A stretch of DNA of 64,000 nt from contig CM057149.1 of assembly GCA_029964075.1 (NCBI GenBank), positions 4,536,465-4,600,464 on the forward strand, read 5' to 3'. The DNA is from Patiria pectinifera. Lineage: Eukaryota; Echinodermata; Asteroidea; Valvatida; Asterinidae. Every line of letters starts with the position of its first letter. Position 1 is the stretch's first letter. A program made the translations under genes and the position numbers. The notes beneath the pieces were generated by a model. That model did not search any database. It was not told where the DNA came from and saw nothing but the letters and a program-made list of their open reading frames with translations. Below are positions 1-64,000 of this stretch, one piece after another.

Positions 1-42
1 TGGGACTTTGCTGGCCAAGATTTGTACTACACGACGCACCAG
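1..42 (+). CDS. ROCO exon a: Roc G3/switch II
   Basis: The reading frame from base 1 gives WDFAGQDLYYTTHQ and runs into a GTAAGC donor at 43. DxAGQ is the G3 motif of Roc domains, and the tyrosine-rich stretch up to THQ is typical of ROCO proteins. The exon is cut by the window edge; it ends in phase 0. Confidence 0.85.
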
Positions 43-3000
43 GTAAGCTCTATTTCTAGCTGCGGACAGCAGCTCAACAAGTCGTCGTGTCTCTCCGTTA
101 GTTAGTTGGTGGGTTGGTTAGTTGGTGGGTGGGTGGGTGGGTGGGTGAGTGGTTGGGTGGTTGGGTGGGTGGGGGGTGGCTGGGTGGGTGGGTGAGTGGG
201 AGGGTGGGTGGATGGGGTTGGGTGAGTGGGTGGGTGGGTGGTTGGGTGGGTTGGTTGGTGGTTAGTTAGTTAGTTAACAAACATTCCAGCCTTGCAAGGG
301 TATAAATCACCTGGGTATATATCAAATCATGCTCTGGTCCTCTGTTGTGTCCACCAATTTAATGCAGTCCTGGAAAATAGGGTCACTAGGGTCAAAAACT
401 GATTTTTGTACTGGAAACAATACTTCTTCCAAAAATTGCATGGCACAATCATGCATGAACACAGCAGCGTCGGCCCGCAGCTTCCGAGATCATTTCGAGC
501 TTGTTTTGTATTAAATAATTACATGTAACTCTGTGCTGTATGGTGGTGCAGCAGATATGGCACCTTCATGTAAGTATGCATGAAGTGATTTTTAGCCTTT
601 TAAAAGCCAGCGTCCTTTCCACCAAGATTTCGTTGTTTATCTTTTTCAGCCCACTGAAACATTAAACTCTGAAAACATTTTGCCAATCCACAGGTGTTCA
701 GTCCATTTAATCCTCTCTGGACACGCAGTGCGTGTCCGTAGGAAGCTAAATTAATTATTCAGGCTCATCTCAAGACAGGGAGCTCAGTTGATGCGAGCGC
801 GTAGCGAGAAGCCCTAACGGCGTGGGGTTCGGGCCCTTAAGCGGGCCCCGAACAATTTTGGATTCTAGACGCTCTGTGGTGCGATCTGAGGCAATTTCTG
901 ATCACTTTAACCCTTTTTTGAGCTTCATCATTTAAACATAATTTTCTTAGCGTGAGAAATCCCATGTCGGCGTTAGAGCATGAGAACAACCTGAAATGTG
1001 TGAGTCTTACGCTCAGTGCGTGAGCGTTGGCTGCAGCCTGCCAACTCCAATGGCAGGCCTGCAGAGGTGGATCCAGGATTTAACCCAATCCCTTCCAAAT
1101 TAAACGTAACCAAAAGCCACTCCCACAACACTATCAATATTTGTACAGAAATACATGTGCACGCATAGGGAATTTTATTCTTCGTAATTTGTACAGGACA
1201 CATTTTGGAGCACCGCACAACTGCAAGTTTAGCCAGTATATGTCACTTGATGAACTTTACATAAATCGTCTAAAAAGTTTTAGACATTTGCTCATCGTAA
1301 AACTTTTTTGGATCTGGATGCTATGTAGTGCAATCTGAGGCATTTCCTGGCCACTTTACCCTAGATGAAATGTATTTCGTGTTTTAGTGGGTGGGTCATC
1401 GCTCTTTAGCTTGATCCATGAGTGTTCACAGGGAAAGGGCGCAATCATACATGTCGCCATGCACTACAAGTTAAGTTAAATTGAATTTAACCATGAATGT
1501 TAGTTTTTCTCAGACTTGTACTTGTGTTTTCTTTAAAAGAAGTGGTTTTCTAGCTGAGAAAATTGCAAGAAAGACCCGGTTTTGTGCAAGCAAAATTCAG
1601 GGAATAATCCGTTGATACTGAAATCTTGTTGGAAAATTCCAAAATCATTTCAAGAAAGTTGCCGCCGTGAATCAGAAGTTACGAAGGGACGGAAAGTGGG
1701 ATTTGCTATCAGCATCAACAAGGCCGTTCCTCATTATTTACCTTTGATGGGATGTGAATTAAATAGGAGGACGAGAGGCCCTGCGGGCTGATGTATTTGT
1801 TTAGAAAAACATTTTTTTTTTGCAACCAGCTTGTAGGGAAGATTTCCGGTTATTTAAAACTTAATTCACAGGTATGGATGACAGTGTTTGTATTTGATTG
1901 AACTGCTGAGCGTATTTGTTAAGTTTTTTTCTCTTTCTAAAAATATACATCAGCTCGCAGAGTCTCTCGTCCTCCAGTTTGATTCATACCCCATCAAGTA
2001 AAGAATGACGAACGGCTTTGTTGATAGCAAATCCCACTTTCCGTCCCTTCATAAAGTCTGATTCACGGCGGTAATTACTTTTTTTGAATGATTTTGGAAT
2101 TTTCCAACAAGATATTAAGTTCAACGGATTATTCCCATAATTTTGCTTGCACAAAACCGGTTCTTCCTTGCTATTTTCTCTTCTAGAAAACCACTTTTTT
2201 TTTTTTTTTTAAAGAAAACACAAGTACAAATCTGAGGAAAACGAAAATTCATGGTGGCGGCCAAACGCCATTCCGTTTAACTTAACATATACTCATAGTG
2301 GCGACATGTATGATTACGCCCTTTCCCTTTAAACACAAACACAAAAACAAAACAAAACATAAAAAGTCACCAGGGAAAATGTGGAGGAGGGCAACGGGGG
2401 CTCCCCCACACCCCCCAACCCCCCCCCCCCCATTTTTTTTTTTTTAGTGGCGTCGCAATAAAGGCAGGCACTGTGTACACCACCATCTTTTCCTTTAAAA
2501 AAATGGTTAAAGTGGTCAGAAATAGACTCAGATCGCACCACAGAGCATCTACAAACCTAAAAAAAATCCGCTATTCGGGCCATGCAAGGCTTTTCATACA
2601 TTAAAAAAATAGCCTATTATTATTGGTACGGCTACAGCCGTACTTGCCGTACCCCTTCCTACGACCTGCCACGCACACATTCACACACAAGCGTGTATCA
2701 ACTTGTTGGGAAATTGTTCTGTATCGAATTGTATGGAACTTCAAATAGTTAAATAAAAAAGTTTTCTACACTATATGGCACTACCAAATGAAGGCCTACC
2801 TTTAATGCAGTTGAAAACATTTAATGATTGCCAGTGCAAAGAAGATTTTTCTTTGGGGGGGGGGGGAATAACCAGCACACTTTCCTTATTATCTTTGTAA
2901 GGTACCCCTCCAAAACTTTAAGTCATCAGTATTTGTAAATTGTTCTTTCTAAATGTTCTTTTCAACTTCCCTTTTTTTTTTGGAATATACATGCAATTAA

Positions 3001-6000
3001 GTACATTTAATCTTCTTGTAGACATTCCTGTCTTCTCGGGCGATCTACCTGGTTGTTTTCAACCTCTGTCAAGATCTTGACAAACCAGTGCCAGTCCAGG
3101 ATGAGGTAAGATGTAAATATGTAAGCACAAGTTATCTTGCAGAATGAATAGGCATAATTCTACTTAGGCTGTTCCACGCATCCTTACAATACCGTAAAAA
3201 ATTATTGCCAGACATCATTATACATGTACAAGTTCATGCAGCATAACAAGTCAGTGAATGTTATTACATGTTGGTATCTAATAATGTATTGCGCATTATA
3301 CCTAAAGTGCCAAAGCACTTCACGATAACTATTATCCCTGTTCATCAGGAATGACACCATTTTTCTGCAGCAGCTCGATACCCATTTATACTCTTAGGTG
3401 AAGAGAGGAAATCGTAGTAAAGTGCCTTGCCCACAAAAACAAGCACCACGTTCCCCGTCAGGGTTCGAACCCATATACCACGGCTCATAATTCGAACACC
3501 GTAACCATATTAGACCACAGTGCTCCACATTATTATTTCGTGTTGGTATGATAAAACAGACCAGCAGATTAAATGTACAGTGTCCTTAAAACAAATAGCA
3601 ACCGGGTAAATTGTAGGATATAAATTTAATGCATGACTCACCATGCTCAAACCATACACTAGTCACACACCCCTCCCAGATTCTTAATTCACAGAGACAT
3701 GCAAGTTTTAGTATTGCTTATTCACTCGTAATTGCCAGCAAGTCATACGTCGTTCCAGTTCATGCTTCGAAGTATGGGTACACTGGTAGCTTGAGCTACA
3801 CTTGTGTGGTCTCTAATTAAGTACTGGCCAGGAGTAATAACTAAAACTTCCCTGTCCGTAACTGTCTCTAAGATAACACCTTTGTATGATACCACCAGGG
3901 GAGCGGCGGTTCCATCACATATAGGACAACCCCTATTCAGTATCTAGATTTCTGGATGCAGTCAATTTTCACCTACACCAAGGAAAACTCCTCAACAGAC
4001 AGATTGGAGCAGAAATCCCCATCAATCTTCATAGTTGGCACACACAGAAACAGTGTCGGTGGGGACAATTTGCCAGAACAAAATCGTAAAGGCTTGGTGA
4101 GTCCCACCTTTCTGTATACTTTATGAATGACATTGTGGATGCACAAAGTTGCAGCTAAATACATCACCAAAACTTTGTGGGCTATCAAAACGTTTTGAAA
4201 TTATTGTTCGCACTTTCTGAATCAAAGTACTTCTGCTTGACAAGTGAACCGATGAGGAAGTGTTAATTATTTGAATTTGCATTGTTTAAAAAGACCTCCA
4301 TCTTTTTTGACCTTTGCTCCCGTCTTTTGTTCAAGTGTAGATAGCTGAGATATTTAAACGGATACGACATGAGATCCATAACAAGCCGTACAACAGACAC
4401 GTGGTTTCTGAATTCTACGCAATAGAGAACTCTCTAGAAGACAACCTGAAGGTATTTTAGGCCTGTTTCGATATTTAGCTGAGCAAAAAGGAATACAAGC
4501 AAGTATATCAAAAAAAGTGTAAATGATCAGATATTTGACTGAATTGGGACTGACACCTGAGATCAAACTTTTATCTAACCCTTGCCTTGATTACAATCAT
4601 GATTACCGACATTTTGGTAAGTTGGATATATTATAAATTGTACCAATGACCTTGGATTAGTCTCTCCCCCCCCCCCCCCAAAAAGGATTTATTGAGAATG
4701 TTGAGGTCAGTTAATACTAATTCAGGGCATTTCCTTATGTAGATTATAGTGGTCAATTAAATGTTTCTTTAGGTAAACACTCAATGAGTATTTGTCACAT
4801 GACACTCTGCAAAGAAAACCAGCATGTTATAGCGCAAGGCGTTTTTAGACTGGTATGAAGTGCTATATAAGCGCCATATTATTTTAGTTATTTTTTTTTT
4901 TTATATCCTGACACAGATTGAAAAGCTACGCCTGCATATAGAGAGCATAGCAATAAAAGAGCCTTACATGGGAGAGAGAATCCCTTTGAACTGGCTGGCG
5001 TTTGACGATGAGAAGGGAAACATAAGTGCTGGAAAACCTGTCATGACACTGAATCAGGTACCAATATATTATGCCGAGTAGCTTATACCACAAATATTAT
5101 CTTCTTTTGTGAACTGAACTCTTTCATTAGTCAATGAACAAAATTAAACATGTACAGGTACCAAATTCTATAGCATGTTTACTGTGTTCCGATTCACTTG
5201 CATCTGGCAAGCAGTAACATTCACACTTGGGAACTGGATCCGCAGGAGCGGAGGAACCGGGCAGGGGGGGCGTTTGCCCCTGATTTTCCCAAGTGCCCCT
5301 TTTGCGGCCATAAATGTGCCCCCTCGAGCATAGAAGTGTCCCCTCGAGATAAAACAAAAATGCCCTTAAAGTATCTTTCTATTTCTTAGAAGTAACCATT
5401 TCCCAATAATGGTATAGATATTTTTGATATAAACGAGGAATATGAAAACCAAGTCCCAAACCCATACAATACGCCCTGAAAATGGGTACATAATGCATAT
5501 TTAGCATATAATCATTGGTTTTGAAGAGTGGCCCCTATGTTGGAAGATGTTATCCCCCCCCCCCCCCTCTCCACTATTTGATTTTACGGAGGCCAAGTGT
5601 CCGGTGAAAAAAACGTGTCGACATTTCATCACGGGTTTGCAAGTGCCCCTTGTTGGTGATGCCCCTAGTTTCAAACCCGTTCCGCCGCCAATGTGGATCG
5701 GTAGTTTCGAATGTAATTGCACGCGGTACCCAAGTTAATCAAATACAGTCTAGGATTAGATATTTAAGTGGCTGACTGATGAGCCTGCCTGCTGTGGTGG
5801 AGCTAATTTGCAGTAAGACCCCCCCCCACCCAAATTGCAGTATTTAAAAAATGGGGGCATGGTGCCTCCCCCAGGGCACCCAGTGGCGTATCCAGAGGGG
5901 GGGAGGGGCATGGGGCACTTCCCCCGATCGGAATTTTCGACAACTATTTTTTTTTTTAAGTAAGTATTTCAATACATAGTTAGAGAGTTCTGACATCAAC

Positions 6001-9000
6001 CCCCAAAAAGAAAACCACTTCAATATCAATACATGCGCTTTGAGAATCGGCATTTATTTGTCAGTATTAATAACAATGGTCAGGTTTGAAGAGCGCCCCA
6101 ATTTGGAAGATGGATCAGTTCGTAGAACACTCAATGATTATAGTGGTGGACAGCCGAGTTTTGTGATAATTTTACTGAAATAGACATAACTTGGGAATGG
6201 AGTATGCAAATTACGTGAAATTTCCATAGTTAAAAGTCAATATGATGTACTTTATTCAAATGTTGTTGTTGTTTTTTTTTTCAATAAAATGGAGCGAGAC
6301 AAATATTTTTGAAATGTTTTTGAAATTCACCCTGTATAGCATGTTTTGTTATGGGTACAACATGGTTAATTTCACGGAAAAAAGTGCAAAATTACCTCCC
6401 TAGGATTTGGTTGATTTTGGAAATCAGCCAATACCGCAGATGAAGGGTCAAATAAGGTTTTAATAATTAAACACAACTTTAGAATAAAGGAAATTTATGG
6501 CATCATGGTTTTAGGGATGTTTGCATCACGCTACTACGTGTGTAAATGAAACATTTGATTTTGCATTTTGATCTTGCAGTTGGGGTTGATGTGAGAACAG
6601 AGATAGACAAAGAGTAATTCAGTGTCTTCATTGTGATGCTAGGTAATGGATGGCTTTGGGATTAAAGATGAAAATGAACTGCTGACGATGCTGAAGTTCT
6701 ACCACGATCTGGGCCACATAATATACTTTGGAGGGAAAGCTGACAAGAAAAGCCAGGCGCTGAAAGATGTGGTCATTCTGGATCCACAGTGGCTGATCGA
6801 TGCCTTCAAGAAGATCCTCACTGTGAAGCATCCAAGAAAACAAGTAAGGCTATTATGCATTAGAAAGCAGGCGACCTTGTTCCTACATCACAAGTTAATC
6901 AAACTTGCATTGGTCTTTCCCTGACGATGATGGGAGTCTTCCTAGAATCGTCCATTTAAAGCAGGTAATCAGAGACGCCATAACATTCCTGCTTGCGAAT
7001 CCACATTCCTTGTACTTATCTTCTTTCTGCTAATAATCTTGTTTGCTGCGTGGTGCAGAGTTTCCGTCTGTTTGTTGTGCCAATACACAAAGCGCTAGGC
7101 ACCCATTGAAGCTTTTTGCCAGGGGCTGCTCAGCTTTGGGCGGTAACTTTATATTAGAATGCCGTGATCCCTCCTGGTCCCACACATGGAGGTAAACCGC
7201 TATCTACACCAATGAGTTGGGTTTATGCCTCTTAACTTCTGCCTAATGTGTTGTTTCCAACTTGGTTGCAGGGGCTACCAGAAGGGTGTTTAGTAGTGTG
7301 GACTCAGGGCGGATCCAGAACACAATTTTGGAGCGGGTTAGGGGCCCGCTTAAGGGCCCCGAATTTGTTTGGATTCTAGATGCTCTGTGGTGCGATCTGA
7401 GGCAATTTCTGACCACTTTAACCAATGTTCTTTTGAGGAAAAGATTGCCTGCCTTTATTGCGATGTCACATAAAAAAAAATTGCTTTCGTTTTTTGGGGG
7501 GGGGGGGCATGGCCCCCTTTGCCCACCCCCCCCCCCTCCCTGGATCCGCCCTTGGTGTGCACACGACTGACTTGGGGCGTTACGAAGTCTTCTGAAGCAC
7601 CAGCGAGGCAGTGGGTCTATTTCCCCGTAGCTAGGATGCACTACTAACTTCTATCTGACCCGAAATGTGAATCATGGTTGTTCTTCTCTAGGCAGTATTA
7701 ATATAACCGAACTTAATATCTGCAAGAACTCATGGTCACATTTCCTTCTTCTAGGCAATGCATTTCTTAAAGAAGCTCCACCTACCAGGGGCGATCTTGT
7801 TTTAGTGCCAGTGATTTGCTGAATCCTGTTATTCAGTATTAACAGTGTTGACACAAATACTCACATGTTTGAACTAGTTTGAGGTTAAAAAGCTTAAAAG
7901 GATCCCTAGGGGAGCTCAACCCAAGTTCGTACAGGCGTTTTACATTTTGTGCAACATGGTATAGGCCTTACATGTCGAGGACCGCACTTGTGTTATTGTT
8001 GCATGACCTAGACTCACTCTGTGAACTATGTCGCTTCTAATCAAATGGGACAATTATGCAATGGAAATTATGAAGACTAATGTCAAGGACGTAATGCAGT
8101 GTACAGTTTGGTTCAAAGTATCCGCCTAGACATATATTCTACAAGTGGATAAAATGCCATGAAGCTCAACCCGGGCAAACCTGGCTCTGCATGTCGGGGT
8201 ACAAATATGTTAACCCTTGTCTGGGGCTAAACCATCGGGGTTGACATGGGGTTGGCAGGGAATTCAAAATGTGAAACTCTGCTTGTTTCAATGCGGCATT
8301 AACTTGGTTGTCAATCCTTGGATGTTCCTCTTAAGAACAGGCCTTATTATTTCCTCAAAACCCTAAACTACTGTTGATTTCAACATCTGATTGAACCAAA
8401 ATATATGATTTTTTTTTTCCAATTGAGAACAAACATTATGTCCAGTCTTGGTATCGACTGCAAGAAAATGGCATATTGGAGGATTTGCTCATCGACCACA
8501 TGTGGAAAGACATCCTTCAGTACAAACAGGCACTGCTGGATCTGATGGACATGTTTGACCTACTCTGCGAGCGTGTTGATGAGGTATGTTTTGTTTGCAT
8601 TCACAGTTCAAATCTAAAATATTTCAGGTACAAACGTAATTAATTACAGTGGATTTTGTTGAAAAAAATACAGACTGACAGTAAAACACACGTTTCTATG
8701 CATGGGAGTAGATTGTCAGTCATATAGCCTGAGACGTAATTACTTTCTTATTGGAGAACATTTTACGATCAGATTCATCTAAAGTTCCTTCAGACATAGC
8801 CTTACATTGACAATACACATGTTTACAATGGTTGGACTGGTCCGTTGGACCACACCTACAGCCCAATAAGGTAAGTCCTGCTATCGCAATGTACAGCAGG
8901 TATTCAGAACCAGGTAAGTTTTGTGTAAATAGAGAACTTTGCTAAAGTTCGACTTGAGAACTGCACAATATAGTACTTGGCCTACAAAAATATGTCTTAC

Positions 9001-12000
9001 TTTTGATCCTAAATAACTCTATTGTTTACTTCCTCCATGAAAGATTACTTTCCACATAGTGTTACCCGCAATCGTTCTACTTTATCTCATCCGCAATGCA
9101 AAGCTTCAAGTCATAATTACATAAGTAAGGTTAATTGTTACATACGTGAATTCAACACATAAAATACAACTTTGTTAAATTTTGTGGCGGAAAGTGCGTA
9201 TTATCTTTGGCCACATAAATGCGTCCCGAATTGTAACCAGAAGCCACTCCATAAAATTCACTTATATTTATACATCGACAGAATCACTAAGTATTCTGAG
9301 AAGTCAAAATAATATATTTTTTGGCGTCTGAGAATACTTAATGACATCCGTCAGCATTTTAGTACTATAAATATTTTCCACTTTAGCCTCGGAAGGAAGA
9401 GAAAAGTAGCACTGCTTCATCCACGGCCACACAACCTTACCCCGCAAATGCATCTTACTATGTGCCTTCAATGTTGCGGCAGCGGACATCACGTTCATCT
9501 CCACTTGAAACGATTGAGAAGAATTCAAACGTGTTCTATGTGGACTTCGAAGAATTCCTCCCTGGTAAATTCGGGCCGGCATGCCTTTAAATAGTATATT
9601 TTTTGGGGTAAAACAGAACAGTTTCACTGATTTCAACGGCACCAAACGATAGTTTACACACAATGGAGGAACACCCTTTTTGCTGCTAAATAGTATGTTT
9701 TCCAATGTCTTTCATGTTGGTATACCTCATACCATTACTCTATTGTGGGTTCCACATTTGATTGATATTAGCAAGACCTTTTTTTTTGTCCTTTCATCTT
9801 GAATTTATGTCCTTTTATGTTGAATTTAAAATTCCAAAAAAGAAACTGACCGGGATTTGAACCTGGCAATTCCGAATTGCCGTTCCGGCGCTCTACCGAC
9901 TAAGCTATCCATCTCTCATATAGTCAGTTTCACTTTGAGGCTTATTTGGAAAAAAAAAACAATGTGTGGTTTATATTTTGTCCAGATGGATTGTACCATC
10001 GGTTGGTTGTGCGAGCTTTGCGATGGTCTCAAGACTTGGGTGGAAGAAAGCCTGGCTTGCTCTATGATCGAGCAAGTTTTTATGTAGATGACCATCATCA
10101 CTTCGCCCTGCAAATGGTGCACCAATCAAAGCTTGCATGTATCAAAGTAAGTAAGCGCATTGTTTCAGAAGCAGCTACTGTTACATACGTCTGTTTTGAA
10201 CAAAAATAGTGTTAATGCAATGCAAGGAGGGAATCAAGCTCTTGATATGGACCCCGTGCACAAATCACTTCTTAAAAGTGTGTGTATGGGAGGGGGGGGG
10301 AGACATACCTTGATCAGAACTAATGCGAGCGCGCAGCACGAAGCCCTAATGCCATTGGCAGAGGCGTAGCGGGAGGGGGGTACTGGTAAAGACTGCCCTT
10401 TTTCATTCAAGTGCCCTTTTTTCACCAGCGTTTCCTCCCCCTCCAGTGCCTTTTTTCCCAAACACTTGAAGTGCCCTTTTTTCAGCACATTTTTTCAGCA
10501 TATTTTTAGCACGGATGTGCAAGTGTCCTTTTCGCGAACTTTTTACCCCCCCCCCCCCGCCCGATACAAATGACCATGCTACGCCTCTGCTAGAATCATC
10601 ACTTAAACATCACTGTCTAGTTTGGAGTCATTGAATCAGCTGTCCTGAGCTATGGAATCAAATGTAGGCTACAATTAGTATTTGTGGACAAAAGTGTTGG
10701 GGGAACGATATTTCCCCTGTCCCCCCCCCCAACCAACGCCCTTGTTGGTGTGCAAGTACCGGTACCTTCTCATCGGTTACAGTACAAGACGGTTTGGGGA
10801 GACCACTGGGAGGAATACTTCACACCATACTCGTACAAACCGGCATTCCTACATGGTGTATCTCTCCCACTTGCTCTCTCAAAAGCGGTCTACTGTTCGT
10901 GCAAAGAGTCCAGAAGCCTATGTAATCATCCCTCTTGAGATGAACCCCAAATTAAACTAATTTATATAATATTTTGTCTTTAAAACTCTCAGAAAAGTGC
11001 TTGGCCTCCCTTCCTATCATTATTTATGTGAAATTCACAAGCTTTGTTCTCATCAGTATAACTTTAATTGTATTTTAATGACAATGACACTTCCCTGTGT
11101 TCATAGGTGAGTGTCATGAGGGCGGGAGTTATTTCGCCCCCCAAACATGTCAAACCACCTTCAGCGGATGTTATGTGTAAGGTATGTTAAGTATAACAAA
11201 CATGTATGCCCCAAAAGTGTTTAAGAAAGTCATCATTTTAAAAAAAATTCTCATATTCCATCGGCGTTTTGATAGCGTTTTTGTTATGGGTAATGGTTTT
11301 CTTTTCATCCCTCCCATCTCCACCTACAAAAAGTTTACAAATGAAAATACCAATTAATTCCACCGAAAAAAGTATCTAGACCAGAAGGAAACTGTAATGT
11401 AATGTAATGTCGTTACAGGTTAAAGACTTTGTGAAAGAGACTCTGCAGAACTTGAAAACCATGTGGATCAAGCGAAGTAACTACGGCATCATTAGTGTCA
11501 AGTGTCCTAATGAGAATCACACGGTTACCCACTTTCTACCACTGGATGAATGCATGGAAAAGCCGGAAATTGTCTGCCGCTTTGATAATTCTCAAGTAGT
11601 CATAAAAACGGATGGATTCCAAGCCATGTTCAAGCAGGAAAGCCTCGAGGAAGAAGCTTCCGCTCGTGGTAAGTGCAGTAGCGTAAATCCTTATTGGCGC
11701 CAGAGAGGATGGGGTGACCAAAAATTGTATGATTGCCCGGCCGTGGAAATTCAAAAAGTGCCCTCTAGTGTCTTGTGGTGTCCAGGACACGAGGTGGCAT
11801 ACCAATGTACATCTTGCGCAAACTTACGCACTTACGTGGGAGTCAAGCTGGCGTAGTGGCACTTTCCTCGCCTTCATAGCTAACACCCGGGTTCCAATCT
11901 CTACCTGATTCCGTTTGTTCTCGTATTTCTCTCATTTCTACATGTTTCTTCAGGCTTGGTTTCTTTGCTGGAAATTAATAACAATAAACATTATGCCAAA

Positions 12001-13419
12001 AATAACACATTTTTTTTCTTGCGTCCTTTCATTTCCGCTGAATTAAAAAATCGTGACTTGACAGAACTTGTGTTAAAGCGCATCATGAGAAGTGCATGCA
12101 AAATAGTTCTTTGGGAAATTCGTCCTCATCATTCGGTCTGTGTTTACTTGGTCTATACATCAGGCGTGCAAGTTTTCCTCAGATATGCTGATATCCTCCT
12201 GAAATAACTTCTGTTGTATTCCCTTAAAAATTGAAAAACACCGCAGAGAGTCTTGTAAAGCTATAACTTTCCTCCTTTTTTCTACTGACTTCTCAGTTGC
12301 ATGCCCGATACATATCGTCACCGACACCACGAACTGACACCCTCTGCATCACATGTGTTTAAAAATATTTTTTTTTTTTTTTTGCACATATTAGCAGTTT
12401 GTATCATGAAGTTTAACATGACGAGGTTAAAATTGCTAAAATCATCTAAAATAACCAATTTTACTAATGAATTTTCAAGAAATTGGTCAATTCCGGTATT
12501 TTTGGTTACCACGAAGTGACCCTGCACAGGGTGTCAGTTCGTGAAAACCAAAATTTACGTGTTTTCGGAGAGTGCGCGCATGCAATAGCGTTAGTGAGTG
12601 TCAGTTCGTGAAAACCAAAATTGACGTGTTTTCGGAGAGCGTGCGCACGCATGCGCAGTGTGGGCGCGCACTCTCCCAAAACGCGTCAATTTTGGTTTTC
12701 ACGAACTGACACTCACTAACGCTATTGCATGCGCGCACTGATACTAAATCCTCAAAGATAGATGGAATATTTTACTGAGTAAATTCGTGTCAAACCTTTA
12801 AGAGCGTTTTTCTCTGATTTGAATTTCTGCAACGCTGACCACTGGGTGTCAGTTCGTGGTGTCGGTGACGATATATACTGTACTAGGGTGGCTTAATTTG
12901 TGTTGATAAAATATTCTGAAACTGCTTTTTTTTGCTATTAGTGTAGGAGTGAGTATTAGGCAGAGTTTCCATCCAGTCAAGATTTATTTAGTGTCAACGG
13001 ATGACGCACTCATCAGGGACTTTGCACATGCCTCCAGATTTCTCTTATGCTTTGAACCCTTTTCACCCGTACCCCATTCTTCAGTGCATTTCTCTATATA
13101 ATGTTCATTGATTGAAATGGTTTGCTTTGTGGAAACAGAGGACGGGCAACCGTTTAGTGACATCCACCTGAGAGAGATAGCCAAAGAGCTCGGCGCAGAG
13201 TGGGAGAGATTGGCCACTTACCTTGGTTTCAAAGAACCAGAAATATTCACGTTTAAGGCAAATAACCCAGGTAGTGTTGGCGATGCAATTTTCTCCATGC
13301 TTACAAAATGGAAGCAGAGGTTCAAGGGAGGAGAAGTGGTGAAGATGAAAAAAAAGATGGCGGAGGCACTTGAATCGATTGATAACTATGAACCGGCCGA
13401 GAAGGTGAGGAAATACTAA
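1..13419 (+). CDS. ROCO (Roc-COR) GTPase with C-terminal Death domain, 3' part of gene
   Basis: Twelve exons (1-42, 3022-3105, 3899-4096, 4341-4451, 4917-5057, 6643-6843, 8446-8583, 9387-9564, 9986-10146, 11107-11181, 11419-11668, 13139-13419) have AG/GT boundaries and matching phases and sum to 1,860 nt, about 619 codons plus a stop. The order seen is Roc (WDFAGQ, then FLSSRAIYLVVFNL, then IVGTHRN), COR (ILDPQWLIDAF), a conserved C-terminal block (VFYVDFEEFLPD, then GLYHRLVVRAL) and a Death domain (EWERLATYLGF). ROCO proteins are multidomain GTPases that dimerise through COR; a Death domain suggests a role in apoptosis or innate-immune signalling complexes, which is inference. The P-loop and any upstream LRR or ankyrin repeats lie before the window. 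Closest named types by architecture are MFHAS1-like and DAPK-like proteins; no kinase domain is visible. The G4 aspartate is asparagine, so nucleotide specificity may be altered. Confidence 0.88.
97..275. repeat. G/T-rich minisatellite in ROCO intron
   Basis: About 180 bp of diverged GGTT/GGGT/GGTG units on the plus strand. It is not a clean telomere hexamer and lies inside an intron. Confidence 0.85.
780..930 (+). repeat. Fragment of hAT-like MITE family
   Basis: The segment from GCGAGCGCGTAGCGAGAAGC to CACTTTAACCC is closely similar to the interior of the complete element at 7304-7554; both contain GCTCTGTGGTGCGATCTGAG with at most one mismatch. A reverse-orientation relative lies at about 2362-2560. 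Confidence 0.7.
1430..2335. mobile_element. Long inverted-repeat (foldback-type) element
   Basis: The left arm runs from GGGAAAGGGCGCAATCATAC to about 1830; the right arm, about 1955-2335, is its diverged reverse complement and ends TATGATTACGCCCTTTCCC. The arms are about 370 bp around a loop of roughly 130 bp. No matching target duplication is seen and no coding region is supported, so this is a non-autonomous element. Confidence 0.75.
2362..2560 (-). repeat. Reverse-orientation fragment of the 7304-7554 element family
   Basis: The reverse complement contains GCTCTGTGGTGCGATCTGAG, CCACTTTAACCAT and GCCTGCCTTTATTGCGA, in the same order as in the element at 7304-7554. The C-run at 2410-2431 corresponds to its G/C tract. 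Confidence 0.65.
3022..3105 (+). CDS. ROCO exon b: Roc core strand and helix
   Basis: The exon follows TTCTTGTAG and precedes GTAAGATG. Its 28 codons start TFLSSRAIYLVVFNL, the hydrophobic strand that follows switch II in Roc domains, and end PVPVQDE. Phase 0 on both sides joins directly to the preceding THQ. Confidence 0.88.
3300..3525 (-). mobile_element. tRNA-derived SINE-like sequence
   Basis: On the minus strand a tRNA-like head (GTGGTCTAATATGG; box-B-like GGGTTCGAACCC) is followed by a body complementary to AAGTGCCAAAGCACTTCACG. The arrangement is that of a tRNA-head SINE. No functional tRNA fold is evident. Confidence 0.55.
3899..4096 (+). CDS. ROCO exon c: Roc with degenerate G4 motif
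   Basis: The 66 codons lie between acceptor ACCACCAG and donor GTGAGT, phase 0/0. They include YLDFWMQSIFTY and SIFIVGTHRNS. The latter is the position of the Roc G4 base-recognition motif, usually THxD; asparagine replaces aspartate here. The rest of the exon is hydrophilic and continues into the next exon. Confidence 0.85.
4341..4451 (+). CDS. ROCO exon d: end of Roc domain
   Basis: A 37-codon exon follows TCAAGTGTAG and ends before GTATTT, phase 0/0. It reads IAEIFKRIRHEI and then VSEFYAIENS; FYAIEN matches the usual Roc C-terminal strand and helix leading to the COR linker. Confidence 0.83.
4827..4890 (+). repeat. SINE-type 3' tail
   Basis: The sequence GAAGTGCTATATAAGCGCCA followed by TATTATTTTA resembles the conserved 3' tails of tRNA-derived SINEs of aquatic animals. 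It lies just upstream of ROCO exon e. Confidence 0.45.
4917..5057 (+). CDS. ROCO exon e: start of COR domain
   Basis: The exon lies between CTGACACAG and GTACCA and gives 47 codons, phase 0/0. It includes IEKLRLHIESIA and GERIPLNWLAFDDE; an IPxxWLxF pattern marks the N-terminal part of COR domains. The preceding intron ends with a SINE-like tail. Confidence 0.85.
5058..6642. other. ROCO intron with G/C-tract repeat fragments
   Basis: The intron contains two interspersed-repeat remnants: about 5230-5700, with GGATCC-type ends and a C14 run near 5553, and about 5820-5960, with CAGTGGCGTATCCAGAGGG and G/C runs. The remainder is AT-rich with no supported gene. Confidence 0.6.
6643..6843 (+). CDS. 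ROCO exon f: COR N-terminal lobe
   Basis: A 67-codon exon follows GATGCTAG and precedes GTAAGG, phase 0/0. It contains FGIKDENELLTMLKFYHDLG, then IIYFGG and DVVILDPQWLIDAFKKIL, a highly characteristic COR signature (DPQWL). Confidence 0.92.
7304..7554. mobile_element. hAT-like MITE with GGATCC-containing termini
   Basis: Terminal inverted repeats CAGGGCGGATCCAG and CTGGATCCGCCCTTG are flanked by GTGTGGAC (7296-7303) and GTGTGCAC (7555-7562), an 8-bp target duplication with one mismatch. An 8-bp duplication and CAG-type ends are hAT hallmarks. The interior holds G- and C-runs and no gene. It lies in a ROCO intron. Confidence 0.78.
7555..8445. other. ROCO intron sequence without recognised features
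   Basis: Unique-looking intron between the MITE and exon g, ending with a poly-T tract and TATGTCCAG. I see no gene or structured repeat. Confidence 0.6.
8446..8583 (+). CDS. ROCO exon g: COR middle
   Basis: A 46-codon exon lies between TATGTCCAG and GTATGT, phase 0/0. It encodes a Leu-rich helical stretch (NGILEDLLIDHMW, ALLDLMDMFDLLCE) that matches the winged-helix-like part of COR domains. Confidence 0.88.
8584..9386. other. ROCO intron without recognised features
   Basis: AT-rich intron between exons g and h. No inverted repeat, tandem array or coding signal stands out. Confidence 0.6.
9387..9564 (+). CDS. ROCO exon h: COR C-terminal lobe entry
   Basis: The exon follows CCACTTTAG and ends at GTAAAT, phase 0 in and phase 1 out. 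A Ser/Thr-rich loop (KSSTASSTATQ) leads to YYVPSMLRQR and VFYVDFEEFLP, the usual start of the C-terminal COR half. Its last base forms GAT with the next exon. Confidence 0.87.
9842..9915 (-). repeat. tRNA-like sequence
   Basis: The minus strand shows A-box-like TAGCTTAGTCGGTAGAGC and B-box-like GGTTCAAATCC at tRNA spacing, but the acceptor stem does not pair. It is best read as a tRNA pseudogene or SINE head inside a ROCO intron. Confidence 0.5.
9986..10146 (+). CDS. ROCO exon i: COR C-terminal lobe
   Basis: The acceptor TTTTGTCCAG is followed by phase-1 sequence that completes an Asp codon and reads GLYHRLVVRALRWSQ, then GLLYDRASFYVDD. The FLPxGL(Y/F)xRL pattern across the junction is typical of ROCO C-termini. 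The donor is GTAAGT after ATCAAA, phase 0. Confidence 0.9.
10359..10589. mobile_element. MITE with CAGAGGCGTAGC termini
   Basis: The ends CAGAGGCGTAGC and GCTACGCCTCTG are perfect 12-bp inverted repeats. The body has repeated AAGTGCCCTTTTT-type segments and a C-run. No target duplication is clear. It appears nested in a relative of the 780-930 repeat. Confidence 0.72.
11107..11181 (+). CDS. ROCO exon j: short linker exon
   Basis: A 25-codon exon sits between TTCATAG and GTATGT, phase 0/0. It reads VSVMRAGVISPPKHVKPPSA, a proline-rich linker. The choice rests on open frame, phase match and both splice sites. Confidence 0.75.
11419..11668 (+). CDS. ROCO exon k: C-terminal scaffold
   Basis: An 83-codon exon plus one base lies between CGTTACAG and GTAAGT. 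It includes KDFVKETLQNLKTMW and FDNSQVVIKTDGF, followed by an acidic stretch (EEEASAR). It links the COR region to the Death domain and exits in phase 1, as the next exon requires. Confidence 0.87.
12315..12871. mobile_element. Inverted-repeat element, copy A (TCGTCACCGACACC ends)
   Basis: The ends TCGTCACCGACACCACGAAC and GTTCGTGGTGTCGGTGACGA are exact inverted repeats, flanked by TA on both sides. Inside lies a second palindrome (about 12598-12717) made of GTGTCAGTTCGTGAAAACC and its complement around CGCATGCGCAGTGTG. No protein is encoded. A partial copy lies at 35366-35844. Confidence 0.85.
13139..13419 (+). CDS. ROCO exon l: Death domain and stop
   Basis: After GGAAACAG, phase-1 sequence reads DIHLREIAKELGAEWERLA, then YLGFKEPEIFTF and IFSMLTKWKQRF, then MAEALESIDNYE: the six-helix Death-domain pattern with its conserved W and LG. 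TAA at 13417-13419 closes the frame. A possible GTGAGG donor lies just before the stop (13405), so a longer isoform cannot be excluded. Confidence 0.88.
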
Positions 13420-13604
13420 GACAACTACCAGCCCTACATTTGTAGTGCAGGTAGTGTACAGTGGAGAGCAGGATGGGATGGTGGATTCAAGGGGTGGGTA
13501 TAGGGTGGCTAACGACACCTCCTCCACCATCGGTATGACTGATGTTGATTATTTACACACAGTTTTAATAGGTAATCGGCCTCTTTTTTCTAAGTGTACA
13601 GAAA

Positions 13605-13925
13605 TCAGGGGCGGATCCAGGAATTTTCGCTGGGGGGGGATTTGATCAGCTAAAAAAAATCTGAAAATGTACACAGGTTTTTTTCTCCGGACACTTGGGC
13701 TGGTACTAAATTTCAATAGGGGGCGCTGTTCAAATTTGATGATTATTAACACTAGATTACAGAATGGAGTACCGTATTTTGAACAGGCAAACATTATACC
13801 AGTTTAACTTGTCTTGGGTGTCCGGGGGGGGGGGGTCGACTTTTTTTAATGGAATTTGTATGCAAACAAAAAATGTTGAGAGAGTTGGGGGGTAGACCCC
13901 CAAATTCCCCCCCCCCCCCCCTGTT
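13605..13925. repeat. GGATCC-family repeat fragment with G/C runs
   Basis: The left end, CAGGGGCGGATCCAGGAATT, matches the terminal style of the 7304-7554 element, but a matching right end is missing. G12 and C16 runs are inside. Probably a truncated MITE. Confidence 0.5.
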
Positions 13926-14726
13926 ATAACCCCCGGTTATACAACATTGCAAATCTTCAGTTTAACGGTTAAATCCTTTAGTCTCTCTGTACATTGACTT
14001 CAACACCTTTCGTTTTAAATATCCTGGATCTTACTCTGGACTGGGGTTATGGTTAGGGTGGGGTTTCAACTTCCACCCTTTGCCATCCCCCTGCCCCTCC
14101 CTCCTCCGATGGAAGGGGGGGGGGCTGGAGCCAATAGTGTAGTACGTTGCTATCAATATTATCGGTGGGTAACCTACTTGAGAGTATATATCTTAAAAGT
14201 AACAACAAATGAGTTAACTTTGATAGAACTTGTACTTAATAGATTATGACATGATACTGGCTGCATCCATTGGACAAGAAAGTGGGTTCTCGTTTCAAAA
14301 CCTAAACGGGAGGTATCAAAGCATTTTTTTATATTTTTTATTTTGACTTACTACTTGTTTCAGATCATTGCAGTACGAGTATACAGTTTCCTTTTTATCA
14401 ACACATTACATTTTGCTCTTTTGATACAGCCATAGTGGATTATTGTTTACTGCCCAGTACTTATATCATACCAGTTCTGTATTGTCCTTGTAACTAACAA
14501 AATCAAACTGAACAATTCAATGTAATACAACATTGAGCTAAAAGTACCTTAAGAGTTTAGAGTACAGAATAACTGTAGATGTCTGTATAATATTTCACAG
14601 TTTAATGAATAAATAAATAATTTTAATATGACATGCTGTCAAATGTAAACTAGATATTGCTTTTGAAGCTGTTTTAGAAAGGTCTATGACCAGCTGAAGT
14701 ATGCTATAAGGATGACTTACTTTGAC

Positions 14727-15867
14727 TTAATTCCGTGTCTCCTTTGGGAGAATTGGGCCAGTCACTCGTTTATGCCAAGCACTCCGGTCACTCGCAGCGA
14801 TGCCAGCCTCTGACCATGATGTAAACCCCATTTCCATCCTCTGTCTCTCCACAGTCCTTCTCCATGTCTCCTTTGGTCTTCCTCTCCTCCTCTTCCCTTC
14901 AGGTGCCCAGGTCAGCGCAATGCGTGGGTTTTGGCTCGGATCCATGCGCAACACATGTCCGATCCATCTCCACCTTCTCTGACGAATCAGTGTGCTGATG
15001 GTCTCTGTCTGAGCCCTGTTTCTGACTATTTCGTTTGTCACCCTCATTGGCCAATAAATCTTCAGAATTCTGCGTAGACTCTTGTGAAGGAAGGTGTCCA
15101 GCTTCTTTTCGTCTCTCTTCGTCATCCTCCATGTTTCGGAGCCATACAGCAGCACTGCCAGAACATTTGATTTGAATATCCTGTTCTTTGTGTTCTTGCT
15201 CAGTTGGCTGCTTTTCCAGATCTTTCCCAGCCTGATATACGTTGCTCTAGCTTTCCCCAGTCTGTTCTTGATGTCATCTTCAGCTCCTCCACTCTTGTTC
15301 ACTATGGCTCCCAGATAGGTGAAGCAGTCTACGTCTTCCAGGTTTTGTCCTTCTGCCTGTATCGGGCTGTTGTTGGCTGTATTCAAACGTAGCACCTTGG
15401 TCTTATTCTGGTTTATCTTCAGTCCTGTTCCTTTCCCACTTTGGCTTAAACGTGCCAGCTTCTGCTGTGTGTGGTTTTTTGTGCTGGAGACAAGTGCTAG
15501 GTCATCCGCAAAGTCTAGGTCCTCCAGGGTTGTTGTCATCTTCCATCTTATACCAGTTGTTGCCCCTTCAACTGACTTCCTCATCACCCAGTCAATGACT
15601 AGGAGGAACAGGAAGCCTGACATGTTGCAGCCCTGTTTCACACCCGACTTGACATCAAACCAGTCTGTTTTTCCCTCTCCGTCAACCACTGCACATTTGC
15701 TTACTTGGTACATGATCTTCACCATCTTTACAATTTTCTCAGGGATAGCATAGGTTCTCATGATCTTCCAGAGTGTGTCCATGTGAATGCTGTCAAATGC
15801 TTTCTCGTAGTCTACAAAGCAGACGTACAAGCTCGCATTCCACTCTATCACTTGTTCGACGATGTTC
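14727..15867 (-). pseudogene. LINE reverse-transcriptase catalytic part and C-terminus
   Basis: The frame resumes immediately after the inserted LTR with RNIVEQVIEW, then FVDYEKAFDSIHMDTLW, GVKQGCNMSGFLF and LDFADDLALVSS, which holds the catalytic FADD. The thumb and C-terminus carry LLYGSETWRMT, WRWIGHVLRM and GKRRRGRPKETWRRTVE. The block is open to its stop at 14727, so the element was fairly young when inserted. Confidence 0.9.
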
Positions 15868-15932
15868 CTCATGTAAGGTATAGGTCTGACAGCTCCGTTC
15901 GGGCGACACAGCGCCACCATGCAACGGCGGGC

Positions 15933-15989
15933 AAACATTGTCTGCCTGCCTCGTGTGGTTGGACGTGTCGCCCGAACCAACAAAAACAG
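15933..15989 (+). repeat. 57-bp direct repeat inside LTR, copy 1
   Basis: From AAACATTGTCTGCCTGCC to AACAAAAACAG, identical to 16781-16837. With the upstream TTCGGGCGACAC (from 15899) its GTGTCGCCCGAA could form a 12-bp hairpin stem. Confidence 0.95.
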
Positions 15990-16780
15990 GTACGGAATTT
16001 CCCTATTTTGAGTCACGATTGCATAAATAAAAGTGCCTTATCTTGATTTTAATATGTCATAGGTTTATTGTATGGGTCATATAAAGTTGTAAACTTCAGA
16101 AAAGTGTCAGAATTGCATGGTTTTAGTTGGACTCTTTGAGTAATTGTGTATTGGCCCAGTAAGTGCCCCCATTTAGGTTAAAGTAAAATGAGGCACTCTT
16201 TTTAGGCCCTTTGTCTGAGTAAGCTGATACCTGTAAGGGCGCCCTCTATTGTCGGGAATGATAATACTGCTGTGTTTATCTTGATGTTACATGTACATGC
16301 ATACATGGGTTGTGCTTGGTCTTAATATTTTTATTGAACTAGCACTTTGGAACTCTAATGTAACCATAGGGTGAGCTACATTGTAGGCCTTTGCCCATGT
16401 ATTTATTTTTGTGCCATGTATTTGTAATATTTTATTGTGTCTGGCCCTGATAAATTACACAAGCTAGATGATTATTTTGACTCTTGTGTAAATGAAACTC
16501 AGATGCTCACGTAGGTTAGATTTCATCCTGGTCCTGCCAGTGTTTATTGCCGAGAACAATCTAATTTCCATTTAAGTACAAATAGTAGGGGTATTTGTGT
16601 AGCCGAATTTGTGACATCACTGCCCATTTTAGGTGAAGCGCACGCCTGAGGAAATATTTACATAGTTGTGTAATCCTGACTATCATTTACCTATATGCAC
16701 ATGTACTGTATGTATTTACTGTGATTAATTTGGTGCATCCTTTTCTTCTTTTATTTCTTTATTGTCTGTCAATGGAAATA

Positions 16781-16837
16781 AAACATTGTCTGCCTGCCTC
16801 GTGTGGTTGGACGTGTCGCCCGAACCAACAAAAACAG
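16781..16837 (+). repeat. 57-bp direct repeat inside LTR, copy 2
   Basis: Identical to 15933-15989. This copy directly follows the AATAAA signal and lies in the position expected for R/U5 of an LTR. Confidence 0.95.
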
Positions 16838-16891
16838 CTGATCCGAACCTTTGTGCTTACCTTAAAACGCAAAAACCCATCCTTACACTCA

Positions 16892-17806
16892 GGACGAAGA
16901 TTTGTTCGGTTGTGCTCCTCCCTCTCCGAAATCCTGCTTGTTCTTTCCTCAACTTCTCTTCTGTCCCCGCAGCGATCCTCTTGATCAGCACTCTGCCCAT
17001 CACTTTTTTTCGGCGATGGACATCAGGGTGATACCTCTCCAGTTGCCGCAGTTGGTCAAGTCGCCCTTCTTTGGTAACTTGACAATCAACCCTCTTGTCC
17101 AATCCTCAGGAATCTCTTCTCTCATCCAGACCTCCTCGAAGAACTCATGTAGTACGTCGACGGTTGTATCTACGTCTGCCTTCAGCAGGTCTGCTGTTAT
17201 TCCGTCGATTCCTGGTGCTTTACCGCTTTTCATGTCTTTGAGTGCCTTCCTGATCTCAACTTTGGTGATGCTCCCAGTATCTATGTCTTCATTGGCTTCC
17301 CCTGTCTCCTCCACTTCTGCGGGTTCTTCAGGTCTGGGCCTGTTCAGCACCTCTGTGAAGTGTTCCTTCCACCTTTCCTTCACTTCGTCCTCCTTGGTGA
17401 GTAGCTTTCCATCCCTGTTCTTGACCATCTCTACTCGCCTTGGTCTGCTGTTGCATAGCTTCCTGGTTGCGTCGTATACATCTTTCATCTGTCCTTGCCT
17501 GGCTGCGTCTTCTGCTTCCTGAGCTATGCTGTTTGCCCACTCCCTCTTATCCTTCCTCAGGCTTCTTTTCACCTCATTGTCTTTCTCCCTGTACTCTTCT
17601 CTTGCCTTTGCCTTAATCCTCTCTGACCTTGCGCAGTCTATCTTGTATTTCAACCGTTTCCTGTCCTCTATTCTCTTCCAGCTCTCAGGACTGATCCAGC
17701 TTTTGCTCTTCTTCTTTCTATAGCCCAGAACTTTCTTCGCAGTTTCGTTGTACACATTCTTGATCCTGTCCCATTTCCTTTCTATTATGTCCTCTTCGGT
17801 GTTGCC
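16892..17806 (-). pseudogene. LINE linker and reverse-transcriptase N-terminal part
   Basis: It continues in frame after the TAG. A charged Lys/Arg/Glu-rich linker is followed by EVKERWKEHFTEVLNR, SGKAPGIDGI and NWRGITLMSI, motifs 0 to 2 of RTE-like reverse transcriptases. A one-base frameshift at the 17004-17010 homopolymer moves the frame, which resumes with KVMGRVL and EQAGFRRGRST. It stops at the LTR insertion point. Confidence 0.87.
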
Positions 17807-17809
17807 CTA

Positions 17810-18551
17810 TGTCTCTTCACTACTGAGGCAACTGAACCTGTTCCTCAGTTCCAGTTGGAATTCCTGCTTGATTTCCTTCACCTTTAGTTTGCTCTCTTCA
17901 TACCGGATGGTCCCTCTCTGCTTCTTCCCAGTACTGTTCAGTTTTAGCTTGGTGGTTGCGATCACGAGGTTGTGGTCGCTTCCTACATCTGCTCCTCTGT
18001 ATGCCCTGGTGTCCTGTACTGACCTCTTGAACCTTGCGTTGATAGCAATGTAATCTATCTGGTTTTTGTGATTGCCATCTGGTGATGTCCATGTGTATTT
18101 GTGTATGTTGTTATGGGGGAACATTGTCGATGTTATCGCTAGGTTGTTTTCGGCACAAAACGCCACAAACCGCTCTCCGTTGTCGTTTCTTTCGCCCTTG
18201 AGGCCATGAATTCCCACGACTCCTCCCTTGCCGTCCTGTCTCTCGCCCACCTTCGCGTTCCAGTCTCCCATCACTATCAGTAGGTCGTGGCGTGGGACTT
18301 CATCGATTACCTTTTGTAGCTGATCGTAGAAGTTCTCCTTCGCCTCTTCCTCTGCTTCATTTGTTGGGGCATAGACTTGCACGACTGTTGTTTTGATGTA
18401 TTTTGAGAAGAACCTTGCTGTAATGATCCGGTCGTTAACTGGTTTCCAATTTTCTAGGCATCGGCTGACTTCCTTTGTCATGATGATGGCAACACCACTT
18501 TGGTGTATTTCATCATCCCTTCCTAAGTACAAGATGGTTTCTCCTGTCTGT
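17810..18551 (-). pseudogene. LINE AP-type endonuclease domain
   Basis: The minus-strand frame contains VVQVYAPTNEAEEEAKENFY, then VMGDWNAKVGE, NQIDYIAINARF and GSDHNLVIAT, the successive motifs of an APE-like endonuclease that nicks target DNA for target-primed reverse transcription. The start, which would carry the first catalytic motifs, is lost. An in-frame TAG ends this part, but the same frame continues beyond it. Confidence 0.88.
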
Positions 18552-19067
18552 ATGCACGAAATCAAATATTGAGAGGACAAACTTAACCTCATGATGTTAA
18601 TGTAATTCTTATCTTGTAACACTCCAATTATCCTTGTTACTAACTCAATGAAACTGAATATTATCACTGTACAACATTTCATAAGATGGAATTGTTATTA
18701 ATAAAACGTTGCTGTAGAAGTGCCTTAGGAGTTAGGAGTACACAAACGAATCCATATTGCCGTATAATATTACAGTTTAATAAAATTAATAATGTCATGA
18801 TGTCCAATGTGAATGAGATATTGCTTTTAAAGCTGATTTAGAAAGGTCCATGTTCAGCTGTAGTATGTTGTAAGGATGATGTGCCTTTGCTGTGGAGAAA
18901 CATATTTTACTATATTATATCTAATGAACTTGTTTTCTGATGGGCGTGCAAGAAATCAAACATTGTGAGGACAAACCTTACCTCAAAATGAACTCGTTAA
19001 TCTCGTTATTCTTCCTATCTTGGAACATTCCTATTATCCTTATAACTTACTTAATCATACCGAAGAA

Positions 19068-19347
19068 CATGGGCGTTTCAAGGGGTGGGGGGGGGGGGGG
19101 CCAAAGGGGGCGCTGCCCCACCCCCGGCCCCCGGAAAAGGCAAAAAAAAAAAGAGGGGGGAAAGGGCTGAAAAAGAAAAAGAGGCGCGAAGTCATATTAT
19201 TGTAAATTTAATGGGGGGGCAAAATGTCACTGCCCCCACTAAAAATGATCATTCGAGAATATGTTGGGAAATTAAGGTTTTAATTTTTGGGGAAAAAAAA
19301 CATGTTTGCCCCCCCCCCCCCTGGAAACAATCCTGGCGACGCCCATG
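19068..19347. mobile_element. hAT-like MITE in array copy 1
   Basis: The termini CATGGGCGT and ACGCCCATG are flanked by CCGAAGAA (19060-19067) and CTGAAGAA (19348-19355), an 8-bp duplication with one mismatch. The interior has G-, A- and C-runs. It occupies the same array position as 21427-21710. Confidence 0.8.
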
Positions 19348-21426
19348 CTGAAGAATTGTTGTAGAAGAACCTTAGGAATTAAAAAAAGTATGAATAAAAA
19401 GGAGTAAGAGTAAAAAAAGGAGTAAAAAAATATGAATCGACATATTTAAAAAAAAAAAATTGGGATGACTGTATAATATTACACAGTCTATTGAATTTAA
19501 TATGTCATGCTTCCAAATGTAGGATTTAGATATTGCTTTTGAAGCCGTTTCACGAAGGGCTATGACCAGCTGTAGTGAGCTGTAAAGGATGGTGTACGTG
19601 CCATTGCTGTGCAGAAACATATTTCACTTTTCACGATTATCTGATGGATGATTTTGTTTAGATGTGTGCGCACGAAATATAGTAATAAATGAGAAAACAA
19701 ACTTAACCTCTAAATGATGTTCAATTCTTATCTTGGAACATTCCTATTATCTTTTGTTTTTTTAACTCAATTTCATTCAAACAACATTTTCACTGTAATA
19801 CAACAGTGTTGTGGCAGTGTGGAAGTTACGAGTACAAAAAATGAATCAACATATTTTAAAACTAATTTTGGATTTTTGTTTAATATTAGATAGTTAAATG
19901 AAATTAATATGCCATGCAGCTGTCCACTGTTAGTTAGATATTGCTTTAAAGTTGTTTTAGAAAGGTATATCACCATGCTGTAGTATGCTGTAGGGATTAT
20001 GTGTCCATAATTGTATGCATTAAAATATATTACGATATATCTGGTGGATTATTCTTTTGATGTGGCGTATGAAATCAAAATGATATCAGACTAATCAGAA
20101 GACAAATTAAAGATATTCTTAAATTACCGTCATTAGAATTCTTATCTGGGAACACTCCCTCCATCCTTGAGACTAACTTATCAAACTTTGAAGATTTTCA
20201 ATGTAACGAAACACTATTGTAGAAGTGCCTTTGGAGTAAGGAGTAGAGACAAATGAATCCCCATATATTATAAATAATTGTGCATATTTGTATAATATTT
20301 CAGTCTGAAATGTTTGACTGAAACAATTGCCCGAATGAAACTGAGGTCATCATAATTTATTTTTTTCCATCAAAAATCCTGTTGTTAATAAACAATCGAA
20401 AGAATTCTTTAAAACAAATAACAATGAGCTCAATTGAGGTTGTATTTGTACTGATAAAACTTATACTTAATAGATTATGACATGATACTGGCTGCACCCA
20501 TTGGACAAGAATGTGCGTTCTCGTTTTAAAAACTAAACGGGAGGTATCAAAGCATTTTTTTTATCAAACCATTGCTGGTCAAAGTGGACACAGATACACC
20601 AGTTCTGTATTATCCTTGTAACCAACTAAATCAAAGTGAACAATTTCACTGTAATACATGTATTAATACAACATTGATGTAAAAGTACCTTAAGAGTTTA
20701 GAGTACAGAATAATTGTAGATGTCTGCATAATACTTCACAGCTTAATGAAATTAATATGTCATGCTGTCAGATGTAAACTAGATATTGCTTTTGAAGCTG
20801 TTTTAGAAAGGTCGATGGCCAGCTGCAGTATGCTATAAGGATAGTGTGCCTTTACTGTGCAGAATATGCTTTACTTCACATCTTGCGAGTTATTATTTTC
20901 TTGTGTGTGCACGAAATCAAATATTGAGAAGACAAACTTAACCTCATGATGTTAATGTAATTCTTATCTTGGAACACTCCAATTATCCTTGTTACTAACT
21001 CAATCAAACTGAATATTATCACTGTACAACATTTCATAAGATGGAATTGTTCATAATAAAACGTTGTTGTAGAAGTGTCTTAGGAGTTAGGAGTACACAA
21101 ACGAATCCATATTTTGGATGTCTGTATAATATTACAGTTTAATGAAATTAATAATGTCTAGTGTCCAATGTGAATGAGATATTGCTTTTGAAGCTGTTTT
21201 AGAAAGGCCTATGTTCAGCTGTAGTATGCTGTAAGGATGATGTGCCTTTATTGTGGAGAAACATATTTTACTATTATATCTTATGAACTTGTTTTCTGAT
21301 ATGTGTGCAAGAAATCAAACATTGTTAGGACAAACCTAACCTCAAAATGAAGTCGTTAATCTCATTATTCTTCTTATCTTGGAACATTCCTATTATCCTT
21401 GTAAGTCACGTAATCACACTGAAGAA

Positions 21427-21710
21427 CATGGGCGTCGCGAGCGGGGGGGGGGGGGGCGCAAGGGGGCGCTTGCCCCCCCCCCCGGAAAAGCCAAACAAAG
21501 AGAGAGCAAAACAAGGGAAAAAAAGAGAATAAAAAGAAAAGAAAAAGAGGCGCGAAGAGGTATTGCTGTAAATTTAATGAGTGAGGGGCTGGGAATGTCC
21601 CTGCTCCTCTAAAAATGATAAATCAAGAATATGTTGGGAAATACAGGAATTTGATTTTGGGGAAAAACATGTTTGCCCCCCTCTAAAAAACACTCCTGGC
21701 GACGCCCATG
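21427..21710. mobile_element. hAT-like MITE in array copy 2
   Basis: Ends CATGGGCGTCGCGAG and TGGCGACGCCCATG, with exact 8-bp duplications CTGAAGAA at 21419-21426 and 21711-21718. It is the same insertion as 19068-19347, so it predates the long tandem duplication. Confidence 0.83.
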
Positions 21711-22553
21711 CTGAAGAACTGTTATAGAAAAACCTTAGGAATTAAAGAGTACAACAAATATGAATCGACATATATTCTAAAAAATAATTTGGGATGACTG
21801 TATAATATTACACAGTCTATTGAATTTATATGTCAAGCTGTCAAATGTAAGATATAGATATTGCTTTTGAAGCCGTTTCACAAAGGGCTGTGACCAGCTA
21901 TAGTGAGCTGTAAAAAAATGGTGTACGTGCCTTTGCTGTGCAGAAACATATTTCACTTTTCACGATGTATGTAGTGGATGATTTATTTTTTTTTTATGTG
22001 TGCGCACGAAATCTAATAATTATTGAAAAAACAAACTTAACCTCTAAATACTGTTCAATTCTTATCTTGGAACATTCCTATTATCTTTGTTACTAACTCA
22101 ATCTCAAACAAACTGAACATTTTCACTGTAATACAACAATGTTGTAGAAGTGTCTTATGAGTTACGAGAACAAAAAAAATGAATCAACATATTTTAAAAC
22201 TAATTTTGGATTTCTGTTTAATATTAGTTAGTTTTAAGGGAAGATACAACATTTGCAAACATCATCAAACGAAATGATCAAATTATCACGAAATACCTTA
22301 CTGGATTGTTAGGGAATGACAGTCTCAAGCGTCCAGTAAAATCGTGGCTTCAGGTGTGCTGTCGTTTTCAAGAAAAATGGTATTTTCCCAACGCTGGTTG
22401 GCCAACCAGCGTTGGAGAAAACTGGTTTTTTTTAACTGCTCCCAATTTTTCATATTAGTTATTCCACGTTTTCTTTGCAATTGATTACACACCTGTGAAG
22501 GAGTACAAGCTTGCTAGACTAATATAAGATCGAATTTTGTGTCGGGGTGATAT

Positions 22554-23066
22554 CAACCTCGTCCCCAGGGTGTCGAGCAGTACGCGCCCACCACTACCTG
22601 CTCTCTCACCCTGGTATTGGATCATTTGCATGTGCAAGATTTTTGCAGACGTATGCAAATGAGGAACAGTCTGGTGCCTGGATATGCGTTAACATTAGCG
22701 TTTGTTTTTGTATGCGGTGTCTGGGGTAAAAACAGAGTCAATTCGTAGCAGCGCGAGCACGGCGTGAGTTACGAAAACACGATTTTTGAAATCAAACTGT
22801 TACGATCTTATCAAGACAACATGCAGTATCATATTTCATATTAATATGAGCAAATTGGAAAGGAAATTAGTATTTTCGAGAAGGCGTGGACGAATGATCG
22901 CGAAAACACGTACTGCACGTTGTGAATATATAGCACCAAGTACACGATAAAAATCCATTACTAGCCAATTGCGGTATCCAATCAGGATACAGGAAGAAAG
23001 TTTCCTATCCAGGGTTTACTATTGGAAACGCGGTTGGAAATAAAGTAAGCACTGGGGACGAGGTTG
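22554..23066. mobile_element. Inverted-repeat element with CAACCTCGTCCCCAG ends, copy 1
   Basis: A perfect 15-bp terminal inverted repeat, CAACCTCGTCCCCAG and CTGGGGACGAGGTTG, encloses 513 bp without a gene. A diverged copy in opposite orientation lies at 52103-52593, which supports mobility. It is nested in the TTAA element. Confidence 0.75.
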
Positions 23067-23162
23067 GGGTAATATAAATCAAATTAGGTTTTGCCCTTCA
23101 ACGAAGTTTTTTAAACACTGTATACTCAGTGTGTTACCTCCCGAGTGAATGTTGGAAAAAAT

Positions 23163-23240
23163 CACTCGGGTAGGACTCGAACCCAAGACCTCCTGCTTTC
23201 TAGTGCAGATGTCTTACCACTCGACCACCGAGCTAACGGG
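23163..23240 (-). repeat. tRNA-like sequence
   Basis: The minus strand shows TAGCTCGGTGGTCGAGTGG and GGTTCGAGTCC at tRNA A-box and B-box spacing. The acceptor ends do not pair, so it is probably a tRNA-derived relic rather than an active gene. Confidence 0.5.
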
Positions 23241-23808
23241 ATCGGTTGGCCGGTTCGAATCTGATGTACATAGCAGCTTGCTAGACTGATTCTCTGACAT
23301 TACAATTCCCAAAAGTCCATAAATTGTTCTGTTTTATCTTAAGTGGGGTCAGGGAACCAGACTACAAGAAGATGATTGGTTTTCCAGCACGTACAAGCCT
23401 AAAACGTTAAACAAGTTATTTTAACAATATATTTGTTATAATATTTTAATTCTCCAAATCCATTTATTTCTGAAAATTGCAGTAAAAGCAAATGTTGTAC
23501 ATTCCCTTTAATGACATTAATATGCAGCTGCCAACTGTAGTAAGTTAGATATTGCTTTAAAAGTTGTTTTAGAAAGGTATATCACCTGCTGTAGTATGCT
23601 GAAGGGATTATGTGTCTATAATTTTATGCATACAATATTTAACGATTTTTTTGCATTATTGTTTGATGTGTGAGTATAAAATCAAATATCATAATAATCA
23701 GGACACACACTTATCATCGAGCTGATGTCACTATAATTCATATCTTGGAACACTCTTCTTTTTGTCTTTGTCACAATTTTCATCAAACTTTGAAGATTTT
23801 TAACGTAA

Positions 23809-24169
23809 GGCCAAAAAAATAATAAGTCGGTCTCTGGTCAGCGCGCGCGTCGATTTTAAGCATGCGCGTCGACCTTTTTTTTCCAAAATGTTCCGCGGTA
23901 GCTCCAACAGCACCCTCTATTTCCGCACCTCCTCAATTGTTTGCACCAAGGAATGGGAAATTGCACCAAGGCAAACGATCGAAAGCACCAAGGCAAATTA
24001 TGGAGGCCACCAATGTGTATGAGGACACCAAAAAAGCAAAATAATACCCACCTTGTCCGTACAATCCAAGCTGAAGAAAAAAAAGAAAAAGGAAAAAAAA
24101 AAAAAGCCGCGTGGCCACGTCAATTCCGGAACTTTGGTCTGACCAGAGACCGAATATTTTTTGTTGGCC
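23809..24169. mobile_element. Harbinger-like MITE (TAA target)
   Basis: The ends GGCCAAAAAAATAATAAGTC and, on the opposite strand, GGCCAACAAAAAATATTC lead into a shared CGGTCTCTGGTCAG, giving roughly 33 bp of inverted repeat. TAA flanks both sides, the 3-bp duplication style of PIF/Harbinger elements. It is present only in array copy 2. Confidence 0.65.
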
Positions 24170-24429
24170 TAATACAACATGTTGCTAATACAACATGTTG
24201 CAAAAGTGCCTTAGGAGTTAAGATTACAAACAAATGAATCCACATATTTTAAAAATAACTATGCATTTTTCTTTAATATTACAGTCTGAAATGTATGACT
24301 GAAACAGTTGTCTGAATGTTCTGAGCTCATCAAAGTTTATTTCTTCCATCAAAAACCTGCGGTGTTCTTTTTTTAATGTCCCTGTTAATAAACAATGGAA
24401 AGAATTCTTTAAAACAAATAACAATGAGA

Positions 24430-25780
24430 TCAGTTACCGTTTACAAACTCAATTTCAATTGGAAACCTGCACAAATAATCAGAAACAATAAGCTATTTAG
24501 TCCAGCAGTTGGCTGTATTAGTAATATTTGAATTTGAATTTGAAATCGACCATAGCTGAATTGCGGCCAAATAACTAAAAATATCATCTACCATACACAT
24601 GCTTTAATTGAAGACATCAACAATAGGGCATAAAAAAACAATAATAGGAGAACGTTATTTTAAAAAATACTAAGAACGTGTACAGTATAAGGATAATGAT
24701 CAAGTATGTATTAGACATAAATTGACTTTAACTAGAGAAGCGTTTAAAATTGTGGACTTACATTAAAATCGTTTACTGAAAGAAAGCAAATGCAACTATT
24801 ATTATTCTTCATCTCAACGAAAACGATGATCAGTAAAATGGTTCCGATACATTTTCCAACCTTTTCTAAAAACTGGTAACCCGCACCTTGTCAGAATAAA
24901 GAATGTTTCAATGGCAGACCGTAGTGCTTATTATGTTTTTGATTGCAGTGAAAATGTACGTTTTAATATTATGATGTACTAGAGATTGGGTAGACCTAGA
25001 CTTTTACCAATGCTATCGTGGCTTATAGCGGCAAAGCTGAAGCGAAGACCAATTCAGCGCGCACGCGCATGTGGTCTCCGCTCCAGTCGCTGCGCGGTTT
25101 CGCCGCTCTGTCTTATGCCAGTTAAGCCACGATGGCCTTGTCGAAAGGGTAAGTAGACCTTACAAGTTTTTGTTTTCACTTTAGCAATAAAATCGCTCAA
25201 AATATTGAGTACGGTGTACAACTACTAATCTGTTGAAGTTCCAGCTTCTGCACTCTATATTTTTGATTGAGTTCTGTGAGTATAGAGCCAGAAGAGTGGC
25301 AAGAAAAGGAGTCAGACTCCTGCTGGATTTGGCACACACTGGCGGCGCCAGACTCTACAATTTTGGGGCAAGTGAGGAAGGGGCGAAATACTAGTTTTTG
25401 GGGGCAACATTGAAAATCACCGGCAGTGAAGAAAATTTAAAAATGGGTCGGGGATGGACATCATTTGAAGCTTGGGGGCGCTGTTCAAAACCCTTCATAT
25501 ACGAATTTATATAATTATATAGCTGCGTTAACAGGGCCATTTGCGCAGGTTTCCTGTCTTAATATACATTCAATGTGCAGTAAAATGTTCAGTGACTTCC
25601 AGTTTTTTTTTCTTTCCCCCCCCCCCCTTGTCTTTAACCTTATTGTTTCCTTTTTGCGTCTCGTGCACGAGTTCTTAGCGCCCTCCAGCTCTTGCACAGA
25701 CTGTTGGGCTTGAGTCACTGATTAATGGTCCGTTTAATGGTCTGTAACCATAGAGCTTGCGCAAATTATAAGGCTTATGA
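24430..25780. other. Intergenic sequence with one short palindromic repeat
   Basis: AT-rich. Around 24985-25165 the two flanks carry GCTATCGTGGCTTATAGC-like and GCCACGATGGCC-like segments in inverse order around a GC-rich core, possibly another MITE. No gene is supported. Confidence 0.45.
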
Positions 25781-25782
25781 TA

Positions 25783-26454
25783 AGGGGCTATTCAGAATTT
25801 TCAATGTTTTAAAATTTCGACTTTTTTTCAAAATTATTTTGACCCACCCACCCACCCCTAATTTCGATTAATAAAAACTGCACATGTACATGTACATGCA
25901 CTTGCATATACATATACTTGAACATGTACATGTATACCCATGTTTGCAGGGCGGGGGGGGGGGGGTACGAACGAAAGAAAAACATCAGATTTGGACAGAC
26001 ATCACATCACAGGCTGCGGTCCTCGTAGTCTTGGAGTCCAGTTGTTGAATATTCCAGTTTTTATAGCGATTGGTAATCGACACCCGCGGCGTGTTATAAA
26101 GCGGATCTAGTACACCTGGTACCCTGCTGCCTCTGCACGGCCTAACTGCTACAAATGCCCGGCTCCCAAGTCGACTGAAAAACCACCTCCATCTAATGCC
26201 ACAGTAGGTATATGTACACGTACATGACGTACATGTACAGTACACAGGGGACGAAGTTGGAAAAGAAACACGCATTGCGATATCGGAACGCTTGCGCGTT
26301 GTTCAGGCAAGTCAAAATCTTTCTTTGTTTGTTTGGGTTTTTTTCCATGGAAAGTGAATTTCGATTTTTAATTATATAGCTTGACCCACCCACCCACTCA
26401 CAATTTGGAAAAAAAGATCGAAATTTTAAAACATTGAGATTCTGAATGGCCCCT
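25783..26454. mobile_element. Terminal-inverted-repeat element
   Basis: AGGGGCTATTCAGAATTTTC at the left matches the reverse complement of the right end (GATTCTGAATGGCCCCT), and the similarity continues through ATGTTTTAAAATTTCGA and the inner GACCCACCCACCCA blocks. The interior contains an ACATGT microsatellite and a G13 run. No transposase and no clear target duplication. Confidence 0.75.
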
Positions 26455-26957
26455 AAGTAAGCCCGGTTTCCATGTGCAATATTTTATCATTATTGACACT
26501 ACGAAAGTTCTATACTCACGTAATTATAGAAGAGACTTATAGAAGAAATTATAGAAGAGACCATGGCAACATAAATAAAAACAGAACATGTGTTATTGAT
26601 TGGTCTCTCTCTGCTTGGCGGTGCTCTGGTAGTTCATTATTGATGACGATGACTTGCATATGAATCATAATTATGTCGGATTAGCATGTTGATGTAAATG
26701 GTGACGTCTGTGGTGACTGAACAGGCCGATACGTGATTGGTAAGAACAATCATAGTCGGGACAGATGTGAGCATCAGCGGCTAGCACTGGGGCTTGCACC
26801 CGCTGGTGACGTCGAGTACGTCTGTCTATGGCAGATTGGGTGCGCTGAGCCTCAAACCAATTTATTCCAGCCTTGCATACAGCACTCTAGGTGGTCCTGT
26901 TTTTGACAAGCTCTTCCTCTGTCTCAGTAGGGATGTTGCACGCTTTCCAGGTTTGCT

Positions 26958-27139
26958 TAAAGCCCGGTTCATACTTCATGCAAATGCGTAAACGAATTTG
27001 ACGTCATGAAACATTCGCTGCGAAATTCACCCGAGTTGAAATGTGTTCAACTTTTGCGAATTCGCAGCGCGAATACTTGCCATGACGTCACAGATTAGCT
27101 TTTGCTTTCGCTTTCACATGAAGTATGAAACGGGCTTTA
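26958..27139. mobile_element. Palindromic MITE with TAAAGCCCGG ends
   Basis: TAAAGCCCGGTTCATACTTC and the opposite end TAAAGCCCGTTTCATACTTC on the other strand are near-perfect inverted repeats; inner parts (AATGCG, TTCGC, GACGTCA) also pair, so the whole 180 bp could fold. The flanks fit a TA or TTA duplication. Confidence 0.8.
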
Positions 27140-29560
27140 GTTGGTCATTGTCCGGCTTGTAATGGCGTCTTTGGTGACTCTTACCAATATTGAGCTCATC
27201 AATTAACACCTGCTCTCGGGAAGCCGTCTCCCATCCAAACAAGACGGCAGTCCAGCGTAGTGGTGCCTTGATGATGTTTGCTTGTACTCTTGATCTCCAC
27301 TGAATACATCTTTACAGAAAATCTTGCATAATTGATTGTTTAACTTGTTTCAACACCATTCTATGCAATAAACAATCAAATCATCCTGATTTTGGTATTT
27401 GTGCATGCAGCAGCAACCGGGCACGGGGGCACATTGTTGTAATTACAATCGTTCAATAATGAGAACCTTAAAGATTTGATAGAATACAGACAATATTTAC
27501 AGAACTAGGGTCTATCATTAAGCGTAAGTGCCTTTCATCAGGCATATCTGAGTAATCAATTAATTATACAGAATTAACCATGAGACAACACTCATCTTTG
27601 CAATCGATATACTTCTGAATATTCGTACCGAAGTGATGACTACCAGATACGCCAGTGTTTTAATTACGATCGTTGAATAATTTGAACCTAAAGACTTGAT
27701 ATAAGCAAGCTTTACAGAACTATCCATGAGCCGTAGGAGCTTTTTGCCATTCAATATATAATCCCGAGATAACACTCATCTAATCTGTTATGGCTGTTCC
27801 TGAATTTGTATCACATTTGCTATAAAGTTTAATCCCGGTTGCTGTGTTGACTGCCAGATACGAAAACCACAAAACCGTATTTGGACAAGTGAAAACGTGC
27901 ACCTGAGCTATGCAAGACAACTCCTTTGCGCAAGGGAAGCAATGCTCGTTTCTTCTAATTACTGTTTGAGACGCCGTTTAACAACTTTGACTATACATCA
28001 AAACTTGACACTGGCGGTATTAAAATGTGTGTATTTTTTTGTTGCTGCTCATAAGCGTGAAGTGATCAAGGGGGGGGGGGGGGAGAAAACGTTAAACCGC
28101 TGAAACGAAATGGCCAAGACGTTAGTGTGAGTAAGGCCGCTGATCTAATTGTGCGCCATTTGAGGGCGCACTATGCACCGTCCGTCCACTATCGATCACT
28201 ACCGACTTCGGCCAAGACTAGTGTACAGACTTGGTTCAACGCACCACAGACGTGGTTCAATAGCACCATGGTTCAACGTTCACAATATTCACTTAGACAC
28301 GCGCAATATTGACAATGACTCCATAATTCATAGAGTCCTAAATTCACGCTACACCGGAAAACCCCGGCCTCAGTTTCGTTCGAAAAGCTGACATTAACGA
28401 CCCGGGAGTACGGTACGAGTGACGGTTAGCGACGCTTCCTGGAATACTTGGCTCACAATTTTCATCGCATTTGTATTTGATAGTCGCCGTCGTGCTCTTC
28501 CAAAAGAATCACCGTCTTCTCGTTTTGATTGTTCTCAGCCGTGCGTGGTGGACCAGTTGCCGGCTGGGGAGGTGAGTAGCCAAGCCAAGGGCTAAGATCT
28601 AGACCCAGTATTACTACCCGTTGGCCTATTAAAAACACTAACCCCTTCAAGGCTCTTTGGGGTTGAGGACCAAATACAACAGAAACTATGTGTTGTGCGC
28701 ACTTGTATTGGAAAGAAATGCATACAACAGGTTATTACTCAGTAGTAATTTGTAGCTTTAGGGGCGATTAGGATTGTAAATTGCAGGACGATATAAAACC
28801 GGTATAAACTGCTTTACGAAATGCGGGTCTAGCATACCCTACAAGCAGGCGTGTAATATGGTTCTCCTTTAACAAATTGTTATAAAAACCTAAACCAACA
28901 TGACAAACCTGGGAGCCACAATTCCTTTTTTCCTTCAAATTTTTACTTTGGTTGTTTAGTACGACCGACCAAAGTCAAAACGTGAATCTCCTGGAGTTCT
29001 AGCGCTCCGCTCTAAAGATGTTGGCCCAAAGCGAAAGAAAGCCATTACAGCCCTGCTTCTAGTAGGGCAAGGGATCTGTTTCAATCCTCAATTTTTGGCC
29101 AAGCGCCATTTGAAATAAAGCAGTTTTAATGTTGTCTTTTTGCGTCAGTGTGTATTTCAGATTCAAATTGTTAAATGTCCAATTTGTGCCCCAAAAAAGT
29201 CATTTCTATGTCTACCTCAATCAAAAACGAAGCGCAAGTTGGTTGCTACAAAAATACAAAACTATGGCCTTATTGCCACACAAAAGAAAGTAAACAATAA
29301 GTTTAATAACTTTTTCATAAAAAAATATTCAATCATGAAAACTGTCAACATGGTGAATTGTCCCTTTTTATTGAATATTCAGATCAAACATTCAGGCTGC
29401 TGTATTTTTCATAGGAGAGGCCTACATTCAGCTTTACCTTGACAGTGGGAAACTTTGATTTGTTGGTGGCAACAAACGCACCGGTCCTTTTTGCATTGAT
29501 TGCGTCATATTGAGCATGCGCTTTAGCTTAAACATTTATTCATTACATTTCTTTACCCAG
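27140..29560. other. Stretch without recognised genes
   Basis: A G14 run lies at about 28070-28083. About 28630-28780 resembles 38590-38730 (shared GGAAAGAAATGCATAC), so the segment belongs to a dispersed duplication. No coding signal is supported. Confidence 0.5.
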
Positions 29561-30102
29561 GGTATAACTAAACAGTTTCAAACTGGTTTCCATTGGGCCC
29601 TGAAAACACTGCAAATGACTACACACATGTGCAAAATACAATAAATTACAAATAAAATATACAGCACAATGAAATAAAATAAAAGCACATGGGATAACTG
29701 CATGATTGTAAAGCAACTGTTATTAAATATTGGAGAACTATTGAAACAAAAAAAAAACATGTACAGTTTGAAACGTCATCGCTTACAGACTTTCCTAAAT
29801 GCCTAAAGGCGGAAGTAAGTGGACACTACGAATTTGGACATTTCTTGTGACATCAGGAAAATATATTTCTATACATTGGCTGATTACGGGAGGGGCAAAA
29901 ACCCGTGAAAACCCCTTTTGAGAGAAAAACTGCAAAATTCCCATCCGGCTCCTTATTATTATGGCAGTCAAGTTTGTTTACTCCGTAAGTCAGTACATAT
30001 TTATATTTGTAAAATCAATGGAAGCAGTCTCAAACAAAATACTCACATCAATGCAGAAATATTACTGACTGAATGTTTTACGTAGTTCAGATTTGAATGA
30101 GG

Positions 30103-31860
30103 TTAAAGACATTCTTTATTCGCAAAAGGAATCTTCAGTGTCATGCCAGTGGTTTTTCTCGTTTCACGAATTTGAGGAGGTGGTGTAAACAGATTTGTCA
30201 AATACAAAGGAGTAATTTTGTTTATACGTTTGTAACCAAGAATAGCCTTTTTATACTCAAATCTATCAGAGAATGACATCCAACTAAGTCCAGCAAACAT
30301 ATCGACTGATGGAGTTACGAATGCACACTTCAGGATTATCCGCGTCACTCTTTTCAGAAACTTGCTAAGAATATTGTCAGCGATATGTACCGTCCTCCAA
30401 ACAGTACTGCAATAATCTGAAGATGGCTATAACTATCTAACGGAGAGAGTGCAGGCTGCTTTGGGAAACACAAATTGCGGACTAAATTCAACATACCTAG
30501 TTTAGAGTAAACGGTTTTCTTCGCGTATTCAACGTGTGGGCCCCAACGTAAAGTTTCATCAATAACAACCCCAAAACATTTACAAGAATCTACCTGTTCA
30601 ACTAGACTACCAGCGATACTGACATTATTCAGTACTTTAGACCTTTCGTTTAGTTCCAATGAGCATTGATTTGGTTTTGATGGCGTTACTTTTAAGTTTG
30701 TTCCTGCCACACCAATCGCATATTCTAGCTAGGGCTGTATTCAGGTTGTTCTCTATCTCATCAACACAGGTAGAACTACACGTTAATGTAGAGTCGTCAG
30801 CATACATGAACAATTACACACTTTATGAATACAAAGCGGTGCACGGGCCACTTGTATAAATACTAAATAATACAGTGGACCTAAAATTGATCCCTGTGGT
30901 ACGCCAGTGTTAAAATGACAAGGCCTTGGATATGTTGCCCTCAATATTCACAGACTGACTGCGTTCACTAAGATATGACTTAAACAGTTGATCACAGAGG
31001 TTGACATATTCATCCTTTCAAGTTTATCTTGGAGAGTGGCATGATTAACAGAGTCAAATGCTTTCTTAAATTTATAAACACAGTGCCTGTCATTTTCCCA
31101 CACTCCATAGCCTGAAAACGTTTGTTCGTTAAATCATGTAATGTGGTTTTAGCTGAGTGTGAGGGCCTAAACCCTGACCGATAACAAGGAATCAGATTAC
31201 TTTTATCAAGGTTTGAATAGACTGCAGAGTTTATCCATCTCTCTAGAAACTTAGAGAGAATCAGCAGTTATGTTATAGGCGATAGTTAGTTGTATTGTAT
31301 TTGTCTCCACTCTCTAGGGTATTGTTTGCATCTTTTTGAGAGGTTAAAGATGTGTGTTAAGGATTTAGTTTTGTGAGGAGACGCCATTTTAGTCATTTTC
31401 ACACATATTTTATCTGGACCTGTAGCTTTTTCGATCGACGTTGATGATATTTGCTTTTGAACATAGTCTTCTGTAATCTCGGGCAGTAAGCATTCTTCAT
31501 CAAGTGAATTTATAACAAAAGAGTGGATATTATCGTTCATTTCAGGTTAATATGGAGGGGCATTACTAGTCATACGTGTGCCGATTGTTGAAAATGTTCG
31601 TTAAATGTATCAGCAATGTCGGTGAGATCATCAATGAATTCCCCATCTTGGGAAAGATAGTTGGAATAATGTTCTGTTTGTTGGGGAGAACCTCTTTTAG
31701 TTTGTTTTACACACACTCGATGAGTTGCCTTTATTTCCCTCGATGGTTGATTAAAGTATTTACATTTCTTGCTGCGGATTTTTTCAGTAGTCAACAAGTC
31801 AACATTCTGTTTCACAAAATTATGGCATTGACGAAATTTGGCCACATGGCATAAATGTAA
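30103..31860 (-). pseudogene. Degraded CR1/Rex-like LINE reverse transcriptase
   Basis: Broken minus-strand frames follow the order of a LINE reverse transcriptase: ISSTSIEKATGPDKI (31.4 kb), YRSGFRPSHSAKTTL (about 31.15 kb), GVPQGSILGPL (30.9 kb), SCKCFGVVIDETLRWGPHVE (30.6 kb) and WMSFSDRFEYKKAILGYK (30.2 kb). FGVVID and the C-terminal block are typical of the CR1/Rex/Jockey side rather than the RTE-like element at 14.7 kb. Many frameshifts and stops show an old copy. Confidence 0.75.
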
Positions 31861-32585
31861 TGTTTCTTATCTTCAGCAAAAGTTTATTTTTTCTCATTAC
31901 ATTTATTATTTCACTTCGAGACACCCATTTATTTCTGCCTTTCCCAATCCTTCGAAATCCTCTCGAACTTTCCAAAGCTCCTTTCACCCTGTAAAGAATC
32001 TCCGTCTTCGAAAACACTGATTTTTGGAAACCCTTTCACCCTATAGCATGGAGCAACACGCTGCTACACTGGTAGGGCGCTACACAGGTAATATTCAACC
32101 GGACCACCCGGGTTGAGACTGCGGCTCTTGCACCCGGGTTAACATGAGAACATTTGCAGCCGACATGTGTACACATTCAGGGGTGCAAGCGTGTAAGGTA
32201 CACTGCGCCTACCAGTGTTTAATGGTACCCGATTCCACGTTATACGTTGCACACTAACCACTCGGTCTGCGAGACGTTAGCGTAGCTGATCTCAGAGCTG
32301 TCAGGTACGAAAGCCCTGTAGTGCCATCAAGTATATATTTTGTCCAAGTTCGTTTTTACGAGATTTTTTTTCTCGAAGTTCGTTTTTACGAGATTTTTTT
32401 TCTCGAAGTTCGTTTTTACGAGATTTTTTTTTCGAAGTTCGTTTTTACGAGATTTTTTTTCTCGAAGTTCGTTTTTACGAGATTTTTTTTCTCGAAGTTC
32501 GTTTTTATGAGATACATTTTCTCGAAGTTACGGAGTTTTATGAAGTTACGGAGCCCCTAAAGGGACATCCAAAATTATTTTTTTA

Positions 32586-32692
32586 TCTCGTGCGCACGAC
32601 ATAATATCTCGTGCGCACGAGATAATTATCACGTGCGCACGACATGTATCTCGTGCGCACGATATAATATCTCGTGCGCACGACATACATCT
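32586..32692. repeat. 21-bp palindromic tandem units in FB1 left arm
   Basis: Five units built on TCTCGTGCGCACGA, whose core TCGTGCGCACGA is self-complementary. Four mirrored units lie at about 33320-33392. Confidence 0.9.
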
Positions 32693-33448
32693 CACGGAAT
32701 GTCGGACGCTTCGCCCCATTTCCAAGTCGCCCCATGTCACTTCGCCCCTAACCACATCGCCCCATCCCCACTTCGCCCCATCCCCACATCGCCCCATCCC
32801 CACTTCGCCCCATTATCACTTCGCCCCATTCTCACTTCGCCACATCCCCAATTCGCCCCATCCCCACTTCGCCCCAGCTTTTACATGTAAAAAAAAGTCT
32901 CATCTAAATGTATTTTATTGGCTTAAAAACAATTCCAACAGATTCACTAATTGCTAACCAACGGAAAGAATTAGCCCACCAATATTGACCAAATGAACAA
33001 TTCATAACAAACCTCTCAAGCTATCACTCTCCGCTACCGAGAAAAAAAGCTTGAAGTAAAAGATCCAACTTTGTTCCCAACCCGGCTATACCACTTATCT
33101 GAGAACGACAATACCAATCTACATGGGGCGAAGTGGGGATGGGGCTAAGTGGGGATGGGGCGAAGCGGGGATGGGGCGAAGTGGGGATGGGCGAAGCGGG
33201 GATGGGGCGAAGTGGAATTGGGGCGAAGTGGGGATGGGGCGAAGTGGTTAGGGGCGAAGTGACATGGGGCGACGTGGAAATGGGGCGAAGCGTCCGACAC
33301 CCATCTCACCCATCACATGCGCACGAGATATATGTCGTGCGCACGAGATATTATGTCGTGCGCACGAGATATTATGTCGTGCGCACGAGATAAGAACATA
33401 ATTTTGGATGTCCTTTTAGGGGCTCCGTAACTTTAACTCCGTAAAATA

Positions 33449-34010
33449 TATCTCATAAAAACGAACTTCGAGAAAATGTATCTCATAAAAACGAACTTCG
33501 AGAAAATGTATCTCATAAAAACGAACTTCAAGAAAATGTATCTCATAAAAACGAACTTCGAGAAAAAAAATCTCGTAAAAACGAACTTCGAGAAAATGTA
33601 TCTCATAAAAACGAACTTCGAGAAAATGTATCTCATAAAAACGAACTTCAAGAAAATGTATCTCATAAAAACGAACTTCGAGAAAAAAAAAATCTCGTAA
33701 AAACGAACTTCGAGAAAATGTATCTCATAAAACGAACTTCGAGAAAAAAAATCTCGTAAAAACGAACTTCGAGAAAAAAAATCTCGTAAAAACGAACTTC
33801 GAGAAAAAAAATCTCGTAAAAACGAACTTCGAGAAAAAAAATCTCGTAAAAACGAACTTCGAGAAAAAAAATCTCGTAAAAACGAACTTCGAGAAAAAAA
33901 ATCTCGTAAAAACGAACTTCGAGAAAAAAAATCTCGTAAAAACGAACTTCGAGAAAAAAAATCTCGTAAAAACGAACTTCGAGAAAAAAAATCTCTTAAA
34001 AACGAACTTG
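33449..34010. repeat. 30-bp tandem array, right arm of FB1
   Basis: About 19 copies of a 30-bp unit (core CTCGTAAAAACGAACTTCGA) in two variants that differ by CTCGT/CTCAT and AAAAA/AATGT. The left arm holds about six copies in the opposite orientation (32344-32527). The 10-residue periodic open frames across it are by-products. Confidence 0.95.
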
Positions 34011-34180
34011 TACAAAATATATACTTGATGGCACTACAGGGCTTTCGTAGTCAGGCACCTTAGCAGGTACATTGTAAAGTGTGTCGTTTTTTTTTGAAAT
34101 TCAATGAGAGACGGATGCTCAGCAAAACAGCTCTGTGGCTCGGTACAATTAATATATCGATTGTAAGTCTAGGTTTAAAC

Positions 34181-34600
34181 CAGACGCGGTTCTAGAACAT
34201 ATTTTTTATGGGGGGGGGGTCTAGCAGGGGTGGATCCAGAAATGTTTGCAGGGAGCCGTGCTGAAATTTAGACCGTTTTTTTTTCTTCGAACACGTAGCC
34301 CTCCGTACATCAATAGGTGGTGGTGGTGGTGGTGGTGGTGGGGGTGGGGGTGGGGGTGGGCTCATACTGCCCTTTCAATGGGGAGCACTGATAAAATCAT
34401 GCACACTTTATTACCAAATAGTGTACAAATGCCCCTCTTCTAACGACTATTTTTTGGGGGGGTGAGAAAATTCGCATGTGACGTCGACTTCAAAATGTGG
34501 CCACTGCCATTTCAATTTAATTGCACAGTTTTGGGGCTAGACCCCTTTTTTTTGGGGGGGGGGGGTAACAGCCACACCCCCACCCGTAGAACCGCGCCTG
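34181..34600. mobile_element. hAT-like element with CAGACGCGGTTCTA ends
   Basis: The ends CAGACGCGGTTCTAGAAC and GTAGAACCGCGCCTG are inverted; GTTTAAAC (34173-34180) and GTTTGAAC (34601-34608) form an 8-bp duplication with one mismatch. The interior includes a second repeat fragment with GGGGTGGATCCAGAAA and GGT/G runs. The paralogous empty site is at about 37402. Confidence 0.82.
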
Positions 34601-35365
34601 GTTTGAACTTTAGTGTTTAATCTCCCCCTAGTAAACTTTCCTTGCCCAGACCCCTCCCCGGTCAACATTAACCAAAAGCGTATGCCAAAGGGGCGGGGCA
34701 AAGATAGAGCAAATAGAGCCGATAGAGCAAATAGGGGAGGACTTATGGATGATACTAATTAACACTTCAGGGGAGGTGCTCAAGAGTCTCGTACAGCTAA
34801 CTTAGGCAAAGTTTTGCACACGAGTAGAGTTTGAACACAAAATCAAGTAACATGTAGTGAAAGAGGCGGGAATGGACGGGGATAAAAGGGTAGGACATGG
34901 TACAGCTGAACATGGTACAGCAGAAAGGGGAACATGGTACAGATAAACATGATAAAAGCGGTGCTCGTTTAAAAAATACATGCATTTTGAGGCAAATATA
35001 TCATCACAAGGAATTGATACGGCAAAAGGAGTTGGTCACAGTTAGTGTAGCTTGAATATTTTCGTAATATAAAGCCTTTTATAATCTCACTTCCAAACAC
35101 GAGGCAAAATGTCTGGGTTTGTTTTACTTATATGATTACATTTTCTAAGTTTCTGTAAATCATGCTTCAAAATGAATACTTTAAACCGAGCGATTTTTTT
35201 TTACACATACATGTATGCCAATCTGTTTCCAGTGTCTTAAATATTACGCGTCAATCTGTGTTAGGTTTCAAAGGGTTCCCAAAAGATGTTATCCTCTCTG
35301 CTCGGGAAGGGGGAGTGGGGCATGCGCATAAATCCACCATTTGGCGTTTTGGTTGTACATACATG

Positions 35366-35844
35366 TCGTCACCGACACCACGAACTGACACCCTCTGCAT
35401 CACATGTGTACAAAAAAAAATTAAAAATCCAAACTTTCTTTTTTTTTGCACAAATTAGCAGTTTGTATCATGAAGTTTAACATGACGAGGTTAAAATTGC
35501 TGAAATCATATAAAATAAGCAAATTTTACTAATGAATTTTCAAGAAATTGGTCAATTCTGGTATTTTTGGTTACCACGAAGTGACCCTGCACAGGGTGTC
35601 AGTTCGTGAAAACCAAACTTGTACGTGTTTTCGGAGAGTGCGCGCATGCAATAGCGAGTGAGTGTCAGTTCGTGAAAACCAAAATTGACGCGTTTTGGGA
35701 GAGTGCGCGCACGCATGCGCAGTGTGTGCGCGCACTCTCCCAAAACGCGTCAATTTTGGTTTTCACGAACTGACACTCACTAACGCTATTGCATGCGCGC
35801 ACTCTCCGAAAACACGTAAATTTTGGTTTTCACGAACTGACACC
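35366..35844. mobile_element. Inverted-repeat element, copy B (right end lost)
   Basis: It begins with the same TCGTCACCGACACCACGAAC as 12315-12871 and follows it closely through the nested palindrome (GTGTCAGTTCGTGAAAACC, TGCGCGCACGCATGCGCAGT). It stops after an inner CACGAACTGACACC, so the last roughly 120 bp are missing. Confidence 0.85.
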
Positions 35845-36799
35845 TATCTTAATCATTTAATTGCTAATTAACTAAGCAGATTGTTACAATATATTTTCTT
35901 TCAATTTTCTTTTTTTTTAAAGAAATATAAATGCTGGATCCTCCCTCTTGTCGTCGAAATGGTTTAGGGGAAAATAACGAATTTCCGGGTATATTAAAGG
36001 GTATTCCTCATTAAATAGGCCAACAATCCGTCCGCCGAGCTTATCAATAGATCATTTGTGTTGTACATATACTCAAATTATTCTATTTTAGAATGTAATA
36101 AGGTACTTGAAGACATATGGTACTGCACCTCTAGCCTGGACTTGGGGCTTCAAAATTCTGAGAATTTTTGAGGCAATTGGGTCTGAAAGTTGCTCTATCT
36201 ATAAGCCACGTTGTGGAATATCCTTTTTCCAAATGGCTTCTTTTTCAATTTGAGAAACATCGTTCGTTTTAGGGGTGGTCTTTTGGGTGAAAATTTCTCC
36301 AAAATGTTATTAGTAAACCCGCCAAAAATTGAAAAGAAAATGAAAAATGACATGTTGATCATCATTTTGTTGTACAGCCTGATCAGCTGTGAGAGTTCTG
36401 AGTATTTTTAAAACGCTTTTGAAGTAAAAGTGGGGATTTATCACTGGTTTCTATGGGAATGTTTATACTGGGGTGCACCAGTTACAATAATAAGCTTACA
36501 GGTTGGGTGGTGAACCTGTTTCTTAAAATCTGAAGGCCCGGCAAAATGGTTTCTGGTGTATTTCTGGCAGTCAGAGGATTAATGTCTACCAATAGGCTAT
36601 CTATGATTGTACTCATAAAAGTGCTATGATAGCACTCATAAAAAATGACACCATTTGGCTCAATGTAGCTGGCAAATCTCAAGATAGATTTTTGAAAATC
36701 ATCGAAGCTAAGCTTGTCCTCTCTTAGGAATCTCATGCCCCTCTCCGCCCCAAAATATCCTAACCCCGCGAACACTGGCCAAACAAACTCGACATATCG

Positions 36800-38160
36800 T
36801 TTCCCAACATTATGGCATGGACGAAGTTTGGCCACTTGGCCTAAACAGACAAATTAATTTGTCTCATTAAAGTTATAATTTCATTTCGTGACATCCATTT
36901 ATTCTGCCTTTCCCAATCCTTCAGAGTCCTCTAAAACTGTCCACCCTCATGGTCCAACACTGATTTGGGGAAATCCTTTCACACTATGCATGTATAGCAT
37001 GAAGCAACACCGCTGCTACGGGTAAAATCATAGTTTCCAACTGGACCACCAGGGTTGACACTGCTGCTGTTACCTGGATAGAAAATCTCACATCTACAGC
37101 CGACCTGTGTACACGTTCAGGGGTGCTAGCGTGAAAGGTACACTTTGCCTACCTGTGTTTGATGGTACCCGGTTCCTTTGACGTTGCACACTTATTGATT
37201 TCAACCCGATGGTGCGAAAAGGTTAAATGGGTTTAAAATGAATTTTGAAGGTAGCTGACCTCAAGAGTTGTCATGCATCTTAGCAGGCCATACATTGTAT
37301 GTGATGTATAGTGTTTCGTTTCTTTTGGATCTTTAAGAAGAGTCGGATACCCGGCAAACAGCTCTGAAGCTCGGTACAATTTATACATCAAATGTAAACC
37401 TACGTTTTAACTGGTTTTGAATCTCCTTCTATTTAAACTGTATTGCCCGATCCCTCCCCGGTCAAAATTAAGCGAAAGATTATGCCAAAGGGGCAGGGCA
37501 AAAGTAAGCACGATAGTTGGGTGGGGTTGAGGTTAGCCTATATTGCAAATATGGGAGGACTTATGGATGTACTGAAACTGCAGGGGAGGTGGTCAAGAGC
37601 CACGTTCAACTAACCGAGGCAAAGTTTTTTACACGGCTACCGTTTAAACACAAAATCAACCCACGAAAACTGAGGCGGGAATGGGCGGTGGTACGGGACA
37701 TGGTACAGCCGAACATGGTACAACATAAAGTATGGGGTAAAGCTGAAATGTACAGCCGAAATGCATTGTCAATAACAATTACATGCAATTGGAGGCAAAT
37801 ATAACTTATGGCAAAAGGAGTTGGTCACATTTCACTTGTAAGTCGGCTGATTTTCCTTTTTTTTCTGTCAGCCTCTGAGCCTCTGTCATACACAATAGGC
37901 AAATATTACGTTTGTACATTTTAATGATGGAATTGTGTACGCTTCTATTATTCATGCTTTAGAGTGAAAACCTTATAAACAGAGTGATATTTTTTGTGTT
38001 TATATTTTACATGTCCTGTGTACAACAAGCTGTTTTCAGTGTCTGAAAGCTTACAGTTGTGTTAATTTATGTTATGTTTCAACAGTTTCAGAAGTGATGT
38101 AATCATTTCTACGCGGGGAAGGGGAAAGTGGGCATATGCACGATTCCGCTTTTTGCGTTT
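36800..38160. repeat. Segmental duplication, copy 2 (lacks the inserts)
   Basis: It carries the same blocks in the same order as 31815-35340 but is uninterrupted at GTCATGCATCTTAGCAGG (about 37270) and at TACGTTTTAACTGG (about 37402), the empty sites of the foldback and hAT-like insertions. Confidence 0.85.
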
Positions 38161-38407
38161 TTTGTCCGTTTTAAACTTAAAACTCTTACACTGTCTTATA
38201 AAGGAATAGTAAATGTAAGTTTGTTTCTGTTTTTTTATTTCTAAATGTAATTGTTAATTGTATTCAGCTGTTGGTGGCAATGCATAATTCAAGCAATAAA
38301 CCAATTAACCGGTAAAATACATTGAATCTGATTTTTTAAACTGTTGTATGCCAATGGTTTGCGGCTTCGATTCTTAGTGAAAGCATCAGGACTTTGTGCA
38401 GGAAGTA

Positions 38408-38503
38408 ATAGTTGAAAGTAGTACTTTTCTATTGCAGCATATTTGTAACAGTTTGATGCATTTTAATAAGTACTTTTCTATTGCAGCATATTTGTAACAG
38501 TTT
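38408..38503 (+). repeat. Tandem duplication of about 52 bp
   Basis: AGTACTTTTCTATTGCAGCA followed by TATTTGTAACAGTTT occurs twice in a row. No associated gene. Confidence 0.8.
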
Positions 38504-38997
38504 AATCTGACTGTCAGACTTGCTGTTTCCTACAAAGCCACGGAAACGTTAAATGCCTTAATAGCATCGGTCCAGACAATAGGGCCAGTTAACCCTAACT
38601 GTAAGGGCTCTTTGGGGGTTAAGTACCAAATACCACATTATACTACATGTGTTGTCCCACACTTGAATGGAAAGAAATGCATACTACAGGTTTACTACTC
38701 AGTGTAGTGTTTTGTAGCTTTAGCTGAGGTTAGGGAGGATGAAGATCTTGATGTATTTTTTTCTTTAAATTGTATTATTATAGTTTCCAATATTGCCGAC
38801 ACTAGCATATCACTATATATATAAAATCGAACTCCCGTATTGCATGTTTTATTGCATCAAGCTATGTAGGCCTATCCGTAAGGCTCAAAGGTGAATATAT
38901 TTGCACTAGAGATGCAGGGCTAAGAATAACACTTGTAAACACTTGAAATCGCGTTATTTGATAAGGAAAGTCACCCACTGACTTGTCAACTTTGTAG

Positions 38998-39119
38998 ATG
39001 TTTGCTTCACGGCAGACCAAAACAAAATACTTGAGTGTGGACTTCGGAACGTGGAAAACCCAGAATATTTATGGACGAAAGACGCTACTGAGTCCAAAGA
39101 TTTGGCAGCATTTTCACTG
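38998..39119 (+). CDS. Orphan exon candidate, unknown protein
   Basis: A 122-nt segment between acceptor CAACTTTGTAG and donor GTAAGCAC is open in the frame that starts in phase 1 and ends in phase 0. It would encode about 40 residues including ADQNKILECGLRNVENPEYL and TKDATESKDLAAFSL. Composition and both splice sites look exon-like, but no domain is recognised and no partner exon was found nearby. It may belong to a gene with very long introns, or be a transposon remnant. Confidence 0.35.
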
Positions 39120-39628
39120 GTAAGCACTATAATTATTTGTAATTATCGCAGCAAGATCATACCCATTGAAACGAGGTTAAGGGTAGTATTTAAGGGAATC
39201 AGCATTTTTAAGTTCAAAACGCGCGCAGATTGTTTCGAAATACATGCATATTCATTCTTAACACGCAATCAGTGCTGTTTGAGTATTTGTATTTGCATCT
39301 GGCGCAAGATTTCCGTGCAGATGAAAAAATTGTAGGGTTTGCAAAAAAATCTATCAATACACAAATGTCAGGAAAATGGAAAGATCTAGGGTCGAACAAC
39401 TCACTTCGTCACAGGAAGTCCAGAATGTCTAGCGTTTCAGCCATGATATAACATTAAAACGTGGACACAACACACTGAAGATATGATCACCGATCACGAC
39501 TGAAGAGTTTGTTCCATCCAGTTCGATTTTCCACGAGTCTTATGAAGCCCTCTGTCTTCCGTCCACTGCCATCCATCTAAATTTGTCTTTGACGTCCCCC
39601 CTTCCAGCTGCCCTCTACGATGCGCCCC

Positions 39629-39933
39629 GGTGGCGTAGCTAGGATTTTATTAGTGGGAGGGGGCACGGAGGGGGGATCAGAATATCATGGGGGATCAGAA
39701 TATCATGGGGGGCAGTTTTTCCCAGTTGGGCCCTATAATGCCTCGCTATATCCATTGACATAAGAAATTGTGAACAATAATCCTTTGACTAACTGAAAAC
39801 ATACAACTTACAAAAACCCTTTTTGGCCGGGGAAGGAAAAGGGGCATTATCAGTATATTGGTGGGGGCACCTGAGGGGGCACGGAAAAATTGTGGGTGGG
39901 AGGCACGTGACCCCCGCGTGGCTACGCCACTGG
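39629..39933. mobile_element. hAT-like MITE with GGTGGCGTAGC ends
   Basis: Left CCGGTGGCGTAGCTAGG and right TGGCTACGCCACTGG are inverted; TGCGCCCC (39621-39628) and TGCGCCGT (39934-39941) are an 8-bp duplication with two mismatches. The interior has a short tandem repeat (GGGGGATCAGAATATCAT, twice). Confidence 0.75.
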
Positions 39934-40771
39934 TGCGCCGTGGAGGATGATGCTGGCCAGTGATCCCTTGACTGTGATGATGTGATGTTCCTACCTCCCT
40001 TTTCACCTCCTGGTAAAGCTCTGTAGGCCTCGTTGTCTTGACATTTCTGACGTTATGCTATGTGTTGCCCAAGGTTTCTGTTTGCCCTTGGACTTTGCTG
40101 GCTGCTTCTTGCAGGTTTTCTTGGACTTTTCTGTGAAACTCCTCAGGTTTCATCTCTGTGGCTAAAAGCGGTGCACAGCGGCGACACAACGGCAAGAAAT
40201 AAATCAAGGATGTAACTGTCCCTCTGATATAGCCCACTCTGATATTTCGTTTCTTCTCCAGTTTTTTTTTTCAGTATAGGAGGCACAGTGCAGTAATTAT
40301 AGGTACATGTAATGATCACTGCCAATATCGGCATCAGGAAAGGTTCGGGGTTGTTGTTTTGTTGGCACCATCTATGCTGCCCTGAAATACGTTTGTAATT
40401 ATGATAATAGTCCATCATGTTGGGGTATTTCCATCAGGAGAGTGCCTGTTTGCCATGCCAAAGAGCTTTCGATCTTGAAAGGTGTTGCAGATGGTCAACT
40501 CATGGAAGTGTGCGTCCTCAAGAAGCCGCAGACCCCTGTCGTTGGTGGTGCCCATGGCCAGACCATGCCGGCCAGCGATATTTCCCCCCCCCCAAACGAC
40601 AACTGCATGGGGTGTAAGCTATGATATGTTAGACTCTACTTCTTTTAAAAACATGAGAAAAAAAATAAAATTAGAAAAAGAGAAATAGATTTGAACGTAA
40701 TGAAATTCGGACTTTATTTCCCTAAAAAAATCCTCCCAAGCCTCAGATTGGAAAAGAAAAGAAAAATCGGG

Positions 40772-40860
40772 TAAAAGTGGTGATTCGAACCCATGCCGCG
40801 AGGATCCCTAGCGGTTCAAAATCACAACCTTACCAGCTGAGCTATCGAACTGCTCGACAA
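40772..40860 (-). repeat. tRNA-like sequence
   Basis: The minus strand has TAGCTCAGCTGGTAAGG and GGGTTCGAATCACCA. The spacing between them is slightly long and the acceptor stem is poor; a tRNA-derived repeat is more likely than a gene. Confidence 0.45.
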
Positions 40861-40999
40861 TTTCTGAAAAATCATGGTAATACATACATTGCGTACCATC
40901 ATAAAAGTATCGTAGAGGGCGCTCAACAACCATGCAATGTGGATGTTGTTTTGGATAAATTAATTCGCTGCCGGCGAATTTTTGTGTGTGTGCCTTCCC

Positions 41000-41212
41000 A
41001 TTGGTAGTACCGGTCTTCGAATTCCAGTCCCCCGCCATGCAGGAGGTGAATAAGCCTATCTTGCTATTAGACCCCTTGCATGGAAGTTCCCGCGCTGTAG
41101 AATCTGTCCATCTGGTCTGCCTCAGTAGTTGTGCGTAGATCTGCAGGACAGAGAAGTTGAAGAGTTTGGCACTCACTCTGATATTGATGACACGGTCAGA
41201 CATTGGTCTCAA
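41000..41212 (-). pseudogene. Fragment of a LINE endonuclease
   Basis: The minus-strand frame contains INIRVSAKLFNFSVLQIYA, then AGDWNSKTG, matching the QVYAPT and GDWNAKVG motifs of the endonuclease at 18 kb at the same relative spacing. It is a small, diverged relic. Confidence 0.6.
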
Positions 41213-42294
41213 CGCTATGACTGCCCCGGCCTGCGGTATTTTTGTTAATCAGGAAGGCAGTCCCATTCATTTGTTCCGTGTCCTGTCCGCTGTATTTGAC
41301 CTCTTGATGTTCTCATCTCGCCCACTACACAGTGAGTCTTGTCTCAGCTATGCTTTATATATTCCAGGTATAGTGTTCTAGTTCATATTCCATCTGCTCG
41401 ATTTTACTGCTTACGTTCCACTTACCTATTTTGAATGTTTTCTTCTCAGTTTTAGTTGCGATTTTTTTTCGCCAGTATCAGACTTATCGCCACCACCCTT
41501 TCCAGTGGTGCACGTGGACGTTGTTAACCCGGGCCTCGTCGGATCCGTATGAGTGCCTTAATCGTTTTCGTCATTGTCAGTTCGTGGGCTACTTTGGGCA
41601 TGGGATATGTCGGCATCCTTCTCCTCTCCAGGCGACTTGCTACTAGATGGTCATTGGGTGGTGAGCTCATCCGCGCTTATCTACACAAACGAGATAGACA
41701 GAGCAGAGGACAAAGCTAGGCAATTCCAGCAATTCCAACGAAAAACAGCAATTTATGCAAATTCATTCTTCCCAGATCCACCCGAGACCAAATCGTCTAC
41801 CACAATACATCATCGATTCTCCTTCAAACCTGGTTTTTACAATATCATTTGAAAGCTTTACCCTGGGCAAAAAAAGGGATCGCGATCATTTTTATCATCA
41901 AAAGCTTCAATTTATTGACTCCATGGTGGAAGGTTTTCAGAGGTAAACAAACAAGTACACGACACACGCTCTCGTACAATGTTAAAAATAATTCCAACTA
42001 TGCGACAAAATATAAAGCAAAAGAGAGGTCTGTCTGGAAGAACAGTGGTGTAATTTATTTTCAAATTTCTTTTTTGGTTTTTGAAATTATTGGCTTTCAA
42101 ACTTTGAAGTATTTATTAAAATATGTGCCGCTAAATTAGCTCCATAAATTAGGCTCCAATGAGATCCATACGGCGGTGAAAGCAACTTGTGAGGAAATTG
42201 TTTGAAGAAAATTTATTTTGGAGACTGTTTTGCGCTTAATATTTACTATGGCATATAAGTACTTGGTTAATAATTACTTCCAAATAGGACCAGA

Positions 42295-42455
42295 AGGCAC
42301 CCCTGTGCACACGGGTGCCTTCGAGTTTATACCACGGGTGCCTTGGAGTTTATACCTCTGGTTCTTTTCAGAACCATTCTCTTATTTGAGAAATTATTCG
42401 CACATGGTGTTTCCGAAAACCTTTCATTATTGGGTGCCTTCGAGTTCTAGAAGCA
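42295..42455 (+). repeat. Short GGGTGCCTTCGAGTT repeats
   Basis: GGGTGCCTTCGAGTTTATACC recurs in three diverged copies (near 42320, 42344 and 42431). No coding meaning is seen. Confidence 0.6.
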
Positions 42456-42618
42456 GTTAATAGCCAGAAAAAAATCAAAGGGGTAAAAAAAATCATCTTC
42501 CCGAACTTTATACTGTTTGCCTGGGTACTCTGCTGAATTAAATGTCTATGAATTATATATCAGGTAAGTATTTACCATCGTTATTATCAGGTGAAAAACA
42601 TCCTGATCATTACTTTAA

Positions 42619-43001
42619 GGGGCCCATGACATGGATTTTACTCGGGAACATGTTTTTGAATCTTTCTACTCCTATTAAATGTATGAACACTACTTGACGT
42701 TTCTTTTCATTAATTTGCAATGCTGTTCCTGAAAAATGAGAGCGCTGTTGTTGTGATGTCAGTTTAGGAAGACACGATTTGATTAAAGTATTTTCTGTTC
42801 AAATTGTGAACCCAACATTTGCTCATGAAATATGAAAAAAAAATGAGGAAAGTTTGCCCACTGGAAATTGGCATTAGCATAAAAAGCAAAGGCACCAAAC
42901 ATACATTTGATAATAGCAAAATTAAAATTTAAAATCAGGTTTTACGGTGAAAATTTAGGTGTATTTGCAATGATTGCAAAAGAAATTACATTGCATGGAC
43001 C
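42619..43001. mobile_element. Possible TTAA-flanked MITE
   Basis: TTAA at 42615-42618 and 43002-43005 flanks GGGGCCCATGACATGGATTT and, on the other strand, GGTCCATGCAATGTAATTTC. The inverted repeat is imperfect with an indel, so the call is tentative. Confidence 0.45.
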
Positions 43002-43009
43002 TTAAACAC

Positions 43010-44925
43010 GACTTTTCCTCGTACGTAGCTGATGTGTGACTCACTAATACAGATGAAGTCCAGTATTTGAGCCATATTGCTGGGGCTATATAGCTACAGC
43101 AGACCCAGTAACTTTGCGCTAGAGCTCTCATTTTCTTGAATTTCGGTTTGGATTCATTTGGTCCTACTTCAGCGCCCTAACGTGTGCAATCAGTGATGCA
43201 TCATCTGCCACACATCCGGCTCCAAAACAACATTTCTAAATGAAAACAAAGACATGTATGACAAAATACCTTATAAATTGCTACTGGCTTATCAAAGTGG
43301 CAAAGACGAACTACGGGGGCATCAACGGTACTCCAGTTAAAAACTTTTTGCCAAAACGATAAATTGTCCACGCTTGGTGTGACCTTTAAAATACAACTAT
43401 GCCTTGGTACACGCCAAAGCGTGCCTGTTGTTAAGCAAAGCTAATCCGATTACGTACTTAGACGCTGTAACAGAGCAGTGAAATTCGTGAACCCCCCAAA
43501 ACATGGCCTTTTGAACGTTGTGTTTCTCAGAAAATATGCTCGGTATGATTGAAATGTTAAATTTATAACGGTAGAAGACATTCTAAACCTCATGTCAATG
43601 AAACAATTGCCGTCATCGATGCCGAAACGTCAATACCTGTTCCTGGTAAAGCTGAAATTCAAGTCTGGAAGAAATCGTTCGAAAACTTCCCCAAATCTAT
43701 GTTTTTATCTCAATTTCTAGGAAATTACTCAAGCTGTTATTTCACGAGTTATTATACACTTAAATCAACTAAGTATATTTCGAATTTCAGCTTAATTTGT
43801 TGTTGCAAACGCTAGTGTTACACCTTGAACCAAATACAAATTTCGACGAGGATTTTTTGCCGACCAAACCCACGTGCATTGTTTTCAGCAAAGACCCTGA
43901 GCGCCGTAGGCGCTATGGTTGACCGATTTCAGCCCAGCAACACAATGACGAAGCGCATATTAGCATATTCATAAGCGTTACTTGGCGTGGGTCTCGGTAT
44001 CGACCAATGGAAGCCGGTAAAAAGGGTGATATTTTATTAACAACTCGTGAAGAAGGCTTTTATGCAAATTTTTACTGCACACCATAATGGATAGGAACCT
44101 TTTTAATATTTGTGAGGCTTCGTGTGTGATATTTATTAAATAACAACTCGTGAAGGAGGCTTTTATGCAAATTTGTAATGCACATCATAATGGATAGGAA
44201 CCTAATTATTATTCGTAAGGCTTGAAAAGATTGACAGACATTGCAAACACTAGTGTAATAACTTTAAAAATGCACGTAGACAGGCCTATTTTTTTCAATT
44301 TCAACGAAAACTAATGAACATTACACAACAATTTTTTAGCAGGGAAATAAATATAAATTTTATAAGGGAAATAAACCCCGAAAGTTGCAAAAAGATACGG
44401 TCCTCCAAACGGGAGAAATTATTGTCAAAGATTTCGTCCGCCACAGTGAACATGTCCGTGTGCATGTAGTTTCATTCAAAATAAAGTGTTACGTTACCTT
44501 TAGAAATCGCCCTTCGCAACCACACGGCTGTTATAGCCAAGCGTACCTTTACCATTCCACAAAACAGTCATTAATAGATCCAGATAGTGTGCACTGAGGT
44601 GGTAAAATTGATAGAAAATGTGATAACTGTCTACAAAGAGTTCAAAGCAAATTAACTTGCACTTTATTCGAACATTTTGTAATTGTGTTATGGTAATTAT
44701 CTGGGTTCAAAGTTTATCCTGTTCCGATTCATAAACGTGCATCCGATATTTTTATCACATCCGATATTATCACCAACTTCAAAAGTTTGAAAATCTTGAC
44801 ACACATCGTGACTTTATAGGGCCTGATCCCTGGCTATATGTCATATGAATAATTGGCTTCTGACTAGCGCCCCTCCGAACAAACACACTGACTTAATTGG
44901 GAAACGCCAACATAGGGCTGCATGG
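43010..44925. other. Stretch with one local tandem duplication, no genes
   Basis: At 44029-44125 and 44129-44225 a roughly 97-bp segment (ACAACTCGTGAAGAAGGC, TTTTATGCAAATTT, CATAATGGATAGGAACC) is tandemly duplicated with few changes. Otherwise no gene or element ends are recognised. Confidence 0.6.
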
Positions 44926-44995
44926 GTAGCTCAGTTGGTGGATTGCCGGAATTAACGATGGTCCGGAGGTCCAAGTTTGAAACCCCACCCTAGTG
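44925..44995 (+). repeat. tRNA-like sequence
   Basis: GGGTAGCTCAGTTGGTGGA and a weak B box (AAGTTTGAAACCCC) sit at tRNA spacing with a CCGGA / TCCGG stem. The altered B box argues for a pseudogene or SINE head. Confidence 0.45.
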
Positions 44996-46588
44996 AATTA
45001 CATGGTACAATTATATATATATATCTTTAATTTTGGGATTAACCAGACAATAAAAAATTCGATTGAATAAACTTGGCAATCAGAGCCTTGGTATGTGTTC
45101 GACCAATCACAATGGTGATTAATATTTCCAGCATGTATGCACAAAAGTCCAACAGGCGTACATATGCGAACAAGGGCAACAGCTGGAACATGTGGGGCGT
45201 ATTCGAAACCCCGTTCTTGAGCAAACTCGTCCCCAGGGCTTTGAAGTTGTTGCGATTATTTTTCTTTCTTTCCCTCTTTTTTTCCGCGGGTTTTCTCCCA
45301 AACAGTTTATGATAGGAACTTGTTACCTTCAATATGTATCGACCCTCATCCTAAGTGGTGCATATCACTCAGGCGTCATTATGACGTCATCGGGTGTCAA
45401 ATTACAAGCGATTTTCGTTAAAAAAAAACTGACAATCTTCTTTCACCTATAACTCTTGAAGAAAGTAATCAATTTTATTCCAACCTTGTAATCGGATAGA
45501 CCATTAACTGATAAACATTTTTTTTGGTCGAGAACGTTAACTCGCTTGATCTTTACTTCCGGGTCTACAAGAAGGTCAAATTTAGGTCAAGTCAAAACGA
45601 AGACTTTAGCCTGAAATGAAAACAAAGCACAATTTCTTCCAAACCGTTTACGGTATGATCGTTAAACCTAGTGTAAACCTGTACCATGTAACGAAGATTT
45701 TTTCTTACGTCATCATGACGTCATCAGGTATCAAGTTACAAGCGATTTAAGGGCAAATTTTGACAAAACAGTTTGCGCTATATCTTTATTTATTGTTCGT
45801 TTTTTCGTGAGGTTGAGAAAATGTTTTTGTTCCCGGACACAAAACCGCTTGACCCTCACTTCCGGTGTTACTGGAAGTGCAATAAAAACCGAATATAACT
45901 CAAAAGCGGAAGCATTTTTGCTACACACACACAAATTATGAAAGTGTTTAGTGAGAAATGGCAGACACAAAAATTAACGTGATGACGCCATCTTTCGAAA
46001 GGGCGCCCCCTAGCAGCACATAAAATAGAGTTAGCTTTCTTTTCTTTTAAAACCATCCGTTCAAATTTTACCAAATCTCCCTTTGATATTCTTTGATTAA
46101 CCACCATGACTTGGCAAGGTTTCAAAATTATGACGTTATCAGACCGGAAGTCACTCTATGCAAATTTGAAAACAACCATATTTTAAATTTAATATATATC
46201 ATTCGATCCATGTCGTAAATCTGTAGCAAATAACGATATCCATTACAATCTTCATTTTTTGCTTCCAAATACTGTGAAGTCATCAAACCGGAGTTTAGGT
46301 GTTAAGCGTACAAACACTTATATTTTCCATATTTTCATACGTTAATTAACTTCACAATGAACATTTATCCACTCCGAACTGAATCAGTATTCACTTCCCG
46401 TTTTTAAAAAATGACGCCATCAAGCCAGACATAACTTGTATGTGTACTAAAATGTTTACTGAATTTCATCACAAAATAATTGCTTGTAATGGAAAGGATT
46501 TAATTTCGTGGTCCTTTGTTCTTACATTAAACATATTCATAACAAATCTCGGCAGTGTTTAATGAAAAAATGACTGCCCCACCACTCT

Positions 46589-46618
46589 GCGTTTGTAACA
46601 ACAAACGCGGACCTCTAG
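46589..46618 (+). mobile_element. Helitron-type 3' terminus 1
   Basis: Hairpin GCGTTTGT / ACAAACGC followed after a short spacer by CTAG at 46615-46618 and then TT. A 3' hairpin plus CTRR end is the Helitron signature. Its 5' partner was not located. Confidence 0.65.
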
Positions 46619-46800
46619 TTAGCTGTTCCCAATTTCAATTGGGAACAGCTCTTGTTTTCGTTAAAGTTTTTTTTTTTCCTTTTTTTTTTTTAGCTGTTCC
46701 CAATTTCAATTGGGAACAGCTCTTGTTTTCGTAAAAATTTTTTTTTTCCTTTTTAGCTGTTCCCAATTTCAATTGGGAACAGCTCTTGTTTTCGTTAAAG
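46619..46800 (+). repeat. Three stacked 5' termini of a Helentron-like element
   Basis: AGCTGTTCCCAATTTCAATT followed by GGGAACAGCTCTTGTTTTCG occurs three times (from about 46621, 46693 and 46756), each separated by T-rich tracts. Each copy is a 15-bp palindrome around TTTC, and its right half equals the subterminal ATTGGGAACAGCTCT near 52039. Confidence 0.85.
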
Positions 46801-46832
<32 letters not shown>

Positions 46833-46885
46833 TTTGGCTTTTCCGCAAAAAAGCGGAAAAGCCTTTCTTTTTGTTCTCATTTTTT

Positions 46886-46922
46886 TTCTTTCTTCTTCTT
46901 CTTCTTCTTCTTCTTCTTCTTT
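46886..46922 (+). repeat. (TTC)n microsatellite
   Basis: About eleven TTC units, preceded by T/C-rich sequence. The apparent reading frames here are low-complexity by-products. Confidence 0.9.
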
Positions 46923-47089
46923 TTGTCGCCTAAATCCCATAGACTTTGTACACGTTTTTTCTACACGCCACTTTTGACATTTATATTTGTCATACGTCAT
47001 TCAAAGTTAGCATAGTCATAGTCCTTATAGCAGAGATGTGCCCCGAAGAGTGACGTCATGATGACGTCATCGACTAATTTATTATAGAT

Positions 47090-48070
47090 TTTTGAATATT
47101 TAATTTTTCCCATAGACTTTGTACACAAAATTTAAAAAAAAATTGTCGGTTTTCAAAGGACATTTTCGACTGTTTGCCAGTAATTCATTTACACCAAACT
47201 TTGTTAAAGCAAAGACCCTAATTCAAACAACATTGTGTAATGATGACGTCATGATGACGTCATCAGGTGTTTATTTATAGGCAATTAAATTGTGACACTT
47301 TTAATATTTAAAAATGCATAAGAAATCAACAGTACGCGTCCGCAGCATTCTGTTGCCGGCAAGTGGTAGAGTAGGTCAAGGTCTTTATTTCTTTCAGTGC
47401 GCGTGAAATCACGTGACCCTTGCTTCCGGTCGAAAAAGGCCCAAACCGGAAGTGGCTTATTATTTGAAAGTGGTAACAGAAATGAACTTGCTTTCAACGG
47501 TGTTAGTCTCTTGGCCAATAGTATTCTTCAAATCATCTAACAATGACGTCATGCAATCTTCAAGCGCCCTCTAGCGACAGGTTGAAAATTAGCAAAAATG
47601 TATTTTGAATAGATGTCTGTGGCGAAGTTTGTCGGAATCGCCTAAATATTGGTGTATATAATGACCTTGACCACCTTAAGACGTGTGCGAAGTTTTAGGC
47701 GAATGACGTCATCAGACCGGAAGTTATAATGAAAAGACCCTTTTTCATTTGAAAATTCCTGAAAAATCAACCATGGCAGTTTTTATATTTGTTTTTACTT
47801 TAATTATTGATTGAAGGGTAGGTCTAAAACATTTCAAAGTTTCGAGGCGATAAGCGAACTCGAACATACCCTGCGCACGCTTAAAACTTCACCTTGACAA
47901 TACCTCTGCTTCAAAACATGCACAGGACAGGACGTCCACAATGTACATGTACATGTACATGCACGTACGTTGTACATAGGCACATACATCGTATGTCAGT
48001 CAGCCTGCAGCGCACGTGTTGCTGAGGTCAAATCCTGTCCACAGTGACCGTTTTAGCCGATTTTCGGCTA
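47090..48070. repeat. Long direct repeat, copy 1
   Basis: About 970 bp nearly identical to 50935-51915, including GCGTCCGCAGCATTCTGTTG and TCAAGCGCCCTCTAGCGACA (TCGAGC in copy 2). It reflects two members of one element family. Confidence 0.9.
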
Positions 48071-48775
48071 ACTTTGACAGATTTTATGTTCATGCATGCG
48101 CATAGACAGTGACGTATTATAGCACTTTTGGCATTAATCTTTGTCAGATATCATTGAAAGTTGACATAAGCATAGTCCCTATAGCCAAGATGTGTCCCGA
48201 AGAGTGACGTCATGGTGACGTCATCAAGTGATTTATTATGGATTTATGAATAATTGATTTTTCTCATAGACTTTGTACACAGCTTTCTCCACAAGTCTTT
48301 CCCTATACAAACTGATATATCTTACTGAGTAGTTCTGAACTTCGGCTGAGAATTACTATGAGAAGGAAAAAGAAATCGTATTTTTACTCCTGTCTTTTGA
48401 TTGAAAATATTCCTAATAGTTAGAATCGGTAGTAATATTTTCTAAAAAGGTTTCAGTTTAAAGGAATATCTCGCATTTAAAGGTGCAGTTTTTTGCTGTG
48501 GGATTTTAACCTATTGACTTTTCCCCTTTTTAAGCCACCATTTTCATAACTTGGCGATCTGGAATCGTCATCAAAGTTATAGCCAAGGAAGATCCTCATA
48601 CAAAAATTATACCAAGACTACGACATCATGATGACGTCATCTTCAAGTGATTTATTATGGATTCATGAATAATTAATTTTTCTCATAGACTTTGTACACA
48701 TCTTTTTCCACAAGTCTTTTCCTATACAACACTGATATATCTTACTGAGTAGTTCTGAACTTCGGCTGAGAATTA

Positions 48776-49743
48776 TACGGAAGCTTAAAGTGACCATCCG
48801 AGTTTCCAAGTTTCCGAGATAATTTATCTCGGAACGACGGAATACTGAGATAAAAACATGTCTTTTCGTGATATCGCATCTCGGAAAAACGTCTTTCCCG
48901 GAATTCGTATCTCAGAAAGACGTCTTTGCCCAATATCACATCACGGAATGACATCTTTCCCAGAAATCGTATCTCAGAAAGACGTCTTTCCCTGATGTCG
49001 TATCTCGGAAAGACATCTTCTCCTGATATCGTATCTCGGAGAGACGTCTTTCCTTGATATCGTATCTCGGAAAGATGTCATTCCCTGATATCGTTTCTCA
49101 GAAAGACGTCTTTCCGATATATGATATCAAGGAAAGACGTCTTTCGAGATGATATATGAGAAAGACGTCTTAAGATGTTATATCAGGTGAAAACGTCTTT
49201 TCAAGATAAGATATTAGAGAAAGAACGTCTTTCCGAGATGAAAGACGTCTTTCCGAGATACAATATCAGGAAACGTCTTTCTGAGATAAGATATGAGAGA
49301 AAGACGTCTTTCCGCCAGGAAAGACGTCTTTCCGGGATATCATATCAAGGAAAGACGTCTTTCTGAGATGATATCAGAAAGACGTCTTTCCGAGATGTTA
49401 TATCAGGGAAAGACGTCTTTCAGAGATACGATATCAAGGAAAGACGTCTTTCCGAGATGATATAAGAGAAAGACGTCTTTCCGAGATGTTATATCAGGAA
49501 AGATGTCCTTCCGAAATGCAATATCAGTGAAAGCCGTCTTTCCGAGATACCATATCAGGAAAGACGTCTTTCCGAGATACGATATCAGGAAAAGACGTCT
49601 TTCCGAGATACCATATCAGGGAAAGACGTCTTTCCAAGACACGATATCAGGGAAACACGTCATAAATATCTTAGTAATCCATCTTTCCGAGATAAATCAT
49701 CAAAGAAACGTGGAAACTCGAATGGTCACTTTAAGCTTCCGTA
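48776..49743. mobile_element. Foldback element FB2 with GAAAGACGTCTTTC arrays
   Basis: The termini TACGGAAGCTTAAAGTGACC and GGTCACTTTAAGCTTCCGTA are exact inverted repeats; GAATTA duplications lie at 48770-48775 and 49744-49749. The interior is nearly all units of about 30 bp with GAAAGACGTCTTTC and GATATC-like segments, reversing orientation near the middle. The empty paralogous site (GGCTGAGAATTACTATGAG) is at about 48343-48361. No coding capacity. Confidence 0.93.
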
Positions 49744-50739
49744 GAATTACTATGAGAAGGAAAAAGAAATCGTATTTTTACGTTAACCATTTGATTGAAA
49801 AAATTCCCAAGAGTCAGAATATCAAGTAATATTTTATAAAAATGTTTCAGTTTAAAGGCAAATCACGTATTTAAAGGTGCAGTTTTTCTGCTGTGGGATT
49901 TTTAACCCATTGACTTTGTACACGTTTTCAAGCCACCATTTTTATAACTTGGCGATCTGGAATCGTCATCAAAGTTACAGCCAAGGAAGACCCTCATACA
50001 AAAATTATGCCAAGACTATGACGTCACGATGACGTCATCACCTATTTTTTTTTATTGATTTTTGAAAATTTACGTACATATTGTGAAGTCTTATATCTAC
50101 AGAAATGTAAGTCCGATTGGGTTGAAACTTGGTATGTGGCTATACCAGGAAGTGTTATAGATTAAAAATGAGCTGACGTCATGATGACGTCATCCTGAGA
50201 TTTTATATGAATATTTGAATTGTTGACCTTTTAGCCATATCTTACGAACGCAACATGCAAAATGCAAAATTCTTTGCATTTGGTCTGTTATGTAATAGCT
50301 ATTCGTACGAAACTTGAAAAATGTGTGACGTCATCATGACGGAATCAAAATGCCATTTTTCAAACACCATGTAAGGAAAGGTCCAATTGTCATGAAACTT
50401 GGGGGGTAGGTAGTTAATCATACTAGTATGCAAAGTTCGAAATGACGTCACGATGACGTCATCAACAATTTAAAAATAATTGTCGATTTTCAAAGTGCGT
50501 TTTCGACTCTTTGCCAGTAATTTATTTAGATCACTCTTTGTCCAAGCAAACACCTTGTACACACGCACATACATCGTATTGCCGAGGTGAAATCCTGTTC
50601 ACAGTGACCGTTTTAGCTGATTTTTCGGCTAACTTTGACAGATTTTATGTTCATGCATATTCAGGGCATATTATTGATAAAAAAAAGTCATAATGCGGAA
50701 AAGCCCTATGTTCTGTTGCAAACAGACATAGATCTCTAG

Positions 50740-52005
50740 TTTTTTTTTCTTTTTTTTTCTTTTTCCACTTTTCCCATAGGTTTTGTACACGTTTTTATTC
50801 TACAAGCCACTTCGGCAATTATTTAAAATCCGATCAACTTTAAACTTGGCATAGTCATTAACAATCATCTGAGGATGTATGCCGAAACTTTTCGTCATGC
50901 TGACGTCATCACGTGATTTATTATAGAATTTTGAATATTTAATTTTTCCCATAGACTTTGTACACAGATTTTTTTTTTAAAATGTCGATTTTCAGAGGGC
51001 ATTTTCAACTCTTTGCCAGTAATTCATTTACACCAATCTTTGTCCAAGCAAAGACCCTAGTTCAAACAACATTGTGTAATGATGACGTCATGATGACGTC
51101 ATCCGGTGTTTATTTATAGGCAATTAAATTGTGACACTTTTAATATTTAAAAATGCATAAGAAATCAACCGTACGCGTCCGCAGCATTCTGTTGCCGGCA
51201 AGTGGTAGAGTAGGTTGAGGTCTTTATTTCATTCAGTGTGCGTGAAATCACGTGACCCTTGCTTCCGGTCGAAAAAGGCCAAAACCGGAAGTGGCTTATT
51301 ATTTAAAAGTGGTAATAGATATGAACTTGCTTTCAACAATGTTAGTCTCTTGGCTGATAGTATTCTTCAAATCATCTACGATGACGTCATGCAATCTTCG
51401 AGCGCCCTCTAGCGACAGGTTGAAAATTTTCAAAAATGTATTTTGAATAGATGTCTGTGGCGAAGTTTGTCGGAATCGCCTAAATATTGGTGTATATGAT
51501 GACCTTGACCCACTTAAGACGTGTGCGAAGTTTAAGGTGCATGACATCATCAGACCGGAAGTTATAATGAAAAGACTCTTTTTCCTTAGAAAATTCCTGA
51601 AAAATCAACCATGTAAGTTTTTATATTAGTTTTTACTTTAATTGTCTATTGAAGGGTAGGTCTAAAACATTTGAAAGCTCTGAGGCAATCAGCAAACTCG
51701 GACATGCCCTGCGCACGCTTAAAACTTCAGGTTGACAATACCTCTGCTTTGAAACATACACAGGACGTCCACAATGTACAGTACATGTACATGCACGTAC
51801 GTTGTACATATCGTATGTCAGTCAGCCCGCGCACAGCGCACGTGTTGCTTAGGTCGAATCCTGTCCACAGTGACCGTTTTAGCCGATTTCCGGCTAACTT
51901 TGACAGATTTTATGTTCATGCATAGTCAGGGACGTATTATTGATAAAAACAAATCATAATGCGGAAAAGCCCTATGTTCTGTTGCAAACAGACATAGATC
52001 TCTAC
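50740..52005 (+). mobile_element. Second copy of the inner Helentron-like family
   Basis: It begins in a T/C-rich tract and shares CCCATAGRTTTTGTACACG-type sequence with the first copy. From about 50935 it repeats 47090-48070 nearly base for base. It ends with the same GCGGAAAAGCC, hairpin and ATCTCTA, but the last base gives CTAC instead of CTAG. Confidence 0.65.
50935..51915. repeat. Long direct repeat, copy 2
   Basis: Matches 47090-48070 in order and orientation with scattered substitutions. It includes the TGACGTCATGATGACGTCAT block at about 51083. Confidence 0.9.
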
Positions 52006-52102
52006 TTATATGTCTATGGGTTCAACAGATAATCAATATTGGGAACAGCTCTGTGGTTGTTCACAACCACAATTTCTAGTTTTAAATTGATTTTCTTATT
52101 TC

Positions 52103-52593
52103 CAACCTCGTTTCCAATACTAAGCCCTGGGATAGGAACCTGCTTTCTGTGTCGTGATTCAATACCGCAATTAGCAACTAATGGATTTATATCGCGTACT
52201 TGGTGTTGTTATTTCCAACGTGTATTACGTGTTTTCATGTTTATCGTAATAATTACGTCCACACCTTTTCAAAAATAGTCCTTTCCCTTCCAAATTAGTC
52301 GTATTAACATGAACTGAGATACTTCATATTGGCTGGATAAAATTAAACATGTTAATATTTAATTAAATGTATTTTTAATTTTAAAAAGTCGTGTTTTCGT
52401 AACCCACCCCGCGACGAATTTTTTTTTTTTTACCCCAGACACAAACAAAACAAACGCTGATGTAAAGCACAGGCAGGCACCAGACTGTTCCTAATTTGCA
52501 TCAAAACATGTTGGACATGCAATTGCTCCAATACCAGGGTGCGAGAGCAAGTAGTGGTGGGTGCGTATGCTCGACACACTGGGAACAAGGTTG
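52103..52593. mobile_element. Inverted-repeat element with CAACCTCG ends, copy 2
   Basis: A diverged, inverted copy of 22554-23066: its right end reads CAACCTTGTTCCCAGTGTG on the minus strand, and the interior shares ACCCCAGACACAAACAAAAC and CAGACTGTTCC. The termini still pair imperfectly. Confidence 0.75.
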
Positions 52594-52987
52594 GATCTCG
52601 AGTGACCCCTCAACAGTGTTCTCGGGTTGTCGATTTAAGGGCGTAAGGAGTGTAGCTGGGCGAAATTTTCAAGATGACAGCCGCCGTTTTATGCGCTGAG
52701 GGAAAAGAATGGAAAACCCATTCATGATCTTACGAAAATAATTTAAATGCCGGAACAGCTAGAAAAATAAGCAAAGATCAGCTCACTCTTTGATACATTT
52801 GTATCATGTATTAGTACGTACTGCTGCTGTATTGAACGAGTGCTTTCGATTTCATGCACAAAAATCAACACAAGTTGCGGTAGGAGCCTAAGTCCGCCAC
52901 CTTTGTTCTTGATGTTCTGCACTTCTTTCTACCTAAGAGGGGAGTGAAAATCCTGTCCGGGAACACCGTTCGCATCAGCTTTTCGTT

Positions 52988-53034
52988 TTTCCAGAACCCG
53001 TTCTCGTGTTCAATCAACACGAGAACGGGGTTTT
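52988..53034. repeat. Perfect-arm hairpin
   Basis: AACCCGTTCTCGTGTT and AACACGAGAACGGGGTT flank a 5-bp loop. CGTATTCGAAACCCCGTTCTTG at about 45198 is related, so it is probably the end of a repeat. Confidence 0.7.
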
Positions 53035-53238
53035 GAATACGCCCGCAGTATGGCAGTATGGCATTTTTAGGCACGTGTTGGTATATTAAGGGTATTTTCT
53101 ACATCGAACGTGACTTTGCTCAAGTTTGATAATTTTTCATTGGATTTTAGGTTGCACTCTATTGGATCTGTCTACTACTGGATCTGATACATATTTCACC
53201 ACCTAAACATTGAGTGCTAATTAAGGCAGTGCAGCTAA

Positions 53239-53311
53239 ATGTCAGAACAGGAGGCACCGCCTGATGGACAGGCGGCAGCTGATGGAGAATCACCGTCCTC
53301 CGAGGAAGACG
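53239..53311 (+). CDS. Probable first coding exon of an unknown gene
   Basis: ATG at 53239 opens a frame of 24 codons plus one base, beginning MSEQEAPPDGQAADGESPSS and continuing with acidic EED, ending at a strong GTAAGT donor (phase 1). GC and codon character differ from the surrounding AT-rich DNA. The acidic, low-complexity N-terminus gives no domain. The next coding candidates are the microexons at 56437 and 58722, and the body of the gene would lie beyond the window. Alternatively it could be a chance frame; there is no transcript evidence here. Confidence 0.45.
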
Positions 53312-54960
53312 GTAAGTCCACACATTTTCAAAATATTACCATGCACTAGTATAATCGTTGTGTTCGCAGTCCCAATTTACCCCTTCAATTCATGTAATAA
53401 CATGCCTAAATATCACTTGCACTGCCCAAATTCCTGCTTCCCTGTGTTACCAGCTGTTGTCAGCCCTCTGGGGTATCAAGTCCCATGCATTTCCGGTAAT
53501 AGAGAAAATGTGATACTAATTATGTACATTTGTCAATACTCTATCAGGAGTCGGCAGCGGATACTGTTGGCACTGCCGGGAAGAATGAGGAGTTCTTGCT
53601 TGTACTACTGGGTGGTTCAAAATAAAGGAAATTCACTTATGACAGGGATTTCAATTGTTTATTCAAATAATATTAAAGTATAGACCTTTAACCATGCATG
53701 GTGAAAAAAAGCTCAGTAAAAGTCGCAAAATAGTGATATTATGCTAAGTTGAATACAAGTCACCAAAATCAGTGTTGTGCACGTGTTATTCTATGTAAAT
53801 TGGATGTTTTTGTAGTTCACAAAAATTAGAAACATTGCCAACAAAATGTTTTGACCTGAAACTTTTATTGAGGCTGCCCGGTTATTCATGTAAGTGTTAA
53901 GGTCGTCCAACCAAGGAGCTGTAGGCTTAAGTTCATTGTTGCATAACATTAGATAACAATGAAATGTCACAGTTGTAATCCTTTCAAATGTTAAAATGGG
54001 CTTCTTTGTAAGTGCAGTATTTTTTAAATTTTAATGTTCAAGCATGCGCATTATTGCATTTTGTGTTGAGACTATACCTCCGTGGACAAACAGGTTTCGC
54101 ACATAAAAATGTTGAAACAACTGTAGCTCAGAGACAAAATATGCAATGGCAACGATTTTGTTCACTTATGCTCAAAGTCCAGTACTTGACTAATAAAAAA
54201 GTTTAAAAGAATGTTTAAAATATGTGAAAATTGCTGTCAAAAATGGATTTCCTTTATTTTGAACAGATGGCAATCAAACAGTTGTCTGCAACTGTTTCTG
54301 CCCCGTGCAGAATGATAAACTTGCTTTAGGCCACCGGCCCGTAACACATACATTCACAGGGATCTACTTGATCAGACACCCTTCATGTCATTTGAAACAT
54401 TTGTCATAATCATATGAAAACACACACTCTACGTTTTGCTATGCACACAGGCGTGTATTGGGCTGATGCGCTTCGCCAGAAAAAGCCAATAAGCTTGAGC
54501 TTCCCTCTGAAAAAGAATACGAGAAGATGGTGTATATTCTGCTTTGCATAGCTTATGTCTCTCTTCATCGTTCAACATACAATTAACTAAATAGCAAAAT
54601 ATTACATATACCAAATTCATATATGTTGATCATGGTGACAATGAGATGAAATGTAAAATATGCAGTGCACGCATCCCTGACAACTTTTTTTTCTCCAAAT
54701 GTATCGGGGGACGTACTCCCTAGTGACAGTAAACCATGGTGATTCTAACACGCACAACTTTTCTTATTCGATCTCTCTCCACATCAACAATCAAATTGCA
54801 CGTTCGGGTCGAAACAGGACCTGAAAAACAGTTCTCAAGTGTACCTTTTGTACTCATTTCATGACAGACACAATATTATTTCATCACACCTTAGGCTACT
54901 TATACCCGAAAAAATTACGGAAATGTCTTTGAGCATTTCACAACCTCTTTAACGAACCTA
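53312..54960. other. Putative intron without recognised elements
   Basis: AT-rich DNA following the exon candidate. No inverted repeats, arrays or coding exons stand out before FB3. Confidence 0.5.
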
Positions 54961-54966
54961 TACAAC

Positions 54967-55945
54967 TATGGCGTGTTAAACGTTGCAATATTCAATGTTT
55001 TACAATATATATGTTGGATGTTCAATATGTGTTTGTTATCTTTTACATGTATGTGCGATGTTCAATATAAGTGTGCGATGTTTTTCATTATGTGCGCGAT
55101 GTTTAATATATTTGTGCGATGTCTTACAATATATGTGCGATGTTCAATATATGTGTGCGATGTTTTACATTTATATGCGATTTTCAATTTATATGTGTGC
55201 GATGTTTGACCTTATATATGTGCGATGTTTTCAATATTATGTTCGATTTTTTGCATTAAATGTGCGATGTTTTTCGATACAATTGTGTGTGATGTTTTAC
55301 AATATATTTGCGATATTCTCAAATATGTGAGCAATGGTTTACCGGTTTTTACCGTTTAGGTCTGGCTCTATTTACTTTACGCGATCCCCTGACGTCTCAT
55401 ACACTGACCTTAGGCAAAATAGTCAGACTTTCGCGGTCTAGTAACCAGACTTTGACTCTTAACGAATCATCGAATGAAAAGTGAAACATCAAATGCATAT
55501 ATTGCAAAAGATCGAATGCAAACATACCGATGAAACATCGAATACAAATAGCTGGAAATGTCAAACATATGTGTAAACCATTGCTCACATATTTGAGAAT
55601 ATCGCAAATATATTGTAAAACATCACAAACAACTGTATCGAAAAACATCGCACATTTAATGCAAAAAATCACACATAATATTGAAAACATCGCACATATA
55701 TAAGGTCAAACATCGCACATATAAATTGAAATCGCGTATAAATGTAAAACATCGCACACATATATTGAACATCGCACATATATTGTAAAACATCGCACAA
55801 ATATATTAAACATCGCGCACATAATGAAAAACATCGCACACTTATATTGAACATCGCACATACATGTAAAAGATAACAAACACATATTGAACATCCAACA
55901 TATATATTGTAAAACATTGAATATTGCAACGTTTGACACGCCATA
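54967..55945. mobile_element. Foldback element FB3 with TGTGCGATGTT arrays
   Basis: The termini TATGGCGTGTTAAACGTTGC and GCAACGTTTGACACGCCATA are inverted with one mismatch; TACAAC duplications lie at 54961-54966 and 55946-55951. The arms (about 54967-55335 and 55575-55945) consist of diverged units of about 20 bp containing TGTGCGATGTTCAATATA. The central 240 bp is unique. The empty paralogous site CCTATACGACCTCTCCAC is at about 57773-57790. Confidence 0.93.
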
Positions 55946-56436
55946 TACAACCTCTCCACTGTCCTGTGTAATTACAGTTGCTTTGGGTTCGCTCATAAGT
56001 TAATCGGTGCACACCACCTACATGAGGCCTATCCCAAATTCGATAGGTCAAGAAGCTAGATCGAGTCCCAACCAGGCGCTATATATTACAGTTATAATAA
56101 CAATTATTATTATAATAATAATTTTGGAGGCTAATCATGCTTACTCGCAGCTTTTATGCTGAATTGCGAAGGACGCGGCTGCAACGTGGTCGGGACTCTG
56201 GCACGTAAAGGCGCCTATGGCTGCCGGCCACATCGACCCATAAATTTCCACGGAGCACAGCCTGAGATCGAAAGTGTTTGATTTTTCAAGTTGGCCACAA
56301 TTAATGGAATAATTGATGAAAATGGCTGGCAAACCCCTGTCCATCCAAAAAAAGATCAGTTTTGTTGGTGTGACATATATATTTGACAAAAATGCAGATG
56401 CTTTCATTTACCATTTTTGTTTGGTTTGATTTCCAG

Positions 56437-56457
56437 TATGGGAACCTCCTGATAAAG
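56437..56457 (+). CDS. 21-nt microexon candidate
   Basis: The segment lies between TTGATTTCCAG and GTAAGTTGCC. It fits phase 1 on both sides, so it joins to the exon at 53239-53311 and would add VWEPPDK. Symmetrical phase-1 microexons can be skipped or included without changing frame. Evidence is splice signals and phase only. Confidence 0.35.
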
Positions 56458-58721
56458 GTAAGTTGCCTTTGTGTTCTCTTAAATTTCACTTGAAGTACAG
56501 TTTATGTCCTTTCCAAATGTGTACACATACTGCCAATATGTACTGTACATATTCGTTTTCACCATGTGTAAACCATGAACTTGCCCATTTACTGATCGTT
56601 TCCCATCAAATTCATGTATAAATAAAAAATAAAAAAATGACTTGTGAACTGACAACTTGAAGATATATCATGTATAAAGTGATGGGACACGATTTTGGGG
56701 GAGTAAGGTATACTTTTTACACAGAGGGGTTCTAAGTCACATGGGTCGGAATCAAGGAAAAACTCACCGAGACGGATTCCACGGTAGTATTCCGTTAGAT
56801 CTTGGTTGAGCTCTGCCTGATTCACAGAACGAAGAGTGAAACAAACGTTAATACCCTTAGAGAGAAGTTTATGTTCAGCGTCAGAAATGGATGATGAATA
56901 AGGTTAACTACGGTAATGGAATGAAGTGGTGGTTAGTTGCCCTATTGGCAATTCATATTAACGACTTCTCCAGCCACTGTCGTATAGTTCTTACTCCATA
57001 TGTGTACAATGCTTTTCAAGTACAAAATTAAATCAAATATTATGGGTTTTCTAGAGCATACTTCCCCTTTATTCGCCAATTTGAATATTTTAAACTTGGT
57101 GATATTGTGTGTGTTCATTTTGGCTAAATTTCTTTTTTAAATACACTCGTAATTTATTACCACAAAAAACTCAAGCCTTCTATTTACTTAGTTCTTCAGT
57201 TCACACTCACCAGACTTTTGGTTCAGGTAAAGGGGATCTTTTTGTGAAACCAAGTAGAACTGATTTTTTTCTAGGCACTAATACTAAAATTGACATCCGA
57301 ACAAAAATCTTAATCTTTTCCCAAACAAGTAAAAGTGCAATATCGTTGTAAAACAATAATTTACGTTAAAGGCATTTTTTTAAACAGCAACATGATTAAT
57401 AAAAAAAATCATGCTCGGGAACTCCCTATTTCATCATGTACAAAAAAAGGGAGTTGTGAACTGGAAATGTGCACATCAGTCTCAAGTGATGTTACACGAT
57501 TTTTTTGGGGGGGGGGGGGGGGTGCCCAGATACTTTACACGGAAGATTTCATGGTGACAAAGAAAAACCCACGGAGATGGATCCTACATTAGTATTCCTT
57601 GAGATTTTGCATGGCCGAGCTCTATCTGGTTCAAAGTACTGATTGTGAAATAAACATTGATACTTTTAAAGAAAGGTTTTATGTTTCGCCCAGATATGGA
57701 TGAGTAGGAACGGTTACGGTATTTGAAATGTGTGGTGGTGAGTTGCCCTATTGGGAATTCATTTGACGAACCTATACGACCTCTCCACTGTCCTATGTAA
57801 TCACAGTGGCTTTGGGTTGGCTCATTAGTTAATCGGGGCACACGGAAGAATAGTCAAATTTACTGACAAAGAATCCTCCAGGTACTGATACTAAAATTAA
57901 CATCTATAAAAAAAACACACCAAAACTCTTCCTAAACCTAAAGTCAAAGTTTCAATATCGGTGTAAAACAATAATTTACGATAAAGACAAATTTATAAAA
58001 CACCAACATGATTAAAAAAAAATCATAGAAAAACAAAAGAGAATTCGGGAACTCACCTATTTCAGAATAAAACGGAATAAACAGACTCATGTAGGCTTCT
58101 GGAGGCAAGGTTGCATTGATCCTGACTGTCCGCAGGCTGAAGCCAGAATGCCGTCAACCACTTTGAGGCCTTTCCTGAATTGGACAGGGCAAGAAGCTAG
58201 ATCGAGTCCGAGACAGGCGCTATATATATTATTGTTGGCCACAATTAATGGAATAATTGGTGGAAATGGCTGGCCAAACCCTGTCCACCCCAAAAAGGGA
58301 AGTTTTGGTGGTGTGACATATATATTTGCAAAAAAAATGACATGTTTGTAGTACATGTATTGCTAAAATTTGATACCCTTTTGGTGAGAGATTTATGTTT
58401 AGCATCAGATATGCAGTAGCGTATCCAGATTTTGATGTCACAGGGGGCAACCGCTCATACGCGCCGAAATGCAGACATGTTTCCTTGTCCGGACACTTGG
58501 CCTTCGTAAAATCCAAAAGCTGGGGGGGGGGAGGACTGGTATTTTCACGACGCATTGTAATGGTTTTGGAGCTGGATTTCTTTTTTTGGGTTGATGTTAG
58601 AACTCTCCAACCATTTATGGAAATACTTAATGTTAACAAAATGGTGGTGTGACATATATATTTGCAAAAAAATGCAGGTGCTTTACTTGACCTTTTTTTA
58701 ATTTGATTTCACACTTTGAAG

Positions 58722-58733
58722 AAACAAAGAGAG
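58722..58733 (+). CDS. 12-nt microexon candidate or decayed paralogue
   Basis: This is the tandem paralogue of the 56437 microexon. The donor GTAAGTTGCC is kept, but the aligned acceptor reads GATTTCAC rather than GATTTCCAG. An AG nine to ten bases further on would give a 12-nt phase-1 exon. The weak pyrimidine tract makes use doubtful. Confidence 0.2.
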
Positions 58734-59469
58734 GTAAGTTGCCGTGTGTTCTCTAAAGTGTCAATTGAGAAATAGTTTTATGTCCCTTTCTAATTGGTAC
58801 ACATACTGGCAAAGGGTACTGTTAGTGTTTATTGTTATCATTTGTACACCATGGACTTTAGCTTAACAATTTGCACATCAGTCTCAAGTGATGTTACACG
58901 ATTTTTCGGGGTACCCAGATACTTGTTACACGGAACAGTTCTTGGTCACATGGGTCAGAATCAACGAAAAACTCACGGAGACGGAGACGGAAATTTTGGC
59001 CGAGCTCAACTGGTTCAAATACTGGGAGTGAAACAAAAATTGAAACTTTTAGAGAAAGGTTGTTTGTTATGTTTCGCCCAGATATGGATGAGGAGGAAAG
59101 GTTACGGTATTGGAAATGTGTGTAGTCCGTGGGCTGGGGGGGGGGGGGTTCCCATTGCACCCCCCCCCCCCAACCCACCGCAACCGATTTTTATTTATCT
59201 TTGGCATGTCCCTAATAGAAAAAAAGATGTTAACAGTGAAAATTTAGGGATGCTCTCTCTCAGGAGCCCACTTATTAGAACCGCCTCTGATTGAGCTTAG
59301 ATGCAATTTCTTAGCGCTAGGGTTGGAAGGGTAAGAAACAAAACGCCATAAACTGAGCAGACCTTGACTGATCTTAATCAATCTTAGCACAACTATTCTT
59401 TATAAATAACTCTTTAAAAGATATCTTTGGTGGTCATGGAAACCAACTGTAGAAGGCGCTACAGTCAAA

Positions 59470-59494
59470 CGAAATATATATATATATATATACA
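59470..59494. repeat. (TA)n microsatellite
   Basis: About nine TA units followed by ACACA. Confidence 0.85.
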
Positions 59495-59499
59495 CATTT

Positions 59500-60031
59500 A
59501 TTTTGAAAATTATCCTAAAATTTCTCATATTTAGTCATTGCAGTTTACTATTCATATTAATAGTCACCATATCCTAAAAATAAAATACCTAATGTATGAT
59601 TATAATACTATTCATGAACTAACTTGAGAGTTCGGTCTTGGCAAATTGAACATTTAATAATATTTGAATGAGTTAAACACAGTCCTGCGGAATTCAGGTT
59701 CTGGTATTTTTAGCGTTTGGGTTGGGACGTGGTAAGTCAACTTCCACATACTTGAACATACCTTTTCCAATCTTGGTAAAACTTGACGAGGTATATGTTC
59801 ATAAATATATATCATTCAAAAATGACTTAAATTGCCATGGAAACCGACTTTAGAGGGATGACCATACCCGGATGAATATAATAATATATATCATTTTTTT
59901 TTTTTTTTACATATGTAGTGATTTAACGATATTGCAGTCTTAGTGGCAGTTAAATAAATAGAAACGTGGATGCGGTCTACGCTGACCTGTTGGATCCATT
60001 CTTGTGGCCACATTTGGGTAAAATATTGAAA
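59500..60031. other. AT-rich sequence before the Penelope-like element
   Basis: Two diverged copies of a segment with TTGGTAAAACTTGACGAGG-like and TTGCCATGGAAACCGACTTTAGA-like text occur (from about 59360 and about 59760), suggesting a local tandem duplication. No gene. Confidence 0.45.
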
Positions 60032-63000
60032 TTACTTAATTTATTGAGGACTTTGGCATGAAGTGCTTATACAATGTAGTGTTACTAATCTAAACACATC
60101 AATGGGGATTAACACAGGGATGAAAATACGGGAGGTTTAAATAATCAACATAAACACATGTCACTATCAAATAATAATTGTCCCAGAGGTTGAGCAACTG
60201 TTTTACATTAATCACTGCTATCGAATGAAAACTACCCAGAGAATATGGTGTTCTGAAACGGACAAGCAAACACCGTAGATCTATTGTACATGAACAACTA
60301 CATGGTTAACCTTTTTTGAACATTAATTGTGGTTCATTTTTTTCTTCTTCAAAAGAATAAGTTTAATTCTGCTCAGAGGGACACTAAATCTCTTTATAAG
60401 TTTTTTTTTTTAGGTTCTGAAAAGAACCGGGGGAACTCAAGGTTTGGGACAGTATGTTCTACTCTTTGTCAGGAGACAGAGCGATTCCAACACCCAAAGA
60501 TCTGTTATGTAGGATGACGGAAGCAGTAGATGCTACATGTAGCTGATCTGTTGGTTGTCAGCTTGGTGGAAGAAAGTTGTGAAAAGGTTGTCAAGGGTAT
60601 AGGAGACCCATAGAAGGTGGGGGAACTATACGCTTTCTGTACATTATATGTGACCCATTGGATTGTCTAGAGAGGATGGGGTTGTAGATGTCACTGATGG
60701 AGAAACCAATATCTTGAGGTACCGTGTCGTGGTTGTAGATTTCGATGGTCACTCGGATGCTACATGGAAAGTGGTGCCAGCTCATCTGCTACCAGTAGTC
60801 TTAAGTGTGAAAGTATTCGACTGTGATGTACTTGTACAAAATGTCTACGTCTGAAGTGTTGTGTTAATTTAGTCTGGTCGAGATCTCCAACATATAACAT
60901 TGTGTCAGAAATTTCACAAAGACAGCACTCCCTGTTTGGTTCTGTAACGAAAGTACAAACGTCTTACCCCCTGCTGAAATTATTCTGGGTATTGCCAAAA
61001 AGTTCATCAAAGACATTGGTCTTATCGGCTTTCTGGTATAGACTTGTGGTTGTCCTCAGCTTACCAGGATAAAGCAGGCAGCTCATATTGTTCAGAATCT
61101 CCCCGCAACTGTTGGTCTCTTATTTCCAATTGGGCTGGTTGGAGGCAACTATGACTATCTGATCGTCTTGTGCAACTGAGAAGTAGTAGTAGACTCGTAG
61201 TAATTTTCTGGGGTGCTTTAAGAAAACTCGGATACCATGCTTGTGGAAGATATATGTTGAATATCTTGGAAGTTCAAACTAAAGTAAGGCAGGATGATGG
61301 AACTAATGGGCTTTGGGTACAGGAGATGCAATGGTGTGAGTGTTGGGGATCCTCTAGGATCCTTTGGCTTGTCTTTAGTACACCCAACCTAATTCAACCA
61401 GGGTATCCCCTATATCTAGCTGGCAACGAAATATTTAATATCCCTATGCCCACACCATACTAACCACACTTTGGGATGTCCTACCGCCCTGGACACACGA
61501 TCCACTCGCCAGGCTATTTTGACCTATATTCTCATGCCCATTCGACACAATTTACGTACCACGGTCCTTAAGATGCTCGGGCAATGGGGCCAAGATCAAT
61601 ATCCCTTACTCACAACCTGAATGCCCGACTACAGGATCATTTTATCCTCATACCCATACCAACTAAGCCCGCATTTCCACTCCTGAGACAGCAAAGGTCA
61701 CATATTCTAGTCTCCTATCGAGATTAAGGTTCTGGAAGGTTAACTTCGCCCCATTGCTCCTATCATCGCAGTCAAAGAGATCATCCAGTGCATCAAGCAC
61801 AGCCTCTATCATCTGTACAAGTAAATCGATGACGAGGTCCACCTGCAGATCCACCGAGCTCTCCGGAAACACAAGCCAGGCAATCCCAAAATCGGTCGTC
61901 ACCTCTCTTTGTCAAAACAAGTCCAATCACATCTTGTTAGGCGATAAGGGCAGCACCGCTTTTGCAAATGCAGACTTTAACTGCAAGGAGTGGGCAATCT
62001 TTGACTTGGGTTCCTACCATCACCTTTGCAAGGACCTCACATCATCCATCAAAAAGAGACTTCAAGGCAAATTCGTCATCCTCCAGGGGTGTGGTAACAT
62101 CTCCCAGGACATGCAGCTCCCACCCACTAGCTTGAAATGTCCAATCTTCTTCAGACAACCGATGATGCACAAGCCAGATGTTCCACTGCGCCCCATTATG
62201 GCCTCAAAGGGTGAACACACGAACAAGACAGCCAGACACCTCACATAAATGCTTCATCCCCTAGATAACAACACCAAACACCACATCAGGAATTCTTAGA
62301 GTTTGCCATCTTCACCTCAGACTTAAACCTCCAGCTAAACGACGTCATAGTAATCAGCTATCGAGTCATTTCTCTCTCATCGAGTCAATACACTCAGCGC
62401 CAAATGACCTGTGGCATCATCGAATAAAGACCTTAACACACACACAAGGACTCCACTGACGCCCCATACTGTATTCAGCTTACCATGCGTCTTGAATAAT
62501 CTAGCTCCATGTGATGACCATTAGTCCTGGCCGATATAGTCCCAGAAAAATTTGAGCAGACAACCATCACCACGGCAGAACACAGACAACATGTTTGGCT
62601 TCTTCATCATCGAGGGATGACACCATCACCATCTGGCAGCATACGCCTACTCTACTGCTTTTGGTTCTCCTATAATTAAAATGCCCATTGTTTACGGCAA
62701 CTATACAGTTCCATCACCCCATTCGAGAGAATTTGAGTTGTATTTCCAAAACATTCGACACATCCTCTACAAGCATGGCATCCAAGTTTTTATACAGAAC
62801 CCCTGGAAATCCACAAACTGTGGCAATCTCACAAGAACCAGCAAGACCAAACGTTCAGACTAAGAGTCTTCAGAATTTCTTCAAAACAAACTGTACATTG
62901 ATGAGGCTGGAATAGTGATCTCCCCAGTTCTACTTCTAAGATCATCAAGTCATATAGAGATCCCCAACCTTTCCAATTAAGAAGAGCCCAACAGTTGCCT

Positions 63001-64000
63001 GGAGATATTTAACAGTATGAGCTACCTGTTTCATCCAGGTAAACCGAGGACAACCACTGGGTCTATTCCAGAAAATAATACCCCAAGATATTGGTATGTT
63101 CATGAGTGACATCTGGCGCCCTATCCTCTTCCACATAATCCATGTGTACGCCAGGAAAAGCTTAGTTCCCACGCCTCAGTCACTCTATGGGTCTCCTATG
63201 CCCTTGACAACCTACTTCACGACTTCCTTCCACCACACCGACATCCCATTGATCAGCTTCATGTACATGTAGCATTATCTGCCAAAGTCATCCTACATAA
63301 CAGCTCTTTGGGTGTTGGAATCCCTATGTCTTCTAAAAAGTGTCCAACCCTGTGCACCCCATCCTCTCCAGATTGGGTCACATACACGTACGCAAAGCTT
63401 AGTTCCCACACCTTAGTCAGTCTATGGGTCTCCTATATACCCTTGACAACCTTTTTTTTGCACAACTTTCTTCCACCACACGGACAACCAACAAGTCAGC
63501 TACATGTAGCATCTACTGCTTCCGTCATCCTAAAAATACAGATCTTTGGGAGTTGGAATCCCTCTGTCTCCTGACGAAGAGTAGAGCATACTGTCCCAAA
63601 CCTTGAGTTCCCCCAGTTCTTTTCAGACCCTCAAAAACTAAAAAAGAGATTAAGTGTCTCTTAGAGCAGAATTAAACTTATTCTTTTGAAGAAGAAATGA
63701 ACGAAAATGTTTTAAAAAGGTTAACCATGCAGTTGTACTTGTACAATTGATCCACAGTGTGTGCTTGTCCGTTTCAGAACACCATATTCTCTGAGTAGTT
63801 TCTATCCGAAGCAGTGATAAATGTAAAACAGTTGCTCAACCTCAGGGACAATTATTATTTGATAGTTACATATGTTTATGTTGATTATTTATACCTCCCG
63901 TATTTTCATCCCTGTGTTTATCCCCATCTATATGTTTAGATTAGTAATGTTACATTGTATAAGCACTTGATGCCAAAATCCTCAATAAATTAAGTAATTT
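60032..64000 (+). mobile_element. Penelope-like element with long inverted arms
   Basis: The left arm (60032-about 61190) and right arm (about 62930-64000) are diverged inverted repeats: AAATTACTTAATTTATTGAGG at 60032 is complementary to the last bases of the window, and GCAACTGTTGGTCTC near 61105 pairs with the 62990 region. Between them lies a Penelope-type reverse-transcriptase relic. Penelope elements often carry LTR-like repeats in inverted orientation. The element continues past the window. Confidence 0.72.
61754..62870 (+). pseudogene. Penelope-like reverse-transcriptase remnant
   Basis: Plus-strand frames, broken by frameshifts and stops, show HKPDVPLRPIMASKGEHTNK (62.17 kb; family pattern KIHKP..PLRPIVSS), a following FLEFAIFTSDLNLQLNDVIV block (62.3 kb), TTITTAEHRQH (62.56 kb) and RHILYKHGIQVF (62.76 kb; family pattern RILRKHGI). 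The order matches the fingers-palm-thumb series of Penelope reverse transcriptases. No YxDD and no GIY-YIG motif could be located, so the copy is inactive. Confidence 0.7.

Follow-up and report, generated by a model that had tools for sequence, protein, structure and literature searches.

Foldback elements with TAYGR ends and 6-bp target duplications in Patiria pectinifera: probable members of related IS3EU/GingerRoot-type families

Introduction

The window analyzed here, a 64,000-nucleotide stretch of Patiria pectinifera DNA, raises the question of what mobilizes three short, dissimilar-looking elements (FB1, FB2, and FB3) that share TAYGR ends. Foldback forms have been described in two superfamilies, P and Mutator. 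A sequence-only reading of the window had proposed that a single transposase family moves all three in trans and tolerates almost any interior, had likened them to IS3EU and Dada transposons, and had suggested that they could seed satellites. Genome searches show that FB1, FB2, and FB3 are three separate mobile families. The FB1 and FB2 copies probably belong, as non-autonomous foldback elements, to two related IS3EU/GingerRoot-type families, with FB3 probably representing a third.

Structure of the three elements

The foldback structure of FB1, FB2, and FB3 is confirmed: each ends in TAYGR, has arms made of tandem repeats, and is flanked by an exact 6-bp target duplication (Table 1). Their boundaries are exact as well. 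All have TA..TA termini and belong to the foldback-like structural class by virtue of long inverted arms built of tandem repeats. Over the first 60 bases, the two arms are identical at 58/60 positions in FB1, 53/60 in FB2, and 59/60 in FB3. Arm units measure 30, 21, and 16 bp in FB1, 31 bp in FB2, where they bear palindromes, and 20/41 bp in FB3. The arrays vary in length.

The window was scanned for TA-starting 12-bp inverted ends with up to two mismatches, a 6-bp duplication, and a spacing of 60 bp to 12 kb. Five matches were obtained: the three elements, an inner match within the FB3 arms (54989-55923), and a weak pair (45937-46541). Ten random windows with the dinucleotide frequencies of the window gave 0-2 matches each; exact 12-bp ends gave none in 10 further random windows. 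The weak pair was rejected as an element because its arms are identical at 29/60 positions and random windows yield 0-2 such pairs.

Table 1. Positions of the foldback elements, their parts, and the repeat surrounding FB2 within the window.
Feature	Position	Strand	Details
FB1 left target duplication	32300..32305	.	GTCAGG
FB1 non-autonomous foldback element	32306..34049	.	1744 bp; ends TACGAAAG..CTTTCGTA
FB1 left arm, 30-bp repeat array	32338..32529	+	6 units
FB1 left arm, 21-bp repeat array	32584..32687	+	GTGCGCAC palindromes
FB1 left arm, 16-bp repeat array	32709..32876	+	CTTCGCCCCATCCCCA
FB1 core	32881..33120	.	
FB1 right arm, 16-bp repeat array	33123..33290	-	
FB1 right arm, 21-bp repeat array	33318..33392	-	
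FB1 right arm, 30-bp repeat array	33443..34009	-	18 units
FB1 right target duplication	34050..34055	.	GTCAGG
High-copy host repeat around FB2	46935..52004	.	approximate limits
Empty FB2 target	48350..48355	+	GAATTA; in neighboring paralogous unit of host repeat
FB2 left target duplication	48770..48775	.	GAATTA
FB2 non-autonomous foldback element	48776..49743	.	968 bp; ends TACGGAAG..CTTCCGTA
FB2 right target duplication	49744..49749	.	GAATTA
FB3 left target duplication	54961..54966	.	TACAAC
FB3 non-autonomous foldback element	54967..55945	.	979 bp; ends TATGGCG..CGCCATA
FB3 right target duplication	55946..55951	.	TACAAC

Copies elsewhere in the genome

The FB1 end occurs 336 times genome-wide at up to two mismatches. 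Exact 6-bp duplications flank 16 of the 18 copies with both ends, and 15 of these duplications are distinct. The idea of an almost freely exchangeable interior is not supported: the FB1 core of the window is common to all 16 other short copies tested, at 95-99.5% identity.

Longer FB1 copies with the same ends hold a transposase. The copy at C21:3514274-3529036 (14,763 bp, AAATTT at both ends) encloses a match to the rva_4 (PF24764) DDE transposase (E 6.7e-25), together with a HECT C-terminal fragment (E 6.4e-10). The transposase match is split over two frames (residues 1-249 and 247-280), so this gene looks broken. A second copy, with its left end at C7:23270466, carries the same transposase (rva_4, E 3e-26), 97-99% identical to that of the first, with a D-58-D-40-E arrangement; a search for its right end found none. 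Read by eye, the transposase frame has no C-x2-C between residue 94, its first Met, and the first D, and an HHCC zinc finger is absent ahead of the catalytic core. A search for a PDB relative of this transposase found none, the single match having an E value of 0.15.

FB2 lies in a high-copy host repeat with an inner direct repeat of its own (46935-48097 and 50772-51923, 88.6%), and the same host sequence flanks FB2 in 30/30 loci examined (the best 30 of 271 candidates). The FB2 duplication in the window was thus inherited with the larger repeat. It records one old insertion, whose empty site survives in the neighboring unit. For these 30 loci, the view that near-identical FB2 copies are independent insertions was rejected on account of the shared host flanks.

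Outside the host repeat, two of four FB2 end pairs under 61 kb have matching 6-bp duplications, and both enclose a transposase. The 16.2-kb copy at C3:6108026-6124264 has exact FB2 ends, a GGATCG duplication, and an rva_4 match in a 453-aa frame. The ends at C7:16085856-16146510, with a GTAACG duplication, also bracket an rva_4 transposase match, within which there is a stop. The pairs at C8:3814917-3815948 and C7:41213819-41223731 are without matching duplications. The C3 transposase is 42% identical to that of FB1 (E 8e-63). FB2 transposases are judged here by coordinates and scores; the residues themselves were read only in an N-terminal segment, where the identity is 27% across 62 residues (E 5e-5). 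The 31-bp FB2 unit has 777 matches genome-wide at up to two mismatches. Each of the 36 exact units listed on C1-C13 has an FB2 end, also among those listed, no more than 2 kb away; as far as this unit goes, the seeding of satellites is not supported.

FB3 ends number 180 at up to two mismatches. The 6-bp duplication recurs in four of five FB3 pairs (TACAAC, CTTGGC, GAAGTC, and TAGGGA), the pair at C7:32540605 being without one; recurrence at independent sites is seen in all three families. A transposase-bearing copy of FB3 did not emerge. Neither an rva_4-type transposase nor a HECT match lies inside any of 34 adjacent FB3 end pairs, 25 of which span 7-22 kb, in a search that typed 123 of the 180 ends and omitted three that were listed on short contigs. 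At 30 loci, 1.6-kb inward stretches examined by reading frame and by motif gave no transposase, and six FB3 interior frames had no Pfam match at E <= 0.1.

Placement among known transposons

Homologous transposases lying between the ends of their own families make FB1 and FB2 related families, each with transposase-bearing copies. Over the first 32 bases, the alignment of FB1 with FB2 beats shuffles (p 0.0014, or 0.008 minus the first five bases; three pairs compared). FB3 ends are no closer to FB1 or FB2 ends than shuffles are (p 0.17 or more).

IS3EU elements described from rust fungi have 6-bp duplications and TAYGG..CCRTA ends (PMC12730594). The IS3EU/GingerRoot group is characterized by TA..TA termini, a duplication usually of 6 bp, and a transposase defined as being without the HHCC region (PMC10045372). 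IS3EU-related Styx is described as making new insertions in crosses, with 6-bp duplications (PMC10853768). The three elements share the duplication length and the TA..TA termini, and the suggested match to IS3EU ends holds for FB2 (TACGG) and FB3 (TATGG) but fails for FB1 (TACGA). An integrase-core DDE transposase lies between the ends of FB1, by its rva_4 match, and of FB2, as placed by coordinates. Judged by ends, duplication length, and kind of transposase, FB1 and FB2 appear to fit IS3EU/GingerRoot. A second gene opposite to the transposase is a further likeness, being an alpha-kinase in the fungal TET-bearing families described and HECT here. The elements differ from described IS3EU/GingerRoot members in their tandem-repeat foldback arms, in HECT replacing alpha-kinase/TET, and in the TACGA ends of FB1.

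That a single transposase, needing TAYGR and a few more bases, mobilizes FB1, FB2, and FB3 in trans would account for their common ends and duplications. It is improbable given how far the FB1 and FB2 transposases have diverged, each between its own ends, and given the shuffle-level resemblance of FB3 ends to the others; the original claim is not supported. A better, though still unlikely, alternative places FB3 in another superfamily with 6-bp duplications, its TATGG end having arisen by chance. The lack of rva_4 and HECT matches in the 34 end pairs and of Pfam matches in the six frames agrees with this, as do its dissimilar ends. Against it, the IS3EU signature described in PMC12730594 combines TATGG..CCATA with a duplication of 6 bp, and the foldback arms of FB3 are like those of FB1 and FB2. 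FB3 probably forms a third family within the FB1/FB2 superfamily, placed there by its ends and 6-bp cut.

The proposed kinship with Dada finds a parallel in the 6-7-bp duplications of that group, but the Dada elements described in PMC3706591 have no terminal inverted repeats and insert in small-RNA genes. The long inverted repeats, the variety of FB1 duplications, and, for FB1 and FB2, the rva_4 transposase leave an assignment to Dada hardly credible. It is just as implausible that the elements are satellite palindromes formed by recombination, with duplications by chance. Tandem repeats do make up much of their length, but exact ends and duplications recur at different sites, one FB2 site is found empty, and some copies bear transposases.

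Comparison with other foldback systems and proposed mechanism

Galileo, of the P superfamily, resembles the FB elements in its long repetitive inverted arms with unequal unit numbers and in its many transposase-less copies that are nearly all arm (PMC3573991). It differs in its P-type transposase, 7-bp duplications, and units of roughly 210 bp (in one subfamily of the species described), compared with 16-41 bp here. Tetris of Drosophila virilis, apparently non-autonomous, is likewise a foldback with tandem repeats in its arms, but its ~220-bp repeats are described as having grown into kb-size satellite arrays (PMC4079207), and none is shown for FB elements. Tm1 (Mutator/foldback) combines foldback-type composite arms with transposase-encoding members, and differs in its Mutator affiliation and 9-bp duplications (PMC3169594).

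In the preferred reading, in which FB1 and FB2 belong to two related families, the rva_4 transposase of a family, supplied by longer copies with the same ends, most likely recognizes its own end together with the arm repeats. The arm units would be bound by the transposase, which would excise short copies in trans. The excised copies would then be inserted through a 6-bp staggered cut.

Foldback structure is now seen in transposons whose ends resemble those of IS3EU and whose transposase is of the integrase-core kind, and it extends to copies that hold the transposase. A literature search for IS3EU combined with foldback gave only a reference-list mention of foldback. With this occurrence in integrase-core transposons, the idea that arm repeats serve as transposase-binding arrays can be tested in a further family of enzymes. 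More tentatively, and with considerable doubt, the arms of an IS3EU-type lineage could be adjustable transposase-binding arrays, also present on transposase copies, with a convergent HECT gene kept through much diversification. If so, array length would set the competitiveness of a copy for transposase, and the HECT ligase would control turnover of transposase or host factors.

A literature search found no paper joining HECT with such a transposase. Unexpectedly, 23 of 92 HECT matches across the genome lie within 16 kb of an rva_4-type transposase, and all 23 are convergent with it. This pairing suggests that a group of transposons has retained an accessory gene.

Foldback elements in the window

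FB1, FB2, and FB3 are foldback elements whose arms are short tandem repeat arrays. The sequence-only reading placed all three in one transposon group, mobilized in trans by one transposase and tolerant of almost any interior. Their boundaries, duplications, and inverted ends were all verified in the window sequence. A scan for 12-bp inverted ends starting with TA, with up to two mismatches and a 6-bp duplication, returned five matches in the window. Three are the elements themselves, a fourth lies inside FB3 between its own arms, and the fifth is a weak pair that is disbelieved for its arm identity of 29/60. Random windows built from dinucleotide frequencies (ten per rule) gave 0-2 matches each under this rule, and ten others gave none when exact ends were required. 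The assembly searched has 613.5 Mb in 1020 contigs, and the window corresponds to C21:4536465-4600464 in it. Remains of a non-LTR retrotransposon are also present in the window.

Coordinates of the features (plain numbers refer to the window)
Feature	Position	Strand or orientation	Duplication	Details
FB1	32306-34049		GTCAGG	30-, 21-, and 16-bp units
FB2	48776-49743		GAATTA	31-bp units
FB3	54967-55945		TACAAC	ends TATGGCG..CGCCATA
FB2 host repeat	about 46935-52004
Empty FB2 site	48350			uninterrupted GAATTACTATGAG
Inner direct repeat of host	46935-48097 / 50772-51923	direct		88.6%
TGACGTCA palindromes	47051-51382			20 of the window's 24
Non-LTR retrotransposon remains	14727-18694	minus
Reverse transcriptase	within 14727-18694	minus		PF00078, E 6.8e-22
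Endonuclease	within 14727-18694	minus		PF14529, E 6e-9
FB1 copy with transposase	C21:3514274-3529036		AAATTT	14,763 bp
FB1 copy with transposase	C7:23270466 (left end)
Overlapping FB1 ends	C13:6297440-6297489			right and left ends share TA
FB2 pair	C3:6108026-6124264		GGATCG	16,239 bp
FB2 pair	C7:16085856-16146510		GTAACG	60,655 bp
FB2 pair	C8:3814917-3815948		no match
FB2 pair	C7:41213819-41223731		no match
FB2 end cluster	C7:41.06-41.52 Mb	both strands		flank TCTGTC or ACTGTC
FB2-type arrays beside C3 copy	L091:1520-3026	opposite		two 31-bp arrays
HECT near transposase	C21:3524321, C1:5762763, C14:13347683, and 20 other places	convergent
Two transposase fragments	C22:6691262-6703052	divergent		~10 kb apart

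The FB1 family

FB1 is a mobile family. Its 26-bp end has 336 genome matches at up to two mismatches, and the pattern read backwards has none. Exact 6-bp duplications, of 15 different sequences, flank 16 of the 18 distinct two-ended copies and are absent in two; this count drops a same-flank duplicate (in L017) and leaves out the one-ended copies L010 and L020.

In the C21 copy the 30-bp unit occurs 19 times in one arm and 15 times in the other, and the interior contains no additional FB1 end at up to five substitutions. A frame running inward from the right arm matches rva_4, a Pfam integrase-core family (E 6.7e-25). Deeper inside is a C-terminal fragment of the HECT ubiquitin-ligase domain (E 6.4e-10); a second HECT match is below the cut-off (E 0.014). 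The transposase gene looks broken because its match to the C7 copy is split over two frames, residues 1-249 (99% identical) and 247-280 (97%). The C7 copy has its transposase in a single open frame with the catalytic residues D-58-D-40-E; its right end was sought 13.5-16 kb away and not found.

Short FB1 copies are not the random fillings that "almost any interior" implies. All 16 compared possess the core of the window copy (213-251 aligned bases, 95-99.5% identity) and the 21- and 16-bp arrays, which are absent from the tested parts of both transposase-bearing copies. The arm arrays alter size independently, with 5-20 units in the left half and 2-27 in the right (18 copies, duplicate included). 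On C13, two FB1 ends overlap by two bases, as though an FB1 copy had landed 2 bp within another copy's end.

The FB2 family

FB2 is the second family. The loci examined were the best 30 of 271 candidates, the window copy among them. All 30 lie within the same host sequence, a larger repeat, and 24 of the 29 two-ended loci retain the matching GAATTA duplication. FB2 therefore entered the host repeat once and then multiplied with it, and the window copy is a passenger. The host also contains a related unit free of FB2, and this empty site, set against the filled site GAATTA-FB2-GAATTACTATGAG, is direct evidence that FB2 inserted cleanly and duplicated 6 bp. Several host copies (886, 948, 979, 1009, and 1230 bp) differ by about whole 31-bp units, and thus the arrays expand and contract after insertion; the remaining size differences are small insertions or deletions. 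The host repeat has a long inner direct repeat and holds most of one set of palindromes in the window.

Outside the host, FB2 is found with transposases. A flank-weighted end pattern has 222 genome matches (control, 0); host flanks accompany 54 of the 100 listed, and the remaining 46 have non-host flanks of 28 different sequences. Four non-host +/- pairs less than 61 kb apart occur among the ends listed, and the duplications match in two. Within the C3 pair is a 453-aa frame with an rva_4 match; it aligns to the FB1 transposase at 42% identity across residues 4-267 of 280 (E 8e-63). The matched C7 pair brackets a related transposase whose reading frame contains a single stop codon. Locus L091 covers an arm of the C3 copy, with its 31-bp units, and the beginning of the transposase frame; alignment of that beginning with the FB1 protein spans 62 residues at 27% identity (E 5e-5). 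Another region of C7 holds 12 of the 100 listed ends, as if a second FB2-bearing host sequence had been locally multiplied.

Foldbacks that feed satellites have precedent in Tetris (PMC4079207), and such seeding had been proposed here. The FB2 unit has 777 genome matches at up to two mismatches. All 36 exact units listed on C1-C13 have a listed FB2 end no more than 2 kb away, which argues against a large free array of this unit, though diverged arrays would escape. The arrays beyond the end of the C3 copy resemble a further foldback more closely than a satellite, and the copy may sit beside or inside it.

HECT and transposase loci

The HECT domain and rva_4 form a recurring two-gene arrangement. 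Of 92 HECT matches in the genome, 23, including that in the C21 FB1 copy, have an rva_4 transposase locus at a distance of 16 kb or less, where ~0.5 are expected under uniform placement; near-identical element copies are included, so independent cases are fewer. Orientation is convergent in 23/23. The other 69 have no transposase locus within 16 kb, and neither duplication-matched FB2 pair (C3, C7) encloses a HECT match. Fungal TET-bearing IS3EU elements also have a second gene opposite to the transposase, an alpha-kinase there (PMC12730594) and HECT here. Literature searches that combined HECT with transposons or IS3EU yielded no paper joining the two. Fourteen control genomes had no match to the transposase or HECT queries and are little informative here.

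The 131 transposase matches were typed as 94 loci, the other 37 being further pieces of these. Contig C7 carries 39 of the 94, with 37 of those in 0.25-23.3 Mb. C22 has two divergent transposase fragments.

The FB3 family

FB3 is a third family that behaves likewise, but no enzyme turned up for it. It has 180 ends in the genome at up to two mismatches, and exact duplications flank four of five copies with known flanks (TACAAC, CTTGGC, GAAGTC, TAGGGA). From 123 ends listed, 34 adjacent +/- pairs were formed, 25 of them 7-22 kb long. None of the 34 encloses any of the 94 typed transposase loci or the 92 HECT matches, and six interior reading frames have no Pfam match. FB3's link to the group consequently consists solely of its TATGG..CCATA ends and its 6-bp duplications.

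On visual inspection, long pairs of FB3 ends are concentrated mid-way along several of the long contigs (C14 20-31 Mb, C18 11.4-13.2 Mb, C2 11.6-13.3 Mb). Two pairs of ends (L077/L078, L084/L085) have shared flanks in opposite orientation, which suggests inverted duplications.

Probable superfamily and proposed mechanism

The duplications of published IS3EU elements are 6 bp long, and the rust-fungus members end in TAYGG..CCRTA (PMC12730594). IS3EU ends are elsewhere given as TA..TA with usually 6 bp, and GingerRoot is mostly likewise (PMC10045372). Styx, an IS3EU relative, made new insertions with 6-bp duplications in fungal crosses, and one source copy had a non-functional integrase (PMC10853768). 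Published Dada elements have no terminal inverted repeats, and their targets are small-RNA genes (PMC3706591). FB1 and FB2 appear to behave like IS3EU, since the published TA..TA ends and 6-bp duplications agree, and rva_4 presumably covers the IS3EU transposase. They are two related families of a known kind; what is new is the foldback arms and the HECT neighbor. The proposed single group holds in part: FB1 and FB2 are related, and FB3 is a probable third member. That FB1 and FB2 are IS3EU/GingerRoot-type families with their own transposases, and FB3 a probable third, is held with good confidence, slightly lowered by the second non-matching FB2 pair and the broken C21 frame.

Most likely, each family's transposase would pair both ends, excise the element, and reinsert it at a 6-bp stagger, with short copies mobilized in trans. 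The arm units may act as secondary binding sites, a role that, according to the Galileo paper, has been proposed for tandem repeats within TIRs (PMC3573991). The FB2 unit contains a perfect 16-bp palindrome.
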